Under the pieces are notes generated by a model. The model saw nothing but the letters and a program-made list of their open reading frames with translations. It was not told the DNA's origin and did no database searches. The translations under genes were made by a program, and so were the position numbers. Positions 1 to 64,000 of a stretch of 64,000 bases of DNA are shown piece by piece (the stretch's first letter is position 1; each line of letters begins with the position of its first letter). The stretch is from Parvularcula sp. (lineage in GTDB: Bacteria > Pseudomonadota > Alphaproteobacteria > Caulobacterales > Parvularculaceae): NCBI GenBank assembly GCA_002704915.1, contig PAIP01000068.1, positions 124,001 through 188,000 on the forward strand, in the 5' to 3' direction.

Positions 1-1
1 C

Positions 2-1222
2 ATTCTCGCCGTGCCGATCAAAGCGGACCTTGGGCTTTCCGACACACAGCTTAGCTTGATGGGCGGTCTCGCCTTCGCACTGTTTTACACCTTTCTTGGC
101 ATTCCTATCGCCATGCTTGCGGACAGGGCGAGCCGCACCTGGATCATGACGGCGGCGCTCGCCATCTGGAGCGCCATGACCGCCGCCTGCGGCTTTGCAC
201 AGAATTTTCTGCAGCTCTTTCTGGCGCGCCTTGGCGTCGGCGTCGGCGAAGCGGGCGGCGTCGCTCCCGCCTATTCTCTGATCTCCGACTATTTCCCGCC
301 CGAGAAGCGCGCCCGCGCCCTGTCGATTTATTCTTTCGGCATTCCGGTTGGGTCCGCGCTGGGCATATTGCTTGGCGGCGTTCTGACCACTTATCTTGGC
401 TGGCGTTCGGCCTTTATCATTGTGGGGCTCGCAGGCCTCGCCATTGCGCCCATCTTCCGGCTCACCATGCGCGAGCCCAAACGCGGCGGCCTTGACGGCG
501 CCACAGCGGTGACGACGCCCGCCAAGGTTTCCGATGTCGCCATGACGCTGGCGCGCAAGCCAAGTTTCTGGGGCCTGTCTTTCGGCGCGGCGAGTTCTTC
601 CATGATGGGCTACGGCCTCATCTTCTGGCTGCCGTCTTTCTTCGTGCGCAGCTATGGCGACGCCCTGCCGGGATTCTTTGCCTGGATGCCGGACTTTCTG
701 ATCCCCGCCAATCCCAGCGCGCTGCTCTACGCTTCCTATTTTTACGCCACTATCTTGCTCCTGGGCGGCGTCGCCGGCATCTGGCTGGGCGGCGTCACGG
801 CGGACAAATACGGTCAGGAGCGTAAGGGCGCCTATGCGCTCGTACCTGCGCTGGCCTTCATCACCACCATCCCGTTTTTCATCATCGGCGTTCTGGCGCC
901 GTCGCTTTGGATTGCGTTTCCGGCCTTTCTTGTTCTGCAGGCGTTGAGCCTTGTCTGGCTCGGCCCGGTGCTGTCCGCCTTCCAGCATCTTGTGCAGCCC
1001 AATATGCGCGCCACCGCCTCGGCGCTGTTTCTTTTCATCAACAATCTGATCGGGATCGGGCTCGGCAATCTCGCCATCGGCGCGATTTCGGATCACCTGA
1101 GTGCGCAATATGGCGACGAGTCCCTGCGCTACGCCATTCTTTCGGGCATTGTTTTTTACGTGATCGCTGCCGGATTGTTCATCGCGACAGCGCCGCGGCT
1201 AAAGCGCGACTGGGCGGCGTAA
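2..1222 (+). CDS. MFS transporter, Spinster-like, 5' end outside window
   Basis: The reading frame is open from the first bases (ILAVPIKADLGLSD...), so the true start lies upstream of the window; the GTG at 11 falls inside the conserved first-loop region and is not a convincing start. The protein is a multi-pass inner-membrane permease. It shows the MFS motif-A-like loop IAMLADRASR after the second helix present, a Gly-rich fifth helix and about eleven visible hydrophobic segments, ending ...APRLKRDWAA. The wording KADLGLSDTQLSLM is typical of Spinster-type MFS proteins, which are common beside catabolic genes in alphaproteobacteria. Substrate unknown. It converges on the efflux operon, ending 52 bases before the end of the outer-membrane channel gene. 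Confidence 0.85.
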   Translation: MLAVPIKADLGLSDTQLSLMGGLAFALFYTFLGIPIAMLADRASRTWIMTAALAIWSAMTAACGFAQNFLQLFLARLGVGVGEAGGVAPAYSLISDYFPPEKRARALSIYSFGIPVGSALGILLGGVLTTYLGWRSAFIIVGLAGLAIAPIFRLTMREPKRGGLDGATAVTTPAKVSDVAMTLARKPSFWGLSFGAASSSMMGYGLIFWLPSFFVRSYGDALPGFFAWMPDFLIPANPSALLYASYFYATILLLGGVAGIWLGGVTADKYGQERKGAYALVPALAFITTIPFFIIGVLAPSLWIAFPAFLVLQALSLVWLGPVLSAFQHLVQPNMRATASALFLFINNLIGIGLGNLAIGAISDHLSAQYGDESLRYAILSGIVFYVIAAGLFIATAPRLKRDWAA

Positions 1223-1273
1223 GGTTTTTGACCGTCTCGCGCTTTTCTCCGAGAGTCCGCAAATGCGCTCTGC

Positions 1274-2701
1274 CTAGTCCGTTACTGGAAATCCGCCAAA
1301 CGCCCGATAAAGATTGATGACGCTGACCGCATTTTCCAGCTCAACGAGCACCAGTTCCTGGCGAGCGCCATAGTCAGCGCGCTGCGCATCGAGAACGGAT
1401 AGATAATCATCGACGCCGTTGCGGAAACGCGCATCCGCAAGCTCGAATGTTCGTTCAGCCGCCGCGGCCAGGCCTTGAATCGCCTCCACCCGCTCATCAA
1501 TGGTTCGCCGCGTCGCCAATGCGTCCGCCACATCGCGAAACGCCGCCTGCACCGCCCCTTCATAATCGCTGACAGCAATATCCCGATCCACTTTGGCGCC
1601 TTTTAGCTGCGCAAGATTGCGCCCGCCCGTAAAAATCGGCAACGAGACCGATGGCGTAAACGACCATACACCCGTCCCCGCGGAAAAGAGGTTGGCAAGC
1701 TCACCGCTCGTCGTTCCTGCGCTCGCCGTCAACAGGATCCGCGGGAAAAATGCGGCGCGCGCGGCGCCAATATTGGCGTTTGCGGCCATCAAACGACGCT
1801 CCGCAGCCAGAACATCCGGGCGAACCAACAAAATCGATGACGGCACATTGGCGAAGTCGGCATTCAGCGCGACATTGGCAAGCGCATCCTCATCAATTTC
1901 CGGAAGTTGCGCGACGCCAAGCAAAAGGCGCAAAGCGTTTTCATCGCGCGCAATCTGCGCTTCCAGGGCGGCAGCATCCGCACGCGCGCGCAGAACGGAA
2001 GTGTCCGCCCGCTGAACATCCAGGTCATTGCCAATGCCGTTCGCCACCAGCTCCCGCGTGAGCGACAGCGACGATTGCTGGCTTTCAACGGTGTCGCGGG
2101 CGATCGCCAGGAGCTCCCGATCGGAAAGAAGTTGCAGATAGGCGCTGGCGACCTCTGCGATCAGCGAAATTTCGGCGGCGCGGCGCGCTTCTTCCGTTGC
2201 AAAATAGGTTTCCAGCGCCTGACGGTTTAAGCTGCGCACCCGGCCGAAAAGATCCAGTTCATAAGCACTTAATGTGGCTTGCGCCGAATATTGCTCAATG
2301 GGGATGGGATCGCTGCGCCCCCCGCCGCCGGCCGCCGCGGCGGGACCGATGGACGCATTCTCTCCAATCCGCTGTCGTAAATACCCGCCTTCGGCTGCGA
2401 CAGAAGGCAGGCTGTCGGCGCGCTGAATGCGGTAAAGCGCACGCGCTCGCTCCACATTCAGCATCGCCACGCGCAGATCGCGATTATTGTCGAGCGCCGT
2501 TTCAATCAGCGTCGTCAATGTGGGGTCGTTGATAACGCTGCGCCAATCGGCGACACGCACCACACTTTCAACCGTTTCACTGGAGGGAAAAGATTCTGTT
2601 ATGGGCGCGTCCGGCCGCTCGTATTCCGGCGCCATGGTGACAGACGTACAGCCGGCAAGCGCCACCGCAACCACAGTGAGTCCGAGTTGTCTCATTGTCA
2701 T
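1274..2701 (-). CDS. RND efflux outer-membrane channel lipoprotein (NodT/OprM family)
   Basis: Outer-membrane factor of a tripartite RND pump; it forms the trimeric TolC-like exit duct. The 475-residue length is normal for the family. The N-terminus is a lipoprotein signal with lipobox LAGC (Cys18), followed by APEYERPDAP, the usual start of NodT-type channels. Two repeated coiled-coil/beta halves are visible, with the LLSDRELLAIARDTVESQ and RRLMAANANIGAARAAFFP signatures. The gene is last in the operon: its ATG shares one base with the stop of the pump gene (TGATG), which suggests translational coupling. Family assignment is secure; substrates are not. Confidence 0.93.
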   Translation of the reverse strand: MTMRQLGLTVVAVALAGCTSVTMAPEYERPDAPITESFPSSETVESVVRVADWRSVINDPTLTTLIETALDNNRDLRVAMLNVERARALYRIQRADSLPSVAAEGGYLRQRIGENASIGPAAAAGGGGRSDPIPIEQYSAQATLSAYELDLFGRVRSLNRQALETYFATEEARRAAEISLIAEVASAYLQLLSDRELLAIARDTVESQQSSLSLTRELVANGIGNDLDVQRADTSVLRARADAAALEAQIARDENALRLLLGVAQLPEIDEDALANVALNADFANVPSSILLVRPDVLAAERRLMAANANIGAARAAFFPRILLTASAGTTSGELANLFSAGTGVWSFTPSVSLPIFTGGRNLAQLKGAKVDRDIAVSDYEGAVQAAFRDVADALATRRTIDERVEAIQGLAAAAERTFELADARFRNGVDDYLSVLDAQRADYGARQELVLVELENAVSVINLYRAFGGFPVTD

Positions 2702-5700
2702 CAGCTCGCCTCCGGTTGGGGCTCGATGTCAGCATCAACCGCAGGCGCCGCTTTTTCCGAACCGAAAAGCCGACGCACCAGCACATAGAAAAGCGGTGTG
2801 AAGAATAACCCCAAAAACGCCGCCGCCAGCATGCCGCCAAGAACCGCAGAGCCGATTGCATTGCGGCCAGCAGCGCCGGCGCCGCTGGAAAGAACTAGCG
2901 GCGTGACGCCGAGACCGAAGGCGAAAGATGTCATCAGGATGGGACGAAGACGCACGCGCGCTGCTTCCATCGCCGCTTCGACCGCAGACCGGCCCCGTTT
3001 TTCCAGAAGGCTTGCAAACTCAACGATAAGAATGGCGTTTTTCGCTGAAAGGCCAATCGTGGTCAAAAGACCGACCTGGAAGAAGATGTCGTTGGAAAGT
3101 CCGCCAAACAGCGCTGCGGCCGAGGCGCCCATGACGCCGAGCGGCACCACCAACAGCACCGAAATCGGAATGCTCCAGCTTTCGTAGAGCGCCGCCAGAC
3201 ACAGAAATACAACGAGAATAGACAGGGTATAGAGCAAGCTCGTCTTCGAACCGCTTTCAATCTCTTCCTTTGAAGCCCCGGTCCATTCCATCCCAATGCC
3301 TGCAGGCAACTGCTCGACCAGACGTTCAATAGTCGCCATGGCTTCGCCTGACGTTGCGCCAGGCGCGGCGGAGCCGAGAATCTCCACGGATGATACGCCG
3401 TTGTAACGCTCTAATTTTGGAGATCCCGTCGCCCAGGATATTTCAGCGAAGGAAGCGAAGGGAACAAGCTCGCCACTTGCATTTGGGATGCGCCACAGTT
3501 TCAAGTCTTCGGGCGAATTACGGTAAGGCCCGTCAGCCGCGAGATAAACGCGTTTAACACGCCCGCGATCGATAAAGTCATTCACGTAAACACCGCCCAT
3601 AGCCGCAGCCAGCGTGGAGTTCACCGCATCAAGGCTGAGCCCCATGGCCTGCGCCCTTCGCTGGTCGATATCGACTTTGAGCTGCGGCTCTTCGCTGAGA
3701 CCATTGGGCCGCACCGCCACAAGCGTCGGCTCCTGCGCGGCCATGCCGAGAAGCTGGTTGCGCGCTTCGATCAACGCGTCGCGTCCCACGCCGCTGCGAT
3801 CCTGAAGATAAAAATTAAAACCGCCGGATTGCCCGAGACCGGGCACGGACGATGGACCGAAAGCAAAAACCTGCGCATCGCGAATTTTTGAGAATGCCGC
3901 CATCGCGCGTTGAATTACCGCATCCTGGCTTTGATCGCTGCGCTTGCGCTCTTCCCAATCTTTCAGAGGGACAAAGCCGATGCCGACATTCTGTCCATTA
4001 CCCGCGAAATTGAAACCGGCGATGGTGAAATAGCCATCGATGGTGTCCATCTCCTCCTCTTCCTCGCGCAGATGCGCCTTCACCTGATCGAGAACGGCGA
4101 GCGTTCTGTCATAGGTGGCGCCCGATGGAAGCTGAACCTGGAGGATCATTCGCGCCTGATCTTCGTTTGGCAGGAAAGCCCCCGGCAAGCGCATGAACAT
4201 GAAGGCTGTCACGCCTGTCAGCACGAGAAACAACGTGAAAAAACGCGCAGAGCGATTGATGACGCCTCTGGCGCCGCGCATGTGTTGTCGAGCGCCGGAG
4301 GCGAATACAGCATTGAAGCCGCGTAGCGGCGCCGAAAGCCGGTAGGCCAGAGACCCGGGCTTCGGTTCTTTCGAAGGGTCGTGCTTTGTTAAAATTGTCG
4401 CGCAGAGCGCAGGCGTGAAAATGATGGCTGTCAACACCGACAGAGCCATCGCCGTGACAATGGTAATCGAAAACTGACGGTAGATGACGCCAGTTGTGCC
4501 GCCGAAAAACGCCATAGGGATGAAGACTGCGGACAGCACTGCGCCGATGCCCATCAAGGCGCCGGTGATTTCCGACATCGCCTTTCGGGTAGCCTCGCGA
4601 GGCGAGAGCTTCTCTTCCTCGATAATCCGGTCGACATTTTCAATAACGACGATTGCATCATCAACCAGAAGACCGATGGCCAACACCATCGCCAGCATGG
4701 TCAGCGTATTGATGGAAAATCCGAAAGCGAGCAGCACGGCGAATGTTCCGAGCAAAACGACAGGAACCGTGATCATGACAATTGCTGTCGCTCTGATATT
4801 CTGCAGGAACAGGAACATGATGATGGAGACAAAGATCGCGGCTTCGACCAGTGTCTTCACCACCTCCTTGATCGATTCACGGATGAACGGGCTTTCATCG
4901 ACCGGATAAACGATTGACATTGTTGGCGGTAAAAACTCGGCAAGTTCATTCACCCGCGACTTGATTGCATTCGCCGTGCGCAACGCATTCGCCCCTGGGG
5001 CGAGTTGCACGGCCATGCCGGATGCGGGCGTTCCCTTGTATTCCGTAATCCGGTTATATCTTTCGCTGCCAATTTCGACCCGGGCCACATCACCTAAATT
5101 CACCTGGGAGCCGTCCTCAAGGGTCCTGAGCGCAATGGCGCGGAACTCTTCCGGCGTTTGCATCAGCGATTGAACGGTGATGGTGGCGTTAAGTTGCTGG
5201 CCTGGCATCCGCGGCCCGCCGCCAAGTTCGCCGCCGGTGACTTGCGTGTTCTGAGCGCGAATGGCGTTTACAATATCCTGCGTGGATAATCCGTAATTGG
5301 CGAGTTGATACGGATCCACCCAGATGCGCATCGCGTATTGAGAACCGAAAAGCTGCGTCTGACCGACGCCGGGAACACGGCTGATCGGGTCCTGCCAGTT
5401 CGAAGCAAGAAAGTCGGCGATGTCCTCTTCGGTCAGCGTGCCCGAATTGTCGACAATCGCGACGGCGAGAAGGAAGCCGGCCCGCGCCTTGTTGACTGTA
5501 ACGCCCTGGCGCTGAACTTCTTGCGGGAGTAGCGGCGTCGCAAGCGCCAGTTTGTTTTGCACCTGAACCTGGGCGATATCGGGATCGGTTCCCGATTCGA
5601 AAGTCAGGGTCATCGACATTGTGCCGTTCGAATTCGAACTCGCGGAGATGTAGCGGAGATTGTCGATCCCCTTCATCTGCTGTTCGATGACCTGCGTCAC

Positions 5701-5880
5701 CGCATCCTCAACAGCTTTTGCAGACGCGCCCTGATAGGTCGCATTCAGCGTAATGGCGGGCGGGGCAATGTCAGGATACTGCTCAAGCGGCAGATTCAAC
5801 AGGCTGATGACGCCCGCAATCATCGTGATGATCGCGATGACCCATGCAAAAATCGGCCTGGAAATAAAGAAATTCGCCAC
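2701..5880 (-). CDS. RND efflux pump inner-membrane subunit (HAE1/AcrB type)
   Basis: Proton-driven drug or solvent exporter of the inner membrane. The 1059-residue length matches AcrB/MexB. The start MANFFISRPIFAWVIAIITM is the classic first helix of HAE1 pumps. The proton-relay pair is present in GLLVDDAIVVIENVDR in TM4, and the C-terminal repeat GLSAKNAILIVEFA with FGVTPL-type helices is intact. Large periplasmic porter and funnel domains lie between helices 1-2 and 7-8. It sits 41 bases downstream of the adaptor gene and overlaps the channel gene by one base, so all three form one operon. Probably repressed by the divergent TetR protein. Substrate range cannot be inferred. Confidence 0.96.
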   Translation of the reverse strand: MANFFISRPIFAWVIAIITMIAGVISLLNLPLEQYPDIAPPAITLNATYQGASAKAVEDAVTQVIEQQMKGIDNLRYISASSNSNGTMSMTLTFESGTDPDIAQVQVQNKLALATPLLPQEVQRQGVTVNKARAGFLLAVAIVDNSGTLTEEDIADFLASNWQDPISRVPGVGQTQLFGSQYAMRIWVDPYQLANYGLSTQDIVNAIRAQNTQVTGGELGGGPRMPGQQLNATITVQSLMQTPEEFRAIALRTLEDGSQVNLGDVARVEIGSERYNRITEYKGTPASGMAVQLAPGANALRTANAIKSRVNELAEFLPPTMSIVYPVDESPFIRESIKEVVKTLVEAAIFVSIIMFLFLQNIRATAIVMITVPVVLLGTFAVLLAFGFSINTLTMLAMVLAIGLLVDDAIVVIENVDRIIEEEKLSPREATRKAMSEITGALMGIGAVLSAVFIPMAFFGGTTGVIYRQFSITIVTAMALSVLTAIIFTPALCATILTKHDPSKEPKPGSLAYRLSAPLRGFNAVFASGARQHMRGARGVINRSARFFTLFLVLTGVTAFMFMRLPGAFLPNEDQARMILQVQLPSGATYDRTLAVLDQVKAHLREEEEEMDTIDGYFTIAGFNFAGNGQNVGIGFVPLKDWEERKRSDQSQDAVIQRAMAAFSKIRDAQVFAFGPSSVPGLGQSGGFNFYLQDRSGVGRDALIEARNQLLGMAAQEPTLVAVRPNGLSEEPQLKVDIDQRRAQAMGLSLDAVNSTLAAAMGGVYVNDFIDRGRVKRVYLAADGPYRNSPEDLKLWRIPNASGELVPFASFAEISWATGSPKLERYNGVSSVEILGSAAPGATSGEAMATIERLVEQLPAGIGMEWTGASKEEIESGSKTSLLYTLSILVVFLCLAALYESWSIPISVLLVVPLGVMGASAAALFGGLSNDIFFQVGLLTTIGLSAKNAILIVEFASLLEKRGRSAVEAAMEAARVRLRPILMTSFAFGLGVTPLVLSSGAGAAGRNAIGSAVLGGMLAAAFLGLFFTPLFYVLVRRLFGSEKAAPAVDADIEPQPEAS

Positions 5881-5921
5881 AGGATGTGTCTCGTTCTAGC
5901 GGCGCCAAACAGGCGGCTGAC

Positions 5922-7103
5922 TCATTTCATGCCCGAAGAGCTGGAAGCGGCGGCGGTGTTCAGCACGCCGGCATCGAGTGGGACCGGCGTCACCTGAATG
6001 CTTGGCCGGATGCGCTGGAAGCCTTCAACAACGAGGCGATCTCCTGGCGACAAGCCCGAGCTGATCAGCCATTTATCGCCTAAGGCGCGCTCGACATCGA
6101 CAGAACGTTCTTCAATGACATTGCCTTCAGCGACCACATACGCGACGCCGGCGCCGAGCGGGTTGCGGGTTATTGCCTGTTGCGGAACGAGAATGGCGTC
6201 GTTTCGACGTCCCTCTACAATTTCCGCACGCACAAACATGCCTGGCAGCAACAGGCCATCGGGATTTGGAAATACGGCTCGCAAGGTCACTGCGCCCGTT
6301 TGAGGCTCCACATTCACCTCGGTCAGCGCCAGTTTTCCGGTTTGACTATATGCCCCGCCATCTTCCAATGTCAGGTTCACCTGAAGCTGGCTGTCGCCAG
6401 TGGTTTCCAGCTCGCCGCTCGCCATTTTACGTTTCAACCGCAGCAACTCTGAACTCGATTGCGCGACGTCCACATAAATCGGGTCAAGCCCGTTGATGAC
6501 TGCAAGCGCCTGTTCCTGATTCGCGTTGACCAGTGCGCCGCGCGTAACAAGCGTGCGACCGATACGACCGTCAATGGGGGCTTTAATCGTCGTGCGTTCA
6601 AGGTCGATCTTCGCGCGGTCCAACGCGGCGCGCGCGAGCGCAACGTCGGCTTTTGCCTGCTTGGCCGCCGCTGTCGCGTCGTCGTAATCCTGCTGGCTGA
6701 CGCCTTTCATCTCCACGAGATTTGCGAAGCGTTCCTCGCGATTTTTCGCAGCCGCCGCCATGGCGACCGCTTTGTCAAGCGTCGCCGCAGCGCTATCCAC
6801 AGCCGCCTGATAAGGAGCAGGATCTATGAAATAGAGCGGCTGGCCCGCTGCGACCGAGGCCCCCTCTTCAAACTTCCTCTCGAGAATGATGCCGGAAACC
6901 TGAGGCCTGACCTCAGCCACGCGATACGCGGTTGTACGGCCCGGCAAAGTCACGGAAAGATCTGCAGGTTGAACTTTTACTGTGACAACTGCGACTTCCG
7001 GCGGAGGCGGCGCGCCCCGCGCCTGTTCGCTCTCGCCGCAAGCCGACAGGGCTGCGGCGGCGAATACCGGCATCAATCTTTTCAAAAGAAATTGCGGCGA
7101 CAT
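5922..7103 (-). CDS. RND efflux periplasmic adaptor (MexA/AcrA family)
   Basis: Membrane-fusion subunit linking pump and channel. The lipoprotein signal ends in lipobox LSAC (Cys22). The mature part has the split biotinyl-lipoyl domain (TAYRVAEVRPQVSGIILERKFEEG and IKAPIDGRIGRTLVTRGALV), an alpha-helical hairpin between them (about residues 100-170), and the beta-barrel and membrane-proximal domains ending in GDRLVVEGFQRIRPSIQV. The 393-residue length is typical. It is the first gene of the operon; a palindromic operator lies about 70-95 bases upstream. Confidence 0.95.
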   Translation of the reverse strand: MSPQFLLKRLMPVFAAAALSACGESEQARGAPPPPEVAVVTVKVQPADLSVTLPGRTTAYRVAEVRPQVSGIILERKFEEGASVAAGQPLYFIDPAPYQAAVDSAAATLDKAVAMAAAAKNREERFANLVEMKGVSQQDYDDATAAAKQAKADVALARAALDRAKIDLERTTIKAPIDGRIGRTLVTRGALVNANQEQALAVINGLDPIYVDVAQSSSELLRLKRKMASGELETTGDSQLQVNLTLEDGGAYSQTGKLALTEVNVEPQTGAVTLRAVFPNPDGLLLPGMFVRAEIVEGRRNDAILVPQQAITRNPLGAGVAYVVAEGNVIEERSVDVERALGDKWLISSGLSPGDRLVVEGFQRIRPSIQVTPVPLDAGVLNTAAASSSSGMK

Positions 7104-7175
7104 AGGAGTGCGCTTTCTAAGGCGGTTAAAACTGTTTCTTGCGGCCGGACGTGGTCAGAAAAACTGAGGGCTTGA

Positions 7176-7197
7176 TTAGAATGAACGTTTGTTCTAA
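7176..7197. promoter_or_regulatory. Probable TetR operator between efflux operon and regulator
   Basis: A 22-base inverted repeat with outer arms TTAGAA and TTCTAA around a central AACGTT; only two base pairs of the dyad are mismatched. It lies in the 160-base divergent region between the adaptor gene and the TetR gene, the usual place for an AcrR/TtgR-like repressor site. Binding is inferred from position and symmetry. Confidence 0.6.
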
Positions 7198-7276
7198 AAA
7201 AACTCTTACACCGCAAAATCGAGAATAGCAAGAGAATTGTGCGGCGCACCATAATCACGGGGAGGTGATGCCAGGA

Positions 7277-7861
7277 ATGTCAGAGGCCCTGCCAAAATGC
7301 TCAGATGATCCACGCGAGCGCGTCCTGCGCGCTGCCGAGAGGGCTTTTGTTGCGAGCGGTTTCCATGGGGCCCGCATGGCGCAAATTGCGAAAGAAGCGC
7401 AGATGAGCCCTGGTCATATCTACCATTATTTTGACAGCAAAGAGCATATCATCGCTGAGATGATCCGCGCTCATTATGATGAGAAAAAAACCAGCGTCGA
7501 ACGCTATCACGACGCCGGCGAGAAGGTCGTCGATATGATGATCGACAATCTGAGAACCAATGTCACTTCGAATACAGACCCTTTCTGGTCAACACTGATG
7601 CTGGAGATTGCGGCGGAAGCTACGCGAAAACCGGAAATCGCATCCTCCATCCGCGCGATGGATTTGGAGCTGAAAGAAAAGGTCATTTCTTATCTGAAAA
7701 CCAGCGTCAAAAAAGACGATCTGGATTCACGTCTCGAAGTCTTTGTCGCGCTGATGCAAGGCATCGGCATCCGCAACATTCTTAATCCCAATCTCGACAA
7801 GGAAGCCGTCATCCTCATCCTGCAGGAAGTGATCGAAGTTCTGTTCCGTCGCCCGGACTAA
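7277..7861 (+). CDS. TetR family transcriptional regulator of the efflux operon
   Basis: One-component repressor, cytoplasmic. The N-terminal helix-turn-helix is clear: RVLRAAERAFVASGFHGARM followed by AQIAKEAQMSPGHIYHYFDSKEHI, the TetR recognition helix. The rest is an all-helical ligand-binding domain. An in-frame GTG (7265) and ATG (7268) sit in or right behind the ribosome-binding sequence GGAGG (7261-7265), so ATG 7277, eleven bases after it, is the better start, giving 194 residues. It is divergent from the RND operon, with a shared palindrome between them, so it most likely represses both itself and the pump. The gene converges on the PQQ dehydrogenase, 19 bases apart. Confidence 0.9.
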   Translation: MSEALPKCSDDPRERVLRAAERAFVASGFHGARMAQIAKEAQMSPGHIYHYFDSKEHIIAEMIRAHYDEKKTSVERYHDAGEKVVDMMIDNLRTNVTSNTDPFWSTLMLEIAAEATRKPEIASSIRAMDLELKEKVISYLKTSVKKDDLDSRLEVFVALMQGIGIRNILNPNLDKEAVILILQEVIEVLFRRPD

Positions 7862-7880
7862 GTTGAACAGAACCCCAGAC

Positions 7881-10115
7881 TTAGAAATTCGACAAAAGAG
7901 CGGCGCTCGGTTGGTCGAGAGGCAAGCCTTCCTCCTGCAATTTCAATTCCCGCTCGCGAATGCGACGCTGCTCAGCGAGGAGAAAAGCGTGGATCGCATC
8001 GACGTCTTCTGGCGACAATAGATCGCCCCAGGCCGGCATGCCATTCTCGACCAGCAGCCCGTCAAGAAGAATATCGTTGAACATCTCGTGGGTCGATGGA
8101 TCCATCCGGCGCAGGTCCGGCGAAATCGACCGGTGCTGGTTGGAATGGCAAATAGCGCAATTGCCGTAGAATAGAGCGCGACCTTTTGCGATCATGTCTT
8201 CCGAAGCATCCGCAAACAAGCCTTTGGGCGCCTCCGGCGCCGGCTCCAGCGGCGGCAACAAGCCAGGCTTTGGCGTCTCGCCGCCGCCCAGCCTGAACAC
8301 TAAGATGCGCCCGTCATTGCGCCGTTCATAAGCCGCGCCGTAAAGGGGCACGTAAGGCCAGCCACCGCCGCCCCAACCGGCCATAACCGCCACATACTGA
8401 ACGCCATCGACCTTATAAGTCATGGGCGCGGCCATGATGCTGGAGCCTGTGTCGATCGAAGCCAGAACATCTCCATTGGCGGCGTCATAAACAGTGAAAA
8501 CTCCGCCCACATTGCCCGCAAACACCAGCCCCCCCGCTGTGGACAGAACGCCGGACCGGTCTTGCCAGCCGCCATAGGGCGCCGACCAGACTGTCTCACC
8601 GCTGACAGGATCGACAGCGCGCAAGTCCGATTTCGCCGGATTTTCTTCAACGCGGCTCCATTCGGGCAAAGCCTTCACCATCTCCTGAAGGAATGGCGGC
8701 AGGGTCGAGATGAGGACCGGCAGATCCGCGCCGAACATGATCGATGCATCGCTGTTAATTGCCTTTTCCCGGAAAGGTTTTTCACCCGGCGTCGTCATCA
8801 GGAGATTACCCATGTCGAGCACCGCGCCGTAATAAAGACCCGTCTGCGGATTGTAGGAAAAAGGATGCCAGTTGCTGGCGCCAGTCGTGGCCGGGAAAAC
8901 GATCTTCGGTTCTTGCGAATAGTCGGTATTTTCAGGCGTCAGGATCGGGCGCCCTGTCTCCATATGGATGCCGGACGTCCAATTCTGGAAAACGAGAGAA
9001 TGAGCGTCGACGACTTTGCCATCGCGCCGGTCAATCAGATATAAAAAGCCGTTCTTCGGCGCATGCAAAAGCACCGGGGTTTCGGCGCCGTCGATCTCCA
9101 GCATTGTCAACGTCATCGGTGCGGTCGCCGTATAATCCCAGCTATCGCCCGGCGTTTCCTGATAATGCCATTTCACCCTGCCCGTCGCCGGATCGAGCGC
9201 CACGATAGACGACAGGTAAAGATTGTCGCCGCCCGAGGGAGAACGTTTCGCCCGATGATAGGGCCCGCCATTGCCCGTGCCGATGTAAACGGCGTTAAAG
9301 GCCGGATCATATTGAATGGCGTCCCAGACGGTGCCGCCCAACCCTATGTCCCAGCGGCTGTCCGTGTCCCAGGTTGAAAGCGCGACTTCAAGCTCCGGGT
9401 TCTCCTGCGGACCATCGGCGGGATTTCGCGGCACCGTGTAAAACCGCCAGCGCTCCTCGCCCGTTGCAACGTCGTAAGCGGTCACAAATCCGCGCACGTC
9501 ATATTCCGCGCCGCCATTGCCGATAATGACCACATCGCCCGCGACTTCCGGCGCGCCGGTTATGTTAATGCCGCGGCTTGATCCTTCAGCCGTATCGGCC
9601 TGCCAGAGAACGTTGCCGGATTTTAAATCCAGCGCGTAAAGCACGCCGTCGAGCGCGCCCACAAACACACGCCCGTTAGCAACCGCAACGCCGCGATTGA
9701 CCATGTCGCAGCAAACCGTGCGATTGACCTGCATGTCGACGACAGGATCGAAACGCCAGATCAGCTCACCGGTGACTGCATTCAGGGCGAACACTCGTCC
9801 GGCGGTGCTGCTCGTCACCATGAGGCCGTCGATGACAATCGGCGTTGCTTCCTGCCCCCGGTTCGTATGCAACGGAAATTCCCAGGCAAGCCCCAATTCG
9901 GAAACATTCTTGCGGTTGATTTGCTCAAGACGGGAGAAATAAGTGCTTTCAACATCGCCGCCCGAAAACGGCCAGTCCTCGCCGCCGCCAATCTGGGGCG
10001 CGACTGCAATTTCCGCCGGCGGCGGCTCAGAGATCGGCGCAGGATCCGTACCGGAGCGCCCGCAAGAAACACATAGCAAGAGCGTGGAGTAGCAAATCCA
10101 AAAAAAGGGTCTCAT
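7881..10115 (-). CDS. PQQ-dependent quinohaemoprotein alcohol dehydrogenase (type II-like)
   Basis: Periplasmic oxidoreductase: an eight-bladed PQQ propeller fused to a C-terminal cytochrome c domain, passing electrons from an alcohol or aldehyde through PQQ to haem. Visible features are the start of the propeller (EDWPFSGGDVESTYFSRLEQ), the adjacent cysteines in TVCCDMVNRGVA that form the vicinal disulfide of this family, the Asp region GDSWDYTATAPMTL, W-docking repeats such as DAANGDVLASIDTGS, and haem motif CAICH with a later Met ligand (NGMPAWGD). The frame is open to 10178, but the ATG at 10115 starts a signal sequence (MRPFFWICYSTLLLCVSC) and overlaps the upstream stop as ATGA, so it is chosen. 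PQQ synthesis genes are not in the window. Confidence 0.9.
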   Translation of the reverse strand: MRPFFWICYSTLLLCVSCGRSGTDPAPISEPPPAEIAVAPQIGGGEDWPFSGGDVESTYFSRLEQINRKNVSELGLAWEFPLHTNRGQEATPIVIDGLMVTSSTAGRVFALNAVTGELIWRFDPVVDMQVNRTVCCDMVNRGVAVANGRVFVGALDGVLYALDLKSGNVLWQADTAEGSSRGINITGAPEVAGDVVIIGNGGAEYDVRGFVTAYDVATGEERWRFYTVPRNPADGPQENPELEVALSTWDTDSRWDIGLGGTVWDAIQYDPAFNAVYIGTGNGGPYHRAKRSPSGGDNLYLSSIVALDPATGRVKWHYQETPGDSWDYTATAPMTLTMLEIDGAETPVLLHAPKNGFLYLIDRRDGKVVDAHSLVFQNWTSGIHMETGRPILTPENTDYSQEPKIVFPATTGASNWHPFSYNPQTGLYYGAVLDMGNLLMTTPGEKPFREKAINSDASIMFGADLPVLISTLPPFLQEMVKALPEWSRVEENPAKSDLRAVDPVSGETVWSAPYGGWQDRSGVLSTAGGLVFAGNVGGVFTVYDAANGDVLASIDTGSSIMAAPMTYKVDGVQYVAVMAGWGGGGWPYVPLYGAAYERRNDGRILVFRLGGGETPKPGLLPPLEPAPEAPKGLFADASEDMIAKGRALFYGNCAICHSNQHRSISPDLRRMDPSTHEMFNDILLDGLLVENGMPAWGDLLSPEDVDAIHAFLLAEQRRIRERELKLQEEGLPLDQPSAALLSNF

Positions 10116-11020
10116 CGCGCGTCCCACGGGCTCGGCATCCTGTAAGGCACGTTGATAAAGTCCGCCTCGATCTGACAAATTTGCCCATCGACGATCTTGA
10201 ACAGCTCAAGCAGATAAAAACTGTGCGGACGACGGAAGGGTGACACGATCTTCGTGCCGTCCGTCAGTTCATATTCACCCAGACGCCCGGAATGGTCGAT
10301 AAAGCCTCCGGCGAGCACCAGCCCCAGTTCTTCATCAATCAGCGGAAAACGCCGCGCCCGAAGGGCGTCATCATAAAGATACTGGCCGAGCTTGAACTGC
10401 GCCTCGCAGCCCAAGGCCGCGATCGGATAATTCACTCTTTTTGCAAATTCCGGATTGTTGGTCGTCTGGACGCCATTCTCCACACGATTGCAGTCAGGAT
10501 GAAAATTCGTGAAAATCTGACCGTCATTGAGTTGCAGCGTGTCGAAATAGCCGTCCGCAATGCTAATCATGCGCTCGCGCGGCACGCGTTTTTCCGGCGG
10601 CACGGCTTCGCTCAAAATGGGTTTGTCCCAGAAACTCTTTTCCGCAAAAATATCGAGACCGCTAAACGCGATACGAACAACGATAGTCTCAACTTCTGAA
10701 ATGCGCCCGTCCCGGTCGACTTTCAGGCGAAGCGCAAATGCGGACGTTTCATTGGTTTCCTCAACGGCGCCGAAATAGCCGACCTGGCCGGTCTTAACGT
10801 CAGCACATCGTACTTGGTAATCGCCGAGCCCGGTGATGGTTCCCCAAAGTCCGTCACCGACTTCGATGGCGACATTGTCTTCCGTGTTGAAGACAAAATC
10901 CGCCCACGGAACAGCATAAGGATCTCGGCGGGACAGCGCATCAAGATAATCGTCGAGCGTAGCGTAAAGCCCTTCTCGCTTATGCGGCGACGGCGCCGCA
11001 TTTTGATCTTCGTTCAGCAT
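10112..11020 (-). CDS. DUF8021-like protein, function unknown
   Basis: A 302-residue protein without signal peptide or membrane segment. It looks like two alpha+beta barrel-like halves of NTF2-like character: residues about 15-125 (LDALSRRDPYAVPWADFVFNTEDN ... GYFGAVEETNETSAFALRLKV) and about 140-295 (SIADGYFDTLQLNDGQIFTNFHPDCNRVENG ... YELTDGTKIVSPFRRPHSFYLLELFKIVDG). This layout recalls DUF8021/SnoaL-like proteins found beside catabolic dehydrogenases; the assignment is from memory of the pattern and is tentative. Its stop overlaps the start of the PQQ dehydrogenase (ATGA), so the two are translated together and probably act on one compound. Confidence 0.7.
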   Translation of the reverse strand: MLNEDQNAAPSPHKREGLYATLDDYLDALSRRDPYAVPWADFVFNTEDNVAIEVGDGLWGTITGLGDYQVRCADVKTGQVGYFGAVEETNETSAFALRLKVDRDGRISEVETIVVRIAFSGLDIFAEKSFWDKPILSEAVPPEKRVPRERMISIADGYFDTLQLNDGQIFTNFHPDCNRVENGVQTTNNPEFAKRVNYPIAALGCEAQFKLGQYLYDDALRARRFPLIDEELGLVLAGGFIDHSGRLGEYELTDGTKIVSPFRRPHSFYLLELFKIVDGQICQIEADFINVPYRMPSPWDAR

Positions 11021-11121
11021 GAAATATCACCCGTCTGTCGGTCTATGCCAGCGCCTAATCTGCGAACCTCCGTTTCGAGGGCCGTCTTGTTCGCAAATTC
11101 CACCTCCCGGGCCGCAATTTG

Positions 11122-11137
11122 TTGTAATTACGTACAA
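11122..11137. promoter_or_regulatory. Short inverted repeat upstream of the DUF8021/PQQ operon
   Basis: The arms TTGTA and TACAA are separated by six bases (TTGTAATTACGTACAA). The element lies about 100 bases upstream of the first gene of the minus-strand operon and could be an operator. Five-base arms are weak evidence on their own. Confidence 0.3.
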
Positions 11138-11194
11138 AGATAACCCATCGTTTCTGACGCCGCAATTTGGCGAAGCCTTTCTGGGAGAAGTGGA

Positions 11195-11376
11195 ATGCCG
11201 CGATCAGAGGAAGAGCAGAAAAATCTCGATCTGGCGCCGGCGATGTATCGCGATGTCCTGATCGCTATGAACCCTGATGCGGTCGGCCGCTCATCTCGCC
11301 TGCCTATGTTCCGCACGCCTCCCTCGTCCCGCACGGCGTCGACCTCATTGTCGACAACGGCTCAGTGGAGCTCTAG
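11195..11376 (+). pseudogene. Frameshifted, truncated SnoaL/NTF2-like remnant
   Basis: From ATG 11195 the frame reads MPRSEEEQKNLDLAPAMYRD..., then VLIAMNPDAVGR, the usual first helix of a SnoaL-like protein. At about 11285-11290 the sense continues only in another frame as LISPAYVPHASLVPHGVDL, the expected next segment (PxYxxHxxLVPxG). Restoring one base (GGCCGC-TCATC to GGCCGCCTCATC) joins the two parts. The reading ends at TAG 11374-11376 after about 60 codons, whereas complete family members have about 130, and the stop overlaps the end of the aldehyde dehydrogenase gene. A good ribosome-binding site (GGAGAAG) precedes the ATG. Likely a dead fragment. Confidence 0.6.
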
Positions 11377-12860
11377 TTCGCGAATCGCGCCGGCCGCCCA
11401 TTGAGCAATATGGTTTTTGTCTCCAGATAGGCGGCAAGCCCTTCGGCCCCGCCTTCCCGTCCAATCCCCGATTGTTTGAAGCCGCCGAAAGGCAACGAAA
11501 AATCGGCCCGCATGCCATTTTGCGCCACTCCGCCAGAGCGAATGCGGCGCGCGATTTTATAGGCGGCTTCATGGTCATGGGTCAGCACCGATCCATTGAG
11601 ACCGTAATTGGACTCATTGGCGATGCGGACTGCGTCTTCCTCATCTTCGCAAGGGATGAGGCTCAAGACTGGTCCGAAAATTTCTTCCTGCGCGATCACG
11701 GATGCGTTGTCTACATTCGCGAAAAGCGTAGGCTCTATGAAATATCCCCGGTTCAAATGGCTTGGCCGCTGGCCTCCCGTAACAAGGTCGGCCGTTTCCT
11801 TCCCCTTCTCGATATAGCCTTCGACGCGGCGGCGCTGACGCTCCATGGCGAGGGGGCCAAGCTGGGTGTCCGGAGCATCGCTGTAACCGATTTTGACCTT
11901 TTTCATCTCAGCGACGATGGCGTCCGCAAGCTCATTATGGCGCTTGCGCGGCACGATCGCCCGACTCAGCATGGCGCAAACCTGGCCGCTGAAGACCGTA
12001 ATCGTTGAGGTCAGCAATCTCGCCGCCGCCTCCGTGGCGAAATCGTCCCGCACAATCGCTGCTGACTTGCCGCCAAGCTCCAGCGTGCAGCGCGCAATGC
12101 GCTCTCCGCAAACGCTGGCGATGCGTTTTCCGGCGACTGTCGATCCTGTAAAGCTGACCTTGTCGACGCCATGGTTGCAGACAAGGTGGTCGGAGGCGGC
12201 GCGGTCGCCGCACACCAAGTTGACTACGCCTGGAGGCAATCCGATTTCTTCAATGGCCTCCGCAATAATATAGGCTTCCAGCGGCGTTTCGGGGGACGGC
12301 TTCATGATAACTGTGCAGCCGGCGGCGAGCGCGGCGACCACTTTATTCAGCATGATGGTGTAAGGCGCATTCCAGGGCGCAATCGCCGCCACGACGCCGG
12401 CAGGTTCGCGCACGATAATCGCCGTATCGGCTTCAGATGACTGAACATGCTTTTCGAACTCATAACGCTCAGTGACAGACGCCATGTGCCGCACGGAAGC
12501 GGTTCCGCCACTGATAATGAAAGGCGCGGCTACCGACAGCATGCCCACTTGCGCTGTCCATGCCTTGACGAGTTCGTCTTCGCGTTTTTTAAGCGCATCT
12601 GCGAGACGATAAAGAACTTTCGCGCGCTGCGCCGGCAGCGTCGCTGGCCAAGGCCCCTCGTCAAAGGCTTTACGCGCCGCTTCGACAGCGCGATCCATGT
12701 CCGCCTCTACAGCTTCGGCGACACGGCCAACCGGCTGCTCCGTATTAGGATCAATTAATGCGAGTGTCTTGTCCGTGGAGGGCGCCGCCCACTTGCCGTC
12801 AATAAATACTTTGTCGGGGTTTCGGATCGCCACGCCCTCAGGCAAGAGTTTTTCAGCCAT
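11373..12860 (-). CDS. NAD(P)-dependent aldehyde dehydrogenase
   Basis: Oxidises an aldehyde to the acid in the cytoplasm. The 495-residue protein has all ALDH signatures: Rossmann segment VVAAIAPWNAPYTIML, FTGSTVAGKRI, catalytic general base Glu261 in LELGGKS, catalytic nucleophile Cys295 in SGQVCAMLSR, and the C-terminal PFGGFKQSGIGREGG. Because it is divergent from a MarR regulator and the same palindrome also controls a p-cresol-methylhydroxylase-like gene, its likely substrate is a hydroxybenzaldehyde-type aromatic aldehyde; this is inference. Its 3' end abuts the SnoaL remnant. Confidence 0.93.
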   Translation of the reverse strand: MAEKLLPEGVAIRNPDKVFIDGKWAAPSTDKTLALIDPNTEQPVGRVAEAVEADMDRAVEAARKAFDEGPWPATLPAQRAKVLYRLADALKKREDELVKAWTAQVGMLSVAAPFIISGGTASVRHMASVTERYEFEKHVQSSEADTAIIVREPAGVVAAIAPWNAPYTIMLNKVVAALAAGCTVIMKPSPETPLEAYIIAEAIEEIGLPPGVVNLVCGDRAASDHLVCNHGVDKVSFTGSTVAGKRIASVCGERIARCTLELGGKSAAIVRDDFATEAAARLLTSTITVFSGQVCAMLSRAIVPRKRHNELADAIVAEMKKVKIGYSDAPDTQLGPLAMERQRRRVEGYIEKGKETADLVTGGQRPSHLNRGYFIEPTLFANVDNASVIAQEEIFGPVLSLIPCEDEEDAVRIANESNYGLNGSVLTHDHEAAYKIARRIRSGGVAQNGMRADFSLPFGGFKQSGIGREGGAEGLAAYLETKTILLNGRPARFAN

Positions 12861-12962
12861 CTGCGGCTCCCTGTGTTAACGATCACCGACGAGTATGCGC
12901 CGTCCCATTGTGGAGATTTCAAGTATAGCCGCCGGATTTGCTCGCACCGTAAAATAAGATAC

Positions 12963-12974
12963 TAACGGTCGTTA
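12963..12974. promoter_or_regulatory. Probable MarR operator, copy 1
   Basis: The palindrome TAACGGTCGTTA (arms TAACG and CGTTA around two bases) lies in the 153-base divergent region between the aldehyde dehydrogenase and the MarR gene. The same arms and spacing recur in a perfect palindrome at 15687-15700. Two copies in promoters next to one MarR gene make this its likely site. Confidence 0.65.
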
Positions 12975-13013
12975 TAAAGGCGGAAACCGCCGTCAACAAG
13001 GTTCAAGAAGCCC

Positions 13014-13526
13014 ATGAAGAAGTCTTCGGATAGAAAGCGTGGCGCGCGCGCGCCGGAACCGCTGGACGTGCTTCATAACTTGCTGAAGCTTGGCAACCGG
13101 TTGAATGCGCCCTTTTCGGAGCATCTCGAAAAACGCTATCGCGTGACCATGAACGAATTTCGCGTGATCATGCTGATTGGCCGACAGAAAACCGCCGTCT
13201 CCCATGAACTTGCCGAGATTTCGGGCGTCACAACCATGAGCATCAGCCGCGCGGTCACGTCGCTGGAGCGGAAAGGCTGGATCACCAGCAGGGCCGATCC
13301 CGAAAACAGGCGCAGGAAAATCCTTCGACTCAGCAAGGACGGCGCCAGGCTTTACAAAAAAATGCTGCCGACCGCCGATAAGGTGGCGACCTATCTTTTC
13401 ACCTCCTTGCAATCGGATGAAATCCTCGCCTTCAACGCCTATATGGAAAAATTGATCCACAGCCTGGAAGCTCGTGACGAACGAGGACGCTCCATATTTA
13501 TCGAAAAGACGCGGCCGGACGGTTAG
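13014..13526 (+). CDS. MarR family transcriptional regulator
   Basis: A 170-residue winged-helix regulator. Helices for dimerisation lie at the start (LDVLHNLLKLGNRLNAPFSEHLEKRY) and end. The central HTH reads SHELAEISGVTTMSISRAVTSLERKGWI, with the wing SRADPENRRRKILRLSKDGARLY, as in MarR proteins that sense phenolic ligands. It is divergent from the aldehyde dehydrogenase and convergent (two bases apart) with the cytochrome gene. Candidate sites are the TAACG-NN-CGTTA palindromes at 12963 and 15687, so it probably controls itself, the aldehyde dehydrogenase, the flavocytochrome and the genes from 15808 on. Ligand unknown; a phenolic aldehyde or acid is likely. Confidence 0.9.
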   Translation: MKKSSDRKRGARAPEPLDVLHNLLKLGNRLNAPFSEHLEKRYRVTMNEFRVIMLIGRQKTAVSHELAEISGVTTMSISRAVTSLERKGWITSRADPENRRRKILRLSKDGARLYKKMLPTADKVATYLFTSLQSDEILAFNAYMEKLIHSLEARDERGRSIFIEKTRPDG

Positions 13527-13528
13527 GT

Positions 13529-14047
13529 CTACTCCTCGCCCGAGTTGTTATTCCGCGTCAGATAGGCGGCGATCAGCTCAAGCTCTTCATCGCTCACTTC
13601 AACGCGGGTCAAAGCTGGCATCGTGTTAAGCCCGTTCCTGACTACGGTCTTGACATAGCCTTCCGTTAAATCAGTGCGATTGGCAAGCAAGGCTTCTTCC
13701 GGCCCGAGGCGCCGTGAAAGCGTAATCGTGCCGGGCCCAAGCTGGATGTGACAATACTGGCAATTCGCCAGGTAAACCGCTTCCGCGTCGCCTTGCGCGG
13801 CTCTCTTGAAAACGCCTTTCGCCTGTTCCGCCGCAGCAGCCTGTGACGAAACTTTGGTCAATTCGGCGCCATGCGCATCGCCGCTCGTGTTATTCGGCTC
13901 AGCTTGCGTTTCGGCCGTCGACGCCGTCTCCGCCAGGACAGACATTTCTTCCGGTTCGGCTACGGGCTCGGATGTCTCTTTATCGCCGCAAGCCGCAAGC
14001 GCCAGCACGGCGCAGGCAAGAAACGGGACGAAAGCTCTTACGGTCAT
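13529..14047 (-). CDS. Cytochrome c lipoprotein, partner of the flavoprotein
   Basis: Mono-haem cytochrome c of 172 residues. The signal sequence ends in lipobox LAAC, then a low-complexity Glu/Ala-rich linker (about residues 22-80) leads to a small haem domain: CQYCH haem attachment, proline-rich loop LGPGTITLSRRLGP, and axial Met in LNTMPALTRVEVSDEELELIAAYL. It begins with an ATGA overlap on the flavoprotein stop, which implies a fixed stoichiometry. In p-cresol methylhydroxylase and eugenol hydroxylase a cytochrome c subunit takes electrons from the covalent flavin, and this arrangement matches. The long linker and lipid anchor differ from the classic soluble subunit. Confidence 0.88.
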   Translation of the reverse strand: MTVRAFVPFLACAVLALAACGDKETSEPVAEPEEMSVLAETASTAETQAEPNNTSGDAHGAELTKVSSQAAAAEQAKGVFKRAAQGDAEAVYLANCQYCHIQLGPGTITLSRRLGPEEALLANRTDLTEGYVKTVVRNGLNTMPALTRVEVSDEELELIAAYLTRNNNSGEE

Positions 14048-15615
14048 CCTTTCCTCCCATCGCGCAGGCGCGCAGGCCAGACGCCGCCACGACCCGGGGC
14101 AATAATCCCGTTTGGATCGAGCGCGTCTTTCACGGTTTCGTTTAGCCGCATCAAGGCATGATTGTTGAAGTCATATGTTTCCGCAACAGGATCCATATAT
14201 TCGATATGCGTGCGATATTCGCCGTAACCTTCTTCTCGGGCATCCGCGATCATTTGCGTAAAAAGCTCTTTGGTCCGCCGGACCATATCGGCATCGTCAC
14301 GATTATAGAGGATCATATTCACATTCGCGATATGGCGATGGCCAACGGTGAAGCTCGAATAATAGTCGAGCCCCGCTTCCTCGAAACGGCGCTTGCGCCG
14401 GAGAAACGCATCATAAGCGAGCTCGCCCGAAGGCGGCAGGACCGGCGAGAACCCGATATGGCCGCCGCGCCCTCCCATCCAGTTCACGACATTCAGCGGC
14501 AACACCATGGGAACGCCCACAGCGATGCTGAACGGTTCGCGCGGCTGGCCCTTTCGCCAGTGACGCCATTCGAGCTTCTTGCCAAGACGCGGCTCGAACG
14601 CGTCACTGACGATTTTCTGCTTGGCTTCGACGATGCTTCCGTCGCCGAAAAGAGAAAGGTGGAAGGTCCACCAGCCCACATTGTAGGTTTCCTGTATTTT
14701 CTCAGCGACTTCATCGGGGATCGGCCCCTCGCCGTCATACCAGTCAGCGCGTGTCGTAAAAGCCGAGGCATCGTGCAGATAATTGCCGAAGACGACATTA
14801 TGCTCGATGACGCCGCGCAGACGCAGATCAGCGAGAATGTCCATCGCCCATTCGATATCTTCCATTTCCGGCAGATTGACCTGCGTATGGGCGGTCATTT
14901 CTGGCTCGGGCATCATCCACATATTAGCCTTGGTGACGACGCCGAGATTTGACTGAGCAAACATCTGGTCCCAGCTCGGTCCGAAACTGTATGGGTAATG
15001 CGCCCAGGATTTATTGCCCTCCATGGCGCCCATGCCAGTGCGGACAAGCTCCCCCGTCGGCGTTACGACTTCAAGCCCGCAAAGCTTGGACGTATGATCG
15101 CCATAAGGCGTATAGCCAATCCCGCGCTCCAGCGCATTGCCGATGACAGACCCCCAGCCATTGGCCGGCACGGACATCCACAGCGGGATGTCGTTATTCG
15201 TCAAATGCTCATGAAACTGATAAAAACCGACCCCGGGTTCTAGCGTCGCATAGGCAAAGCGCTCATCCACATCGAGAATCTTGTTCATCCGCGTCATGTC
15301 GAGAACAGCGCTTCCGGCCAGGACAGGCGCCGCGGCTCCATAACCGAGATTCTTGCCGCGCGCGACCGGCCAGAGCGGAAGCCTGTGCTCATTGGCGACA
15401 CGCACGATCGCCTGCACCTCCTCAACGCTCTCCGGGGCCACCGCCGCCGACGCTGCATGATCGAGGCCGTCGCCGAGGGCGTAAGGATCGATATAGGTGT
15501 TGCGGTCGAGTTCGGTGGCGAAAACCTTGCCTTCCCCCAAGGTCTGACGCAGCGCATTTATCGCTCTGTCGAAACCAGCTTCATCAAGTCCCGGCGGTAG
15601 GGTTCTTTCAGCCAT
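14044..15615 (-). CDS. FAD oxidoreductase of the VAO/PCMH family (p-cresol methylhydroxylase-like)
   Basis: Flavoprotein expected to oxidise the side chain of a 4-alkyl- or 4-hydroxybenzyl-type phenol, giving the alcohol or aldehyde and passing electrons to the cytochrome encoded next. The FAD-binding PCMH fold is at about residues 40-250 (VAPESVEEVQAIVRVANEHRLPLWPVARGKNLGYG; LEPGVGFYQFHEHL; ERGIGYTPYGDHTSKLCGLE; TPTGELVRTGMGAM). The C-terminal cap ends in DPNGIIAPGRGGVWP, typical of vanillyl-alcohol oxidase and PCMH. The frame is open to 15660, but ATG 15615 has GGAG six bases upstream and starts MAERTLPPGLDEAGFDRA, the family-like beginning. Upstream lies a promoter overlapping the MarR-type palindrome. 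Substrate is inferred. Confidence 0.88.
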   Translation of the reverse strand: MAERTLPPGLDEAGFDRAINALRQTLGEGKVFATELDRNTYIDPYALGDGLDHAASAAVAPESVEEVQAIVRVANEHRLPLWPVARGKNLGYGAAAPVLAGSAVLDMTRMNKILDVDERFAYATLEPGVGFYQFHEHLTNNDIPLWMSVPANGWGSVIGNALERGIGYTPYGDHTSKLCGLEVVTPTGELVRTGMGAMEGNKSWAHYPYSFGPSWDQMFAQSNLGVVTKANMWMMPEPEMTAHTQVNLPEMEDIEWAMDILADLRLRGVIEHNVVFGNYLHDASAFTTRADWYDGEGPIPDEVAEKIQETYNVGWWTFHLSLFGDGSIVEAKQKIVSDAFEPRLGKKLEWRHWRKGQPREPFSIAVGVPMVLPLNVVNWMGGRGGHIGFSPVLPPSGELAYDAFLRRKRRFEEAGLDYYSSFTVGHRHIANVNMILYNRDDADMVRRTKELFTQMIADAREEGYGEYRTHIEYMDPVAETYDFNNHALMRLNETVKDALDPNGIIAPGRGGVWPARLRDGRKG

Positions 15616-15676
15616 GCCCTGCTCCATGCGCACGCAGCCGTGGTGAAACCGGCCAGCCACGCTTCCTTCATCCCTA

Positions 15677-15711
15677 TTGCCTCATCATAACGATCGTTAT
15701 AATTGAAACAA
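15677..15711. promoter_or_regulatory. Overlapping divergent promoters around MarR operator copy 2
   Basis: The perfect palindrome ATAACGATCGTTAT (15687-15700) is flanked by promoter-like boxes in both directions. Minus strand: TTGTTT (15711-15706), 16 bases, TATGAT (15689-15684). Plus strand: TTGCCT (15677-15682), 15 bases, TATAAT (15698-15703). One bound dimer would block both the flavocytochrome operon and the plus-strand genes from 15808. The boxes were read by eye; the plus-strand spacer is short. Confidence 0.6.
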
Positions 15712-15807
15712 CTGTGAGTTCGCGCCCCGGATGGATTTTCTTTCATGAAAATGCGCGACCGCTTTATACGGCTAGAGAAGCTAAGGCATTCAGGGAGATC
15801 GCTGCAG

Positions 15808-16173
15808 ATGCTAAACATGAAACGCAGAGATGTCCTTGCGAGCGGGATTGCTACGGTGGCTTCAATCACTGCCGCCAGAGCCGGAACGCTCCCCGGCAAT
15901 CATATTACAATTGTTTTCTCGCCGAAGGTTCCACAAGCCCGAATACTGGCGCAAAGAGCTGCGCCCCTCAACGAAGCCATTCCTCTTAACGGCGAATTGG
16001 TGACATTGTGGAAAAACAGACTGCGCAATCATGGGGGCCCTTTAAAAGGCTATACAAACTGGAGCGATTATGTGCTTCTGCGCGGCCTCGCCGAAGAACA
16101 GGGCTTGCGGGTGCGGGAAGAGATAAAGCTCAACGCTTCCGGGAAAACTCTGTTTCGCTGGACAATCGCTTAA
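15808..16173 (+). CDS. Small exported protein of unknown function, Tat-like leader
   Basis: About 121 residues from ATG 15808, which has GGGAG ten bases upstream (an upstream in-frame ATG at 15745 lacks a site). The leader MLNMKRRDVLASGIATVASITAARAG has twin arginines before a hydrophobic stretch and an Ala-x-Ala-like end, so export, perhaps by Tat, is likely. The mature part (ITIVFSPKVPQARILAQRAAPLNEAIPLNGELVTLWKNRL...) contains no motif I recognise; GYTNWSDYVLLRGLAEEQGLRV may be helical. It is first in the operon divergent from the flavocytochrome and 20 bases ahead of the DUF3237 gene, so it belongs to the same regulated set. Confidence 0.65.
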   Translation: MLNMKRRDVLASGIATVASITAARAGTLPGNHITIVFSPKVPQARILAQRAAPLNEAIPLNGELVTLWKNRLRNHGGPLKGYTNWSDYVLLRGLAEEQGLRVREEIKLNASGKTLFRWTIA

Positions 16174-16193
16174 CGCCGACAAAGGGAGTCCAC

Positions 16194-16718
16194 ATGACGG
16201 ATATTCCGGAAATCCCGCTAGAGGGCAGTTCGGCGCCGGATGAGCCGAAACTCGAATTCGTCTTTGAAATTGAAATCAATTTTGCGCGCTATGATTCCAT
16301 ACAGGATATGCCGAGCGGCGCAGGCCGAGGCTTCGTCTATATCGAAAGCGGCGTCATCAAGGGACCGAAACTCAATGGCATTGTTCTGCCGGGAAGCGGC
16401 GGCGACTGGGCCCTCTTCCGGCCCGACGACGTTCTCGCCAGCGACGCGCGCTATATGCTGCAGGCCGAAGACGGAACGAAAATTCTCATGCATAACCGGG
16501 GCTTTCTTTGGGGACGCCAGCCGGACACGCTGAGCCGCATGCAGGACTGGATGTTCCGCGACGGGCCGGAAGTGCCGTTCGAAGAATTCTATCTGAGGTC
16601 TTCTCCGCAATTCGAAACCGAAAAAGGGCCCCATGAATGGCTCATGCGTCACGTCTTTGTGGGCATCGGGCGGCGGCGCAAAGACGGGAACACCATTCGC
16701 TATTACGCTTTGCTATAG
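16194..16718 (+). CDS. DUF3237 domain protein
   Basis: 174 residues; ATG 16194 follows AGGGAG at normal distance, and the longer open frame upstream overlaps the previous gene. The DUF3237 pattern is present: LEFVFEIEINFARY..., then GRGFVYIESGVIKGPKLNGIVLPGSGGDW, DVLASDARYMLQAEDGTKILMHNRGF and the end RRRKDGNTIRYYALL. The family is a small beta-barrel found in aromatic and steroid catabolic clusters; its activity is unknown to me. It is placed between the exported protein and the NmrA-like reductase, with 14 bases to the latter. Confidence 0.88.
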   Translation: MTDIPEIPLEGSSAPDEPKLEFVFEIEINFARYDSIQDMPSGAGRGFVYIESGVIKGPKLNGIVLPGSGGDWALFRPDDVLASDARYMLQAEDGTKILMHNRGFLWGRQPDTLSRMQDWMFRDGPEVPFEEFYLRSSPQFETEKGPHEWLMRHVFVGIGRRRKDGNTIRYYALL

Positions 16719-16732
16719 GGCGGGAGGATTTC

Positions 16733-17665
16733 ATGACAAAAATCGTGATTACCGGCGCCTCGGGACAGTATGGACGCATGGCGACAGACCGGCTGATCGC
16801 AAAGGGGCTTGGCGAAGACCTGATTCTTATCACGCGCACGCCCTCAAAGCTGGAGGATCGCAAGCGTCAGGGCTGCGATGTGCGCTATGGCGATTTTGAC
16901 AAGCCGGAGACTCTTGTCGAAGCTGTGCGTGGCGCTGACAAGATGCTCTTGATTTCCGGCACGAGAGTTGGCGCGCGCATCCCGCAACACAAGGCGGCGG
17001 TTGACGCGGCGGCCGCGGCTGGCGTCAGCCATATCATCTACACAAGCTTCGTGAATGTGGAGGAAAGCAATCCGGCCATTGTTGCGATTGATCACAGAGA
17101 AACCGAAACCCTCATTAAGGCAAGCGGATGCGCATGGACCTTTCTGCGCGATGCACACTATGCCGACGCAATGATTCTCAATGCTGGGCCCGGCTTCATC
17201 GCATCGGGCGTCTGGCTTTCCAGCACCAAGGGCGGGCGCGAAGCCATGGTCTGGCGCGAAGATTGCGTCGATTGCGCCGTCGCCGTCCTCACGCAGGAGG
17301 GCCATGAAAACAAGGCCTATCCCGTCACCGGTCCGAACAGGGAAAATTTCGAGGATGTCGCCGCGATGCTGAGCGAGGCCTGCGGCAAAAAAATCAAACT
17401 GGTCGAAACCGACGATGACGGCATGTATGCCCATTTCGACGCGCTCGGCATTCCCCGCGAGCCGGTCGACGATCAAAGCGTCGCCGGCATACCGTGGAAC
17501 AGCGATGATATGGTGAGTTTTGAACGCGCCATTCGCGAAGGCGCTCTCGATATCTGCACGGACGATGTTGAAAAACTTACAGGCCGCAAGGCACGGTCCG
17601 TACGTGACCTCATCGAGGCGAATAAGGAATTCCTGCGTCAGGTCGCAATAGACACCAGCGCGTAA
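16733..17665 (+). CDS. NAD(P)-binding NmrA/QorB-like oxidoreductase
   Basis: 310-residue atypical short-chain dehydrogenase. The nucleotide-binding loop is ITGASGQYGRMATDRL. Further family features are the NmrA-like segment GCDVRYGDFDKPETLVEAVRGADKMLLISG, HIIYTSFVNVEESN, and the substrate-side HADAMILN-like stretch. It resembles QorB-type quinone reductases and NmrA proteins, which use NAD(P)H or sense its redox state. ATG 16733 has GGGAGG five bases upstream; the longer frame from 16637 overlaps the DUF3237 gene and is rejected. Last gene of the plus-strand operon behind the MarR site; a quinone product of phenol oxidation would be a fitting substrate, but this is inference. Confidence 0.85.
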   Translation: MTKIVITGASGQYGRMATDRLIAKGLGEDLILITRTPSKLEDRKRQGCDVRYGDFDKPETLVEAVRGADKMLLISGTRVGARIPQHKAAVDAAAAAGVSHIIYTSFVNVEESNPAIVAIDHRETETLIKASGCAWTFLRDAHYADAMILNAGPGFIASGVWLSSTKGGREAMVWREDCVDCAVAVLTQEGHENKAYPVTGPNRENFEDVAAMLSEACGKKIKLVETDDDGMYAHFDALGIPREPVDDQSVAGIPWNSDDMVSFERAIREGALDICTDDVEKLTGRKARSVRDLIEANKEFLRQVAIDTSA

Positions 17666-17667
17666 GA

Positions 17668-18864
17668 CTATGCGGCGTTCGCTTTCTTCACACGCGGACT
17701 GAGCGCAGCAAGCGCCATGCAACCGAGCAGCGGCGCCGCGCAGACCAAGAAGAAGGCCTGCGGCGAGTAATTCCGCGCGACGAGCGCCCCGCCGACAAGC
17801 GGCCCTGCGATTGCGCCTAACCGGCCGACAGCAACCGCAAGACCGATCGCCGCCGAATAAACATGTTGCGGATAAAACGAGGCGCTGAGAGCCATGATCG
17901 CCAAAGGCGCGCCCGAGGCGCCGGCGCCGATGATGACCAATAAACCGGCCCACAAGGCTCCGTTTGCCCCTGCCGCGCCGACAGCGAAAAAGGCCGCAAT
18001 CGCCAAGCCATAAACCATGGCAAAGGCGAAAACGCCGCGACCGCGGTCAATGAACCAGGAAATAGCCAAACCGCCGGCCAGCCCACCGCCCTGAAAAAAA
18101 GCGGTCAGTTGTGACGAGGCTTCAAGCGAAAGCTGCGCCTCGGTCAACAGATGCGGCAACCAGCTCACAATCATGTAGAGCACGAAAACATTCAGCGTAT
18201 AGAAGGCGACAAAGAGCGCCGTCGCCGGCAGATAAGGTGCGCTTAATGGCGCAAGGATAGAGCCGCGCGTCGCGGGCGCGCTTTCCGTCTGATTGTGCGT
18301 CGTTTCGTTGCGCGGCATCACGAAAAACAGCACGACCGCCAGTATCAGGATAAAAACGCCAGCCGCGTGAAAGATCAGTTCCCAGCCGCCAAGCCGCACC
18401 AATAGCGGCGTGATCAGCCCCGCCGTGATGGCGCCGATTGAAATGCCCGCCGAGATAAGGGCGACCGTCGCCGCCTTGCGCGCAGGCGAGGCAAGCGCCG
18501 CCGTGCAAGCCGTCACATTGGGCAGGCACGACCCGAGCGCGAGGCCGGTCAAAAACCGCCACAGGACGAATTCTACAAGCGTCGACGAAAAAGCCGTGCC
18601 TATGGTCGCGGCGGCGATGAGAGAGAGCGACCCGACAATTAAAACACGTCGCCCGAAGCGGTCGCCGAGAGGGCCAATAAAAAGCGCGCCAGCGCCAAGC
18701 CCCGCCAACACGGCTGACAAAGCGCCGCTGAAAGCGCTCGGCGCGATGTCCATTTCCTGCACCAGATAAGGCAAGGCGAGCGGCATCGCCGCCAGATCAT
18801 AGCCGTCGATCATCATCACCATGAAGAACAACGATAATATCAGTCGCGGCCGATCCATTCTCAT
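17668..18864 (-). CDS. MFS permease, aromatic acid:H+ symporter (AAHS) type
   Basis: Twelve-helix inner-membrane permease of 398 residues. The first helix carries MIDGYDLAAMPLALPYL; the DGYD motif marks the AAHS family (4-hydroxybenzoate and protocatechuate carriers). Motif A is GDRFGRRVLIVGSL, with a second copy-like loop WFIDRGRGVFAF in the second half. It converges on the QorB-like gene two bases away and lies next to the flavocytochrome/aldehyde dehydrogenase set whose end product would be a hydroxybenzoate, so uptake or export of that acid is a reasonable guess. Confidence 0.85.
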   Translation of the reverse strand: MRMDRPRLILSLFFMVMMIDGYDLAAMPLALPYLVQEMDIAPSAFSGALSAVLAGLGAGALFIGPLGDRFGRRVLIVGSLSLIAAATIGTAFSSTLVEFVLWRFLTGLALGSCLPNVTACTAALASPARKAATVALISAGISIGAITAGLITPLLVRLGGWELIFHAAGVFILILAVVLFFVMPRNETTHNQTESAPATRGSILAPLSAPYLPATALFVAFYTLNVFVLYMIVSWLPHLLTEAQLSLEASSQLTAFFQGGGLAGGLAISWFIDRGRGVFAFAMVYGLAIAAFFAVGAAGANGALWAGLLVIIGAGASGAPLAIMALSASFYPQHVYSAAIGLAVAVGRLGAIAGPLVGGALVARNYSPQAFFLVCAAPLLGCMALAALSPRVKKANAA

Positions 18865-19046
18865 TCCTCCCTCATCAACATCGCCGGTCTTGCCGGAAAT
18901 GCGGGTCTCCCCAATTCAAGACCGGCGCCCAGCGCAGCGGCGGCTCAATAGGAAAGCATCTCAAACCATAAAGGAAAATCAGCAACGACTTCACTGGAAG
19001 TGCGAGCTGAAATGCAGTAAGTTTGCAAGTGTTAAGGGAAGTCGCC

Positions 19047-19373
19047 ATGCGATTCATCAAAGGAATTTTACGCTCAACTTTTGTTGCTGTCTTTTTTGGG
19101 TTGAGCGCAGCCGCTGTTGCAGCGGAGGGTGGCGACCCCGAGCTCGGTCGCGAGCTGTTTCAGGCCTGGTCATGCGGCGGATGTCACATGCTGGCCGACG
19201 CCGGCGCCATGGGCCAGATCGGGCCTTCGCTCGACGGCAATCCCAACCTTTCTTACGATTCCCTCGTGAACAGCATCGCCTATGGCGGCGGGGCCATGCC
19301 GGCCTTTGGCGGGCAGCTTACGGATGAGGAGATCGCCGGACTGGCCGCCTATATTCTTGAAGTCGCCGAATAA
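19047..19373 (+). CDS. Small periplasmic cytochrome c
   Basis: 108 residues from ATG 19047 (AAGGGAAG upstream; the frame opens at 19023). Sec signal peptide MRFIKGILRSTFVAVFFGLSAAAVAAE, then a class I c-type fold: CGGCH haem motif, loop GQIGPSLDGNP, axial Met in GGAMPAFGGQLTDEEIAGLAAYIL. It converges on the VOC/PQQ-dehydrogenase operon 10 bases away and could accept electrons from one of the two PQQ enzymes, since the one at 20305 has no haem domain of its own. That pairing is inference from position. Confidence 0.88.
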   Translation: MRFIKGILRSTFVAVFFGLSAAAVAAEGGDPELGRELFQAWSCGGCHMLADAGAMGQIGPSLDGNPNLSYDSLVNSIAYGGGAMPAFGGQLTDEEIAGLAAYILEVAE

Positions 19374-19383
19374 TCAGACGCAA

Positions 19384-20292
19384 TCAGTTTTTGATGCTCT
19401 CCGACGCCCCGATTTGTGCGAAATAATTCGTCACGCCATCAGGGTCGTTAAGCCACACGAAACGAAGATCGAAGCCAGGCAAGCCGCCAAGCGGCGTTTC
19501 GACAGTGATATTGCGCTTTTCAGCATTGGCGTTTACCGCCTCAACATCACTGACCACATACTGAATGCCGGCGCTGCCTGTATCCGCGGGCAGGGAATCG
19601 CCGACCGACCAGAGATTGATCGTGGTTTCGCCGTGACGATAGGGATACTGAACGACGCCTAATAGTTCATTCTTAATCGGCGGCAATTCATCGAGTCCGA
19701 CAAAGTCATTATAGAAATCGCGACTTGCCCCCAGGTCGGAGACATTAATGCCGATTTCGACCTTTTCAAAATCCTCTGCACACCCGTCAGGCAAAATTAT
19801 CATTTCTACGGAAAATCCGCCGGGATCCTTTACCAGCGCAGCGCGTGTTCCGTCTCCCCGTTCGATAAATTCCGGCGCTGCAAGTCCATGTGAAACAAAT
19901 CGCTCGACGAGCGCCGACTCATCCGGGAAGAAAAGAGTAAAAAGACGAATGCCGGTTCCGTCATTAACGCCATCCAAATGATATTGACGCCCCTCTTTCA
20001 AGCCGGCGGCGAGCTTGATCTGCCCGCTGCCTATGCCAAACAGGATCATCGTCTGGCCGCCGCCAAGATCGATTGGCTGCAAAGGTTTGAGTCCAAGCAC
20101 CGCATCATAGAACTCGACCATCGCTTCTGTCTGCTCAGGCTCGAAACGCCGATAGACATTCATTGAGTTTTGCGTGATCAGTGAACGTACTGAGTCTGTC
20201 ATGGCTTGTTCATCAGGGGCCTCTTCGGCAAGGACTGCCGGGGCCGCAAGAAATGCGCCAAATGACAGTAATATTGCATAACACTTCTTCAT
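19384..20292 (-). CDS. Exported VOC (glyoxalase/extradiol dioxygenase fold) protein
   Basis: 302 residues with a clear Sec signal MKKCYAILLSFGAFLAAPAVLAEE. Two VOC modules follow: about residues 45-165 (EAMVEFYDAVLGLKPLQPIDLGGGQTMILFGIG ... VKDPGGFSVEMI) and 178-295 (EIGINVSDLGASRDFYNDFVGLDELPP ... FVWLNDPDGVTNYFAQIG). The second ends without the usual Glu of the metal site (YFAQ), the first ends with VEM. VOC proteins are normally cytoplasmic, so the signal peptide is unusual. Twelve bases separate it from the upstream PQQ dehydrogenase gene, so they share a transcript and a compartment. Confidence 0.85.
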   Translation of the reverse strand: MKKCYAILLSFGAFLAAPAVLAEEAPDEQAMTDSVRSLITQNSMNVYRRFEPEQTEAMVEFYDAVLGLKPLQPIDLGGGQTMILFGIGSGQIKLAAGLKEGRQYHLDGVNDGTGIRLFTLFFPDESALVERFVSHGLAAPEFIERGDGTRAALVKDPGGFSVEMIILPDGCAEDFEKVEIGINVSDLGASRDFYNDFVGLDELPPIKNELLGVVQYPYRHGETTINLWSVGDSLPADTGSAGIQYVVSDVEAVNANAEKRNITVETPLGGLPGFDLRFVWLNDPDGVTNYFAQIGASESIKN

Positions 20293-20304
20293 GAACGTTC
20301 CCCT

Positions 20305-22242
20305 TTAATCCGGCAATGCGAAAACCATGAGCGCTTCGTTGTTGAGCGGCCCACCGTCCGGCCCTCTCGGGCTCGCGCCGAAATTGGCGGCCATCACAGC
20401 AACATATTGCTTTCCGTCCTTGCCGCGATAAGTAATGGGCACGGCCTGCGCGTGATAATCAAGAATCGCTGTCCACAATTCTTCACCGCTTTCAGCGTCA
20501 AAGGCGCGGAAGCGATGATCGTTCGTGGCGCCGATAAAAACGAGTCCTCCCGCTGTTACGATAGGACCGCCAAAAAAATTGACTGTTCCTGTGTTCTGTT
20601 TTTCTTTCGGCAACGCCTCGCTAACGCCGAGCCGTGTTTCCCATTTGATCTCACCGGTATTCGCGTCGATAGCAAAGAGCCGCCCCCAGGGCGGCTTGAT
20701 GCAGGGCAAGGTGACTTTTTGGCCGTCTTCCTCTTCGAAACTCGCGCTGAATGACGAATAGGCGCCCGGCCCGGACAAGCTGCCCCGATCATAAGCCTGA
20801 GTGGACCCTTGCGTGCCGCGACCGTAATCGCCGGTCGCTTTGCGCTTCTCTATCCAGCCTATGCTGCCGCCTTCACTGGTGTTGATGAAAATGACGCCCT
20901 TCTTCGGATCCGCCGCGGCCCCGCCCCAGTTGGCCCCGCCATTATGTGGCAGATTGATGGACGCTTTTATAGGCTTTCCCTCTTCATGAAGGAAAAACGG
21001 CGTGAACGAACCGGCATTGAAGAAGGTTCCGCCATAACTGTCGAGCAAAGCACGGCAGGCGGCGGCGTGTTCTTCGGTGGTGTCATCGGCGGTGACGACA
21101 TCTTCCGGCGTCCAGACGCCGCGCGATAATTGCGGCGGCTTTACCGGGAAGGGCTGAGTTGGCGAATACCATTCGCCAGGCACGTCTCCAGCCGCAACGG
21201 GTTTTTCCTCGACGCCGAACACCGGCTCGCCGGTTTCGCGGTTCAAAATATACATGAGCCCGTTCTTACCGGTCTCAGACAATGCGGGGATTGTTTTCCC
21301 ATCAATTTCGACATCGACGAGCACCGGCGGCGGCGGCAAATCCCAGTCCCACAAATCGTGGTGAATAGTCTGAAAATACCATTTGAGCGCGCCTGTATGC
21401 GCATCGACAGCAACGATGGAATTGCCGAAAAGATTAGCTCCCGGGCGGTCGCCGCCATAGTAATTCGCTGACGGCCCGCCGACCGGCATGTAAAGCGTGT
21501 CAGTTTCCTGATCGACGGTCATATACCAGACCCACACATTCGTTCCGGAGCGATCTTTCCAGCCATCGTCCAGCCAGGTTTCATGTCCCGTTTCGCCCGG
21601 ACGCGGCACTGTGTGGAACTCCCACAGTTTTTCGCCCGTGCGGGCGTCGAAAGCACGGCTGTCGCCCGGATCGCCGCGCTGCATTTCGGCGGTATTGGCG
21701 CCAATAATGAGAACATCTTTGTAGACGGTCGGCGCCGAATTATAGGACACGTCAAGCGCAACAGCGCCGGCATCGCCAAAATCCGGATCGATCTTGCCGG
21801 TTTCCGCGCTCAGCGCCATTATGCTGGCGCCTGTGGAATAAAATATGCGGGGTTGATGATCTTCATCGCCCGGCCAGTAGGAGACAGTCCGTCGAGCGAT
21901 GCCCGCCGTGACTGGATGGCGCCAGATTTCATCGCCCGTGTGAGATTCAAGCGCGACAATCGCATTACCGATGGGGAGGAAGAGAACGCCGTCGATGACA
22001 ATGGGCGTGGCGGAGCTGACCAATGCGCCGCCGCCTTTGGGACGCACACGGAATGACCAGGCCTCTTTCAGTCTCGACACATTTTCTGCATTAATCTCGC
22101 TGAGAGGCGAGTAACGCGTGCCGGCGAGATCGCGTGCGTAGCGCGGCCAATCCCCCGCCTCGCCCAATATGCTGTTGGACTGCGCACAGCCCGCCAGCGA
22201 CATCAGAATGAGAGTTGAAAGCAGCACGCTGCGGATACGCAT
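20305..22242 (-). CDS. PQQ-dependent dehydrogenase lipoprotein (glucose dehydrogenase-like propeller)
   Basis: 645-residue periplasmic quinoprotein. The lipoprotein signal ends in LAGC (Cys19). The propeller begins EAGDWPRYARDLAGTRYSPLSEI and contains RRTVSYWPGDEDHQPRIFYSTG, GKIDPDFGDAGAVALDV and HHDLWDWDLPPPPVLVDVEIDGK, the pattern of quinoprotein glucose/polyol dehydrogenases. The vicinal Cys pair of methanol dehydrogenases is absent and there is no CxxCH, so electrons must leave to another carrier, possibly the neighbouring cytochrome at 19047. First gene of a two-gene operon with the exported VOC protein. Substrate unknown. Confidence 0.9.
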   Translation of the reverse strand: MRIRSVLLSTLILMSLAGCAQSNSILGEAGDWPRYARDLAGTRYSPLSEINAENVSRLKEAWSFRVRPKGGGALVSSATPIVIDGVLFLPIGNAIVALESHTGDEIWRHPVTAGIARRTVSYWPGDEDHQPRIFYSTGASIMALSAETGKIDPDFGDAGAVALDVSYNSAPTVYKDVLIIGANTAEMQRGDPGDSRAFDARTGEKLWEFHTVPRPGETGHETWLDDGWKDRSGTNVWVWYMTVDQETDTLYMPVGGPSANYYGGDRPGANLFGNSIVAVDAHTGALKWYFQTIHHDLWDWDLPPPPVLVDVEIDGKTIPALSETGKNGLMYILNRETGEPVFGVEEKPVAAGDVPGEWYSPTQPFPVKPPQLSRGVWTPEDVVTADDTTEEHAAACRALLDSYGGTFFNAGSFTPFFLHEEGKPIKASINLPHNGGANWGGAAADPKKGVIFINTSEGGSIGWIEKRKATGDYGRGTQGSTQAYDRGSLSGPGAYSSFSASFEEEDGQKVTLPCIKPPWGRLFAIDANTGEIKWETRLGVSEALPKEKQNTGTVNFFGGPIVTAGGLVFIGATNDHRFRAFDAESGEELWTAILDYHAQAVPITYRGKDGKQYVAVMAANFGASPRGPDGGPLNNEALMVFALPD

Positions 22243-22399
22243 GAACGGCCCTCCCTAAGCTGTAACAGCTCTACGAGAGAGTAAAGCGACCAGTCCCGGG
22301 GCGCAAATTCAATCCAGCGCCGCTTCCCTATTCCAAAGGAGCACCTTCTCTGAAGCTCCAAAGAGGCCGACGGATGCTGCTTGGAACTCTTTGACGATT

Positions 22400-23140
22400 T
22401 TATGCAGCCCCGGAGACATTGAGGATCGCCCCTGAGGTGAAGGCGGATCTTTCAGAGACAAGAAACATCACCGCCTCGGCGACTTCCTCGGGCGTCCCCG
22501 CGCGTCCAAACGGGAATCGCTTGATGGCTTCCTCAAGCCGACCGGGGCGGTGCATGTCCGTATCGATGGGACCGGGCGACACCGCGTTGACGCGCACGCC
22601 TTCCGGCGCAAGCTCGCGCGCCAGACCGACAGTCAGACTGTCGACGCCGCCTTTCGAAGCGGCATACCAAACATATTCCCCGGCAGAGCCGTAATGGGAG
22701 GCGCGCGATGAAATAAACACAATCGAGCCGCCTTTGCCGCCATGTTTCCTGGACAGCCGCTTCGCTCCTTCCCGCGCCACGATCATGGCGCCCAGAAGGT
22801 TGATATCGAGCACCTGACGCAAGGTCTCGGTTTCAACCTCGGCGAGGGATGAATTCTTGCCCGTGACCGCACTGTTATAGACAATCGCTTCCAGCCCCCC
22901 GACAGCGTCGACCTCCTGAAATATGTTCTCAATATCGCCTTCGAGGGCAGTGTCAGCTTTAATAACATGAGCGCGTCGACCCAGATTGTGGATTTCCCGC
23001 GCGACATTGTCGGCCGCCGCCTTGTTGTTTGCATAGGTCAACGCGACATCATACCCATCTCGCGCGGCCGCAATTGCTGTCGCTGCGCCGATGCCCCGGC
23101 TGCCGCCGGCAATCAAAAGAAGAGGCGTTGGTTGAGACAT
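22400..23140 (-). CDS. Short-chain dehydrogenase/reductase
   Basis: 246 residues, classical SDR. Cofactor loop AGGSRGIGAATAIA, structural YNSAVTG (replacing NNAG), catalytic Ser in VFISSRASHYG, Tyr and Lys in YVWYAASKGG, and the C-terminal GRAGTPEEVAEAVMFLVSERSAFTSGAILNVSGA. The YNSA variation in place of NNAG is seen in some SDRs. It has its own 157-base upstream gap before the PQQ dehydrogenase and lies between that operon and a TonB receptor. Substrate unknown. Confidence 0.93.
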   Translation of the reverse strand: MSQPTPLLLIAGGSRGIGAATAIAAARDGYDVALTYANNKAAADNVAREIHNLGRRAHVIKADTALEGDIENIFQEVDAVGGLEAIVYNSAVTGKNSSLAEVETETLRQVLDINLLGAMIVAREGAKRLSRKHGGKGGSIVFISSRASHYGSAGEYVWYAASKGGVDSLTVGLARELAPEGVRVNAVSPGPIDTDMHRPGRLEEAIKRFPFGRAGTPEEVAEAVMFLVSERSAFTSGAILNVSGAA

Positions 23141-23226
23141 ATCAGCAACTCAGTATCGATTTTCATTCCGAATAGAAACAACTGCGCATCGTTTGGATGC
23201 GACTATAACGCAAAAATCACGGCCGC

Positions 23227-23262
23227 AAAAAAGAGGAGCCGGGCTGCACAACCCGGCTCCTC
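23227..23262 (-). terminator. Rho-independent terminator of the TonB receptor gene
   Basis: On the minus strand a perfect 11-base stem (GAGGAGCCGGG and CCCGGCTCCTC, loop of eight) is followed by six T residues. It lies 40 bases after the stop of the receptor gene at 23302. Confidence 0.9.
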
Positions 23263-23301
23263 CACCTCGTCAGGGAGGGACAAGGATCGAAGGGAAAGGT
23301 C

Positions 23302-26300
23302 CTAGAACCGAACCCTTACGCCCGTGCGGAAGCGCATGCCGAACGTATCGAAATAGACCGGATTGGTCGGATAGTTGGACCCGCCCAGTCCGCCGCCGCC
23401 CGGCGCAACGGGAGGTTTCTTGTCAAACAGGTTATTGACCGCAGCAAATACCTCGAAATTTTCTTCGCTGGAGCCAACGCCAAATCCATAGGACACGGCG
23501 AGATCAACATAGGTCGCTGCGTCAACGCGATTGGTGCTGATGCTGTTCGCCATCATCGGATCATAACCCGAGTCTTCGGGGCCGGTATACTCAACCCCGT
23601 AAATGCCCGAGCCGACCCGGCGCACGGTCAGCGTCGAGTTGAAGCCTCCATAATCATAGGAAACAAAACCGTTCCAGATCCAGTTTGGCGCCGGATTGAA
23701 ATCGCCGCCATCACGGACAGGGCCCGATTGCCCTGCATAATCGATAGGATCGACAGTGGGGTCCGGCGTCACCACGAAATCATATTGATGGTTCGCCAGA
23801 AGCCGCAAATTCAGATCACCGGCCAGACCGCTGTGAAGATTGTCCAGCGGCAGATCATATGCGACTTCGAAATCAAATCCGCGCACCGTCAACTGCCCCA
23901 GGTTCACCTGGCGGGCGTCGACAAAAGTGATGTCCATCGGGTTTGCGTAGGTGATCCGGTCACAGAATAAATCATATTCGTCGCAGAAATTGACTATGCC
24001 CTGCCCCGTGAGAGTCGTGACCACGTCCTTGATTTTTATCTGATACCAGTCCGCGGAGAAAGTGAGACCGGGAGCGAAACCGGGCGACACAACGAGGCCG
24101 AGCGTTGTGGTGTCCGCTTTCTCCGGCGTCAGGGAAAAGGCGCCGCCAGAGAGAATTGGCGTCGGATCATCGCCGCCTCCGCCCGGAGAGCCCGGTATAG
24201 CGGGGTTGTCGACGATGCCCTGGGATGAGCCCTCTTCCGTCGGCACATTCTTGAGATAGAGCTCCCGGAATCCGGCGGCGCGGATATCGCGGGAACGCGA
24301 GCCGCGGAACCGAAGCCCATCGGTGATGTCGTAGATCGTCGAGACCTTCCAACTCGTGGCGTTGGAAGTTTTTTCCTCGGACGTCAGACGATCCTTGGCA
24401 TGATTACGTGTCTGACGCACCGCGCCGTTGATTTCGAGATAGTCTGCGATAGCCGCATCGCGCAGCAAGGGCACGTTCAACTCGAAGAACCCTTCCATCA
24501 CGCTGATGTCGCCAGCGAAATCGAGACCAAAGGTGAAAGCGTAGTCATTATAGTTCGGAATATCGCCATGCGTGACATCGCCGCCTTCATCGCGATACTC
24601 GCCGCCCGCAGCGACGCCAATCGGCCCAGCGCCCCAGCCTTCGTAAATCTCCCCCTGGATGCTGCCGGCGATCACATGCTGGGTGTATTCGAAGTCCTCA
24701 ACCACCGGACGGTAGGCGTAGGCGATAGCCGCCGGATCGAGATTGTCGAGACCAAAGAGATTTAAAGGCACGCAGCCTTGGGCCACCGGATCGGGGTCGG
24801 GCTCGAGCAGTTCGGCGCATACGATTTCGTTGGTCATGGGGTCCACGACGGCGTCCAGCGCATAAACAAACGGCGTGTTGACGCGCGAATTCTCCCGATC
24901 CTGATGACGGTCATTGCGGCCATATTGATAGTAGACATCCCAGGTCCAGCTATCGCCAAAGGATCCGTTCACTCCCACCAGACCGCGAAAAACTTCGGAT
25001 TTCGATTCGTTATAGGCGGGCACCTGCGCGTCGATATCCTTGCCGAGGCTGAATGACGTGCCGTTCAGAAGGCTCACAAGCTCGGCCGGAAGATAGGGAT
25101 TGGTTGGCTTCACAAAAAAAGTTGAACGCGGCCCGGCCGTAACGCCGGAATTGGTCGCCTTTCGATTAGCGTAGGTAAATTCGCCAATTACATTCAGATT
25201 ATCGGCCAACTCATATTCGCTATAGAGATAGCCTACATAGCGTTCGATCGGCGTTTGAATATCTGAGTCTGCATAAGTCGACGCCCCGTCGCCGCCTTGC
25301 CGCGGGCCGAAGGTGGATGTGGAGACGTAATTGCCGGTGTCGAAGTCGAGAATGCCTGTGCCGTCATCATTGAAACGCTTGTTGCGCGCGGCAGGATCGG
25401 CTGGGTCGCGGTTCCTCACAACCCCATGCGGATCGTTAAACGCCTGCTTCGAATTCGGGCCAATAATGAAATTAGGCAGGCCGTATCCCGGCGAGCCCGG
25501 GATGTTATATCCGGACAGCATGCCGTTATCGAGAACGTTGCTGGCGTTGGTGAAACGGTCCCAGCTTTCCTCACACCACAAACGCACATCTGCGCAATCG
25601 CCTATGCCTTTTTGATCCTGAAACTCACCGCCAACAACCACATGCCCCCGGCCTCCGGCGAAGCCTGTCCCCATGGTGAGGGAGGCATGATATGTCTCGC
25701 CATCGCCGCGCGAGGTCTGACCATAGTCGACCTGTCCGCGAATTCCTTCAAAGTTCGTATCGAGGAGAATATTGACGACGCCCGCCACGGCGTCTGAACC
25801 ATAAGCCGCAGAAGCGCCGCCTGTCACAGTCTCAACCCGCTGAATCATAGACGACGGAATCATGTTGAGATCGACAGCGCCCCCATCGGAACTCGGAACA
25901 AAACGGCGTGTGTTTACGAGCGTCAGCGTGCGCGTTCCGTTATAGGGGTTAAGGCCGCGCAAATTCGCGAAGCTGGCGCCGACATTGGCGCCGGCCGTGA
26001 TGCCTGCCGTTGAGTCGGACTGGAAAGATGAGTTCTGCGGGATCAGCTTCAGGGTTTCCGCAGCATTGATTTGCCCAAGATCCTCAATGAGATCGCCGGA
26101 CATTACGGTTGCGGGAATTGGCGAGTCAAAGCCTGTGCGCTTGATCCGGGATCCTGTGACGATCACATAGTCACTCGTCGCGGATGGGGCTTCACCGTCG
26201 CCATCCTGGGCCAGCGCCGGCGCGGCGCCGAGCGCGATCATTGCGACCGAAGCGCCAGACAACAGCGCAGATTTAGACATGCGGTTTAGAATTGAATTTC

Positions 26301-26304
26301 GCAA
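23302..26304 (-). CDS. TonB-dependent receptor, large (about 1000 residues)
   Basis: Outer-membrane gated channel energised by TonB. Signal peptide MRNSILNRMSKSALLSGASV...ALAQ; TonB box-like DYVIVTGSRIKR; plug domain with LRGLNPYNGTRTLTLVNTRR and VETVTGGASAAYGSDAVAGVVNI; a 22-strand barrel ending in ...FGMRFRTGVRVRF with terminal Phe. The open frame extends to 26394, but GGGAGGG lies seven bases before TTG 26304, so TTG is preferred over ATG 26280. Length and the Ser/Gly-rich plug are typical of receptors for oligosaccharides or aromatic polymers in alphaproteobacteria. A strong terminator follows; an AraC regulator lies upstream in the same direction. Confidence 0.92.
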   Translation of the reverse strand: MRNSILNRMSKSALLSGASVAMIALGAAPALAQDGDGEAPSATSDYVIVTGSRIKRTGFDSPIPATVMSGDLIEDLGQINAAETLKLIPQNSSFQSDSTAGITAGANVGASFANLRGLNPYNGTRTLTLVNTRRFVPSSDGGAVDLNMIPSSMIQRVETVTGGASAAYGSDAVAGVVNILLDTNFEGIRGQVDYGQTSRGDGETYHASLTMGTGFAGGRGHVVVGGEFQDQKGIGDCADVRLWCEESWDRFTNASNVLDNGMLSGYNIPGSPGYGLPNFIIGPNSKQAFNDPHGVVRNRDPADPAARNKRFNDDGTGILDFDTGNYVSTSTFGPRQGGDGASTYADSDIQTPIERYVGYLYSEYELADNLNVIGEFTYANRKATNSGVTAGPRSTFFVKPTNPYLPAELVSLLNGTSFSLGKDIDAQVPAYNESKSEVFRGLVGVNGSFGDSWTWDVYYQYGRNDRHQDRENSRVNTPFVYALDAVVDPMTNEIVCAELLEPDPDPVAQGCVPLNLFGLDNLDPAAIAYAYRPVVEDFEYTQHVIAGSIQGEIYEGWGAGPIGVAAGGEYRDEGGDVTHGDIPNYNDYAFTFGLDFAGDISVMEGFFELNVPLLRDAAIADYLEINGAVRQTRNHAKDRLTSEEKTSNATSWKVSTIYDITDGLRFRGSRSRDIRAAGFRELYLKNVPTEEGSSQGIVDNPAIPGSPGGGGDDPTPILSGGAFSLTPEKADTTTLGLVVSPGFAPGLTFSADWYQIKIKDVVTTLTGQGIVNFCDEYDLFCDRITYANPMDITFVDARQVNLGQLTVRGFDFEVAYDLPLDNLHSGLAGDLNLRLLANHQYDFVVTPDPTVDPIDYAGQSGPVRDGGDFNPAPNWIWNGFVSYDYGGFNSTLTVRRVGSGIYGVEYTGPEDSGYDPMMANSISTNRVDAATYVDLAVSYGFGVGSSEENFEVFAAVNNLFDKKPPVAPGGGGLGGSNYPTNPVYFDTFGMRFRTGVRVRF

Positions 26305-26535
26305 CGTACTGCCCTCCCAGGCGTTATTTTCGCGCTGATGTTTCCGGAAGGAGAAAACCCGGACCTCGCGCCTTTGCCATGAAGAAGCTCTCACAGAAGC
26401 TGTAAATCAGCTTGCACCGGAGGGCATATCAGTTTGCGTTTGGCGGCACTGCCGAAAATATGGTCAGAACACTGAGTAGAGAACGCCGAATATTGCACCG
26501 CAACGTAGAATAACTTTATGACCTTAGAGCATGCG

Positions 26536-27492
26536 TCAATGCGGAAGCAGGTGCATGCGTCGATATTCCGACGGAGCCATCCCGTATTTCGAACGGAAGG
26601 CGCGGGTAAAATGCGCTGCGCTGTTAAAGCCCCAGGAGAATGCGATTTCCGAGACCGTCAGGCTGCGCCAGGCGCTATTGGCCATTTGCGTCGCGCATTC
26701 CTCTAGCCGTCGCCGCAAGATATAAGCAGAGGTGGTCTCATTGTCTTCTGCGAAAAGGACACGCAAATAACGGGCTGAAATTCGCATGGCTGTCGCCACC
26801 GCAGCCGGCGACAGGTCAGGGTCGGAAAGATTGGCTTCTATAAACTGTTTTGCCTGGGCTTTGCGAAGACCAACAACCGTCGAATTGGTCATTTTGTGGC
26901 CCAGACTGATGGAATAGGCTGTTCCCAAAACATCGAGCAAATGACCCGCGATACGGTCTCCGAATTCCTCGGGTATGCCTTCCTCTGCCTTGCCCCACAG
27001 GCTGTGCGCCATTGCAGAAGCCGTCCCCGTAAGGCCCAACTCCGCCGGGAGACGAAGACCGCACAACTGTTCCGGGCATGGCAAATGAGTCTTCAGCATT
27101 TTCGGCGAGGCTCGAAGTATTAAGAACCGCGCGCCTTTCTCCAGCTGAATGCGATGGGGCGCTGCGTTGTCGCAAAGCGTGAAATCTCCCGCCGTGAGGC
27201 GCGTCTCGTTTCCATAATGGGAAAAATTCGCCCCTCCCTGCGCCATCAGCAAAAAAGAAAAGAAATGGGATTTCGTTTCACTGATATGGGCGGCTGTTCG
27301 CTCGATGCTTGCGCCATTTGTACGCACATCGGCGAATCCTAAAAATCCAAGAGAGGTGACGCGCAGTTCAGCATCGAACACATCGCCCGAAGACGGCTGG
27401 AATGTGACTTGCGCGAAACGGCTCGAATAGGTGTTGTTCCACGAAGCCGTGCGCTGTGACGCCGGATAGTCAGCAGTCCGGTAATACTCCAT
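26536..27492 (-). CDS. AraC family regulator, copy 1
   Basis: 318 residues: N-terminal AraC-binding-like cupin domain (about 20-190, including GDFTLCDNAAPHRI) and a C-terminal double HTH (about 215-315) ending EIAFSWGFNSAAHFTR...GMAPSEYRR. The HTH half is nearly the same as that of the regulator at 43587, so the two are paralogues. It stands just upstream of the TonB receptor and downstream of the amidohydrolase operon, all on the minus strand, and probably activates one of them. Confidence 0.92.
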   Translation of the reverse strand: MEYYRTADYPASQRTASWNNTYSSRFAQVTFQPSSGDVFDAELRVTSLGFLGFADVRTNGASIERTAAHISETKSHFFSFLLMAQGGANFSHYGNETRLTAGDFTLCDNAAPHRIQLEKGARFLILRASPKMLKTHLPCPEQLCGLRLPAELGLTGTASAMAHSLWGKAEEGIPEEFGDRIAGHLLDVLGTAYSISLGHKMTNSTVVGLRKAQAKQFIEANLSDPDLSPAAVATAMRISARYLRVLFAEDNETTSAYILRRRLEECATQMANSAWRSLTVSEIAFSWGFNSAAHFTRAFRSKYGMAPSEYRRMHLLPH

Positions 27493-27612
27493 ACGTCCCT
27501 CCCAAGACTGATAAGCACGCTTTTCTCCGCTGTAGCGGATGTTTTTCTTTTAAGTTATACGCCCTTTTTCAATCCCGCAATCGCTCTTATCATCTTCGGC
27601 ATAGGCTGGGCT

Positions 27613-28503
27613 TTATCCGAAATAAAGTTTCAACGCCGTCTGAGACAGACGCCACCGGTCTTCCGGTTTTGGCGCCCATCGGCGTAATCGTTCAAGTGCG
27701 TAGTCGAATGTGATGCGCCCCTCATACCCCACAAACGGACAGTCGCTTCCCCACAAAAGCCGTTCCGTTCCCATATTGGCGACAAGGTGGTTGGCGATCG
27801 TATCAGCGATCTTGTCTGCGTCTCCATCCGGGTCGGTTCGCCAGGCCGCTGTGCCAAGAAGACGAAATCCGCCGGATAGCTTGACCCAAACATTCCCTCT
27901 TTCGGCGGCACTCAATATGGCCTTGTAACCAGGGCAATTAACGCCCAGCTTCGGATCGGGATGGCCGAAATGGTCTATGACAACCTTAACGCCGCTTTCT
28001 TCCAGCGCCTCGAGCACGGGCGGCAATGACGGGCCTTCGATAGCGACATGAACATGCCAGTCGAGATCTCGCACCCGTCGAAAGAGAAGATTGTATTCCT
28101 CGCTGCGGAAGTCCGGCAATTCCGTCATGCGCGCGAGCTGTAGCCGGATGCCGATAATACCGTCATCATTCATGCGCTCCAGCGAATACCGGTCGGTGGC
28201 TGGCGAAACGATGGCGGTGCCGCGCAAGCGCTTATGCTTGCGCAGTTCGGAAATCATGTAGTCATTGTAAAAGCCGGATATGCTCAGGCCTGAAATCACA
28301 CCAAAATGAATGCCGTATTCGTCCAGCAGTGCGAGATAATCATCGGCGGTGAATGAATAGTCTGTGCGTGTCCAGGCGTTGCTGCTGAGCGGCATATCTT
28401 GCTGGAAAATATGGGCATGACAATCGACGACAGGCGGCAAGTCAACATGGGCATCGCCCGTTGAGGTTTGCGCCGCAGCATCAGTGGAAACATGCAAAGT
28501 CAT
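27613..28503 (-). CDS. Amidohydrolase-2 family hydrolase, copy 1
   Basis: 296-residue TIM-barrel metal-dependent hydrolase or decarboxylase (PF04909 type, as in 2-pyrone-4,6-dicarboxylate hydrolases). Metal-site motif VDCHAHIF near residue 28, barrel strands ending in HVHVAIEGPS and VVIDHFGHPDPKLG, and the C-terminal LLWGSDCPFVGYEG with the conserved Asp. No signal peptide. Its ATG overlaps the stop of the three-domain SnoaL gene (ATGA), making it the last gene of the operon from 31529. A lactone or ring-cleavage product is a plausible substrate; nothing more specific can be read. Confidence 0.9.
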   Translation of the reverse strand: MTLHVSTDAAAQTSTGDAHVDLPPVVDCHAHIFQQDMPLSSNAWTRTDYSFTADDYLALLDEYGIHFGVISGLSISGFYNDYMISELRKHKRLRGTAIVSPATDRYSLERMNDDGIIGIRLQLARMTELPDFRSEEYNLLFRRVRDLDWHVHVAIEGPSLPPVLEALEESGVKVVIDHFGHPDPKLGVNCPGYKAILSAAERGNVWVKLSGGFRLLGTAAWRTDPDGDADKIADTIANHLVANMGTERLLWGSDCPFVGYEGRITFDYALERLRRWAPKPEDRWRLSQTALKLYFG

Positions 28504-30536
28504 TTAGAAGCCGAATCCTGTGATGCTTTGGCTGAAGGCGATCCGCCAGACTCATCGTGACGTGACGAGATCGACCAGTCGAGTTTGAAATCTGGCGTAC
28601 GGCCGCTCACAGGATTGTCAAAATGAAACCCCATGGGAGCAATTTCCGGATAGGGCGCGAAGGTCACGCCGCGCAACGGACCATCCGGCGGATATTTTGC
28701 TATGCTCTCCGGCGTTGGCGCAAAACGTTGCGCAGAACCTTCTTCGACAGCCGCCCAACCGCCCGTGTAGCTGGCGAGAAAAACATAATCGAGATCCATG
28801 CCCGCAATTTTCCAGACACCGTCTTCCAGCTTCACCTGGTTTTCATAAATGCCGGAGATGTAGGAGCCGTCGCCGTCAAGCTGGCTATTGAATTGGAAAA
28901 GCCGCAGGCGAATCTGGGCGTTTTTCCCATCTTGCGCGACGGTGACGAAGGGCTGCGTCTTTTGATGAATCGCGAGAAATGTCGGCGAACGTCCGCGATC
29001 CCCGTACCGCGAAAATAGCGACCCGCGAACCCGCTCGCGGCCGTAATAGGCGCCGATATAAGACAGCTCTTTCCAACCGTCCTCTGAAAAAAGGTCCGCG
29101 GTGTCGTCCCAACGGAATTCGTCAATGTAATATCCATAGGCATTGGAAACATTTTCGGCGCCGTCATAGGCCTTCGCGATAGCGACTTTGCGCTCAAGCG
29201 CATCGAGACGTGCCGGCGCTTCCGGTTTTGTGGCGCGCTCGACATGAGCGGAGAAAGAAATAGCAGGGCTCGCCTGTTCCGGATATTCGGCGCTAGCGAG
29301 CAACGACGCCGAGGCGCTCTCGCTCGCCTCTTCATGGGCCGGCAACAAATCGCGCGCCCAGCCTATCTCGTAATCTGCCGCAAAACGCGGATAGAGCTTC
29401 ACGGACTGGATTTTCCAGACGCCTCCCTCTTTCACATAGGTATTTTCAAAAATACCGAACGCCCAGGCTGACGCTCCGCCATGCTGGCCTGTCATCTGCA
29501 GCTCGAACCCGCGCGCAGAGGCTTTATTGTCGCCGTTCAACGTGACAATCGGGTCAAGTTGCAGATGGTCGTTGAGCTCGCCTTCTTTGAGTCCCGCGTC
29601 GCCGAGCGCGAAGAACCGTTGGCGAATAGCCGCTTTGCCGCTGTACGCCCCTTCGCCGGCGACATCAAAGGTCGCCTTTTCAGCGAAGAGATCAGTCACA
29701 TTCTCCCACATCTTCCGGTCGACATAATATCCATAAGCAGCCTGGAGATTCTGAATGGCGCTTTCATCGAGAAGAGCATCGGCGGTTGCAGCCGCTTCTG
29801 AAAGGCGGTCGTCTGCGTCACCTGCCGGCAGTGCAAGCGCTTTGGCGCTCTGTGGCGTCGGAGAACCGGCCTCCTCGGGCGTGTAGTGATAGGGCGTCAG
29901 CGGAACAGTGTCGGCTATGTTGCGCCACCCTTTGTCATAAGGGCCCGCATATTGAGGGTAATAATGCAGTTCAGAGATTTTCCAGACGCCATCTTCAAGA
30001 ATGTAATCGTTTTCGTAAATGCCGCCTTTCCAAAAAGCCCCCTCTCCATAATGGCCTAACATCGCAACTTCATGCCAGCGGCCTTGCGCCGTCGTTCCAT
30101 CCTCGGAAAGCGTAATGACCGGCGATAAAAAAAGACGGACATTCAACCTGTCCGGCGGAAGGCCGTCGGCGCCGCCCCCCATCTCCGCACGAAAGTGATT
30201 ATAGAGCGTGTCGCCCCCCCAAATCTCAACTCCCGGAGCAACATATCTCCCGTTATCCGCGAACAGCTCGCTCATTGCTCTCCACTCGCCCGCTTCCGCA
30301 TATTGTGCGAATGCATGCTGCAGTCGTTTTATGTCGCGAATTGCTGCGGCGTTTTCCACTTCAGCGACAAGTCGAGCGCCCCGTTCCAGATCATCGGCGC
30401 TCCAGGCTGACCCCTCAATTGGCGTTCGGCCTGCGGGCTCATCCTGAAGCGAACAGGCGCCAAGGCAAAGCGTGAGAACGCCGACCAAACCGGCAAACCA
30501 CAGCGGGGCGAGATTGTGAACGCTTCGTATCAGCAC
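28500..30536 (-). CDS. Lipoprotein with three SnoaL/NTF2-like domains, copy 1
   Basis: 678 residues. Lipoprotein signal with lipobox LGAC (Cys28), so it is exported and membrane-anchored. Three NTF2-fold units can be traced, each starting with a helix pair (IRDIKRLQHAFAQYAEAGEW; IQNLQAAYGYYVDRKMW; NVSNAYGYYIDEFRWDD) and ending in a strand pattern GIYENDY...EDGVWKI, at about residues 60-205, 245-410 and 465-615. A C-terminal segment ends HFDNPVSGRTPDF. SnoaL-like folds include scytalone dehydratase, LinA and ketosteroid isomerase, but are rarely triple or secreted. A second copy lies at 51942. The gene is six bases after the substrate-binding lipoprotein gene and overlaps the amidohydrolase. 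Function unknown. Confidence 0.85.
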   Translation of the reverse strand: MLIRSVHNLAPLWFAGLVGVLTLCLGACSLQDEPAGRTPIEGSAWSADDLERGARLVAEVENAAAIRDIKRLQHAFAQYAEAGEWRAMSELFADNGRYVAPGVEIWGGDTLYNHFRAEMGGGADGLPPDRLNVRLFLSPVITLSEDGTTAQGRWHEVAMLGHYGEGAFWKGGIYENDYILEDGVWKISELHYYPQYAGPYDKGWRNIADTVPLTPYHYTPEEAGSPTPQSAKALALPAGDADDRLSEAAATADALLDESAIQNLQAAYGYYVDRKMWENVTDLFAEKATFDVAGEGAYSGKAAIRQRFFALGDAGLKEGELNDHLQLDPIVTLNGDNKASARGFELQMTGQHGGASAWAFGIFENTYVKEGGVWKIQSVKLYPRFAADYEIGWARDLLPAHEEASESASASLLASAEYPEQASPAISFSAHVERATKPEAPARLDALERKVAIAKAYDGAENVSNAYGYYIDEFRWDDTADLFSEDGWKELSYIGAYYGRERVRGSLFSRYGDRGRSPTFLAIHQKTQPFVTVAQDGKNAQIRLRLFQFNSQLDGDGSYISGIYENQVKLEDGVWKIAGMDLDYVFLASYTGGWAAVEEGSAQRFAPTPESIAKYPPDGPLRGVTFAPYPEIAPMGFHFDNPVSGRTPDFKLDWSISSRHDESGGSPSAKASQDSASK

Positions 30537-30542
30537 TGGAAA

Positions 30543-31529
30543 TTACCGTTCTTCAAGCACTTCGCGAATGATGCTGTCGTCGATTAGAATCGAAAGCTCT
30601 TCGCGCGACCGCGCAGGGCGGTCATCGATCCTTGCGAGCCATTTTTCTTCCGCCTCAAGGACGTCGAGCAGGTCGGAGACCATTGTCGCCGGATAGCCAT
30701 GATGTTTCCATGACCGCTTGATAAGATCGAGGTCATAGCCCGTCGCTTCATGAACCAGCGGCCAGGCGAGGCTTGGATCCTCATGGATCAACTCCGTCGC
30801 CTCGACAATGGATTTCACGAATTGTTTGATGCGCGCCCGCTTTTGGGGATCGGCGAGATTGCCGGCGGTCGTGTTGAGATTAAAAAGCTCGCGATAGATG
30901 TGACGTCCGTCGAATTCCACGGCGTCATCACCGATTGCATGGGCCGCATTTTCAATTTCCGGCTCCCAGATCGTCACCGCATCCACATCTCCGTTCACAA
31001 GCGCTTTCGGCATGTCGCTCAATGGAAGAATGCGCACAATTTCAACATCAGCCTCGCTTAATCCCACCGACTTCAGCATATTGTGCAGAAAATAGGCGGA
31101 CGAGGTGTTGGGAATCGTCGCGATGCGTTTGCCTTTCAAATCTTCAAGAGAAGTGACGCCAGCCGATTTCCGCGCCACGATACGGTAATAGCCCTCGGCC
31201 ACTGTCATGATGATCCGCAGATCGGGATGGCGAACGGAATAGCGCAACCCTTGCGTTTCCGCATGCGTGGCCACATCAGCGATGCCAGGCTCGCCATACC
31301 CCGGAATGCCCGGCTCGCCGACAAGATTGGGAATGCCGCCCATCTTGACGGTCGATTCACCCGGATAGACCTGATCCGACGCCAGCAGAACAGGCGCGAT
31401 CTCAAAGGTCACCTTGTTGCCATGAACTCTGAACGGCTCTTCCGGCCCGGAAGACGACGCACAGGCGCCGAGCGTGAAGAAACACGCCGCAATAAGAGCG
31501 CGCCAGCCGTTCTCCAGCTTCAATTGCAT
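30543..31529 (-). CDS. Orphan ABC-type substrate-binding lipoprotein (NMT1/SsuA-like)
   Basis: 328 residues with a lipobox LGAC (Cys23). The body has the periplasmic-binding fold of nitrate/sulfonate/thiamine-precursor binding proteins: YYRIVARKSAGVTSLEDLKGKRIATIPNTSSAYFLHNML, then VEIVRILPLSDMPKALVNGDVDAVTIWEPE. No ATPase or permease gene is nearby, so it is an orphan, or serves as a sensor or delivers its ligand to the next proteins. First gene of an operon with the three-domain SnoaL lipoprotein and an amidohydrolase, which is an unusual partnership for this family. Confidence 0.85.
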   Translation of the reverse strand: MQLKLENGWRALIAACFFTLGACASSSGPEEPFRVHGNKVTFEIAPVLLASDQVYPGESTVKMGGIPNLVGEPGIPGYGEPGIADVATHAETQGLRYSVRHPDLRIIMTVAEGYYRIVARKSAGVTSLEDLKGKRIATIPNTSSAYFLHNMLKSVGLSEADVEIVRILPLSDMPKALVNGDVDAVTIWEPEIENAAHAIGDDAVEFDGRHIYRELFNLNTTAGNLADPQKRARIKQFVKSIVEATELIHEDPSLAWPLVHEATGYDLDLIKRSWKHHGYPATMVSDLLDVLEAEEKWLARIDDRPARSREELSILIDDSIIREVLEER

Positions 31530-31931
31530 CCAGCCGTCTCCCTATGATCCGGACGCATTTCAAACCAATGCGCGCCTTTTTTCTGGCGACACCGTCCCGG
31601 GTTTCAGCATGGAGGGTCAACATAAATGAGAGGAAATGCCGGGCAGGCAAAATTTGGGCGCCGGAAAGGTCAAACCGCTGCGCCGCAACAAACGCCGCCA
31701 CCCCACGGGCTCGCCAGCTCTGGCGTGCGCCGGCGCTTGAAGGCCTGCGTCAAGGTATTAGCGCCGCCACCCTGGCAGGCGGCCGGGTCACTCCTCTTTC
31801 CCGCCAGTCGCAGGACGTTCTAGAGGAATGGAAAAGATTTCTTGCGCGGACGAGCGAGACCGAGGCTCGGCTGAGGGTATTCCTTTTTCAGGATAAAAGG
31901 CCAAAACAGCCAGGCTGAAGGGATTTGCGTC
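31530..31931. other. Intergenic region, 402 bases, divergent
   Basis: Separates the orphan binding-protein operon (minus) from the MTHFR-like gene (plus). A 124-codon open frame (31544-31918) has a basic, patternless product and no homology I recognise. The only symmetry noted is CGCCAG-CT-CTGGCG at 31712-31725. Promoters for both flanking genes must lie here, but no clear boxes were found. Confidence 0.5.
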
Positions 31932-32807
31932 ATGTCTTACGCTGAAATTCACCCCAATTGGGAGACTCTCTCCAACGATATTCTGGACGGGTATTCGCTG
32001 GAGATTACGGCGAAGGATGTGGCGTCCCTGCGGGAAGCCGCCCCGAAGATCGCCCCCCAGACGCCCATCGCCGTAACCTTCCTGCCCGGCGAGGAAATGG
32101 AGGCGCGCATTGCTGCGGTGAAGGCGGTGCGCGAGCTCGGCTTTGAGCCAATGCCCCATGTCTCGGCGCGGCGCCTGACATCCGCCAAGGTTTTCGAAGA
32201 CATGATCAAACGGGTGACGAGCGAATCCGGCGTCAAACGCCTGTTCGTCATCGCCGGCGATCCGCCCCAGCCGGAAGGTCCGTTCGAGGATTCGCTGCAG
32301 GTGATCAGGACCGGGGTGCTGGAGCAAAACGGGATCAAGGCGATCGGCATCGCCGGCCATCCCGAAGGCCATCCGAACGTCTCCAAAGACGAGCTCTGGG
32401 TTTGGATGGAGAACAAGATCGCTGAAATCCGCCAGCGCGGCATGTTGCCGATCATCGTTACGCAATTCGGCTTTTCCGCCGAGCCGTTTCTCGACTGGCT
32501 CGAAGAAATGCGCGCGCGCGGCATCGACGCCCCGGTGCGGGTCGGCGTTCCCGGCCCCGCCGGCATCAAGCGGCTCCTGGGTTTCGCCGCGCGCTGCGGG
32601 GTCGGCGCCTCGGCGGCGGTCATGGCGAAATACGGCGTTTCCCTCACCCAGCTCATGGGCACCGCGGGACCGAACAAGCTTGTCACCGCCATCGATCAAG
32701 GTCTCGACTATGAAAGACACGGCCGCGTTCGCTTGCACTTCTATCCCTTCGGCGGCCTTTCCAAGACGCTCGACTGGATTCATGAATTCAGCGAGCACCG
32801 CCGCTGA
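31932..32807 (+). CDS. Methylenetetrahydrofolate reductase-like protein
   Basis: 291-residue FAD-dependent TIM barrel of the MTHFR family: LEITAKDVASLREAAPKI, PMPHVSARRLTS, VKRLFVIAGDPPQPEGPFED, HPEGHPNVSKDEL, TQFGFSAEPFLDWLEEMRARGIDAPVRVGVPGP and LLGFAARCGVGAS match successive family blocks. It interconverts methylene- and methyl-tetrahydrofolate. Outside methionine synthesis such genes accompany tetrahydrofolate-dependent demethylases of methoxyaromatics, betaines or DMSP; no demethylase is seen here, so that link is only a suggestion. It ends eight bases before the convergent BNR gene. Confidence 0.85.
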   Translation: MSYAEIHPNWETLSNDILDGYSLEITAKDVASLREAAPKIAPQTPIAVTFLPGEEMEARIAAVKAVRELGFEPMPHVSARRLTSAKVFEDMIKRVTSESGVKRLFVIAGDPPQPEGPFEDSLQVIRTGVLEQNGIKAIGIAGHPEGHPNVSKDELWVWMENKIAEIRQRGMLPIIVTQFGFSAEPFLDWLEEMRARGIDAPVRVGVPGPAGIKRLLGFAARCGVGASAAVMAKYGVSLTQLMGTAGPNKLVTAIDQGLDYERHGRVRLHFYPFGGLSKTLDWIHEFSEHRR

Positions 32808-32815
32808 AGATCGGC

Positions 32816-33967
32816 TTAAGGTCTGAAAGCCGTCCAGGCGATGTGGCGTACGCCGCCATTCATCTGCATGGGATCGTTTTTGCTGTTGATGTAATAGACG
32901 GTCAGCAGTTTTCCCGGCTCGATCTCAATGACCCTTGGATAGCCCACATCCCAACTGCCGCCATCATCGCGCAGGATCATTTCCGCCCCCCAGGTGCAGC
33001 CGTCATCCTCGCTGACCTTGTAGCGAACACCCGACGGCATGGTGCGATAGCCGTAAACACAGACAATGCGCCCGTCGCGCATGGGAACGAGATCGCCCGG
33101 CGCGCCGATATCGTTGACGCGCGATGAAAAGCTCCAGCTTCTGCCGCCATCAAGGCTTTCATAAATCTCCGTCCAGATGACGCTGCGCGCATCGCGCTGA
33201 TATCGCAGCGACGCAATCACTTTTCCGTTCGGCAGAACTACGATGCGCGGATAGAAATGCGGCAAAGGAGAGTAAGGCGATTTCGACACATAAAAAGGAG
33301 ACGGCGGACGCTCCTCCGTCATGAAGGAGAGATAAAGCCAGTCCACGCCGTTGGGCGATCCATAGACCAGCGGGCGCGGCGACAGAGCGTCCGGCGAAAC
33401 GGTCTGACACCCAAGGAGATGCACGCCGTCTTCGCGCGTCGCATATATCGGCGAGCCAAAATTGGTGAGCGATGGCAGGCTGTATTGCGGCAGGATTATC
33501 GGCTCGCGCCAGGTCTCGCCCCCGTCGGTCGAGGCGCGCAGCCAGCTTTGCGCCTCACGCCCGAAAAGCGAGGGCACGCCGCCGCCCATGATCAGCGTGT
33601 CGCAGCTTTTGAAATCGAGCAGCGGCAGGTCCGACCAGTCGGCGGCTTCGCCTTTCGGAAAGTCCGCCGGGCTTTTCCAGGCCATATCGAAGACTTCCTG
33701 AACGCTCGACGCGTCCCAGCTCCGCCCGCCATCTTTCGAACGGATTGTGACGATATGCGCAGGCTTTTGCTGGATCTGGCCATGGTCGACATCGTCGGCG
33801 CCCGCATAATTGTTCCGCACGCGCTTGAAACTTGCGACGATATCGCCATTCCCGGTCTTCCAGAGACCGCAATAGAACGGCCAGCCGCAATATTCGTTTT
33901 CGTTGCGATAGACGATTCCATGTTCGGCTCGGGACACCCGTTGCGGCGGTTTGAAACTGTCTGTCAT
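32816..33967 (-). CDS. BNR/sialidase-like beta-propeller, copy 1, no leader peptide
   Basis: 383 residues. Asp-box motifs of the sialidase-type propeller are visible four times: SKDGGRSWD, STDGGETWR, SLDGGRSWS and SEDDGCTWG. The N-terminus MTDSFKPPQRVSRAEHGIVYRNENEYCGWPF begins where the mature parts of its two neighbours begin, so unlike them it has no signal and should stay in the cytoplasm. The C-terminus RDDGGSWDVGYPRVIEIE...GGVRHIAWTAFRP is shared by all three. Twelve bases behind the second copy, same operon. Activity is unproven; sialidase is only the fold name. Confidence 0.85.
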   Translation of the reverse strand: MTDSFKPPQRVSRAEHGIVYRNENEYCGWPFYCGLWKTGNGDIVASFKRVRNNYAGADDVDHGQIQQKPAHIVTIRSKDGGRSWDASSVQEVFDMAWKSPADFPKGEAADWSDLPLLDFKSCDTLIMGGGVPSLFGREAQSWLRASTDGGETWREPIILPQYSLPSLTNFGSPIYATREDGVHLLGCQTVSPDALSPRPLVYGSPNGVDWLYLSFMTEERPPSPFYVSKSPYSPLPHFYPRIVVLPNGKVIASLRYQRDARSVIWTEIYESLDGGRSWSFSSRVNDIGAPGDLVPMRDGRIVCVYGYRTMPSGVRYKVSEDDGCTWGAEMILRDDGGSWDVGYPRVIEIEPGKLLTVYYINSKNDPMQMNGGVRHIAWTAFRP

Positions 33968-33979
33968 GGGGCGCAGCCT

Positions 33980-35227
33980 TTACGGGCGGAATTTAGTCCA
34001 GGCGATGTGGCGCACGCCGCCATTCACCTGCACGGGATCGTTTTTCAGATTCATGTAATAGATAGTCATCAACTCACCCGGCTCGGTTTCGATGACGCGC
34101 GGATAACCGAGATCCCAGCTCCCGCCGTCATCGCGCAGGATCATTTCCGGCCCCCATGTTTCGCCCTTGTCCTCGCTCACGCGGTATCGGATGCCTTGCG
34201 GGGCGATGCGATAACCGTAAACGCAGACGACGCGCCCATCGCGCATGGGAACGAGATCGCCCGGCGCGCCCCAGTCATTGACGCGGGAGAGATAACTCCA
34301 TGTGCTCCCGCCGTCCTTACTCTCGTGAATCTCCGTCCAGATCACATTGCGCGGGTCGCGCTGATAGCGCAGGGAGGCGAGCATATGACCGCCTTCAAGA
34401 ATAGTGACGCGCGGATAAAAATGAGGCGCGGGGGCGAAAGGGGAGCCGCCGGGATAAAATGGCGATGGCGGACGTTCTTCCGTAACGAAGGATAGGAAGC
34501 GCCAGTTCTTGCCGTCGCTCGAGTGATAGACGAGCGGACGCGGCGACAAGGCTTCCATCGAAGCGGTGTTGAGCCCCAGAATATGAACGCCGTCCTCGCG
34601 CGTCGCATACATGGACGAACCGAAGGCCGTCAGCGAAGGCAGATCGTATTTCGGGATCAGCATGGGCCGGCGCCATGTACGTCCGCCGTCGGTCGATGCG
34701 CGCATCCACGCCTCGCCGCCGGGCGAGAAGAGACGCGGAATGCCCCCGCCAATCAACAGCGTGTCCTTACTGAAGAAATCGAGCGGCGCCTCGTCAGACC
34801 AGTCCGCCGCGCCGCCTCCCGGAAGATCGCTTTCCTCCCGGATGTTCATGTCGAACACTTCCTGAAAACTTTCCGTGTCCCAGCTCTCGCCATTGTCGCG
34901 CGAGCGAATGGTCCAGAGCTTGCCCCGGTTCTTCGTCAGATTGTTGTGATCGACATCGTCATAGGCATTGTATTCGGTTGGAATGCGCTTGAAGCTCGCC
35001 AGCAAGGACCCGTCAGCCGTCTTCCAGAAGCCGCAATAAAACGGCCAGCCGCAGAATTCTTTTTCGTTGCGGTAAACGGCGCCATGCCTGACGCTCGCAT
35101 CTTCGCGAGGCGCTATGAAGCGTTCATTAATGTCCGCGCTCCGGCGCATAGTCGGCGCCTGCGTGGCGCAGGAGGCGAGCGCCGTCGCTCCCAGTCCCGA
35201 AATAAGCACGTCGCGGCGTTCTATCAT
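33980..35227 (-). CDS. BNR/sialidase-like beta-propeller, copy 2, exported lipoprotein
   Basis: 415 residues from ATG 35227; the frame is open to 35314 but the leader MIERRDVLISGLGATALASC starts here, combining twin arginines with a lipobox LASC (Cys20), so a Tat-routed lipoprotein is likely. The body repeats the layout of copy 1: KEFCGWPFYCGFWKTADGS, Asp-boxes SRDNGESWD, STDGGRTWR, SKDGGSTWS and SEDKGETWG, and the end RDDGGSWDLGYPRVIETE...GGVRHIAWTKFRP. Very similar to the downstream copy 1, so a tandem duplication. Divergent from copy 3. Substrate unknown, probably a glycan or glycoside outside the cytoplasm. Confidence 0.85.
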   Translation of the reverse strand: MIERRDVLISGLGATALASCATQAPTMRRSADINERFIAPREDASVRHGAVYRNEKEFCGWPFYCGFWKTADGSLLASFKRIPTEYNAYDDVDHNNLTKNRGKLWTIRSRDNGESWDTESFQEVFDMNIREESDLPGGGAADWSDEAPLDFFSKDTLLIGGGIPRLFSPGGEAWMRASTDGGRTWRRPMLIPKYDLPSLTAFGSSMYATREDGVHILGLNTASMEALSPRPLVYHSSDGKNWRFLSFVTEERPPSPFYPGGSPFAPAPHFYPRVTILEGGHMLASLRYQRDPRNVIWTEIHESKDGGSTWSYLSRVNDWGAPGDLVPMRDGRVVCVYGYRIAPQGIRYRVSEDKGETWGPEMILRDDGGSWDLGYPRVIETEPGELMTIYYMNLKNDPVQVNGGVRHIAWTKFRP

Positions 35228-35460
35228 GGCGTTTCCATTTAACCGGTGCGAATTCGACTCTTTTGGCCCTCGCAGCAAAACCGGGCTTTGACGGTCTTCT
35301 AGCCGCATAGCCAAGAGAAATACTCATTGGTGCAGCGCGAAATTTGATCCAAGAGGCGGAGAATTTGGATGATCGGGGCGTTTGTCCTGTCTTTGGTTGC
35401 AAGACTAATATGCTTCGCACAAGGATAAGCCGCCATCAGAACAAGATTGGGAGACGCGTT

Positions 35461-36714
35461 ATGATAGAACGCCGCAATATCCTTATTTCCGCTTTGACAG
35501 GAACGGCGCTGGCGTCCGTCTCAACGCTCGCCTCCGCCAAGAAATCCGCTGTCATCAAAAAATACCTGCCGGCGCGCCCCGCCAAGGATGCAGACCACAC
35601 GGTCGTTTATCGCCGCGAGGATGAGTTCTGTTCCTGGCCCTATACGATGGGCTTCTGGGAGACGGCGGACGGCGATTTCCTGCAGAGCTTTTTGTCATTG
35701 ACGGTCGTCTATGACGATCCGAACAACATCAATCACGATAATCTCGCCGCCCGCGCGACAGACCGGCGCATGGTCACGGTACGCTCGAAAGACCGGGGCC
35801 GGACCTGGAATGGAGACAACCCCATCATCAACATGCTCGACCGCGGCAATGATGGCGGCGCCGTCGAGAAGCTCGAACAGATCGCGCCTGTAAATTACCT
35901 CGACAAGAACGTGCTCATAAGCAATTTTGGCCAGAATTTCGGAAAGCCCGACGCGCGCACTTACATCCAGATTTCCAAGGACTCGGGAGAGACCTGGTCT
36001 CCGAAATCCTTCCTGCCCCTAGACGGTTTGAGCTCCCTGACCGGCCTTAATTCCTATCTCGTCCGCCCGGACGGACGCTGCCTCCTGTTCATGTTCGAGT
36101 CGGCCGAAGATGGCTGGAACCGGCGTCCGCTGGTCTATGGCAGTCTCGACGGCGGGACCGAGTTCCGCTTCATGTCCTTCATCACCCCGCAGCACGATCC
36201 GAAAGCGGAAGCCTCGGGCGACTGGAAGACCAGCCATGCTTTCGGCGGCCATCGCTGGTTCTATCCGCGCGCTATCATGCTGCCGAACGGCCGCATTCTC
36301 TGCACGCTGCGCTGCCAGCGCGATCCGCGCGGAACGATGTGGACCGAAGTTTACAAGAGCGACGATGGCGGGCGGACCTGGGGCTTTCTTTCAAGGCTTA
36401 ATGATTGGGGCGCGCCCGGCAGCATGGTGCGTATGAGCGATGGCCGGCTGGTTGTCGTCTATGGGTATCGTCTTCCGAAATTCGGCATTCGCGCCGTTGT
36501 CAGCGAGGATGAAGGCGCCACCTGGGGCAGCGAAATCATCGTCCGGGACGACGGCGGCAGCTGGGATGTCGGCTATCCGAACGCCTATGAAGTGGAGCCC
36601 GGCAGGATCGGCGCAATTTACTATTTCAACAGCAAGGATGATCCGATGCAGGTTGTCGGGGGGAGCAAGGGCGGCGTGCGCCATATCGCCCGCAGCATCT
36701 TTACCGTAGACTGA
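35461..36714 (+). CDS. BNR/sialidase-like beta-propeller, copy 3, exported
   Basis: 417 residues from ATG 35461 (GGGAG eight bases upstream; an earlier in-frame ATG at 35344 has none). Leader MIERRNILISALTGTALASV, almost the same as that of copy 2 in DNA and protein. Mature part: DEFCSWPYTMGFWETADGD, Asp-boxes SKDRGRTWN, SKDSGETWS, SDDGGRTWG and SEDEGATWG, end RDDGGSWDVGYPNAYEVE. It is more divergent than copies 1 and 2, with an inserted VVGGSKGGVRHIAR near the end. Followed by a strong terminator. Probably periplasmic; catalytic residues not assigned. Confidence 0.85.
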   Translation: MIERRNILISALTGTALASVSTLASAKKSAVIKKYLPARPAKDADHTVVYRREDEFCSWPYTMGFWETADGDFLQSFLSLTVVYDDPNNINHDNLAARATDRRMVTVRSKDRGRTWNGDNPIINMLDRGNDGGAVEKLEQIAPVNYLDKNVLISNFGQNFGKPDARTYIQISKDSGETWSPKSFLPLDGLSSLTGLNSYLVRPDGRCLLFMFESAEDGWNRRPLVYGSLDGGTEFRFMSFITPQHDPKAEASGDWKTSHAFGGHRWFYPRAIMLPNGRILCTLRCQRDPRGTMWTEVYKSDDGGRTWGFLSRLNDWGAPGSMVRMSDGRLVVVYGYRLPKFGIRAVVSEDEGATWGSEIIVRDDGGSWDVGYPNAYEVEPGRIGAIYYFNSKDDPMQVVGGSKGGVRHIARSIFTVD

Positions 36715-36740
36715 GCAACTGACGATGCCGAATACATGAA

Positions 36741-36772
36741 AGCGGCCCGGCTATTATCCGGGCCGCTTTTTT
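36741..36772 (+). terminator. Terminator of BNR copy 3
   Basis: Ten-base perfect stem AGCGGCCCGG / CCGGGCCGCT with a seven-base loop, running into six T residues, 27 bases after the stop. Confidence 0.92.
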
Positions 36773-36797
36773 GAGGATCGGCGCAAAGTCGCCACAT

Positions 36798-36832
36798 AAA
36801 AAACCGGCGGCGGAAGGGAATTCGCCGCCGGT
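36798..36832 (-). terminator. Terminator of the exported amidohydrolase gene
   Basis: On the minus strand the ten-base stem ACCGGCGGCG / CGCCGCCGGT with a ten-base loop is followed by a T run (complement of AAAAAA at 36798-36803). It lies 40 bases after the stop at 36873, back to back with the plus-strand terminator. Confidence 0.88.
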
Positions 36833-36872
36833 CAACCGGCGCTCATGGAAGGAAAGAGCGTTTTGCGGAGGG

Positions 36873-37868
36873 CTAAGCCGCCCCGCGTCCGCCGGGAATG
36901 AACAGGCCTTTCGCCGTGTCATAGAAAAGCGCTTTTTGCTGCTCCAGAGGAAGCCCGCTGGCGGAATCGAGCGCATGCTGGACGAATTCCAGATCGTCGA
37001 CTTCGCTGTTGCCGATGTCCGATCCCCAGATCATATGATCGGCGCCGTATACCCCGACCGTATATTCGAGAAACTCCTTGAGCGGAGTCTCATCCGCAAG
37101 CAACATTTCGATAAGGAAGGTCGTGTATTTGTAATAGATGTTCTTGTGGTTCGCGAGCTCCAGATGCTCCGGCAGATAGCCCCAGCTATCCGGCCGCGCC
37201 CCATAGCGCGGGAAACCGATATGATCGAGAACGACGCCGACATTCGGATATTTGCCGGCGAGCTCTCCCACCCGTTTGATGGCCTTGCCGGGATCGTTGC
37301 GCGAAATCGGCATCAGCGTGATGGTCAGGCCGAGTTCATTGGCTTTTTCCCAAGAACCCGCCGCAGCATCCGTCAGGAAAGGGAACTCGTTGTTCTTGTC
37401 GGGAACACCCATGAAGCGCACGCCGGCGATCTTGTTTTCTTTCGCCATTTTCTCAAGCGTCGGAGGCGTCTCCGCAGCGGTGGCGTCAAGAATGACGATG
37501 GGAATGATCCGGTCATACTTGTCAGCAATGTCGAGAAGATAGCTGTTATCCGTGAAGTAGGTGCTTGAATATTGCACGCCGAGACCGCGCTCAATGCCGG
37601 CCTCGTCCCAGAATTTGAGCACCTTTTCCGCGGTCATCGGATTTTCCATGGCTTTGGCCACCATACGCTCCGGACCATAGCGCGCGGTCTTGGCGTTGAA
37701 CGGGTATTTCCGCCAGTCATCCGTATAAAAATGGCCGTGACAATCGAACAGTTTGAAAGGCCTGTCCTTTGCTTTGGGCTTGGCGCCCATGGCCGATGCC
37801 TGTTGGGTTGCAGAGCCCAAAACGCTCGCCGCCAGGGCGGATGCAAGAATGGTGCGGCGTTCAATCAT
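36873..37868 (-). CDS. Exported amidohydrolase-2 family hydrolase, copy 2
   Basis: 331 residues from ATG 37868 (GGGAGG eight bases upstream). Leader MIERRTILASALAASVLGSA...ASA carries the same MIERR twin-arginine start as the two exported BNR proteins nearby. The mature enzyme has the metal-site motif FDCHGHFYTDDWRKY, VGVVLDHIGFPRYG, and HMIWGSDIGNSEV near the C-terminus. Tat export would allow folding with its metal before transport. Amidohydrolase-2 enzymes are mostly cytoplasmic, so the location is noteworthy. Follows the TonB receptor gene on the same strand and probably acts on the same compound. Confidence 0.88.
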   Translation of the reverse strand: MIERRTILASALAASVLGSATQQASAMGAKPKAKDRPFKLFDCHGHFYTDDWRKYPFNAKTARYGPERMVAKAMENPMTAEKVLKFWDEAGIERGLGVQYSSTYFTDNSYLLDIADKYDRIIPIVILDATAAETPPTLEKMAKENKIAGVRFMGVPDKNNEFPFLTDAAAGSWEKANELGLTITLMPISRNDPGKAIKRVGELAGKYPNVGVVLDHIGFPRYGARPDSWGYLPEHLELANHKNIYYKYTTFLIEMLLADETPLKEFLEYTVGVYGADHMIWGSDIGNSEVDDLEFVQHALDSASGLPLEQQKALFYDTAKGLFIPGGRGAA

Positions 37869-37978
37869 AAAAAGGTCCTCCCGATGGCGATCAGGCAATT
37901 ACAAAAATTGGAGCGCTGGTCGGCTTTTTACGATCGCCACAATATCTTTTCAGCGCTCTTTCACTCTTCTGGATAGTG

Positions 37979-38005
37979 CAAACCGCGCTCATTGAGCGCG
38001 GTTTG
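37979..38005. terminator. Strong hairpin after the TonB receptor gene
   Basis: Twelve-base perfect stem CAAACCGCGCTC / GAGCGCGGTTTG with loop ATT, 15 bases beyond the receptor stop at 38021. No T run follows on the minus strand, so it may be a mRNA-stabilising or rho-assisted end rather than an intrinsic terminator. Confidence 0.6.
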
Positions 38006-38020
38006 TCAAGCAATGTTGTT

Positions 38021-40570
38021 CTAGAAGCGCTTCTTCACAGTGACATACCACTCACGCGGGGGCGCGGGCTGACCCAGATTAGTTGGAAGGCCAAACGCCT
38101 GGAACGCGATCTTGTTGCGATAGTAGAACTTGTCGAACAGGTTGGTGGCGCCAATAGAAACGTCGAAGTCGTGTTCATCGTTGTGATAAGTGACCCGCGT
38201 ATTGACAATGCTATAAGCCAACTGATCGAACTCAGGAAGGTTCGCATTAAACGCGGTCCGGCCAGTATAGTACCAGTCGAGACGCGGCGTAATGGATCCG
38301 CCAAGCACATCCAGGAATTCATAAGACACGCCAGCGCTCGCCGTCCAGTCGGGCACGCGAACCACTCTCGTAATGTCTTCGGCGTCCCATTTGACGTAAC
38401 CCATGGAGCCTGTGAAGCGAAGGTTATCTATCGGTTCCGCTTCAACCTCAGCTTCGATGCCCTTCACCTTGCCAGCCACGCTGTAGTAATAGCTGCGCGC
38501 AACGCAGTTTACGCCAACGCCTGCGGCGGGATTTCTGGGGCCGTCAAGGGCCATGTCATAGTCCCGACAGGTAAAGAACGCGGTTGAATAGCTCGTGCCG
38601 TCCGGACCGCCGGGGATAACAGTCGAATCCCCCGGCACGTTGCCGGTAAGATCGTCAGTGAGCTGAGCCTCCTGACCGGAATAGGTGCCCGGACGCTCCG
38701 TGAAATCCATTAGGAACGCAGCCATATTGAGTTTTAATCTGCGGTCAAAGGCCTCCGATTTAAAGCCAACTTCATAACTTCTAAGCGCCTCGCCCGGAGT
38801 CTGACCTTCTTGACCCGGCTGAGACGGGCGGACATTGAAGCCCGGCAGGCGGTAACCGGTGCCAGCGGATGCGTAAAGCATGAACTCATCAGTAAATCTG
38901 TAGTCAATGCCGGCTTTCCAGTCCCAGCGATCCGTCGCAATGGTAACGTCGAACACGGTGCTTGCCGGAGAGGGAACGAACATCGTTTGCCCAGGCGGCG
39001 TTGCATCGGTAAGACTGTTGAAATCGACAAACTTCTCGTCATCTGAACGGCGGAGCCCGCCTGTCAGATTCAATCTGTCATCAAGCAGATGGATCACCAC
39101 ATTCCCGTAACCGGCCCAAGCCGTCGGCTCATAGGTGTCAACCTGAAAGCGTTGCGTGCCGGCGCGGACGCCCTGTGGCTGACCGAGGTGAAACGCATCG
39201 CCCTTGTAATAGAAGAAACCGGCGACCCAGTCGATCCAGTCATGTTGGCCGGTAAAGCGAGCTTCACCGCTCCAATGGGTTTCGTCAAATGAGTGGTAAA
39301 TTATGGAGTCGTTAAGAGGCGTGCCATCCGACGCCGCGCCGAAACTTAATTGGAGCTCGCGATATCCGCCGATTAGAGAGAAATCAATTTGGTCGGTGAT
39401 CCCGAAGACGGCCTTGCCCTGAAGGCCCCAGTTGGTCAACGGCACAGTGTTGCCGTAGCATTTACCGCCTTTGAATATGGATCCGTTGTAATAGCTATTG
39501 CCCGGAATCAATGTGCCGGCCGGGAACGGATCGCAGTAGTTATCAAATGTCTTGTAGGGATCACCCGTTTCAAACCGCTCGTCCCACTGAAATGGGGGCT
39601 GCCCGGGCACGGAAAACTCGTCGAACGCCGTTACAAAATTTGGTCGCGACTGAGTTTGTGCGTAGTCGGTATCGATAATGTATTCGGCCGGAATCTCGTC
39701 ATTTTGATCCATGTAGTCAGCGCTCATGGAAAACTCGACTCTATCGCTTGGTTCCCAATAAACGGAGCCGCGAATAGCGCGAGTATCTTCACCGCCGAGG
39801 TGATCAATCACGCAATTATCAGGCGTGCTGCCGCCTGCAAAAGTTGTTTCCGGAGTCTGAAACGGGAATGAACCCGCCAGCTCAGGCGTGCCGTTCTTGT
39901 ACATCTGGCAGGTGAAGTCGAGCATCTCCTGATAGCCTTGACGCTTTTTCGACAGGACAGTCACGCCCACCGCCAGCGTATCGGTTACAGGCACGCTGAA
40001 ACCCGCCCGGAAGTCGCGCCGATTGTAAGCGCCGAGCGTCGCCTCAATCGATGCGCTCGCTTCGGTCAGGCTTGGTTTTTTGCTGACCAGGTTGACGGCG
40101 CCGGCAATGGCGTTACGCCCGAAAAGCGTTCCCTGAGGACCGCGCAACACTTCCACATGATCCAGATCAAGCAAGTCGAACTGAGATCCGAAGAGGTGCG
40201 GATAATAGACATCGTCAATGTAGAAGGCTGCGGCCGGTTCGCCATTGAGCTGTGGGTCGTGCTGACCGATGCCCCTCAAAAACACGGTGACAGCCGGGCC
40301 ATAAATGCCTTGCGCCTTCTGGAAATCCGCGTTGGGAACGATTTTGCCAAGATCGGCCGTAGTGGTAAGCCCTCTTACCGCCAGCGTTTCCGATGTCACT
40401 GCCGTGATAGCAATCGGCGTTTCTTGAAGGCTTGTTTCGACTTTGGTCGCCGTAACGACAATTTCGTCACTGCCTCGACGTTCGCCATTTTCTTCGGACT
40501 GGGCGTACGCGCCCTGTCCCGATAATAAGGCCGCCGTCGAGATGGAAGCCATCGCAAGGTTCTTAAACAT
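38021..40570 (-). CDS. TonB-dependent receptor
   Basis: 849 residues. Signal peptide MFKNLAMASISTAALLSGQGAYAQ; TonB box region DEIVVTATKVETSLQETPIAITAV; plug with FLRGIGQHDPQLNGEPAAAFYIDDVYY and LDHVEVLRGPQGTLFGRNAIAGAVNL; barrel ending PREWYVTVKKRF with terminal Phe. The FLRGIG...IDDVYY plug is typical of the alphaproteobacterial/sphingomonad receptors found with aromatic and terpenoid catabolism. It lies between two amidohydrolase genes on the same strand; an 18-base palindrome stands about 70-90 bases upstream of the ATG. Confidence 0.93.
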   Translation of the reverse strand: MFKNLAMASISTAALLSGQGAYAQSEENGERRGSDEIVVTATKVETSLQETPIAITAVTSETLAVRGLTTTADLGKIVPNADFQKAQGIYGPAVTVFLRGIGQHDPQLNGEPAAAFYIDDVYYPHLFGSQFDLLDLDHVEVLRGPQGTLFGRNAIAGAVNLVSKKPSLTEASASIEATLGAYNRRDFRAGFSVPVTDTLAVGVTVLSKKRQGYQEMLDFTCQMYKNGTPELAGSFPFQTPETTFAGGSTPDNCVIDHLGGEDTRAIRGSVYWEPSDRVEFSMSADYMDQNDEIPAEYIIDTDYAQTQSRPNFVTAFDEFSVPGQPPFQWDERFETGDPYKTFDNYCDPFPAGTLIPGNSYYNGSIFKGGKCYGNTVPLTNWGLQGKAVFGITDQIDFSLIGGYRELQLSFGAASDGTPLNDSIIYHSFDETHWSGEARFTGQHDWIDWVAGFFYYKGDAFHLGQPQGVRAGTQRFQVDTYEPTAWAGYGNVVIHLLDDRLNLTGGLRRSDDEKFVDFNSLTDATPPGQTMFVPSPASTVFDVTIATDRWDWKAGIDYRFTDEFMLYASAGTGYRLPGFNVRPSQPGQEGQTPGEALRSYEVGFKSEAFDRRLKLNMAAFLMDFTERPGTYSGQEAQLTDDLTGNVPGDSTVIPGGPDGTSYSTAFFTCRDYDMALDGPRNPAAGVGVNCVARSYYYSVAGKVKGIEAEVEAEPIDNLRFTGSMGYVKWDAEDITRVVRVPDWTASAGVSYEFLDVLGGSITPRLDWYYTGRTAFNANLPEFDQLAYSIVNTRVTYHNDEHDFDVSIGATNLFDKFYYRNKIAFQAFGLPTNLGQPAPPREWYVTVKKRF

Positions 40571-40872
40571 CTCCTACCCCTTCTGCTGGATTCTATTTTT
40601 ATTGATTGACGAAACCTCTAACCGAGCCCGGCAGGAGCGACTTGATCCAACCGGATCAAAATTTTGCGATGGATTTCGTAGTGTCAAATGAGACGCTCCG
40701 GGCGGCGTAGTGTGGCGCTTTAGCATCACAAATCCCGTGACGCCCGCATCGAAAAACATGGCGGATCAGACTCTTAACCGCGCCCAGTCGTCGACAGGAA
40801 ATAGAAGAGGATCAAGGTCGCCGGCGCAACAATTTCATAATATCTGTATACAAATAATAAACAGTAAAGTTT
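40571..40872. promoter_or_regulatory. Promoter region of TonB receptor with two palindromes
   Basis: 302 bases without a gene. A palindrome at 40642-40659 has perfect arms TTGATCC and GGATCAA around AACC. A second short one, TGTATACA (40845-40852), is the core seen in many GntR-type sites. The first, close to the receptor start, is the better operator candidate. Confidence 0.5.
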
Positions 40873-41802
40873 TTACGCTCTATAACAGTGTCGGTATATG
40901 CGTGCGGCATTGTCGTGCAGGAACTTTTCCGCTTCTTCTGTAGTTAAAAAGTCAGCGGCGCTGCGCGCCATTTCGGTTTTCTCGTCATAGGGCCAAAGCA
41001 TGCTCTGGCCCACATCGGACCCCCAGATAAGCCTGTCCGGACCGAAGCTGTCGACCATACGACGCACCAAATGAGCCGGCCTCACTTTTTCAGCAGCAAG
41101 CCGCTCCATATTAATTTCGGTAATCTTGAAGTTGACGTTAGGGACGTCTTCGAAAATTTTAATCGTTTCATTGATTCCAAAATCTGGCGGCGGCGGCATA
41201 AGGATGTCCTCACCGTCCTCTTTGGCGTATCCGACCTCCACCTGGGTCATCCCATAGGGCATGCCGCCGTGATCCACCAGAATCTGAAGGTCCGGAAACT
41301 GCCTGGCGATGACCTTCAAAAGCGGCAGATTATAGGAAAGCTGTTTTTGATAGAAGATAATCGTCATTGGCGTGCCGAGATCGGCGCAGGCTTTCCAGAC
41401 ATCCATAGCGGACGGGGAGCTCATCCAGGCCGTATCAAGAATCCAGGGCCGCGTATGAGCCATCCGGAAACCGCAAACTCCGTGATTTTTCACCAGATTT
41501 CGATAGAGTTTCGGCGTTTCGGGGTCTTGCGTGTTGAGAATGACAACCGGGTGCAGCCGATCCGGAAAGGCCGCCGCTGAATCGATGATGTAGCTGTTGT
41601 CATAACCATAAACATGGCCGCGTTGAACGAGACACGCTCTTTCAACATTGTTTCTGTCCATCATCTCAATCAGCGCCTCAGCGGTCACTGTATAATTTGG
41701 GCGGTCCGGCGTTGGCAGGTCGGGCGTGAGTGATAGCGGCTTGTATTTGTCCCAATCATCCGAGATCAGATGCGCATGGGTGTCAAACAATGCGATAGTC
41801 AC
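40873..41802 (-). CDS. Amidohydrolase-2 family hydrolase, copy 3
   Basis: 309 residues, no signal peptide. Metal-site motif FDTHAHLISDDWDKY near the start, VERACLVQRGHVYGYDNSYI, LQILVDHGGMPYG, and LIWGSDVGQSMLWPYDE with the conserved Asp. DWDKY resembles DDWRKY of the exported copy at 36873, so the two are closer to each other than to copy 1. Followed after 302 bases by the TonB receptor. Likely acts in the cytoplasm on a compound imported by that receptor; substrate unknown. Confidence 0.9.
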   Translation of the reverse strand: MTIALFDTHAHLISDDWDKYKPLSLTPDLPTPDRPNYTVTAEALIEMMDRNNVERACLVQRGHVYGYDNSYIIDSAAAFPDRLHPVVILNTQDPETPKLYRNLVKNHGVCGFRMAHTRPWILDTAWMSSPSAMDVWKACADLGTPMTIIFYQKQLSYNLPLLKVIARQFPDLQILVDHGGMPYGMTQVEVGYAKEDGEDILMPPPPDFGINETIKIFEDVPNVNFKITEINMERLAAEKVRPAHLVRRMVDSFGPDRLIWGSDVGQSMLWPYDEKTEMARSAADFLTTEEAEKFLHDNAARIYRHCYRA

Positions 41803-42331
41803 GACGCAGTCCTCTCAATTTTTTGCTCGCAACATCAGACTTCCCGCCATTCCGTCTTTCTTGCGCAGATGTGCGTCACTGATCTTGCGGCCCTAATCCG
41901 CGCTTCTCTTCAGAGAACGCCCAACGAGCCCGCGCTTAAAAATCCGCCACCCCAAACCAGTGCAATATCGAGCATGACACCTGCAATCTGGCTGGGATGA
42001 CGGCCGACCGCAGGGATGGGAGGAGCGGCGGACGGTAACGATTAAATTTCAGCGCAATTGAACGGACGCAAAGCACTCAACATGCTGTCGTCTCAATTTG
42101 TTTTTTCGATTTTTCACACAAAACCGCCAGCCCGAATGCAATCTGACGCCTCCCTTAGCCCAAGTCTTATTGTTGTGGTCTTTTGCAAAGACTATTCAGA
42201 CTTGGATCAGGCAACTTGCCTGAAACGGAGGCGCAATTTGCCATATTGGCAAGCAAATGCTGGCGAGACAGCGTCTATTCTGCGTTAGGCGCGATTCCGG
42301 TTCGTTTCAAATTTTCTCATAGTCACGTTTT
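41803..42331. promoter_or_regulatory. Gene-free region with three evenly spaced palindromes
   Basis: 529 bases between an SDR and an amidohydrolase gene, both minus strand. Three perfect dyads lie in 75 bases: GTCTTT-TGC-AAAGAC (42178-42192), TCAGGCAA-C-TTGCCTGA (42207-42223) and TTGCCA-TAT-TGGCAA (42238-42252). Their centres are at 42185, 42215 and 42245, exactly 30 bases apart. A 76-codon frame overlaps them but lacks coding character. They could be a multi-site operator or part of a small RNA. Confidence 0.55.
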
Positions 42332-43111
42332 TCAAAGCGCTGCTATGTAGCCGCCATCAAGCGGAATAGTGCAGCCGTTTACAAAAGCGCCGGCGCGGGC
42401 GGATAGAAAGACAACGAGCCCTTCAATATCTTCCGGCTCGCCCGCCCTGCCGAGAGGAATATAGGTCCGAACGCTCTGCTTTACGGCATCCGACGATGTA
42501 TCCGTGAGCCGTGACGGAAATGGGCCGGGAGCGATGGCGTTCACTGTGATGTGGCTGTCTCCCAGGCGCTTCGTCAGCGCACGCGTGAGATGATGGATCG
42601 CAGCCTTGGAGGCGCCGTAAGGAAACGCATCCCAGTTTGGAATATGAAGCCCGCCAATCGAGCCGATATTGATTATCCGCGCTGGATCTTCTGCGCTGGA
42701 CGCTTTCTTGAGGAGCGGCAACAGCTTCTGAACAAGGAAAAAGGGCGCCTTTAGATTAACATCCATGACCGTATCCCAATCCTTGACAGAAACATCCGGC
42801 AAGGAAGCCGCCTCCCCGGCGCCGGCATTATTGACGAGAATATGCAGCCGCTCCTCCCGTCCGGCGAGTTCTGCGGCGAGCCGTTCCGGCTCATCGGCCC
42901 TGGAGAGATCTGCGGCCATGCCGAGGCACGTTCCTTTCTCTTCCGTTGAAAAGGTTTCCGCCAGCGCGCCGGTCGTCTCCGCATCTCGGCCGGTGATATA
43001 TGTCTTGACCCCGCGGCGAACGAGGCCGCGCGCAATCATCTGGCCGATCCCGCTAGTCCCGCCTGTGACAAGCGCGACTTTTCCGTCAATGCTGAACAGG
43101 GGGTCCGGCAT
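42332..43111 (-). CDS. Short-chain dehydrogenase/reductase
   Basis: 259-residue classical SDR: cofactor loop VTGGTSGIGQMIARG, NNAGAGE, catalytic Ser in INIGSIGGLHIPN, Tyr/Lys in FPYGASKAAIHH, and C-terminal LGRAGEPEDIEGLVVFLSARAGAFVNGCTIPLDGGY. Resembles gluconate 5-dehydrogenase/beta-ketoacyl reductase-like members, but substrate cannot be assigned. Divergent from the AraC gene at 43587 across a 475-base gap. Confidence 0.93.
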   Translation of the reverse strand: MPDPLFSIDGKVALVTGGTSGIGQMIARGLVRRGVKTYITGRDAETTGALAETFSTEEKGTCLGMAADLSRADEPERLAAELAGREERLHILVNNAGAGEAASLPDVSVKDWDTVMDVNLKAPFFLVQKLLPLLKKASSAEDPARIINIGSIGGLHIPNWDAFPYGASKAAIHHLTRALTKRLGDSHITVNAIAPGPFPSRLTDTSSDAVKQSVRTYIPLGRAGEPEDIEGLVVFLSARAGAFVNGCTIPLDGGYIAAL

Positions 43112-43586
43112 GGCGCTTCCTTTCTTAAAATCTTCCCGAAAATGATGGTGTTAACGGGGGTGTCGCCAAGATATCAAGCCTCCTGGCCGGCGAAGTCGAA
43201 TTTTGCAGTTTGCTCAATTTATAGCGCCGGAAAAATCAAATTCAGCACTGTGAAGGCTCTTATTCTCATAAAGTTTTACTGCTAAATTCAGAGGATCGGG
43301 CAATAAGGTAAATTGCGAATAGACCCCTGTGGCGGGCGCATTACAGGCGTGCATCGGAGGCCGCATCTGAGCGCGCTCGCGCATTAGTGCAGCACCGCAC
43401 ACCCGCTCAGTATGCGGATGGGTGGATCGGTCCCGCCGCAAACTCGTTTGCCCCTGCGCTGACGACCATACTGCTGACGCTTCTTTGCTTGACGGCGGTC
43501 AAGGTCGATGCGAGACTCTGCAGAAAGCAGTAAAGTTGCTTGTGGAACCGGCATTTATAAAGTCGGGCCAAGCGGGAGGAGTAGAC
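43112..43586. other. Intergenic region, 475 bases, divergent SDR/AraC
   Basis: No gene recognised; the AraC frame is open upstream to 43422 but without coding character. It is AT-richer around 43190-43320, as expected for promoters. The only symmetry noted is the self-complementary GAGCGCGCTC near 43370. Both flanking genes must start transcription here. Confidence 0.5.
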
Positions 43587-44555
43587 GTGGAAAAATACAG
43601 TACAATTGATTTGCCGACAAATGGCCGGACGGCGGCGTGGAACGCTCTGTATGCGTCTCGAATGAGCCAGGTGGAGTTCACCCCAGCGGATAAGCAGGGC
43701 TTTGGCGCCGAGCTCAGCATTGGCACGCTTGGTCCGGTAAAACTCGCAAAACTGTCGATGGATTGTTACAGCGTCGAACGCAGCAAGCTTCACATCAACG
43801 ACAACCGGCCGCGCATTTATTCTCTTCTCCTTCAGGCCAAAGGCAGCAGTGTTATTCATCATTGCGGACATGAAGCCAATCTGGATCAGGGCGACTTTGT
43901 CCTTGTCGACACGGGGCTTCCGCATTTTTTCGATACAAAAGATTTCTCTACTACGATTATGGTGCGCGTTCTCCCGTCCCTTTTGCGCGAATATCTTCCC
44001 ACGCCGGAACAGTTTACTGGACATCGGCTTGGTCACGCCGTCGGCCTCGCCGGCACGCTCGGCGCCATGGTGGAATCGCTGAGTGAAAGCGTGGGCGCAG
44101 GCATTCAGCGCGACCATGAAGAACGCGTTGCGCGCTATCTTCTCGAGATGATTTCCATGTCCTACACAGCCGGTTTCGATATTTCGGAAGAATCGGCTGT
44201 GCTGTGGCGCCGGCGCAATGACGTCATATCCTTTATCGAAGACAATTTGCGCGATCCGGAACTTTGCTGCGCCACGATCGCCAAAAGCCTCAATCTATCG
44301 CCACGTTATCTTCGCTCAATCTTTTCCGTATCAGGGGAAAAGATCTCGGCTTTTATTTTGCGGCGTCGGCTTGAGGAATGCGCACGGCAAATGCGCAATC
44401 CCGCCTGGAATGGCCACACCTTGACTGAGATCGCCTTCTCATGGGGATTTAACAGCGCGGCTCATTTCACGCGTTGTTTCCGCGATCAGTTTGGCATGGC
44501 GCCGCGGGAATACCGAAGCGCCGCAGTTACTGCATCAAGCACTATCCGCAACTAG
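43587..44555 (+). CDS. AraC family regulator, copy 2
   Basis: 322 residues from GTG 43587, preceded by GGGAGGAG at good distance (MEKYSTIDLPTNGRTAAWNALY matches the start of the copy at 26536). Cupin-like N-terminal sensor with DQGDFVLVDTGLPHFF, then double HTH ending TEIAFSWGFNSAAHFTRCFR...GMAPREYRS. Directly upstream of the small NTF2 protein, ALDH and BKACE genes on the same strand, which it may activate, and divergent from the SDR. Confidence 0.9.
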   Translation: MEKYSTIDLPTNGRTAAWNALYASRMSQVEFTPADKQGFGAELSIGTLGPVKLAKLSMDCYSVERSKLHINDNRPRIYSLLLQAKGSSVIHHCGHEANLDQGDFVLVDTGLPHFFDTKDFSTTIMVRVLPSLLREYLPTPEQFTGHRLGHAVGLAGTLGAMVESLSESVGAGIQRDHEERVARYLLEMISMSYTAGFDISEESAVLWRRRNDVISFIEDNLRDPELCCATIAKSLNLSPRYLRSIFSVSGEKISAFILRRRLEECARQMRNPAWNGHTLTEIAFSWGFNSAAHFTRCFRDQFGMAPREYRSAAVTASSTIRN

Positions 44556-44670
44556 GTTTTTCTGTCCGCTCCGCTCAAATCTTTTTTCCTCTGCGAACAA
44601 GACCTGAGGAGAAGAGATCGCCATGTTTCACCGCGGCCTGAGCCGCTATGAAACATGAAGGAGCGCGGCA

Positions 44671-45132
44671 GTGTATCAGGATGACGTCATCAAGCTTAAT
44701 GCGGAGCTTTCGCTACTGTTAGCCGAATACTGGCACGAGATTGATACAAATGGGGGGCGCAACGCCTCTTCCTACTACACTGACGACGCTGAATTTCATG
44801 GTCAGTTCGCCTCCTATTACGGCAAGGCGAAAATTCAGGAATTTTATGATTGGCGCGTAAAGCAGGGGCCTCGCCTGTCGGTGCATTCCTTCACGAATTT
44901 TCGCGCATATTTTACAGGCGCCGATACGGCTGAAGCGACAAACTTTCTTTTTCTCTACGCCAAGAATGGCGAGAAGGTTTTGCCGACACACCCGCCAATA
45001 ACCATCTCGCTAGCCACTGATCGCTTCAAACGCGCCGGAGACGGACGCTGGCTGTGTACCTATCGTCGTTTTGAGCACTGGTTTGAAGGCGACACGCCCG
45101 TGACAAATCCTGATCTCGGCGATGACAAATAA
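44671..45132 (+). CDS. Small SnoaL/NTF2-like protein
   Basis: 153 residues from GTG 44671 (GGAGCG upstream). Single cone-shaped alpha+beta barrel: helix LNAELSLLLAEYWHEIDTNGG, then YYTDDAEFHGQFASYYGKAKIQEFYDWR and the end DGRWLCTYRRFEHWFEGD. No signal peptide, in contrast to the three-domain SnoaL lipoproteins. SnoaL-like single-domain proteins include small isomerases, dehydratases and dioxygenase-partner subunits. Five bases ahead of the aldehyde dehydrogenase gene, so co-transcribed with it and BKACE. Confidence 0.82.
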   Translation: MYQDDVIKLNAELSLLLAEYWHEIDTNGGRNASSYYTDDAEFHGQFASYYGKAKIQEFYDWRVKQGPRLSVHSFTNFRAYFTGADTAEATNFLFLYAKNGEKVLPTHPPITISLATDRFKRAGDGRWLCTYRRFEHWFEGDTPVTNPDLGDDK

Positions 45133-45137
45133 GGATA

Positions 45138-46628
45138 ATGCGCAATATGCCTCACGGCGACGGAGCTTCTTCTCTTCAGCGCGGAAAACTGTCGCGAAAT
45201 GACCTGATCCGCGACAAGGCTTATATCGACGGGAAATGGATTGAGGCCGATGGCAGCGCTTCTATCGATGTCGATGACCCGTTCACCGGCGAGATCATCG
45301 GCAAGGCGCCGTCGGTCTCCGAAGATCAGACGAAAGCTGCGATCTCTTCGGCGGAGAAAGCCTTTCCCGGCTGGGCGAAAGAGCTGACCCGCCATCGCGG
45401 CGCGATCCTGAGGCGCTGGTTCGATCTTGTCATGGATCATCAGGAAGATCTCGCGCGGCTCATCACGCTCGAAAACGGCAAACCGCTGAAAGAGGCGCGC
45501 GCGGAAGTCGCTTACGGCGCCGGCTTTATCGAATTCTACGCCGACGAAGCGGGCCGCATGTTCGGCGAGACTATCCCCTCGCCCGTCGAAGGACGCCGGC
45601 TGCTGGTGGAGCCCGAGCCGATCGGGGTTTGCGCCGCCATCACCCCCTGGAACTTTCCCCTCGCCATGCTGACGCGCAAGGCCGCGCCTGCGCTCGCGGC
45701 GGGCTGCACTATGGTCGCGAAGCCTGCAAGCCAGACGCCGCTTTCGGCTTACGCCCTCGCCGTGCTCGCCGAAGAAGCGGGGCTGCCGGCGGGGGTGCTC
45801 AATGTCATCACCGGCAAGGCCGGCATGATCGGCGGTCTCCTGACCTCATCGCCGGTGGTGCGCAAGATAAGCTTCACCGGCTCGACTGAGATCGGCGCGA
45901 AGCTGATGGAAGCCTCGGCGCCGTCGATCAAACGTCTGTCGCTGGAGCTCGGCGGCAATGCGCCGCTCTTAATCTTCGATGACGCCGATCTGGAAACGGC
46001 CGTCGAAACCGCACTTGTGGCGAAATTCCGCAATAGCGGCCAGAGCTGCATCGCCGCCAACCGCATCTATGCGCAAAAGGGAATTTATGAAGCCTTTCTG
46101 AAAGCTTTCGCAAAACGTGTGAGCGCCCTCGCATTGGGCGACGGGTTCAATGAAGCAACCGATATCGGTCCGCTGATCGACAAAGCTGGCGTCGCCAAAG
46201 TGGAAGAGCATCTCGACGACGCCGTCGCGGGCGGCGCAACCATTCTCTCCGGCGGTAAATCTTCCGGCGGTCAGTTGATGCCGCCGACCCTGTTGCGCGA
46301 CGTCGCGCCGGACGCGCTGCTGACCCGAGAGGAAACCTTCGGCCCCCTTGCCGGAGTGATTCCGTTTGCGGCGGAAGAAGAGGGCGTTCGCTTCGCAAAT
46401 GACACGCCCTTCGGTCTCGCCGCTTATCTGTGCTCGGAAAACCCGGCGACCATCGCGCGCGTGGGCCGCACCATCGAAAGCGGCATGGTCGGGATCAACA
46501 CCGGGCTTATCTCCACTGCGGTCGTTCCTTTCGGCGGGGTCAAAATGTCCGGCCTCGGCCGCGAAGGCTCTTCGCACGGCCTCATGGAATATCTCAATCT
46601 CAAATATCTCTGCCACGCAGGTCTTTAG
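45138..46628 (+). CDS. Aldehyde dehydrogenase, succinate-semialdehyde dehydrogenase type
   Basis: 496 residues. Catalytic base Glu270 in LSLELGGNAP and nucleophile Cys304 in SGQSCIAANRI; the latter sequence together with ITPWNFPLAMLTRKAAPALAAGC and EVAYGAGFIEFYADEA is the GabD-type signature. C-terminal PFGGVKMSGLGREGS. Members oxidise succinate semialdehyde or related C4-C5 semialdehydes with NAD(P). In this operon, before BKACE, an acid semialdehyde from ring or chain cleavage is a likely substrate. Eleven bases separate it from BKACE. Confidence 0.92.
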   Translation: MRNMPHGDGASSLQRGKLSRNDLIRDKAYIDGKWIEADGSASIDVDDPFTGEIIGKAPSVSEDQTKAAISSAEKAFPGWAKELTRHRGAILRRWFDLVMDHQEDLARLITLENGKPLKEARAEVAYGAGFIEFYADEAGRMFGETIPSPVEGRRLLVEPEPIGVCAAITPWNFPLAMLTRKAAPALAAGCTMVAKPASQTPLSAYALAVLAEEAGLPAGVLNVITGKAGMIGGLLTSSPVVRKISFTGSTEIGAKLMEASAPSIKRLSLELGGNAPLLIFDDADLETAVETALVAKFRNSGQSCIAANRIYAQKGIYEAFLKAFAKRVSALALGDGFNEATDIGPLIDKAGVAKVEEHLDDAVAGGATILSGGKSSGGQLMPPTLLRDVAPDALLTREETFGPLAGVIPFAAEEEGVRFANDTPFGLAAYLCSENPATIARVGRTIESGMVGINTGLISTAVVPFGGVKMSGLGREGSSHGLMEYLNLKYLCHAGL

Positions 46629-46639
46629 GAGACCCCGCC

Positions 46640-47575
46640 ATGCGCAAAAGCAAAAAGGTCATCATCACCTGCGCGCCCACAGGCTCCATCCACACGCCAT
46701 CCATGTCGCCTTACTTGCCCGTAACGCCGGATGAGATCGCGGCGGCTTCGATCGAGGCGGCGGAAGCCGGCGCCGCGATCCTGCATCTTCACGCCCGCAA
46801 CCCGGAAGACGGACGCCCGAGCCCCGCGGCGAAAGACTTCATGGCTTTCCTGCCGCGCATCAAGCAGGCGAGCGACGCCGTCATAAACATCTCCACCGGC
46901 GGCAGCGCCAATATGTCCCTCGACGACCGGCTCGAAGGCGCCCATGCGGCGCAGCCGGAAATCTGTTCGCTCAATATGGGCCCTCTCATCTTCGACTTCA
47001 GCGCCGCCGGCGCGCGTGTGGAGAAATGGGCGCATGAGTGGGAGCGGGAGTATGTGGAAACCTCCAACGACCGCATCATGTATAATTCGAACAGCTTCAT
47101 CGAACGCATCATGCGCGAGGTCGGCGAGGCCTACGGCACCCGCTTCGAATTCGAGTGCTACGATATCGGCCACCTCTACACGCTGGCACATTTCGCCGAC
47201 AAAGGCCTGATCAAGCCGCCCTTTCTCATTCAGGGCATATTCGGCATTCTCGGCGGCATCGGCGCGGACCCGCGCAATCTTTCCCACATGGTGACCATCG
47301 CCGACAGTCTCTTCGGCGAGGATTATGTGTTTTCGGCTTTCGCGGCGGGACGCGCCCAGATGACCTTCTGCAATCAGTCGGCCCTGCTCGGCGGCAATGT
47401 CCGCGTCGGGCTGGAAGACAGCCTTTATATCGGACGCGGTGAGCTGGCGAAGAGCAACGCCGAACAGGTGCGTAAAGTGCGCACCATCATCGAAGCGCTG
47501 GGGCTTGAAATCGCAACGCCCGATGAGGCCCGCAAATTGCTCGACCTCAAAGGCGCCGACCGCACGGCGTTTTAA
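46640..47575 (+). CDS. BKACE family enzyme (DUF849, beta-keto acid cleavage)
   Basis: 311 residues; ATG 46640 follows AGGAG. TIM-barrel zinc enzyme that condenses a beta-keto acid with acetyl-CoA and splits it into an acetoacetyl-type product and a new acyl-CoA. Zinc-ligand motif HLHARNPEDGRPS (His49, His51), then VINISTGGSANMSLDDRL, CSLNMGPLIFDF, FECYDIGHLYTLAHFAD and GGNVRVGLEDSLYIGRGE, the block that binds the CoA and keto-acid side. The longer open frame from 46430 overlaps the ALDH gene and is rejected. Ends six bases before the convergent cupin gene. Confidence 0.92.
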   Translation: MRKSKKVIITCAPTGSIHTPSMSPYLPVTPDEIAAASIEAAEAGAAILHLHARNPEDGRPSPAAKDFMAFLPRIKQASDAVINISTGGSANMSLDDRLEGAHAAQPEICSLNMGPLIFDFSAAGARVEKWAHEWEREYVETSNDRIMYNSNSFIERIMREVGEAYGTRFEFECYDIGHLYTLAHFADKGLIKPPFLIQGIFGILGGIGADPRNLSHMVTIADSLFGEDYVFSAFAAGRAQMTFCNQSALLGGNVRVGLEDSLYIGRGELAKSNAEQVRKVRTIIEALGLEIATPDEARKLLDLKGADRTAF

Positions 47576-47581
47576 ACGCCT

Positions 47582-48499
47582 TTAGTCTTTAAGCTCCGGC
47601 GGCATCGGATACTCATCGGCGTTCAGCACCCAGCCTTCCATCTTTGAGAAGTCCTCACGCGGGGGCGAGAAGATGTCGATCAAAAGATTGACGCCCGGAT
47701 CGATCGCCGCCGAGGTGTGAATGGCTTTGGGCGGAATCACCGTCACCGACGGGGCGCCGCATTTTTCATGATCGTCATCGCGCCATTCAGCGATGTTGGC
47801 CGTCCACGGCCAGCGCAGATGGTGTTCATACTCCCCGCCGATAACCAGCGAGCATTGCTCGAACTCGTCATGATGGTGCGGCGAAAGTTTCGACGGATCG
47901 CGCGGCCCGTTTTGCGGCGGAAAGACATTCACCATGAAAGTGGTGCAGCGCCAGATCTTGCCGAAACGCCCTTCCTCTTCGGACACGTCGAGGCTGTAGC
48001 TGCGGATCTTGTAGCCTTCCGGCGGCGCCGGCCACGGCTTAAAAGGCGGAATATGCGGATGCGGCTCGCGATAGCCATCCGCATTGGCGGTCTTGTCCGC
48101 AAGGTCGCGGGACTGGCTCGTGAACAGGCGAATGACCTGTCCCGCGCCGGTGATCTCAATCGTGCTGTCGCCGGGCGGCACGATGGTCAGGGTGAAGCCG
48201 TCGATGTCCTTCGTTTCGCCGCCCGCAGTGACGCGCGCGCTCGTTTCCGCATCGGGCAAGATCAGCACATATTCATCAGGCTGGTTTTTGCGCTCGAAGA
48301 CAGCGCCGGCTTGCGCTTCGGAAACCGCCACGATGGGATTCTGGCCGCGCGCCATCCATGTCTTCGCCTTGTCTGTCTCCTCCTGCGGGGCCATGTCGTA
48401 AAATCGCGCATAGACGCCGGGGGAAAAGGGCTGGCCGCTTGCCGACGCCGGCGCGCCGCTGGTGGAAAGACGGGAGCGGGGATCGACTGTCTGACTCAT
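47582..48499 (-). CDS. Double-cupin protein, function unknown
   Basis: 305 residues, no signal. Two cupin barrels can be placed: about residues 55-125 (VSEAQAGAVFERKNQPDEYVLILPD ... GFTLTIVPPGDSTIEI) and 165-280 (SPHHHDEFEQCSLVIGGEYEHHLRW ... VTVIPPKAIHTSAAIDPG). The second carries the likely metal-binding histidines (HHHDEFEQ, later H in AIHTS); the first lacks most, so only one active site is expected. Last in the minus-strand run MBL-MFS-aldolase-cupin. Could be an isomerase or dioxygenase. Confidence 0.8.
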   Translation of the reverse strand: MSQTVDPRSRLSTSGAPASASGQPFSPGVYARFYDMAPQEETDKAKTWMARGQNPIVAVSEAQAGAVFERKNQPDEYVLILPDAETSARVTAGGETKDIDGFTLTIVPPGDSTIEITGAGQVIRLFTSQSRDLADKTANADGYREPHPHIPPFKPWPAPPEGYKIRSYSLDVSEEEGRFGKIWRCTTFMVNVFPPQNGPRDPSKLSPHHHDEFEQCSLVIGGEYEHHLRWPWTANIAEWRDDDHEKCGAPSVTVIPPKAIHTSAAIDPGVNLLIDIFSPPREDFSKMEGWVLNADEYPMPPELKD

Positions 48500-48546
48500 A
48501 TCATCCTCTATTCTTTTTAAGCGCCCTGCTATTGAGACGCCTTGAT

Positions 48547-49305
48547 TCAGTTTGTCCGGCTGTCAGCGACGGCCGCCGCAGCCGCTTTGGCGAAAATCGT
48601 GGCGTCATTGCTCACCATGACCAGCGAATAGCCCATCGATCGATAGAGCCTGGCGTCTTCGAACGTTGCTGCGGCGGCGCCGGAAAGCTTGCCCGCCGCT
48701 TTGGCTTTCTGCGCAACCTCAGCGGTGATTTTGCGCACTTCCGGATCCGAAGCCGGTTTTCCACTGGAAAGATAAAGGTCCCCATGCCCGATGAAGACGC
48801 CGTTCACCGTCGGCACTGAAAGGTAGTCTTCTATTGAGCCAAGGGCGTCCCAATCCTCTAACTGCACCATCCTCAGGCACTGCTCGTCGCCCCGGCGCAG
48901 ATAATCCTCCATGGGCGCAAGGCCCCAGCCGCCCGCGCGCGAGGTCGTTCCAAGACCGCGCTCTCCTTTGGGACTGAAGACCATTTGCCGGGTAAGCCTC
49001 TCTGCTGTTTCAACGCTCGTCATGCGCGGCGCCAAAAGGCCGTCCGCGCCCGCGTCAAGCAGCCGCTGAATGCATGAGCCGGTGTGATCGGGCAGACGCA
49101 CCACGGCGCCCATATCGCAGGCCTGCGTTGCAAAAATAAAATCATAGACCTGATCGAGACTGTGAGGGGCGTGCTCCATATCGATGACAAGAAAATCGAA
49201 ACCCGCCCTGCCCAGCATCTCCACGGTCGCCAGACTCGGAATCTTCAGCCACGTGCCCAAAAGGCCGCCGCCGCGCTCCGCGCAAAAATCAAGAAACTGC
49301 TTCAT
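48547..49305 (-). CDS. HpcH/HpaI family aldolase
   Basis: 252 residues from ATG 49305; the frame is open to 49419, but MKQFLDFCAERGGGLLGTWLKIPS is where family members begin, though the ribosome-binding site is weak. Class II-type aldolase that splits 4-hydroxy-2-oxo acids into pyruvate and an aldehyde. Motifs: FLVIDMEHAPHS (Glu44, catalytic His45), RLPDHTGSCIQRLLDAGADGLLAPRM, MVQLED (metal Glu) and GVFIGHGDLYLSSG (metal Asp). Lies between an MFS carrier and a double cupin; the aldehyde produced could feed one of the dehydrogenases. Confidence 0.9.
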   Translation of the reverse strand: MKQFLDFCAERGGGLLGTWLKIPSLATVEMLGRAGFDFLVIDMEHAPHSLDQVYDFIFATQACDMGAVVRLPDHTGSCIQRLLDAGADGLLAPRMTSVETAERLTRQMVFSPKGERGLGTTSRAGGWGLAPMEDYLRRGDEQCLRMVQLEDWDALGSIEDYLSVPTVNGVFIGHGDLYLSSGKPASDPEVRKITAEVAQKAKAAGKLSGAAAATFEDARLYRSMGYSLVMVSNDATIFAKAAAAAVADSRTN

Positions 49306-49449
49306 GCTGATAATCCATAAAACATATACCGACCCGAATGAGGCGGACACTTTATCGAAACGGTCCCAGGAGTTGACATCACCGGCACTAGCTGCGCCAG
49401 AAATGATCATTGCGATCATATTGTCGGGACGGCCATATCGGTTAGCGTC

Positions 49450-50766
49450 TCAGCCGCCCAAGGAAGCGGCGCCTTTATCGAGTTGACGAAGATCGCGACC
49501 GACCGTTTCCGGCAATAATATCGTCGCAATGAGCGCGCAGATCACGCCAATGACGCCCATTGCTGTCATCGACACATTCAAAGCGACGCTCGCAGCGAGA
49601 ATCGCCACGCCCTGGATGAAGATGCCGCTGGCGGCGCGACCGAAATTATAGGCGAAGGCCTGGCCGGAGGCGCGCACTTCAGTGGGGAACAGTTCAGTAA
49701 AATACGGGCCGAAGGAACCGTAAAGTCCGAACTGGCAAAAAGCCTGAATGATGCCCGCCGGAATAAGCGTATAGGCGTGACTGCCAAGCGGCGCGCAAAG
49801 ATAGAAGATGGTTGCGAGAATAAAACCCACGCCGAAAAGACGAAAGGCCATGCGGCGCCCGAAACGGTCGCTGAAATACGCGTTTGCAAGAAGACCGAAA
49901 AAGGCGCCAACGCTGTTTAGGAGAACGAAGATTCCCGCCGTGGAGGCGGAGATGCCGCGCTCATTTTGCAAGAACGTTGTCAGATAACTTGAGACCGAAT
50001 ACCCCGCCCCTTGCGCGCCGACCGCCAGCAGAGCCGCAAGCGCCGTGACACGCAGATATTTCAGACGGAAAATTTCAAGCGGCGTCACCGACCTTTTTTC
50101 CGCGTCCCGCTGCGCCTTGCTTTCCTTGAAGACTTCCGAATCGTCGTCACCGCGCCGCACGAAGAAAATCAGGATGGCCGGCAAAAGCCCCACCCAGAAG
50201 ACAACCCGCCAGCCGAATTCGAGCGGGAAAATCGCCACGAACGGACCTGCAAGAAGCGCAGCGAGCCCGGACCCCACCGCAACGCCGCTTTGAACGGAGC
50301 CCAGCGCTTTGCCGCGGTCTTTGCGGGCGACGATCTCGCCCAGGAGCACTGCGCCTACGGCCCACTCCGCGCCGAAACCGACGCCCTGCAAGACGCGCAA
50401 GATCAAAAGCTGCTCATAGCTTTGCGCGAAGCCGGAAAGAAAGGAAAACATCGAAAACCACAAGATAGTGAGCTGGAGAATGCGCACGCGGCCGAACTTG
50501 TCCGCCAGCCAGCCGCCCATCCAGCCGCCGATGGCCGAGGCGAAATAACTTGCGCTGGCCACCGCCGCCGCCTGCGCCAGCGTAATGCCGAAGGCCATGA
50601 TGATGATCGGAATGAGATATTGATAGACCAGCGCATCCATTGCATCGAGCGTCCATGCAACGGAACAAGTCCAGAAGACGCGACGGACTTTTCTGTCAGC
50701 TCTCTGGTACCAGGAAAATGGTCCGCGTCCGATTGGTTCTTCAAGGGTGTCTGTCACGCTCATCAA
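49450..50766 (-). CDS. MFS permease, SHS/AAHS-like acid transporter
   Basis: 438 residues, twelve helices. TM1 region VAWTLDAMDALVYQYLIPIII places an Asp-x-x-Asp pair where carboxylate carriers have it; motif A GGWLADKFGRVRIL; TM4-5 LQGVGFGAEWAVGAVLLGE; second-half motif YFSDRFGRRMAF. Long N-terminal cytoplasmic tail with SWYQRADRKVRR. Similar to aromatic or organic acid symporters (JEN/SHS or AAHS). Situated 28 bases after the metallo-beta-lactamase-fold gene and upstream of the aldolase, so uptake of the acid degraded there is likely. Confidence 0.87.
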   Translation of the reverse strand: MMSVTDTLEEPIGRGPFSWYQRADRKVRRVFWTCSVAWTLDAMDALVYQYLIPIIIMAFGITLAQAAAVASASYFASAIGGWMGGWLADKFGRVRILQLTILWFSMFSFLSGFAQSYEQLLILRVLQGVGFGAEWAVGAVLLGEIVARKDRGKALGSVQSGVAVGSGLAALLAGPFVAIFPLEFGWRVVFWVGLLPAILIFFVRRGDDDSEVFKESKAQRDAEKRSVTPLEIFRLKYLRVTALAALLAVGAQGAGYSVSSYLTTFLQNERGISASTAGIFVLLNSVGAFFGLLANAYFSDRFGRRMAFRLFGVGFILATIFYLCAPLGSHAYTLIPAGIIQAFCQFGLYGSFGPYFTELFPTEVRASGQAFAYNFGRAASGIFIQGVAILAASVALNVSMTAMGVIGVICALIATILLPETVGRDLRQLDKGAASLGG

Positions 50767-50794
50767 TTAGGCCTATATCTTTTTATGTGAGATT

Positions 50795-51748
50795 TTATTG
50801 CGCCGTTTGCTCTTCAGCGATGCGTTTTTCCAGCCCGGCTTCCGCCTTTTCGGCATAAGCCGCACAAGCGCCGGAATCAATGAACGGATTCGTGTCGGGA
50901 TTTTCAGACCTGGCCGCAAGTTTCTCTTTTACGCCAAAAGAAAGCGGCGAAGGCGTAAGCAATATATCGCAAGGCAATGCGGCGACGGTTTGAATTGCAT
51001 TGCGAAAGGTTTCTATACGCCCCTGATAATCTGCGCCCCCCGTAAAGCGGAATTCGGGCGCGGAACGCGTGGAAAAACTGTCCGCAAAGACTATGTCAAG
51101 GCAACCTTCATCTTCGCAGGACCGCCATGTCCAGGCGACGCTGCCCGGCGTATGAGCCGGCGTGTAGTGAGCGGTCAATTCGATTTCACCTGCGCTCACG
51201 GTTGCGCCATCCGCGATAATCTGAACCTCCGGCACGGGCGGGAAAACATTTTCTACAAGACCGCGCTGAGGATCGTCCTCGGTGGGTCTTCCCTGTTCCA
51301 GCGCTTCGGCGCCGCGCGCGCTGGCGGCCACTTTGGCGCCGGTAGCCCGCGCCAGGGCGGCGATGCCGCCAGCGTGATCGAAATGCGCATGCGTATTTAC
51401 AATGAGCTTGAGATCGGCAAGCGAAAAGCCCAGCTCTTTTATGTTGTCCGCGATCTGCTGCGCGGTCTGGGTCATGCCGCCGTTAACCAGAACGAGGGCG
51501 TCATCCGAAGCGATGAGAACGGAAGAGATCATCGCCGTGCCCACATAATAAGTGTCGCCGTAAATCTGAAACGGCTCAGACGGCTCGTTCAGTCGCTCGC
51601 AGAAGCCGCATTCATGGGGCGGATCCGGCTCTACGGCCACTTCACGAAACGAACTTTCACCGGTCGAGGCGCAAGACACGCTCACCGCACAGGCAAAGCC
51701 GAGCCATATCGATTTTGACGAGAAAAAGATTCGACGTTTCAGGGCCAT
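50795..51748 (-). CDS. Subclass B3-like metallo-beta-lactamase-fold protein with altered zinc site
   Basis: 317 residues from ATG 51748 (GGGA upstream; the frame is open to 51871). Signal-like N-terminus, then CGFCERLNEPSEPFQIYGDTYYVGTA as in B3 enzymes. Zinc ligands His120, His122, Asp124 and His125 in THAHFDHAGG and His199 in TPAHTPGS are present. The last B3 ligand (His263 in standard numbering, within the LLTPHP motif) is Ser267 here: DILLTPSPLSFG. The cysteine pair flanking that region in L1-type proteins is also kept (PCD, GACAAY). So the fold is B3-like but the second metal site is incomplete; beta-lactam hydrolysis should not be assumed. It may act on a lactone or ester instead. Confidence 0.85.
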   Translation of the reverse strand: MALKRRIFFSSKSIWLGFACAVSVSCASTGESSFREVAVEPDPPHECGFCERLNEPSEPFQIYGDTYYVGTAMISSVLIASDDALVLVNGGMTQTAQQIADNIKELGFSLADLKLIVNTHAHFDHAGGIAALARATGAKVAASARGAEALEQGRPTEDDPQRGLVENVFPPVPEVQIIADGATVSAGEIELTAHYTPAHTPGSVAWTWRSCEDEGCLDIVFADSFSTRSAPEFRFTGGADYQGRIETFRNAIQTVAALPCDILLTPSPLSFGVKEKLAARSENPDTNPFIDSGACAAYAEKAEAGLEKRIAEEQTAQ

Positions 51749-51941
51749 TTTTAAGTCCCGCAAGGCTTGAGCGTGACACAGCCCAAAGCATGTTTTTATT
51801 GAAGGCGACCCGGCGTTTCGCACCTTTATGCAGTCGAGCGCCCTTCCCCTCCCGGCCTGTAGGCAAGCCATGTCGAGGTTATCAACAGCACCATCTCACC
51901 GCTTGCCCTGAGAGGTAGGCAAATTTGCCTTACCCTCGGAA

Positions 51942-54080
51942 CTATTGGCGATTTTCCTCGCGTTTCACCTCAACGCCGTCAATTTCCGGGCCGGTCGGCG
52001 GCATTTGATAACCATGCTCCGTCAGGCGGGCTTCAGGCAGTTTCTCGCAAGGCACGCAATCCGGCCAATAATGCTCGGGCGTCCGCCCGCTCACGGGGTT
52101 TCGATAGTGAAACCACATGGGCAGGATGCCGGGCCAGTCGACAGTTTCGCCTGCTCCCCCACGGAACCCCTCCTGGCGCTCGCCAAGTTCAGTCAACAGA
52201 ACATCGGGCGGATATTTATCGAGCAACGGGCTGCGATATGGTTCGGCGCCTGCTTCCGGCTCTTTCGCCGCCGCCCAGCCGCCTTCCCAGCTCGGCGAGG
52301 CGAAATAATGCTCGTCAATGGTCAGCGTCCAGAAACGCCATATGCCGTCTTCGAGCACCAGTTGGTCATTGGGATACATTCCGCCATGAAAGCCGCCCAT
52401 GTAAAATCTTGACGGGGCGTCCGGATCTTTCGAGGTCCGCGGCTGAAAGAGGCGCGTGCGAAGATTGGCCGAACGCCCGTCATGGGACACGTGAATTACA
52501 GGCTGCGTGCGCCAGTGGAAGGAGACTGCGGGACGCATTTCACGGGGCGGTCCCCACATGGCGTTGGCGGCCCCCATGATCCGATCGCGACCCATGTAAT
52601 ATCCTGCAAATGGGGATTGCTTGTTGCCTTCTTCCGCAAAAATGGAGGAGAGCGCCGTCCACTGAAAATCATCGAGGTAATATCCGTACGCAGCGGAAAC
52701 ATTGACCGCGCCGTCATAAGCCGCCGAGCGCGCAAGGCGCCGGCGCGCTTCGTCAAAACGCTCCGCAACATCGCCTGTTTTCCCGGCGTCATCATCCCCT
52801 GCAATATCGCCCGTAAGGTCCGAGACGGCGGCAATCTTGAAATCACCTGTCTCCACAGCCCGCCCCGTCGCCGGGTTGGGTCCCAGAAAAGCAGGCAGCA
52901 CCGGCCGGGACCGCCCCATGTCGCCGCCATCGCCCCAGCCGACAGCATAGTCGGCTTTCATCAGGGGGTAGAGGCGCAACTCTTTCAGCTTCCACAGACC
53001 GTTTTCCTTGACGAAACGGTTGCGGAAAACGCTGATTCCCCATTGCGCGGTTCCCGCCTGTGCATCGCCAGTCATGGCGAGCTCAATGCCCCGGCTTTCC
53101 GCTTCATTCCCTTCAGGCGATATGTTGACAAGAGTGTCGAAAATCGGCCGCTCATTCAGCTCGCCATGTTCAAGCCCGGCCGAGCCCATGCGCTCCATCG
53201 CCCTGCGCACGCCATCGGGCCCCTTGAACACGCCAACGCCGCCAATCTCTACAGCGCTGTCCTCAGCGAAGAGATCGACCACGTCATCCCACATTTTACG
53301 GTCGACATAATAGCCATAGGTGTTCTGGATATTGCGAACAGCATCCTCGTCATTCAACGCGGCTATGCGTTGTTCCAGACTGTCCAGGGTTTCATCGGTT
53401 TCAGGCGCAGGGCCTTGCGGCTCGGGGATCGGGACGCCCGTTTCATCAATCGTAAAGTGATAGGGAATGATCGGCAGGTCTTCACCGCCGACATTCGCCC
53501 AGCCCTCGGCATAACCGCCTTCATATTGCGGATAGTATCGCATGACAGCGATCTTCCAGAGGCCGCCTTCGCGCACATAGTCGTTTTCATAGAGGCCGCC
53601 TTCAATCCAGGCCCTTCCTTCGCCGTCACCTTTGAAAGCGAGACTCATCCAGCGCGCTTCGGCGCTTTCTCCATCGACAGCAAGATTGACCAGCGGCTCA
53701 TCGATGAATTCCGTATTCAGCGCGCCTGGTCCGAGACCGCCCACTTCAGCGCCGCGCCCCTCCAGCCAGTCAAGAATGGCGCCCCGTCCTTTGATCTCGG
53801 CGTCTCCCCACCGGATGACCGCGCCATCCGAAAAAAGGGCGGCCATGTCATTCCAAAGTCCATATTGCTGGTACTGGGCGTAGCGTCGTTGCACATCTTT
53901 CACCTGGCGCAGCGATTCCACACGCCCCACATCTCGGGCGAGGGCGTTCAGATCCTGAGACGCCCCCTCTTCGATCTGCGGTTCCGATTTTGCTTCCCCG
54001 GGCGTCTCTGCGCCGCAACCGGCGAGCAAGAGAATGAGAGACAATGCCGTCAACGCCCGGCCCAGTCTTGCGGCGGCCAT
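51942..54080 (-). CDS. Lipoprotein with three SnoaL/NTF2-like domains, copy 2
   Basis: 712 residues. Lipobox LAGC (Cys22). Three domains as in the copy at 28500: about residues 50-195 (VKDVQRRYAQYQQYGLWNDM ... GGLYENDYVREGGLWKIAVM), 235-395 (VRNIQNTYGYYVDRKMWDDVVDLF ... VFRNRFVKENGLWKLKELRLYP) and 465-625 (NVSAAYGYYLDDFQWTALSSIF ... NDQLVLEDGIWRFWTL). The tail has WFHYRNPVSGRTPEHYW, the same FHxxNPVSGRTP block as copy 1, plus a CVPC pair. Clearly a paralogue with unknown activity, 193 bases upstream of the B3-fold gene on the same strand. Confidence 0.85.
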   Translation of the reverse strand: MAAARLGRALTALSLILLLAGCGAETPGEAKSEPQIEEGASQDLNALARDVGRVESLRQVKDVQRRYAQYQQYGLWNDMAALFSDGAVIRWGDAEIKGRGAILDWLEGRGAEVGGLGPGALNTEFIDEPLVNLAVDGESAEARWMSLAFKGDGEGRAWIEGGLYENDYVREGGLWKIAVMRYYPQYEGGYAEGWANVGGEDLPIIPYHFTIDETGVPIPEPQGPAPETDETLDSLEQRIAALNDEDAVRNIQNTYGYYVDRKMWDDVVDLFAEDSAVEIGGVGVFKGPDGVRRAMERMGSAGLEHGELNERPIFDTLVNISPEGNEAESRGIELAMTGDAQAGTAQWGISVFRNRFVKENGLWKLKELRLYPLMKADYAVGWGDGGDMGRSRPVLPAFLGPNPATGRAVETGDFKIAAVSDLTGDIAGDDDAGKTGDVAERFDEARRRLARSAAYDGAVNVSAAYGYYLDDFQWTALSSIFAEEGNKQSPFAGYYMGRDRIMGAANAMWGPPREMRPAVSFHWRTQPVIHVSHDGRSANLRTRLFQPRTSKDPDAPSRFYMGGFHGGMYPNDQLVLEDGIWRFWTLTIDEHYFASPSWEGGWAAAKEPEAGAEPYRSPLLDKYPPDVLLTELGERQEGFRGGAGETVDWPGILPMWFHYRNPVSGRTPEHYWPDCVPCEKLPEARLTEHGYQMPPTGPEIDGVEVKREENRQ

Positions 54081-54220
54081 CGCGATCCTCCCTTATTTCT
54101 TAAGCATTTGAATCAGCTTCGGGCGGACAGCCGAATGTTTCAAGACGGGAACGGGCGGCGCCCGCGATGAGCTAAAAATTAGTGCCTGCTGGATCAAATG
54201 TCCCATTCGCCCTTCCCTGA

Positions 54221-54249
54221 TTGACCCCTCTCCCGGGGATACCTATTTT
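54221..54249 (+). promoter_or_regulatory. Probable promoter of the copper operon
   Basis: TTGACC (54221-54226), 17 bases, TATTTT (54244-54249). The spacer holds the inverted repeat CCCC-N6-GGGG (54225-54238), a position where MerR/CueR-type activators bind. The predicted start would leave a leader of about 15 bases before ATG 54271. No CueR gene is in the window. Confidence 0.45.
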
Positions 54250-54270
54250 GGCATGTCAGGAATTGGTCAC

Positions 54271-54720
54271 ATGCTGAAGCTTTTGCGCATCGTTATCCTT
54301 GTCGCCGCCGCCGGCCTTTTCGGCGCGGCGCAGGCAGCGTGCGCCTGTGCGCCCTATCAAGCCGCTTCCGCCTCTCAAGCAGACGCAGCAATTCACGGCG
54401 GGACGCAGGGCTCGCATGGGCGCGCCACCGAGGGGCATGCAGGACACGGCCAGACCGGCAAGTCTCAGGCGCCCTCATCACATGATTGCGGCGAGGGCGG
54501 CGACGACTGCGAATTTCACGCAGCACACGACCTTGCGGCGAAGGCCAACACCGCAGCCAAGCTGGCGGCGCCAGCCCCTCTTTTCCAACTTGCAGTTCTT
54601 TCGGCTTCGCCGGCGATGCCCGATGCACGACGCAGCAGCGAAATCCGGTCATCGAACGTTGGATGGCTTCCACCGCCTGAGCGCTCGCCCGTTTCCCTGA
54701 AAGTCCGCCTCCGGAATTGA
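54271..54720 (+). CDS. His/Cys-containing exported small protein of the copper operon
   Basis: 149 residues from ATG 54271 (AGGA nine bases upstream; another ATG at 54253 lies in the putative transcription start). Sec signal MLKLLRIVILVAAAGLFGAAQAACAC; then His-rich HGGTQGSHGRATEGHAGHGQ and the cluster SSHDCGEGGDDCEFHAAHD, which could bind copper. A later hydrophobic stretch (LAAPAPLFQLAVLSASPAM) resembles DUF2946-like proteins often found at the head of cop operons. First gene before the CusF-like protein. Confidence 0.7.
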   Translation: MLKLLRIVILVAAAGLFGAAQAACACAPYQAASASQADAAIHGGTQGSHGRATEGHAGHGQTGKSQAPSSHDCGEGGDDCEFHAAHDLAAKANTAAKLAAPAPLFQLAVLSASPAMPDARRSSEIRSSNVGWLPPPERSPVSLKVRLRN

Positions 54721-54783
54721 ACGCTGACCTCAAGCCGTTTCAACGGCTTTGTCCTTTCAGCATTCAATTATCGGAGACAATAC

Positions 54784-55272
54784 ATGAAAACTCTCAACAT
54801 TGCGCCGCTCATCGCGGGGGCATGCCTCCTTATGCCGGCGGCCCAAGCTCAAGACGCAAACAACTCTGGTCATCAGAAGGGCCATGAGGCCCACGACATG
54901 CAGATGACGGATCGATGCGCCCTCCCTATGGGCGAAGGCGTGATCAACGCGCTCGACGTCAAAAACGCCAAACTCAATCTCACCCACAAGCCGATTGAAG
55001 CGCTTCAATGGGACGAGATGACCATGGACTTCAAAGTCGAGAAAATTGTCGATCTCGCCGCCTTCTACGAAGGCGAGAACGTGCATTTCATGCTGAGGCC
55101 GGCAAAGGAGGAAAGCTGGTCTATCGCCATGATGTGCTCGCTTGAGATCGATGACGGGGCCCATGAGGCCTGCATGAAAGCCATGAGCGAAGAGCAGGCG
55201 CGGATCGCCGCCGAAACGGATGAAAGCTGCGCCGGCGTCGCCCCTGACCCCGGCCATCACGCTCATCATTAA
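54784..55272 (+). CDS. CusF-like periplasmic copper-binding protein
   Basis: 162 residues with signal MKTLNIAPLIAGACLLMPAAQAQ. The CusF-type small barrel is at about residues 45-110: GEGVINALDVKNAKLNLTHKPIEALQWDEMTMDFKVEKIVDL, with the W and MTM ligands that hold Cu(I). Extra His/Cys-rich arms flank it (GHQKGHEAHDMQM; C-terminal DPGHHAHH) and are longer than in CusF. Acts as a copper chaperone in the periplasm, 10 bases before copA. Confidence 0.9.
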   Translation: MKTLNIAPLIAGACLLMPAAQAQDANNSGHQKGHEAHDMQMTDRCALPMGEGVINALDVKNAKLNLTHKPIEALQWDEMTMDFKVEKIVDLAAFYEGENVHFMLRPAKEESWSIAMMCSLEIDDGAHEACMKAMSEEQARIAAETDESCAGVAPDPGHHAHH

Positions 55273-55282
55273 GAGACGAGCC

Positions 55283-57079
55283 ATGTTTTCAAGACGACAT
55301 CTTCTGCGCAGCGCCGCGGCGGGCGGCCTATATGCCGGCGCGGCAGGCCTCTTGCCCGCTTGGGCCCAGAGCAATAACGGCGCCCATGACATGCGCAAAC
55401 GGCCACCGGCGCTTACCGGCCCGACCTTCGATCTGACCATTGGCGACACCGGTGTGATGATTGGCGGGCGTCACGGCCATGCCGTTACGGTGAACGGAAC
55501 CCTTCCGGCGCCGCTCATCCGCTTTCGTGAGGGCGAACACGTGACCCTGAATGTCACGAACACGCTAAAAGAAGACAGCTCCATTCACTGGCACGGTCTA
55601 TTGGTGCCGTTCCATATGGACGGCGTTCCGGGAGTCTCTTTTCCCGGCATCAAGCCGGGCGAGACGTTCAAATACGAATTTGCGGTCCCGCAAAACGGCA
55701 CATACTGGTATCATTCCCATTCCGGCCTGCAAGAACAGAGCGGGCTTTACGGACCGATCATCATCGATCCCGCCGGCGCCGATCCTGTCGCCTATGATCG
55801 CGAATATGTGCTGGTACTCTCCGACTGGCTGTTCGAGCACCCGCATAAAGTCTACGCCAAGCTGAAAAAGAGCAATGAAGTTTACAATTTTCAGGAACGC
55901 ACGATTGGCGACTTCATTCGGGATGCGAAAGAAGACGGACTTGGCGCAACGATTGAAGACCGCGCCATGTGGGGCCGTATGCGCATGTCGGCGACGGATA
56001 TCGCCGACGTCACCGGCGCCGTTTACACTTACCTGATCAATGGTCATTCCACCGAAGACAACTGGACGGCCCTGTTTGACCCGGGCGAGCGCATTCGCCT
56101 GCGCATCATCAACGCCGCCGCCATGACCATCTTCAATTTCCGTATTCCGGGCCTTCCCATGACCGTGGTTCAGTCCGACGGCCTCCATGTGCAGCCGGTG
56201 GATACGGACGAAATTCAAATCGGCGTTGCGGAAACCTATGACGTCATTGTCGAGCCCAAACGTCCCCGTCCTTTCGCGATTGTCGCGGAAGCCATTGACC
56301 GCTTCGGACAGGCCGTAGCGACGCTGGCGCCGCGCCCTGACATGCGCGCGGCGGCGCCGCTTCTGCGCGAGCGCCCGATCCTCACCCATAAGGACATGGC
56401 CATGGATCACGGAAGCATGAATGGCGACATGCAAGGCATGGATCATGGCGCGCATCAGATGGGAAAACAGGCGCATAATCACAAGCTGGGCGTCGGCGTC
56501 GATATGGTGGCCGCGGCGCCGACAAACCGCCTCGACGAGCCGGGCCTTGGCCTGGAGAATGTGCCGCACCGCGCGCTGCGCTATACCCAACTCAAGAGTC
56601 TCGAACCTAATCCGGACTCCCGCCCACCGGAACGCGAGATTGAGATCCATCTCACCGGCAACATGGAACGCTTCATGTGGAGCTTCGACGGCGTAAAATT
56701 CTCCGCCGTTGAAAAGCCTATCACCTTATATGAAGGCGAACGCGTGCGGTTCACCCTTGTCAATGATACGATGATGACGCACCCCATTCACCTGCATGGA
56801 ATGTTTTTCGATCTCATCACGGAAAACAGCAATCACCGCCCGCGCAAACACACCGTGAATGTCAAGCCGGGCGATAAACTGTCTTTTGACGTCAGCGCCG
56901 ATCATGTGGGCGATTGGGCCTTTCACTGTCATCTCCTGTTTCACATGCATGCGGGCATGATGCAGGTCGTCTCGGTTCTGCCGAAAGGCGAAGGCTCGCC
57001 GCCGAAGATGGCCCACGAAGACCATGACATGAAAAAATCGCTTCATGATCGTGATGCGCACAAGCATGAGAGTCATTAA
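55283..57079 (+). CDS. copA: Periplasmic multicopper oxidase, copper resistance protein A
   Basis: 598 residues from ATG 55283; the frame opens earlier, inside the previous gene. Tat leader MFSRRHLLRSAAAGGLYAGAAGLLPAWAQ. The copper ligands are all present: HWHGLLVPFHMDG and WYHSHSGLQEQSGLYG (types 2/3) and, near the end, HPIHLHGMFFDL and HCHLLFHMHAGMM (types 1/3). A Met/His-rich insert (MDHGSMNGDMQGMDHG, about residues 375-395) and a His-rich tail fit copper binding. Oxidises Cu(I) in the periplasm. Flanked by the CusF-like protein and CopB. Confidence 0.95.
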   Translation: MFSRRHLLRSAAAGGLYAGAAGLLPAWAQSNNGAHDMRKRPPALTGPTFDLTIGDTGVMIGGRHGHAVTVNGTLPAPLIRFREGEHVTLNVTNTLKEDSSIHWHGLLVPFHMDGVPGVSFPGIKPGETFKYEFAVPQNGTYWYHSHSGLQEQSGLYGPIIIDPAGADPVAYDREYVLVLSDWLFEHPHKVYAKLKKSNEVYNFQERTIGDFIRDAKEDGLGATIEDRAMWGRMRMSATDIADVTGAVYTYLINGHSTEDNWTALFDPGERIRLRIINAAAMTIFNFRIPGLPMTVVQSDGLHVQPVDTDEIQIGVAETYDVIVEPKRPRPFAIVAEAIDRFGQAVATLAPRPDMRAAAPLLRERPILTHKDMAMDHGSMNGDMQGMDHGAHQMGKQAHNHKLGVGVDMVAAAPTNRLDEPGLGLENVPHRALRYTQLKSLEPNPDSRPPEREIEIHLTGNMERFMWSFDGVKFSAVEKPITLYEGERVRFTLVNDTMMTHPIHLHGMFFDLITENSNHRPRKHTVNVKPGDKLSFDVSADHVGDWAFHCHLLFHMHAGMMQVVSVLPKGEGSPPKMAHEDHDMKKSLHDRDAHKHESH

Positions 57080-57081
57080 TC

Positions 57082-57876
57082 ATGAGAGGGCAAAACACAT
57101 TCTTTATTTTTGCGATGGCTTTATTGGCGGCGACCTCCGCCGCTGCGCAGAACGAGACGCCGCCCTGGTCGCAGGCTGACGCCTATCACGATCCGGAGGA
57201 AATGTCCGAGGCGCGCAAGGCGGTGCAGCATGAGCATGGCGGCGGCACGGCCTATTACTTTCTTGCGGACCGTTTCGAGTTTCAGTCCCGCGACGGCGAC
57301 CCTGCGCTCTTCTTCGAAGGGCAAGGCTGGTGGGGCGGCGACCGCAACAAGCTCTGGCTCAAAACCGAAACGGAATATTCGTTTGACGCAGATGAATTCG
57401 AAGAGGCCGAGGTCCAGGCTTTGTGGTCTCGCGCCATCACCCGCTACTTCGATTTTCAAGCGGGACTGCGTCATGATTTCAGCCCCGATCCGTCGCGCAC
57501 CTACGCCGCGCTCGGCGTGCAAGGTCTCGCGCCATACTGGTTCGAAGTGGATGCGGCGCTTTTTGTCAGCGATAAGGGCGATGTCAGCACGCGGCTGGAA
57601 ACGGAGTATGAGCTAATGCTGACCCAGCGCCTCATTCTCCAGCCAAGGGCTGAAACGGAGATTTCCTTTCAGACTGTGGACCCGCTGGAAATCGGCGACG
57701 GATTTACAAATATCGAGCTAGGCGCGCGCCTTCGCTACGAATTCAAGCGAGAATTCGCGCCTTATATCGGCGTTAATTGGAACCGCGATCTCGGCGCCAC
57801 AGCGGATTTCTCGCGCGCGGCCAGTGAAGATCCTTCCACGCTTTCATTTGTCGCGGGCTTGAGATTCTGGTTCTGA
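57082..57876 (+). CDS. copB: Outer-membrane copper resistance protein B
   Basis: 264 residues, signal MRGQNTFFIFAMALLAATSAAAQ. Matches CopB: YYFLADRFEFQSRDGDPALFFEGQGWWGGDRNKLWLKTETEY, FDFQAGLRHDFSPDPSRTYAALGVQGLAPYWFEVD, RLILQPRAETEIS and the C-terminal VAGLRFWF strand ending in Phe. The usual Met/His-rich N-terminal region is short here. Begins two bases after the copA stop; a terminator follows. Confidence 0.94.
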   Translation: MRGQNTFFIFAMALLAATSAAAQNETPPWSQADAYHDPEEMSEARKAVQHEHGGGTAYYFLADRFEFQSRDGDPALFFEGQGWWGGDRNKLWLKTETEYSFDADEFEEAEVQALWSRAITRYFDFQAGLRHDFSPDPSRTYAALGVQGLAPYWFEVDAALFVSDKGDVSTRLETEYELMLTQRLILQPRAETEISFQTVDPLEIGDGFTNIELGARLRYEFKREFAPYIGVNWNRDLGATADFSRAASEDPSTLSFVAGLRFWF

Positions 57877-57880
57877 AAAT

Positions 57881-57910
57881 GGCCCGGCGCGCCACCCGCG
57901 CTGGGCCTTT
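57881..57910 (+). terminator. Terminator of the copper operon
   Basis: Stem GGCCCGGCGCG / CGCGCTGGGCC (one mismatch, five-base loop) followed by TTT, directly after the copB stop. Short T run, so of moderate strength. Confidence 0.65.
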
Positions 57911-58278
57911 CGGGTATTTAGCCCAATGATTGCGCCCCCAGGCGCACGGCGCATATCTCCGATTGGAAGAAAATCCCACACCCAAGAACTTTCCAGCCAA
58001 TTTCTGATTATTTTTCTCTCGCACGATCTACGCTCGATTAGATCGTCCGTGTGCGTCGCGCCTTAATTCCAAAGAAATCACGCAACAAGTCGCAGACTAT
58101 GCAACGCATTTGATATTGCACCGCCGGCAAAATGCCGATAGCCTTTTGTTTAATCGGCCACTATTTAAAGCGCCGAGCACCCGGAAGGAATCGCCCACTG
58201 CTTTGGCGCGCTCTTGCGAGACGCGGCCTTAATAGCGCTTCACACTGTGAACCGGGCTTACTTCGAAGAGGGTGAATC
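57911..58278. promoter_or_regulatory. Gene-free region upstream of TauE/SafE gene, with perfect inverted repeat
   Basis: No gene seen. At 58023-58046 the arms ACGATCTA and TAGATCGT are perfect, with eight bases between. The region is AT-richer near 57995-58010 and 58130-58165, compatible with a promoter. The repeat lies about 230 bases before GTG 58279. Confidence 0.45.
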
Positions 58279-59286
58279 GTGGCTGGAATTGAATGGGCTG
58301 AATTTCTTCCAACATTGGCGGCCATGCTTGCCGCGGGGCTTTTTGCCGGTTTTGCGGCGGGCATATTCGGCATTGGCGGCGGGTTTGTCGTCGTTCCCGC
58401 GCTCTATGCAATCTTTACAGTGCTGGGCGGCGACCCATCGGTAACGACCCATGTCGCCATCGGCACGTCGCTCGGCACGATTATCGTGACATCCTTGCGG
58501 TCCGTGCAGGCGCACGCGAAACGGGGCGCCGTTGATTTTGAGGTTCTGAAGACCTGGGCGCCCTGGATTGTACTCGGGGTGCTGCTGGGTCTGGTGCTCG
58601 CGAAATCCGTCGACGGCAAATCGCTGACGCTCATTTTTGCGATCGGCGTCTTCATCATGGGACTTTACATGATGTTTGGGCGCGCGGGCGCCCTCAAAGT
58701 GTCAGACACCATGCCCACGGGCTGGCTGCGCGCCGCGCTCGCCACCTTTGTCGGCTCCTTCGCGTCCCTGATGGGAATAGGCGGCGGCACCTTCGCCATT
58801 CTTGTGATGACGCTGTTCGGCAAGCCTATCCACCAGGCGATCGCTACAGCCGCCGGCTTCGGCTTCATCATCGCCATCCCCGGCGCCATCGGCTTCATGA
58901 TCATCGGACAGGGCGTCGAGGGACTGCCGCCGGGATCGGTCGGATATGTGAACATCATCGGGCTTGTGGCGATCACGGCCATGACTGCGCTGACCGCGCC
59001 TGCGGGCGCATTTGTAGCGCACAAGATGAACCCCGCTTTATTAAAGAGGGTCTTCGCGACCTACCTCCTTTTCACCACGGCCGTGATGTTTATCGATGCC
59101 TATAATGCACGCATGGCCGAGCCACAGGCGCCTTATCTCGCCGAAGCGGCGACGCTCGATCATTTTGAAAGCGCCGTATCCGAAAGGAACTACACAGCGC
59201 TTTCCGGGGCGCCGCCGGAAGAAGGCCTGTCTTATTACGGACAGACGCCGTCTTCCCATGGCGAAAGCGATTCACTGGAGCAGTAA
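58279..59286 (+). CDS. TauE/SafE family membrane permease
   Basis: 335 residues starting with GTG 58279 (GAAGAGGG upstream). Inner-membrane protein with the family repeat: GFAAGIFGIGGGFVVVPALYAIF in the first half and GSFASLMGIGGGTFAILVMTLFGKPIHQAIATAAGFG in the second, about eight helices. Family members export sulfite, sulfoacetate or other small organosulfur anions; the substrate here is unknown. The soluble C-terminal tail (about 50 residues after MFIDAYNARM) is an addition. Followed 59 bases later by the exported aminotransferase gene. Confidence 0.88.
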   Translation: MAGIEWAEFLPTLAAMLAAGLFAGFAAGIFGIGGGFVVVPALYAIFTVLGGDPSVTTHVAIGTSLGTIIVTSLRSVQAHAKRGAVDFEVLKTWAPWIVLGVLLGLVLAKSVDGKSLTLIFAIGVFIMGLYMMFGRAGALKVSDTMPTGWLRAALATFVGSFASLMGIGGGTFAILVMTLFGKPIHQAIATAAGFGFIIAIPGAIGFMIIGQGVEGLPPGSVGYVNIIGLVAITAMTALTAPAGAFVAHKMNPALLKRVFATYLLFTTAVMFIDAYNARMAEPQAPYLAEAATLDHFESAVSERNYTALSGAPPEEGLSYYGQTPSSHGESDSLEQ

Positions 59287-59345
59287 GAAACAAGACAATG
59301 GCGATGGGCTCAGCAGGGGCCCTGCGGCGTGAGGGGCATGTGACC

Positions 59346-60482
59346 ATGGCGGGACTCGGCGATAATCGGCTATCCACAACAAGGCGGAATTTCGTAGGGG
59401 CGACAGCGCTGGCCATGCTCGCCCCAGGCGCAGTGAAGGCCGAAGCGCCAACACAAAATCACGTTCCAGGCTTCGCCCCGCCAGAAGGGGTCGCCCTCCT
59501 CTCCCGGAATGAAAATCCCTATGGCCCGAGCGACAAGGCTGTCGCCGCAGGGTGCGCCGCGACCCGTGACGGCGCGTATTATGCGGATACGTCGCTCCTT
59601 TATCTCGTGGACATGATCGCAGAGAAAAACCGCATCCCCCGCGATTTTATCAGCGTCAGCGCGGGGTCCGGCGAAGGCCTGTGCGCCGCTGCGCAATCGT
59701 GGACCCGGGACGGCGGCAAGATCGCCGCGCCGGCGCTGTTTTGGGACACCACTGTCCGGTATGCAGAGCGCCAGGGCGCGGAAGTCGTCACGGCGCCCAT
59801 GAGCGGTGATCTTGGCGTCGACCTCAAAGCGCTGGAGGCTGTCATCGATGACGATGTGAGCCTGGTTCACATCACCAACCCCAACAATCCGACAGGCATG
59901 CTGCTCGACCCCGATGCGCTACGCTCTTTCATTCGCCGGGTGGAGGGCAGAGCAACCGTCCTGATCGATGAGGCTTATAATGAGCTGACGGATCATCCGG
60001 ACTCCGCCTCCATGGTCGATCTCGTGCGCGAAGAAAAGAATGTCATCGTGTCGCGCACCTTTTCCAAGATCTACGGCATGGCGGGCTTGCGCGTCGGCTA
60101 TCTCATGGCGCGCGCGGACCTCACAGCCCGCATAAGAAGCAATATCATGTCCTGGATTAGCGGTCCCGGCCTCGCTGCAGCCATCGCCAGCTACGATGAC
60201 AATGCCTTCCTGAAAGAGTCCAAGTCAAAAATTATCGAGGCGCGGGAAATGGTGATGTCCGCTGCTCGCGACAACGGCCTTGACGCCCTTCCGTCCCAAA
60301 CAAACTTTGTGTTTGTAAACGTTAAAGGCGACGCCAATTTGTTCCGGGACAAGATGCAGGCGAAGAGCATTTACATACGCGGCGCCTATCAAGGACTGCC
60401 CTCCTGGTCGCGGGTTTCCATGGGCCGAATCGATGATGTGGCGCGGTATATATCCACTTTGCCCGAAGCGCTAAATGGCTGA
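59346..60482 (+). CDS. Exported PLP-dependent aminotransferase, class I/II (HisC-like)
   Basis: 378 residues from ATG 59346 (GAGGGG nine bases upstream; other ATGs at 59298 and 59304). The start MAGLGDNRLSTTRRNFVGATALAML...AVKAEAP is a good Tat signal (TTRRNFVG). The mature part is a fold-type I aminotransferase close to histidinol-phosphate aminotransferase: LLSRNENPYGPSDKA, HITNPNNPTGMLL, VLIDEAYNELTD, PLP lysine in SRTFSKIYGMAGLRVGY, SQTNFVFVNV and the final Arg region WSRVSMGRID. Periplasmic aminotransferases are unusual. Placed between a TauE permease and a TonB receptor. Confidence 0.88.
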   Translation: MAGLGDNRLSTTRRNFVGATALAMLAPGAVKAEAPTQNHVPGFAPPEGVALLSRNENPYGPSDKAVAAGCAATRDGAYYADTSLLYLVDMIAEKNRIPRDFISVSAGSGEGLCAAAQSWTRDGGKIAAPALFWDTTVRYAERQGAEVVTAPMSGDLGVDLKALEAVIDDDVSLVHITNPNNPTGMLLDPDALRSFIRRVEGRATVLIDEAYNELTDHPDSASMVDLVREEKNVIVSRTFSKIYGMAGLRVGYLMARADLTARIRSNIMSWISGPGLAAAIASYDDNAFLKESKSKIIEAREMVMSAARDNGLDALPSQTNFVFVNVKGDANLFRDKMQAKSIYIRGAYQGLPSWSRVSMGRIDDVARYISTLPEALNG

Positions 60483-60868
60483 TCAATCGTAGCGCGCGCA
60501 TAGCTATACGCTGCCGCACCTTGAAATTTTATTCCAACACGACGGCGCCTTTGACGAGGCGCGCGTTCTTTTAAGCTCTTTATACGGAGTGAGATCAACG
60601 CAAGCGGTGTAATTTGTGGCGCCAACGCCTCGCCGAAGCATAATTTCAAAAATGTTTCAAAAAACTGTTGCAAAAGAAGGCTTTTTGTAATCACCTAAAC
60701 TCATGCCGCATACTGATTAGATACTCAGTATAGGCAAAAAATATCTGCACACGGCTTAAAAAATAGGGCTGGCGCAGAACAATATATTGCGGATGAACGG
60801 GGCATAATCTGTATTCATCCGTATGGGAGGCGACGCTCGCGGTGAAATCATAACCTGCGGGGGCTCGC
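60483..60868. promoter_or_regulatory. Leader region of TonB receptor with two perfect inverted repeats
   Basis: 386 bases. A weak terminator-like hairpin GCGCCT / AGGCGC (60545-60562) then TTCTTTT may end the aminotransferase transcript. Further on, ATACTGA-N8-TCAGTAT (60710-60731) and CGGATGAA-N16-TTCATCCG (60790-60821) are perfect. The second ends 47 bases before the ATG and may be in the transcript leader. Confidence 0.5.
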
Positions 60869-63466
60869 ATGAAAAAAGCTTTCAAAAACCACAAAGCCTA
60901 CATCTTTGCATCGGCGTGCGCCGTTGCGCTCTGTTCAATTCAACCCGCGTCCGCGCTCATTGACGATGAGGTCGTTGTGACCGGTGTTCGCGGTCTGCCG
61001 CGTTCAGTTCAGGATTCACCTGTGCCGATTGACGTCTTCAATGAAGGCGATCTGGAGGCGGTTTCATACACCGACGCCAATGACATTCTCCAGACATTGG
61101 TGCCGTCCTACACCCTCAGCCGCCAACCGATTTCGGACGGCTCGACCTTTATCCGGCCAGCGTCCTTGCGCGGCCTGCCGACAGACAAAACCCTGGTGCT
61201 CGTCAACTCCAAGCGCCGCCACCGCGCCGCACTGGTTTCCATTGGCGGCTCCGGCACGCAAGGCCCGGACATCGCCACCATTCCTGCGGTTGCTCTGAAA
61301 AGCGTTGAAGTCCTCCGTGACGGCGCCGCAGCGCAATATGGTTCCGATGCGATTGCCGGCGTCATCAACTTTATTTTGAAAGATTCCCCGGACGGCATCA
61401 CGCTGACTGCGCAAACCGGCCAGTATTACGAAGGCGACGGATTTGAATACATCTTTTCCGGCAATGCCGGCTTCGGACTTGGCGACGACGGATTCGTCAA
61501 TATCTCGCTCGAATATTCCAAGTCAGACCAGACAATCCGGGCCGAGCAATATTGCGAATCCTGGTTCTGCGTTCCCGAAGTCGCGGCCATGGACCCGACA
61601 TTCGCAGCAGGCGTTGCGGATGCGTCTCTCGCCGACGGCGACATTGTACAACCCTGGGGCCGGCCTAATACGGAAGCCTTCCGCTCTTTCGTCAATCTGG
61701 GATACACCTTCTCCGATGCCGTTGAGTTCTACGCCTTCGGCAACTTTTCAGACAGCACAGCGGACGGAAACTTCTTTTACCGCTACCCGGGCAACGGCAC
61801 GATCGAGGATCTGCGCCTTGAAGACGGTTCAATTTACAACTTCCTAGAAATCTATCCAGGCGGTTTCACGCCGCAATTCCACGGCGATGTCATCGATTAC
61901 TCGGCAGCCGGCGGCTTCAGGGGCGATCTTGGCGGCGGTTTCACCTATGATCTTTCGGGCCGGGTGGGCACGAGCAAGATCGAATATTTCATCGAAAACA
62001 CGGTCAATCCCTCGCTCGGGCCCGACACGCCGACGGAATTCTATCCCGGCGACCTCATCAACAAGGAAGCGCAGTTTCAGGCTGACCTTGCGCAGGTAGT
62101 GGACATCGGTCTTTCAGGCCCGCTCACCATCGCTTTCGGCGCAAGCTACCTGAAAGAAGGCTATGAACTCGTCGAAGGAGATCCCGCTTCCTATGCGGAT
62201 GGTCCTTTCGCCCTTCCTGATCCATTCGATTTCTGTACGGATGCCGGAACGCCCACCGCAGCGGGCAGCATGATCGCGGGACTAGACTGCACCCTGCCAG
62301 AAGACGGAGGCACGGACCCCGTTTATCAGGTGGTCGGCGTCGGCTCCAACGGTTTTCCAGGCTACTCTCCCGAGTTTTCCGGAAAATACACACGCGACAG
62401 TAAGGCGTTTTATCTCGATCTCAGCGCCGACATAACCGATAGCTGGTTCTTGCAGGGAGCTGTTCGCTACGAGAATTATTCCGACTTCGATAGCCAGCTT
62501 ATCTACAAATTCGCTACGCGGTATGAGCTGTTTGACGGTTTTGCGCTGCGCGGCTCCTACGGCACCGGCTTCCGGGCGCCGACCCCGGGCCAGCAAGGCA
62601 CCACCAACGTGTCGACGCGCCTGCCAAACGGCTTCCCGGTTGCGACCGGCCTCTTCCCGGCCTCAAGCGCCGTGGCCCAAGCACTCGGCGCCGATCCGCT
62701 TGAGCCCGAAACGTCGAAGAACATCACAGCCGGCTTCACGGCGAGCTATGCCGGCATCGATCTATCGGTAGACTTCTACCGTATTGCGCTTGAAGACCGC
62801 GTCAACGCTATTTCAACGCAAGATGTTTCATCAGACCCTGCCGCCGGCGATGCCTATGATAATTATCTGGCTCTTGTCGGCGCCGGCGTCACCGGCGCTG
62901 AATCAATTGGCGGCGTGTTCTATTTCACAAATGCTTTCGACACAATTACCAAAGGCGTCGATGTGGTCGCAACCACGGATCTCGATTTTGGATCTGCAGG
63001 CAACACGTCGCTCTCTCTCGCTGCGAACTACAACGAGACCGAGTTCGACGGCAATGTGGACAGCCTTTTCAATCTGGAAGATCAATATGACTTCGTCAAC
63101 GGTGATCCCAACTGGCGAGGCGTGTTCACTGCCTATCATAGCGTTGGCGGGTTCGGCGCTCTAGCACGCGTCAGCTATTATGGCGGCTATAGCAATTCCA
63201 ACGGAATTATAACCGATCCAATCACTGACGAACCTATCTCGGTTCAGGACATCCAGGAATTCGACGGTGAATTTCTTGTGGATCTGGAGCTCAGCTACTC
63301 GTTCCTTGACCATTACAAAGTCTCCATTGGCGCAAGGAACATTCTCGATAATTATCCGGACCCAGGCATGATCGGCGAAACCTGCTGCGGCCGGATCTAC
63401 CGCTCCGATTCCATCGTCGACTGGCAGGGCGGATATTACTACGGACGCGTGGAAGTGACTTTCTAA
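60869..63466 (+). CDS. TonB-dependent receptor
   Basis: 865 residues. Signal MKKAFKNHKAYIFASACAVALCSIQPASA, TonB box IDDEVVVTGVRG, plug motifs ASLRGLPTDKTLVLVNSKRRHR and VEVLRDGAAAQYGSDAIAGVINFIL, barrel ending GYYYGRVEVTF with terminal Phe. The RPASLRGLPTDKTLVLVNGKRRH-like plug is common in receptors of the iron/oligosaccharide type in Bacteroidetes-like and alphaproteobacterial genomes. ATG 60869 has a GGGGGCTC site. Ligand unknown. Two inverted repeats precede it and a terminator follows. Confidence 0.92.
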   Translation: MKKAFKNHKAYIFASACAVALCSIQPASALIDDEVVVTGVRGLPRSVQDSPVPIDVFNEGDLEAVSYTDANDILQTLVPSYTLSRQPISDGSTFIRPASLRGLPTDKTLVLVNSKRRHRAALVSIGGSGTQGPDIATIPAVALKSVEVLRDGAAAQYGSDAIAGVINFILKDSPDGITLTAQTGQYYEGDGFEYIFSGNAGFGLGDDGFVNISLEYSKSDQTIRAEQYCESWFCVPEVAAMDPTFAAGVADASLADGDIVQPWGRPNTEAFRSFVNLGYTFSDAVEFYAFGNFSDSTADGNFFYRYPGNGTIEDLRLEDGSIYNFLEIYPGGFTPQFHGDVIDYSAAGGFRGDLGGGFTYDLSGRVGTSKIEYFIENTVNPSLGPDTPTEFYPGDLINKEAQFQADLAQVVDIGLSGPLTIAFGASYLKEGYELVEGDPASYADGPFALPDPFDFCTDAGTPTAAGSMIAGLDCTLPEDGGTDPVYQVVGVGSNGFPGYSPEFSGKYTRDSKAFYLDLSADITDSWFLQGAVRYENYSDFDSQLIYKFATRYELFDGFALRGSYGTGFRAPTPGQQGTTNVSTRLPNGFPVATGLFPASSAVAQALGADPLEPETSKNITAGFTASYAGIDLSVDFYRIALEDRVNAISTQDVSSDPAAGDAYDNYLALVGAGVTGAESIGGVFYFTNAFDTITKGVDVVATTDLDFGSAGNTSLSLAANYNETEFDGNVDSLFNLEDQYDFVNGDPNWRGVFTAYHSVGGFGALARVSYYGGYSNSNGIITDPITDEPISVQDIQEFDGEFLVDLELSYSFLDHYKVSIGARNILDNYPDPGMIGETCCGRIYRSDSIVDWQGGYYYGRVEVTF

Positions 63467-63493
63467 CGACACGCTCGTTACCGCGAAAAAACA

Positions 63494-63525
63494 GGGGCAA
63501 GGCGCAACCCGCGCTTTGCCCTTTT
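63494..63525 (+). terminator. Terminator of TonB receptor at 60869
   Basis: Stem GGGCAAGGCGC / GCGCTTTGCCC (one mismatch) with a five-base loop followed by TTTT, 28 bases after the stop. Confidence 0.82.
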
Positions 63526-63676
63526 GCTTTTGGCGCCATCCTTCTCCTTCAAACGGGCATAGGCTGTATGGAGGAAGAGCGTTCGCGATATGCGCCTTCA
63601 CTTGCGCCAGAGCCTGTTGAGGCAGCCGCGGGAAATCATGCTATGCACCCTGCCTGCACATTCGAGGCGGAAGACC

Positions 63677-64000
63677 ATGAGCAGCAAACAATACGGAAAA
63701 CCGGAAAGCGGCGAACGCTTGTTGGCGCTCATCAAGGCCGCCAAAACAGGCGCGCCCCTGCGCACGGCCATCGTGCATCCTGTGGATGAGCTGTCTCTGG
63801 CCGGCGCTATCAACGCTGCGAGAGAAGGCCTGATCACGCCCATATTTGTGGGCCCCCGCGCCAAAATTGATGCGGCTGCGGCGTCCAACGCGCACAATAT
63901 TGCTGATTTTGAAATTGTCGACGTTCCGCACAGCCACGCCGCGGCGGAAACTGCCGTTGCCCTCATTCGGGATGGAAGGGCAGACGCGCTCATGAAAGGC
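63677..64000 (+). CDS. Phosphate acetyl/butyryltransferase-like protein, 3' end outside window
   Basis: First 108 codons of an open frame that runs off the window. It starts MSSKQYGKPESGERLLALIKAAK and continues TAIVHPVDELSLAGAINAAREGLITPIFVGPRAKI, the N-terminal Rossmann-like block of phosphate acyltransferases (as in the Pta domain and the short Pta of alphaproteobacteria), then AAETAVALIRDGRADALMKG, which leads into the conserved KG region. It transfers an acyl group between CoA and phosphate. A GGCGGAAGA site lies before ATG 63677. Whether an acetate kinase follows cannot be seen. Confidence 0.88.
   Translation, partial: MSSKQYGKPESGERLLALIKAAKTGAPLRTAIVHPVDELSLAGAINAAREGLITPIFVGPRAKIDAAAASNAHNIADFEIVDVPHSHAAAETAVALIRDGRADALMKG

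Follow-up and report, generated by a model that had tools for sequence, protein, structure and literature searches.

The window (the whole stretch of 64,000 nucleotides of Parvularcula sp. DNA analysed) contains two genes, P0001 and P0002, whose products are exported lipoproteins of three NTF2/SnoaL_4 domains each (Table 1). Both open reading frames are present where the initial annotation placed them, and they lie on the minus strand. Their paralogy was borne out by 39% identity across P0001 residues 21-650 (E ~1e-121), with per-domain identities of 36, 37 and 40%. The PF13577 (SnoaL_4) profile matches three stretches in P0001 and in P0002 (E 4e-74 and 3.2e-70, respectively), and the scores are 247 and 234 bits against a curated cut-off of 24 bits. 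The lipobox reported for each protein was also recognised.

Table 1. Features of the two three-domain proteins and of their neighbourhood in the window
Feature	Positions	Strand	Remarks
Amidohydro_2 protein	27613..28503	(-)	overlaps end of P0001 by 4 bases
P0001	28500..30536	(-)	678 aa, GTG start; exported lipoprotein, three NTF2/SnoaL_4 domains; 'P0001-type' subfamily
P0001 domain 3	28581..29219	(-)	~residues 440-652; Asp472 and invariant His524 (LdpA H97 equivalent)
P0001 tail motif NPVSGRTP	28593..28616	(-)	residues 641-648, C-terminal
P0001 domain 2	29262..29822	(-)	~residues 239-425; Asp273 and His324 kept
P0001 domain 1	29838..30380	(-)	~residues 53-233; no LdpA-type Asp/His; tail His217 invariant in family
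P0001 lipobox LGAC	30453..30464	(-)	residues 25-28, Cys28; by eye
NMT1/SsuA-like solute-binding protein, orphan	30543..31529	(-)	6 bases upstream of P0001
BNR_2 (sialidase-like propeller) cluster, three genes	32816..36714		beside triples elsewhere too
TonB-dependent receptor cluster member	38021..40570	(-)	cluster often beside triples
Aldehyde dehydrogenase, SSADH-like	45138..46628	(+)	below cut-offs
BKACE beta-keto acid cleavage enzyme	46640..47575	(+)	NF053538 488 bits, cut-off 430
Cupin-like protein, conserved	47582..48499	(-)	by eye; no Pfam match
HpcH/HpaI-type aldolase	48547..49419	(-)	
MFS transporter	49450..50766	(-)	highest-scoring NCBIfam model is for aromatic acid/H+ symport, at a score under the cut-off
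Subclass B3 metallo-beta-lactamase-fold protein	50795..51871	(-)	downstream of P0002; NF033105 306.9 bits, cut-off 240
P0002	51942..54080	(-)	712 aa; exported lipoprotein, three NTF2/SnoaL_4 domains; outside P0001-type clade
P0002 domain 3	52065..52769	(-)	residues 438-672; Asp470 and invariant His522 (LdpA H97 equivalent)
P0002 tail motif NPVSGRTP	52077..52100	(-)	residues 661-668, C-terminal
P0002 domain 2	52845..53405	(-)	residues 226-412; Asp260 kept, Arg311 in place of His
P0002 domain 1	53409..53951	(-)	residues 44-224; Gln72 and Glu124 in place of the dyad; tail His208 invariant
P0002 lipobox LAGC	54015..54026	(-)	residues 19-22, Cys22; by eye

Concerning the motifs, the block YGYYVDRKMW, which had been assigned to the successive domains, occurs in its exact form in domain 2 only. 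Domain 3 has YGYYIDEFRW in P0001 and YGYYLDDFQW in P0002, and the block of domain 1 has diverged (FAQYAEAGEW and YAQYQQYGLW, respectively). Both proteins do end in NPVSGRTP, but NPVSGR is not peculiar to the pair, being found also in the wider family. A weaker form occurs close to the C-terminus of LdpA (HPVLGK), as it does in other relatives with a single domain.

SDR and Fe-ADH genes are also found among the neighbours, and the window encodes a flavoprotein of the vanillyl-alcohol-oxidase/p-cresol-hydroxylase type as well as PQQ alcohol dehydrogenases. A sequence search of the PDB gave 11 marginal matches for the cupin-like protein (E 0.034 or worse) and no match for the protein at 10112-11020. 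The BNR_2 and HpaI/BKACE genes of the neighbourhood are not known to us as parts of lignin-dimer pathways, which counts against a lignin-type substrate.

The three NTF2 folds proposed for each protein are supported by the profile matches and by AlphaFold models, of which one has a pLDDT of 91.3 and a pTM of 0.91, and the other 83.7 and 0.85. In both, a helix-then-strands unit is repeated three times and the domain cores have high pLDDT. The structural matches, obtained with Foldseek and VIA for P0002 and with VIA only for P0001, are NTF2 folds. LdpA is the gamma-formaldehyde lyase that acts, without a cofactor, in the breakdown of lignin dimers, converting erythro-DGPD to lignostilbene and formaldehyde. 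Its chains are the best sequence matches in the PDB (E 5e-21 and 2e-17 for the two queries), and for the P0002 model it is the top structural match by Foldseek (E 1e-10) and by VIA (Z 13.9), at an identity of only 23-26% in the structural alignments; LdpA was absent among the best 50 VIA rows for the P0001 model. The domain-3 His aligns with H97 of NaLdpA, which has been replaced by Gln in PDB entry 8abu, titled 'in complex with erythro-DGPD'. The sequence relation to proteins of the BaiE, LinA and scytalone dehydratase type in the PDB is only marginal (E 0.008-0.9). These are homotrimers, and they share the fold of the triples but are single-domain. The VIA alignments span 160-161 of the 167 residues in BaiE (4leh_A) and 140-150 of the 146-153 residues in LinA chains. 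Judged by the first and last aligned residues only, the LinA and BaiE alignments run on into the following domain of each model, unlike those of LdpA, 3f7s, 3gzr and 3soy, which for P0002 end in domain 3. Taken together, P0001 and P0002 are almost certainly triple NTF2 folds belonging to an LdpA-related family.

The triple arrangement is no lone oddity. It defines a family in which 53 or more non-identical members are known, some of them mutually close relatives; nine of the triples compared are genes of the lignin degrader Sphingobium SYK-6. For this set, the full open reading frame was obtained from 24 of 26 loci (L081-L106), and 10 of these 24 new rows were excluded as identical, contained, or the same in the last 400 residues. 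Also excluded were L026 and L043 (duplicates of the loci L070 and L072), L040 (N-terminus apparently frame-shifted) and both triples of L034; an earlier count of 42 triples still includes L040 and L034. SLH- and CBM-fused triples exist, and one SLH-domain member is found in a Clostridiales MAG. In the domain tree, domains 1, 2 and 3 each form one clade (support 1.0, 0.93 and 1.0, respectively), so the domain order arose once. The sister group of LdpA is domain 2 rather than domain 3, the domain whose dyad is best preserved.

Looking at each domain separately, the domain-3 His in the H97 column is kept in all 53 triples and the Asp in 50, with Thr in the other three. Domain 2 contains the Asp in 52/53 and the His in 19/53, and domain 1 has neither residue in any of the 53, while its tail His is present in every one. 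All 53 triples have the N, S and R of the C-terminal NPVSGR and the P after it, and N460 and W602 are likewise conserved among them. The residues round the domain-3 His are HWRTQP, compared with HFQLQD in LdpA, so the chemistry may differ from that of LdpA; several more domain-3 columns also differ, the comparison of the LdpA active site covering H97 and the dyad Asp.

Export signals were detected in 35 of 39 triples by a crude test, including the nine of SYK-6, and were not detected in four. Lipid anchoring, by which the initial annotation had characterised these proteins, was rejected as a key feature of the family: clear lipoboxes are seen only in members from the genus of the window, those of L027 and L035 are possible ones, and a regular-expression match in L018 sits, by eye, within an ordinary signal peptide. 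Most triples outside this genus have plain signal peptides, and the anchoring looks local to the genus.

The distribution of the triples was studied in 397 genomes, 18 of which contain one. All 18 have a close relative of LdpA (at E 5e-109 or below), and one at E 1e-40 is found in 30 of the 379 genomes without a triple (Fisher 1e-18, ignoring kinship). At the genus level, LdpA is present in 7/7 genera with a triple and 9/89 without (1e-6, also ignoring kinship). The genome of the window itself contains an LdpA orthologue (E 8e-97) and, on the same contig as the orthologue, an above-cut-off lignostilbene dioxygenase of the NOV2 type. Three adjacent single-domain genes (A-B-C) are present in 16 of the 18 triple-bearing genomes. 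Gene A has Trp in place of the His in 16/16 cases, and the His is kept in B (17/17) and in C (18/18). As a control, gene A was sought in all 30 LdpA-bearing genomes that lack a triple and in 20 genomes from the top of the list of 349 with neither; eight of the former contain it and none of the latter.

Compared with known systems, LdpA of Sphingobium SYK-6 and Novosphingobium aromaticivorans (PDB 8abt-8abw) and the triples have in common the NTF2 fold, the YGYYxD aspartate, the His at the position of NaLdpA H97, and the GxYEND and GVWKI blocks; the tail HPVxGK of LdpA resembles NPVSGR. The His and the Asp are present in domain 3 and absent from domain 1. LdpA is a single domain of ~240-250 aa in which no signal peptide was seen by eye; the triples, unlike it, have three domains, are mostly exported and contain one site that is dead and one that varies. 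PcfL, the phenylcoumaran gamma-formaldehyde lyase of N. aromaticivorans, is described as an LdpA homologue of 44% identity (PMC11323797). Its chemistry is likely the same as that of LdpA, by a quinone-methide route; PcfL shows that the LdpA family accepts other lignin linkages. The His-Asp dyad is described as the acid-base pair of NTF2/SnoaL proteins of the dehydratase type (PMC11476836).

The initial annotation had proposed dehydratases, isomerases or binding proteins for an imported compound. We narrow this towards an LdpA-like eliminating enzyme for aromatics of the lignin/lignan type, based on the nearest solved structure, the domain-3 His and Asp, the neighbours and the co-occurrence with LdpA. 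One domain with catalytic residues and one without suggests a family of enzymes acting on plant aromatics outside the cytoplasm. The three domains probably form a covalent pseudo-heterotrimer: they would be arranged as in the trimers formed by related enzymes, each tail lying against a neighbouring domain, and the degenerate domain 1 may persist as a scaffold that also supplies its invariant tail His to the live pocket of domain 3. A TonB receptor would import a phenolic arylpropane or a similar lignin/lignan-type compound. The live site would carry out a cofactor-free acid-base elimination, in which the compound would lose a benzylic oxygen via a quinone methide and may or may not lose formaldehyde as well. 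The MFS transporter would then take up the product, and the SDR, aldehyde dehydrogenase, HpaI-type aldolase and BKACE encoded next door would degrade it. The triples are somewhat more probably catalytic eliminating enzymes than not; a putative lignin/lignan-type substrate has about an even chance, and belief is equally divided over the reading as a whole, namely an exported pseudo-heterotrimer that has one obligatory active site and performs LdpA-like elimination on such compounds in the periplasm.

Binding alone, which is the rival to catalysis left from the earlier proposal, would make the triples non-catalytic periplasmic binders or presenters, covalent trimers of pockets that pass an aromatic ligand to a transporter or enzyme. 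The missing dyad of domain 1, the scarcity of the domain-2 His, the orphan solute-binding protein adjoining P0001, the lipid anchoring in the genus of the window and the designed NTF2-fold small-ligand binders among the structure matches (by their titles) are in keeping with it. However, retention of the LdpA acid-base residue in domain 3 is not expected of a mere binder, and the conservation of the dyad, of N460 and W602, and of the N, S, R and P at the C-terminus also argues against this role, which we regard as unlikely. Use of the tandem domains as in carbonic anhydrase is very improbable. The iota-carbonic anhydrase carries tandem NTF2-like domains, and Foldseek lists 7c5x over 533-553 columns, a long match in one chain, yet the arrangement was rejected because it differs (TM-score only 0.11-0.17, rmsd above 30 Å, 9-11% identity), and the residues fit the LdpA pattern.

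An eliminating or isomerising NTF2 enzyme could also act on other compounds, such as polyphenols of the phloroglucinol type (flavonoids, condensed tannins), in which opening of a benzylic C-O bond is chemically plausible too. The linked BKACE exceeds the cut-off of NF053538 (3,5-dioxohexanoate:acetyl-CoA), and the enzyme that cleaves triacetate in Clostridium scatologenes is reportedly of the BKACE type. Phloroglucinol degradation in this species includes cleavage of 3,5-dioxohexanoate (triacetate); the part of that paper available to us gives no family for the cyclohydrolase of the pathway (PMC10470551). The SDR and Fe-ADH neighbours and the Clostridiales triple with SLH domains are in line with such substrates; however, no dihydrophloroglucinol cyclohydrolase was identified, a BKACE is present at only 6 of the 42 triple loci examined and the co-occurrence is with LdpA, which together leave polyphenols an improbable choice.

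No characterised three-domain orthologue was found, nor any description of the three-domain architecture in titles and abstracts on it or on NTF2/SnoaL proteins of lignin degraders. LdpA and PcfL, the NTF2 lignin lyases described in the literature consulted, lack it. According to a review of 2026, SYK-6 has 62 NTF2 homologues, and the substrates of such homologues are termed unknown there (PMC12997858). The triples are a class with a distinctive design of one live site, which is directly testable. One enzyme fold looks to have been deployed as a homo-oligomer, as a set of three genes and as a single chain, its sites being lost in a fixed order. More tentatively, and with doubt prevailing, they may be exported lyases independent of O2 and cofactors that rearrange or cut lignin/lignan-type oligomers outside the cytoplasm at a single obligatory site built from the domain-3 pocket and the domain-1 tail, and that in some lineages are fixed to CBMs or to the S-layer. 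The extracytoplasmic step of lignin breakdown is usually ascribed to oxidases; if the triples process lignin-derived oligomers ahead of uptake, that step would have enzymes which need no oxygen.

The two lipoprotein genes proposed in the initial annotation are both present on the minus strand and encode proteins of 678 (P0001) and 712 (P0002) amino acids. Their paralogy holds (39% identity, E about 1e-121), and a lipobox ending the signal peptide can be recognised by eye in each: LGAC (Cys28) in P0001 and LAGC (Cys22) in P0002. The three SnoaL/NTF2 domains claimed per protein are recovered by Pfam as three SnoaL_4 domains (247 bits for P0001 and 234 bits for P0002; cut-off 24). Structure prediction, the check that had been proposed, gave the helix-then-strand NTF2 pattern three times in both AlphaFold models, which were built from 38-row alignments (P0002: mean pLDDT 91.3, pTM 0.91; P0001: 83.7 and 0.85). 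The coordinates of all features are presented in the table.

Coordinates of the features in the window and in the compared loci
Sequence	Feature	Position	Strand
Window	Conserved family, NTF2-like and doubled by eye	10112-11020	-
Window	Cytochrome c (CBB3 type) overlapping flavoprotein of the vanillyl-alcohol oxidase/p-cresol methylhydroxylase family	13529-15660	-
Window	P0001	28500-30536	-
Window	Methylenetetrahydrofolate-reductase-like protein	31932-32807	+
Window	Three BNR_2 sialidase-like genes	32816-36714	
Window	Subclass B3 metallo-beta-lactamase-fold protein	50795-51871	-
Window	P0002	51942-54080	-
L067 (Sphingobium SYK-6)	Members of the 10112-11020 family	3503-6435	
L067 (Sphingobium SYK-6)	Unfused genes A, B and C	6432-8742	
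L077 (own genome, contig 35)	LdpA orthologue and neighbours	2461-6829	
L034 (Clostridiales MAG)	Two triples in tandem	4446-10097	

The closest PDB sequence matches of both proteins are 8abv/8abw, 8abt and 8abu (E 5e-21 to 1e-18 for P0001, 2e-17 to 4e-17 for P0002), all LdpA by their structure titles. Two papers place LdpA in the catabolism of beta-1 lignin dimers, as the gamma-formaldehyde lyase acting on erythro-DGPD (PMC11476836; PMC12997858). It also ranks first for the P0002 model, both in Foldseek (E 1e-10) and in VIA, where it is tied with other LdpA chains (Z 13.9, 191 residues, 4.0 A). The P0001 model was compared by VIA only, and LdpA is absent from its best 50 rows, which span Z 18.5-16.5. 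The 8abu title reads 'NaLdpA mutant H97Q in complex with erythro-DGPD'; by residue count, index 97 of that chain is the His of LLDHF.

When 53 non-identical triples (single chains of three linked SnoaL_4 domains) are compared at the two columns that hold Asp and His in LdpA, domain 1 has neither residue (Asp 0/53, His 0/53), domain 2 has Asp in 52/53 and His in 19/53, with Arg in 28/53 at the His column, and domain 3 has Asp in 50/53 and His in all 53. The domain-2 His is kept in P0001 and is Arg in P0002. Domain 1 lacks the dyad, though its tail, PYHFTxDExG, has an invariant His and Gly (53/53) and ranks among the best-conserved parts of the domain; the dead domain is therefore kept for some purpose. 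The final tail is invariant at N661, S664, R666 and P668 (P0002 numbering) in the same 53 triples. In a tree of 126 triple domains and 11 single-domain relatives, the 42 first domains form one clade (support 1.0), the 42 second domains another (0.93), and every third domain falls in one clade (1.0) together with one single-domain SYK-6 protein, some nodes around it being weak (0.02-0.3). Since each position groups by itself, the domain order had a single origin that predates the spread of the family. Domain 2 has the LdpA group as its sister (0.98).

Concerning the packing of the domains, LinA and BaiE chains cover nearly their full length in VIA, with their last aligned residues in the next domain, whereas the listed ketosteroid isomerases align inside a single domain. 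LinA spans 49..389, 48..382 and 237..606 on the P0002 model and 250..609, 250..598 and 249..605 on that of P0001; BaiE spans 37..394 and 238..635, respectively. The P0002 rows for LdpA and three others end in domain 3 instead of the next domain. From these alignment ends, read from first and last residues only, we infer that the models would fit a trimer-like tail exchange between neighbouring domains; with cyclic closure, the domain-1 tail would then sit at the domain-3 pocket.

The triples are accessory genes. They are found in 3/40 near-relative genomes (own genome included), all within the 24 of the same genus and one being a contig-edge fragment, in 3/299 genomes of the phylum sample (own genome included), and in 18/397 genomes of one family sample that, judged by coordinates, takes in SYK-6. 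When genome contigs were scanned with P0002 using only exact matches to short peptide patterns, 29 loci were found, 15 of them sphingomonads by label; the rest include other alphaproteobacteria, Nonomuraea, Pseudonocardia, Micromonospora, Microbacterium, and MAGs labelled Gammaproteobacteria, Acidobacteria and Clostridiales. SYK-6 has nine matches covering at least 600 query residues and one single-domain relative of domain 3. One Micromonospora triple is extended by a bacterial Ig-like domain and a pair of CBM_5_12 modules, and the L034 protein (1883 aa) combines SLH domains with six SnoaL_4 stretches, that is, two complete triples. By a crude hydrophobicity test, 35/39 complete N-termini look exported; the four without a signal (Nonomuraea L020, Pseudonocardia L025, L040 and L045) may include wrong start sites. 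In a full-length tree of 53 triples, 13 form a P0001-type clade (support 1.0) and 40 fall outside it. Members of the two groups are adjacent in SYK-6 (L066), in the window's genus and in a Sphingomonas MAG (L023), and both paralogues are carried by a same-genus genome (G022). Literature searches for the triple architecture returned no description.

In the 397-genome sample, LdpA relatives (E 1e-40 or better) occur in 48 genomes, including all 18 with a triple (each E 5e-109 or better), vs 30/379 without one (Fisher 1e-18); by genus the counts are 7/7 vs 9/89 (1e-6), and an RPE65-family (lignostilbene dioxygenase family) enzyme is present in 18/18 triple genomes and 195/397 overall (2e-6), all values uncorrected for phylogeny. 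Contig 35 of the own genome encodes an LdpA orthologue, which matches 8abt at E 8e-97, together with a lignostilbene dioxygenase of the NOV2 type (857 bits; cut-off 650). These lie, by eye, near an SDR and an amidohydrolase-like gene, and the locus is likely a beta-1 lignin-dimer locus of the organism.

The unfused SYK-6 genes A, B and C encode secreted single-domain relatives with end/start overlaps of 4 bases, and this adjacent order recurs in 16/18 triple-bearing genomes. Asp is present in all; the His column is Trp in A (16/16) and His in B (17/17) and C (18/18), the surplus B and C coming from a second site in one genome. The design of one subunit without His thus also exists as three separate chains. 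Gene A (E 1e-80) is found in 8/30 genomes with LdpA but without a triple and in 0/20 with neither, so the set is not bound to the triple, yet is commonest alongside it. A C gene of this type is missing from the window's own genome, where the best match is an LdpA-like single-domain protein (37% identical). A is the sister of the domain-1 clade (0.80), while B and C lie near domain 3 with weak support. We read A-B-C as a heterotrimer with the triple as its fused counterpart; either may have come first.

P0001 is flanked by a solute-binding protein and an amidohydrolase (overlap 4 bases). P0002 is followed by the B3-type protein, an MFS transporter, an HpaI-type aldolase and a cupin-like protein, with an aldehyde dehydrogenase and BKACE nearby on the opposite strand. 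Across 42 loci, some overlapping and some without a triple, the most frequent companions by raw count, all of them common families, were SDR 19, TonB receptor 17, AraC regulator 13, amidohydrolase 12, aldehyde dehydrogenase 12, BNR_2 9, MFS 9, HpaI 7, cupin-like 7 and BKACE 6. An amidohydrolase and BNR_2 pair directly upstream of a triple is also found in Nonomuraea and Pseudonocardia. The window flavoprotein matches 8s7t (E 1e-145), VAO (3e-112) and PCMH (9e-105); with its adjoining cytochrome c it makes up a pair of the same type as PinW/PinV, which belong to the catabolism of pinoresinol (PMC12607616). Both have relatives in L074 of SYK-6 and in L080, which is from a genome of the same genus. 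Of two PQQ-type alcohol dehydrogenases also encoded in the window, one exceeds the TIGR03075 cut-off.

Other genes were also observed. The B3 protein scores 306.9 bits on the subclass B3 metallo-beta-lactamase model (cut-off 240) and has relatives in L029 and L075; it may act as a lactonase or as a beta-lactamase. Two of the BNR_2 genes have twin-arginine-like signals by eye, and such genes adjoin triples even in actinobacteria. The methylenetetrahydrofolate-reductase-like protein, far under the metF cut-offs, might use C1 units from demethylation or deformylation. The 10112-11020 family, with no match in Pfam or the PDB, adjoins the unfused trio in SYK-6, where one member runs on into an apparent propeller.

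The most likely route is proposed around the observed fold, residues, export signals and genomic company. A phenolic dimer or oligomer would enter through a TonB receptor and be readied by periplasmic oxidases; the triple, via the domain-3 His and Asp, would remove a benzylic oxygen, leaving a quinone methide that would go on to lose formaldehyde or a proton, and the product would be imported and degraded. A quinone methide route with either loss is proposed for LdpA (PMC12997858). The triple is a real architecture within a known enzyme superfamily, and its functional design is specific and testable.
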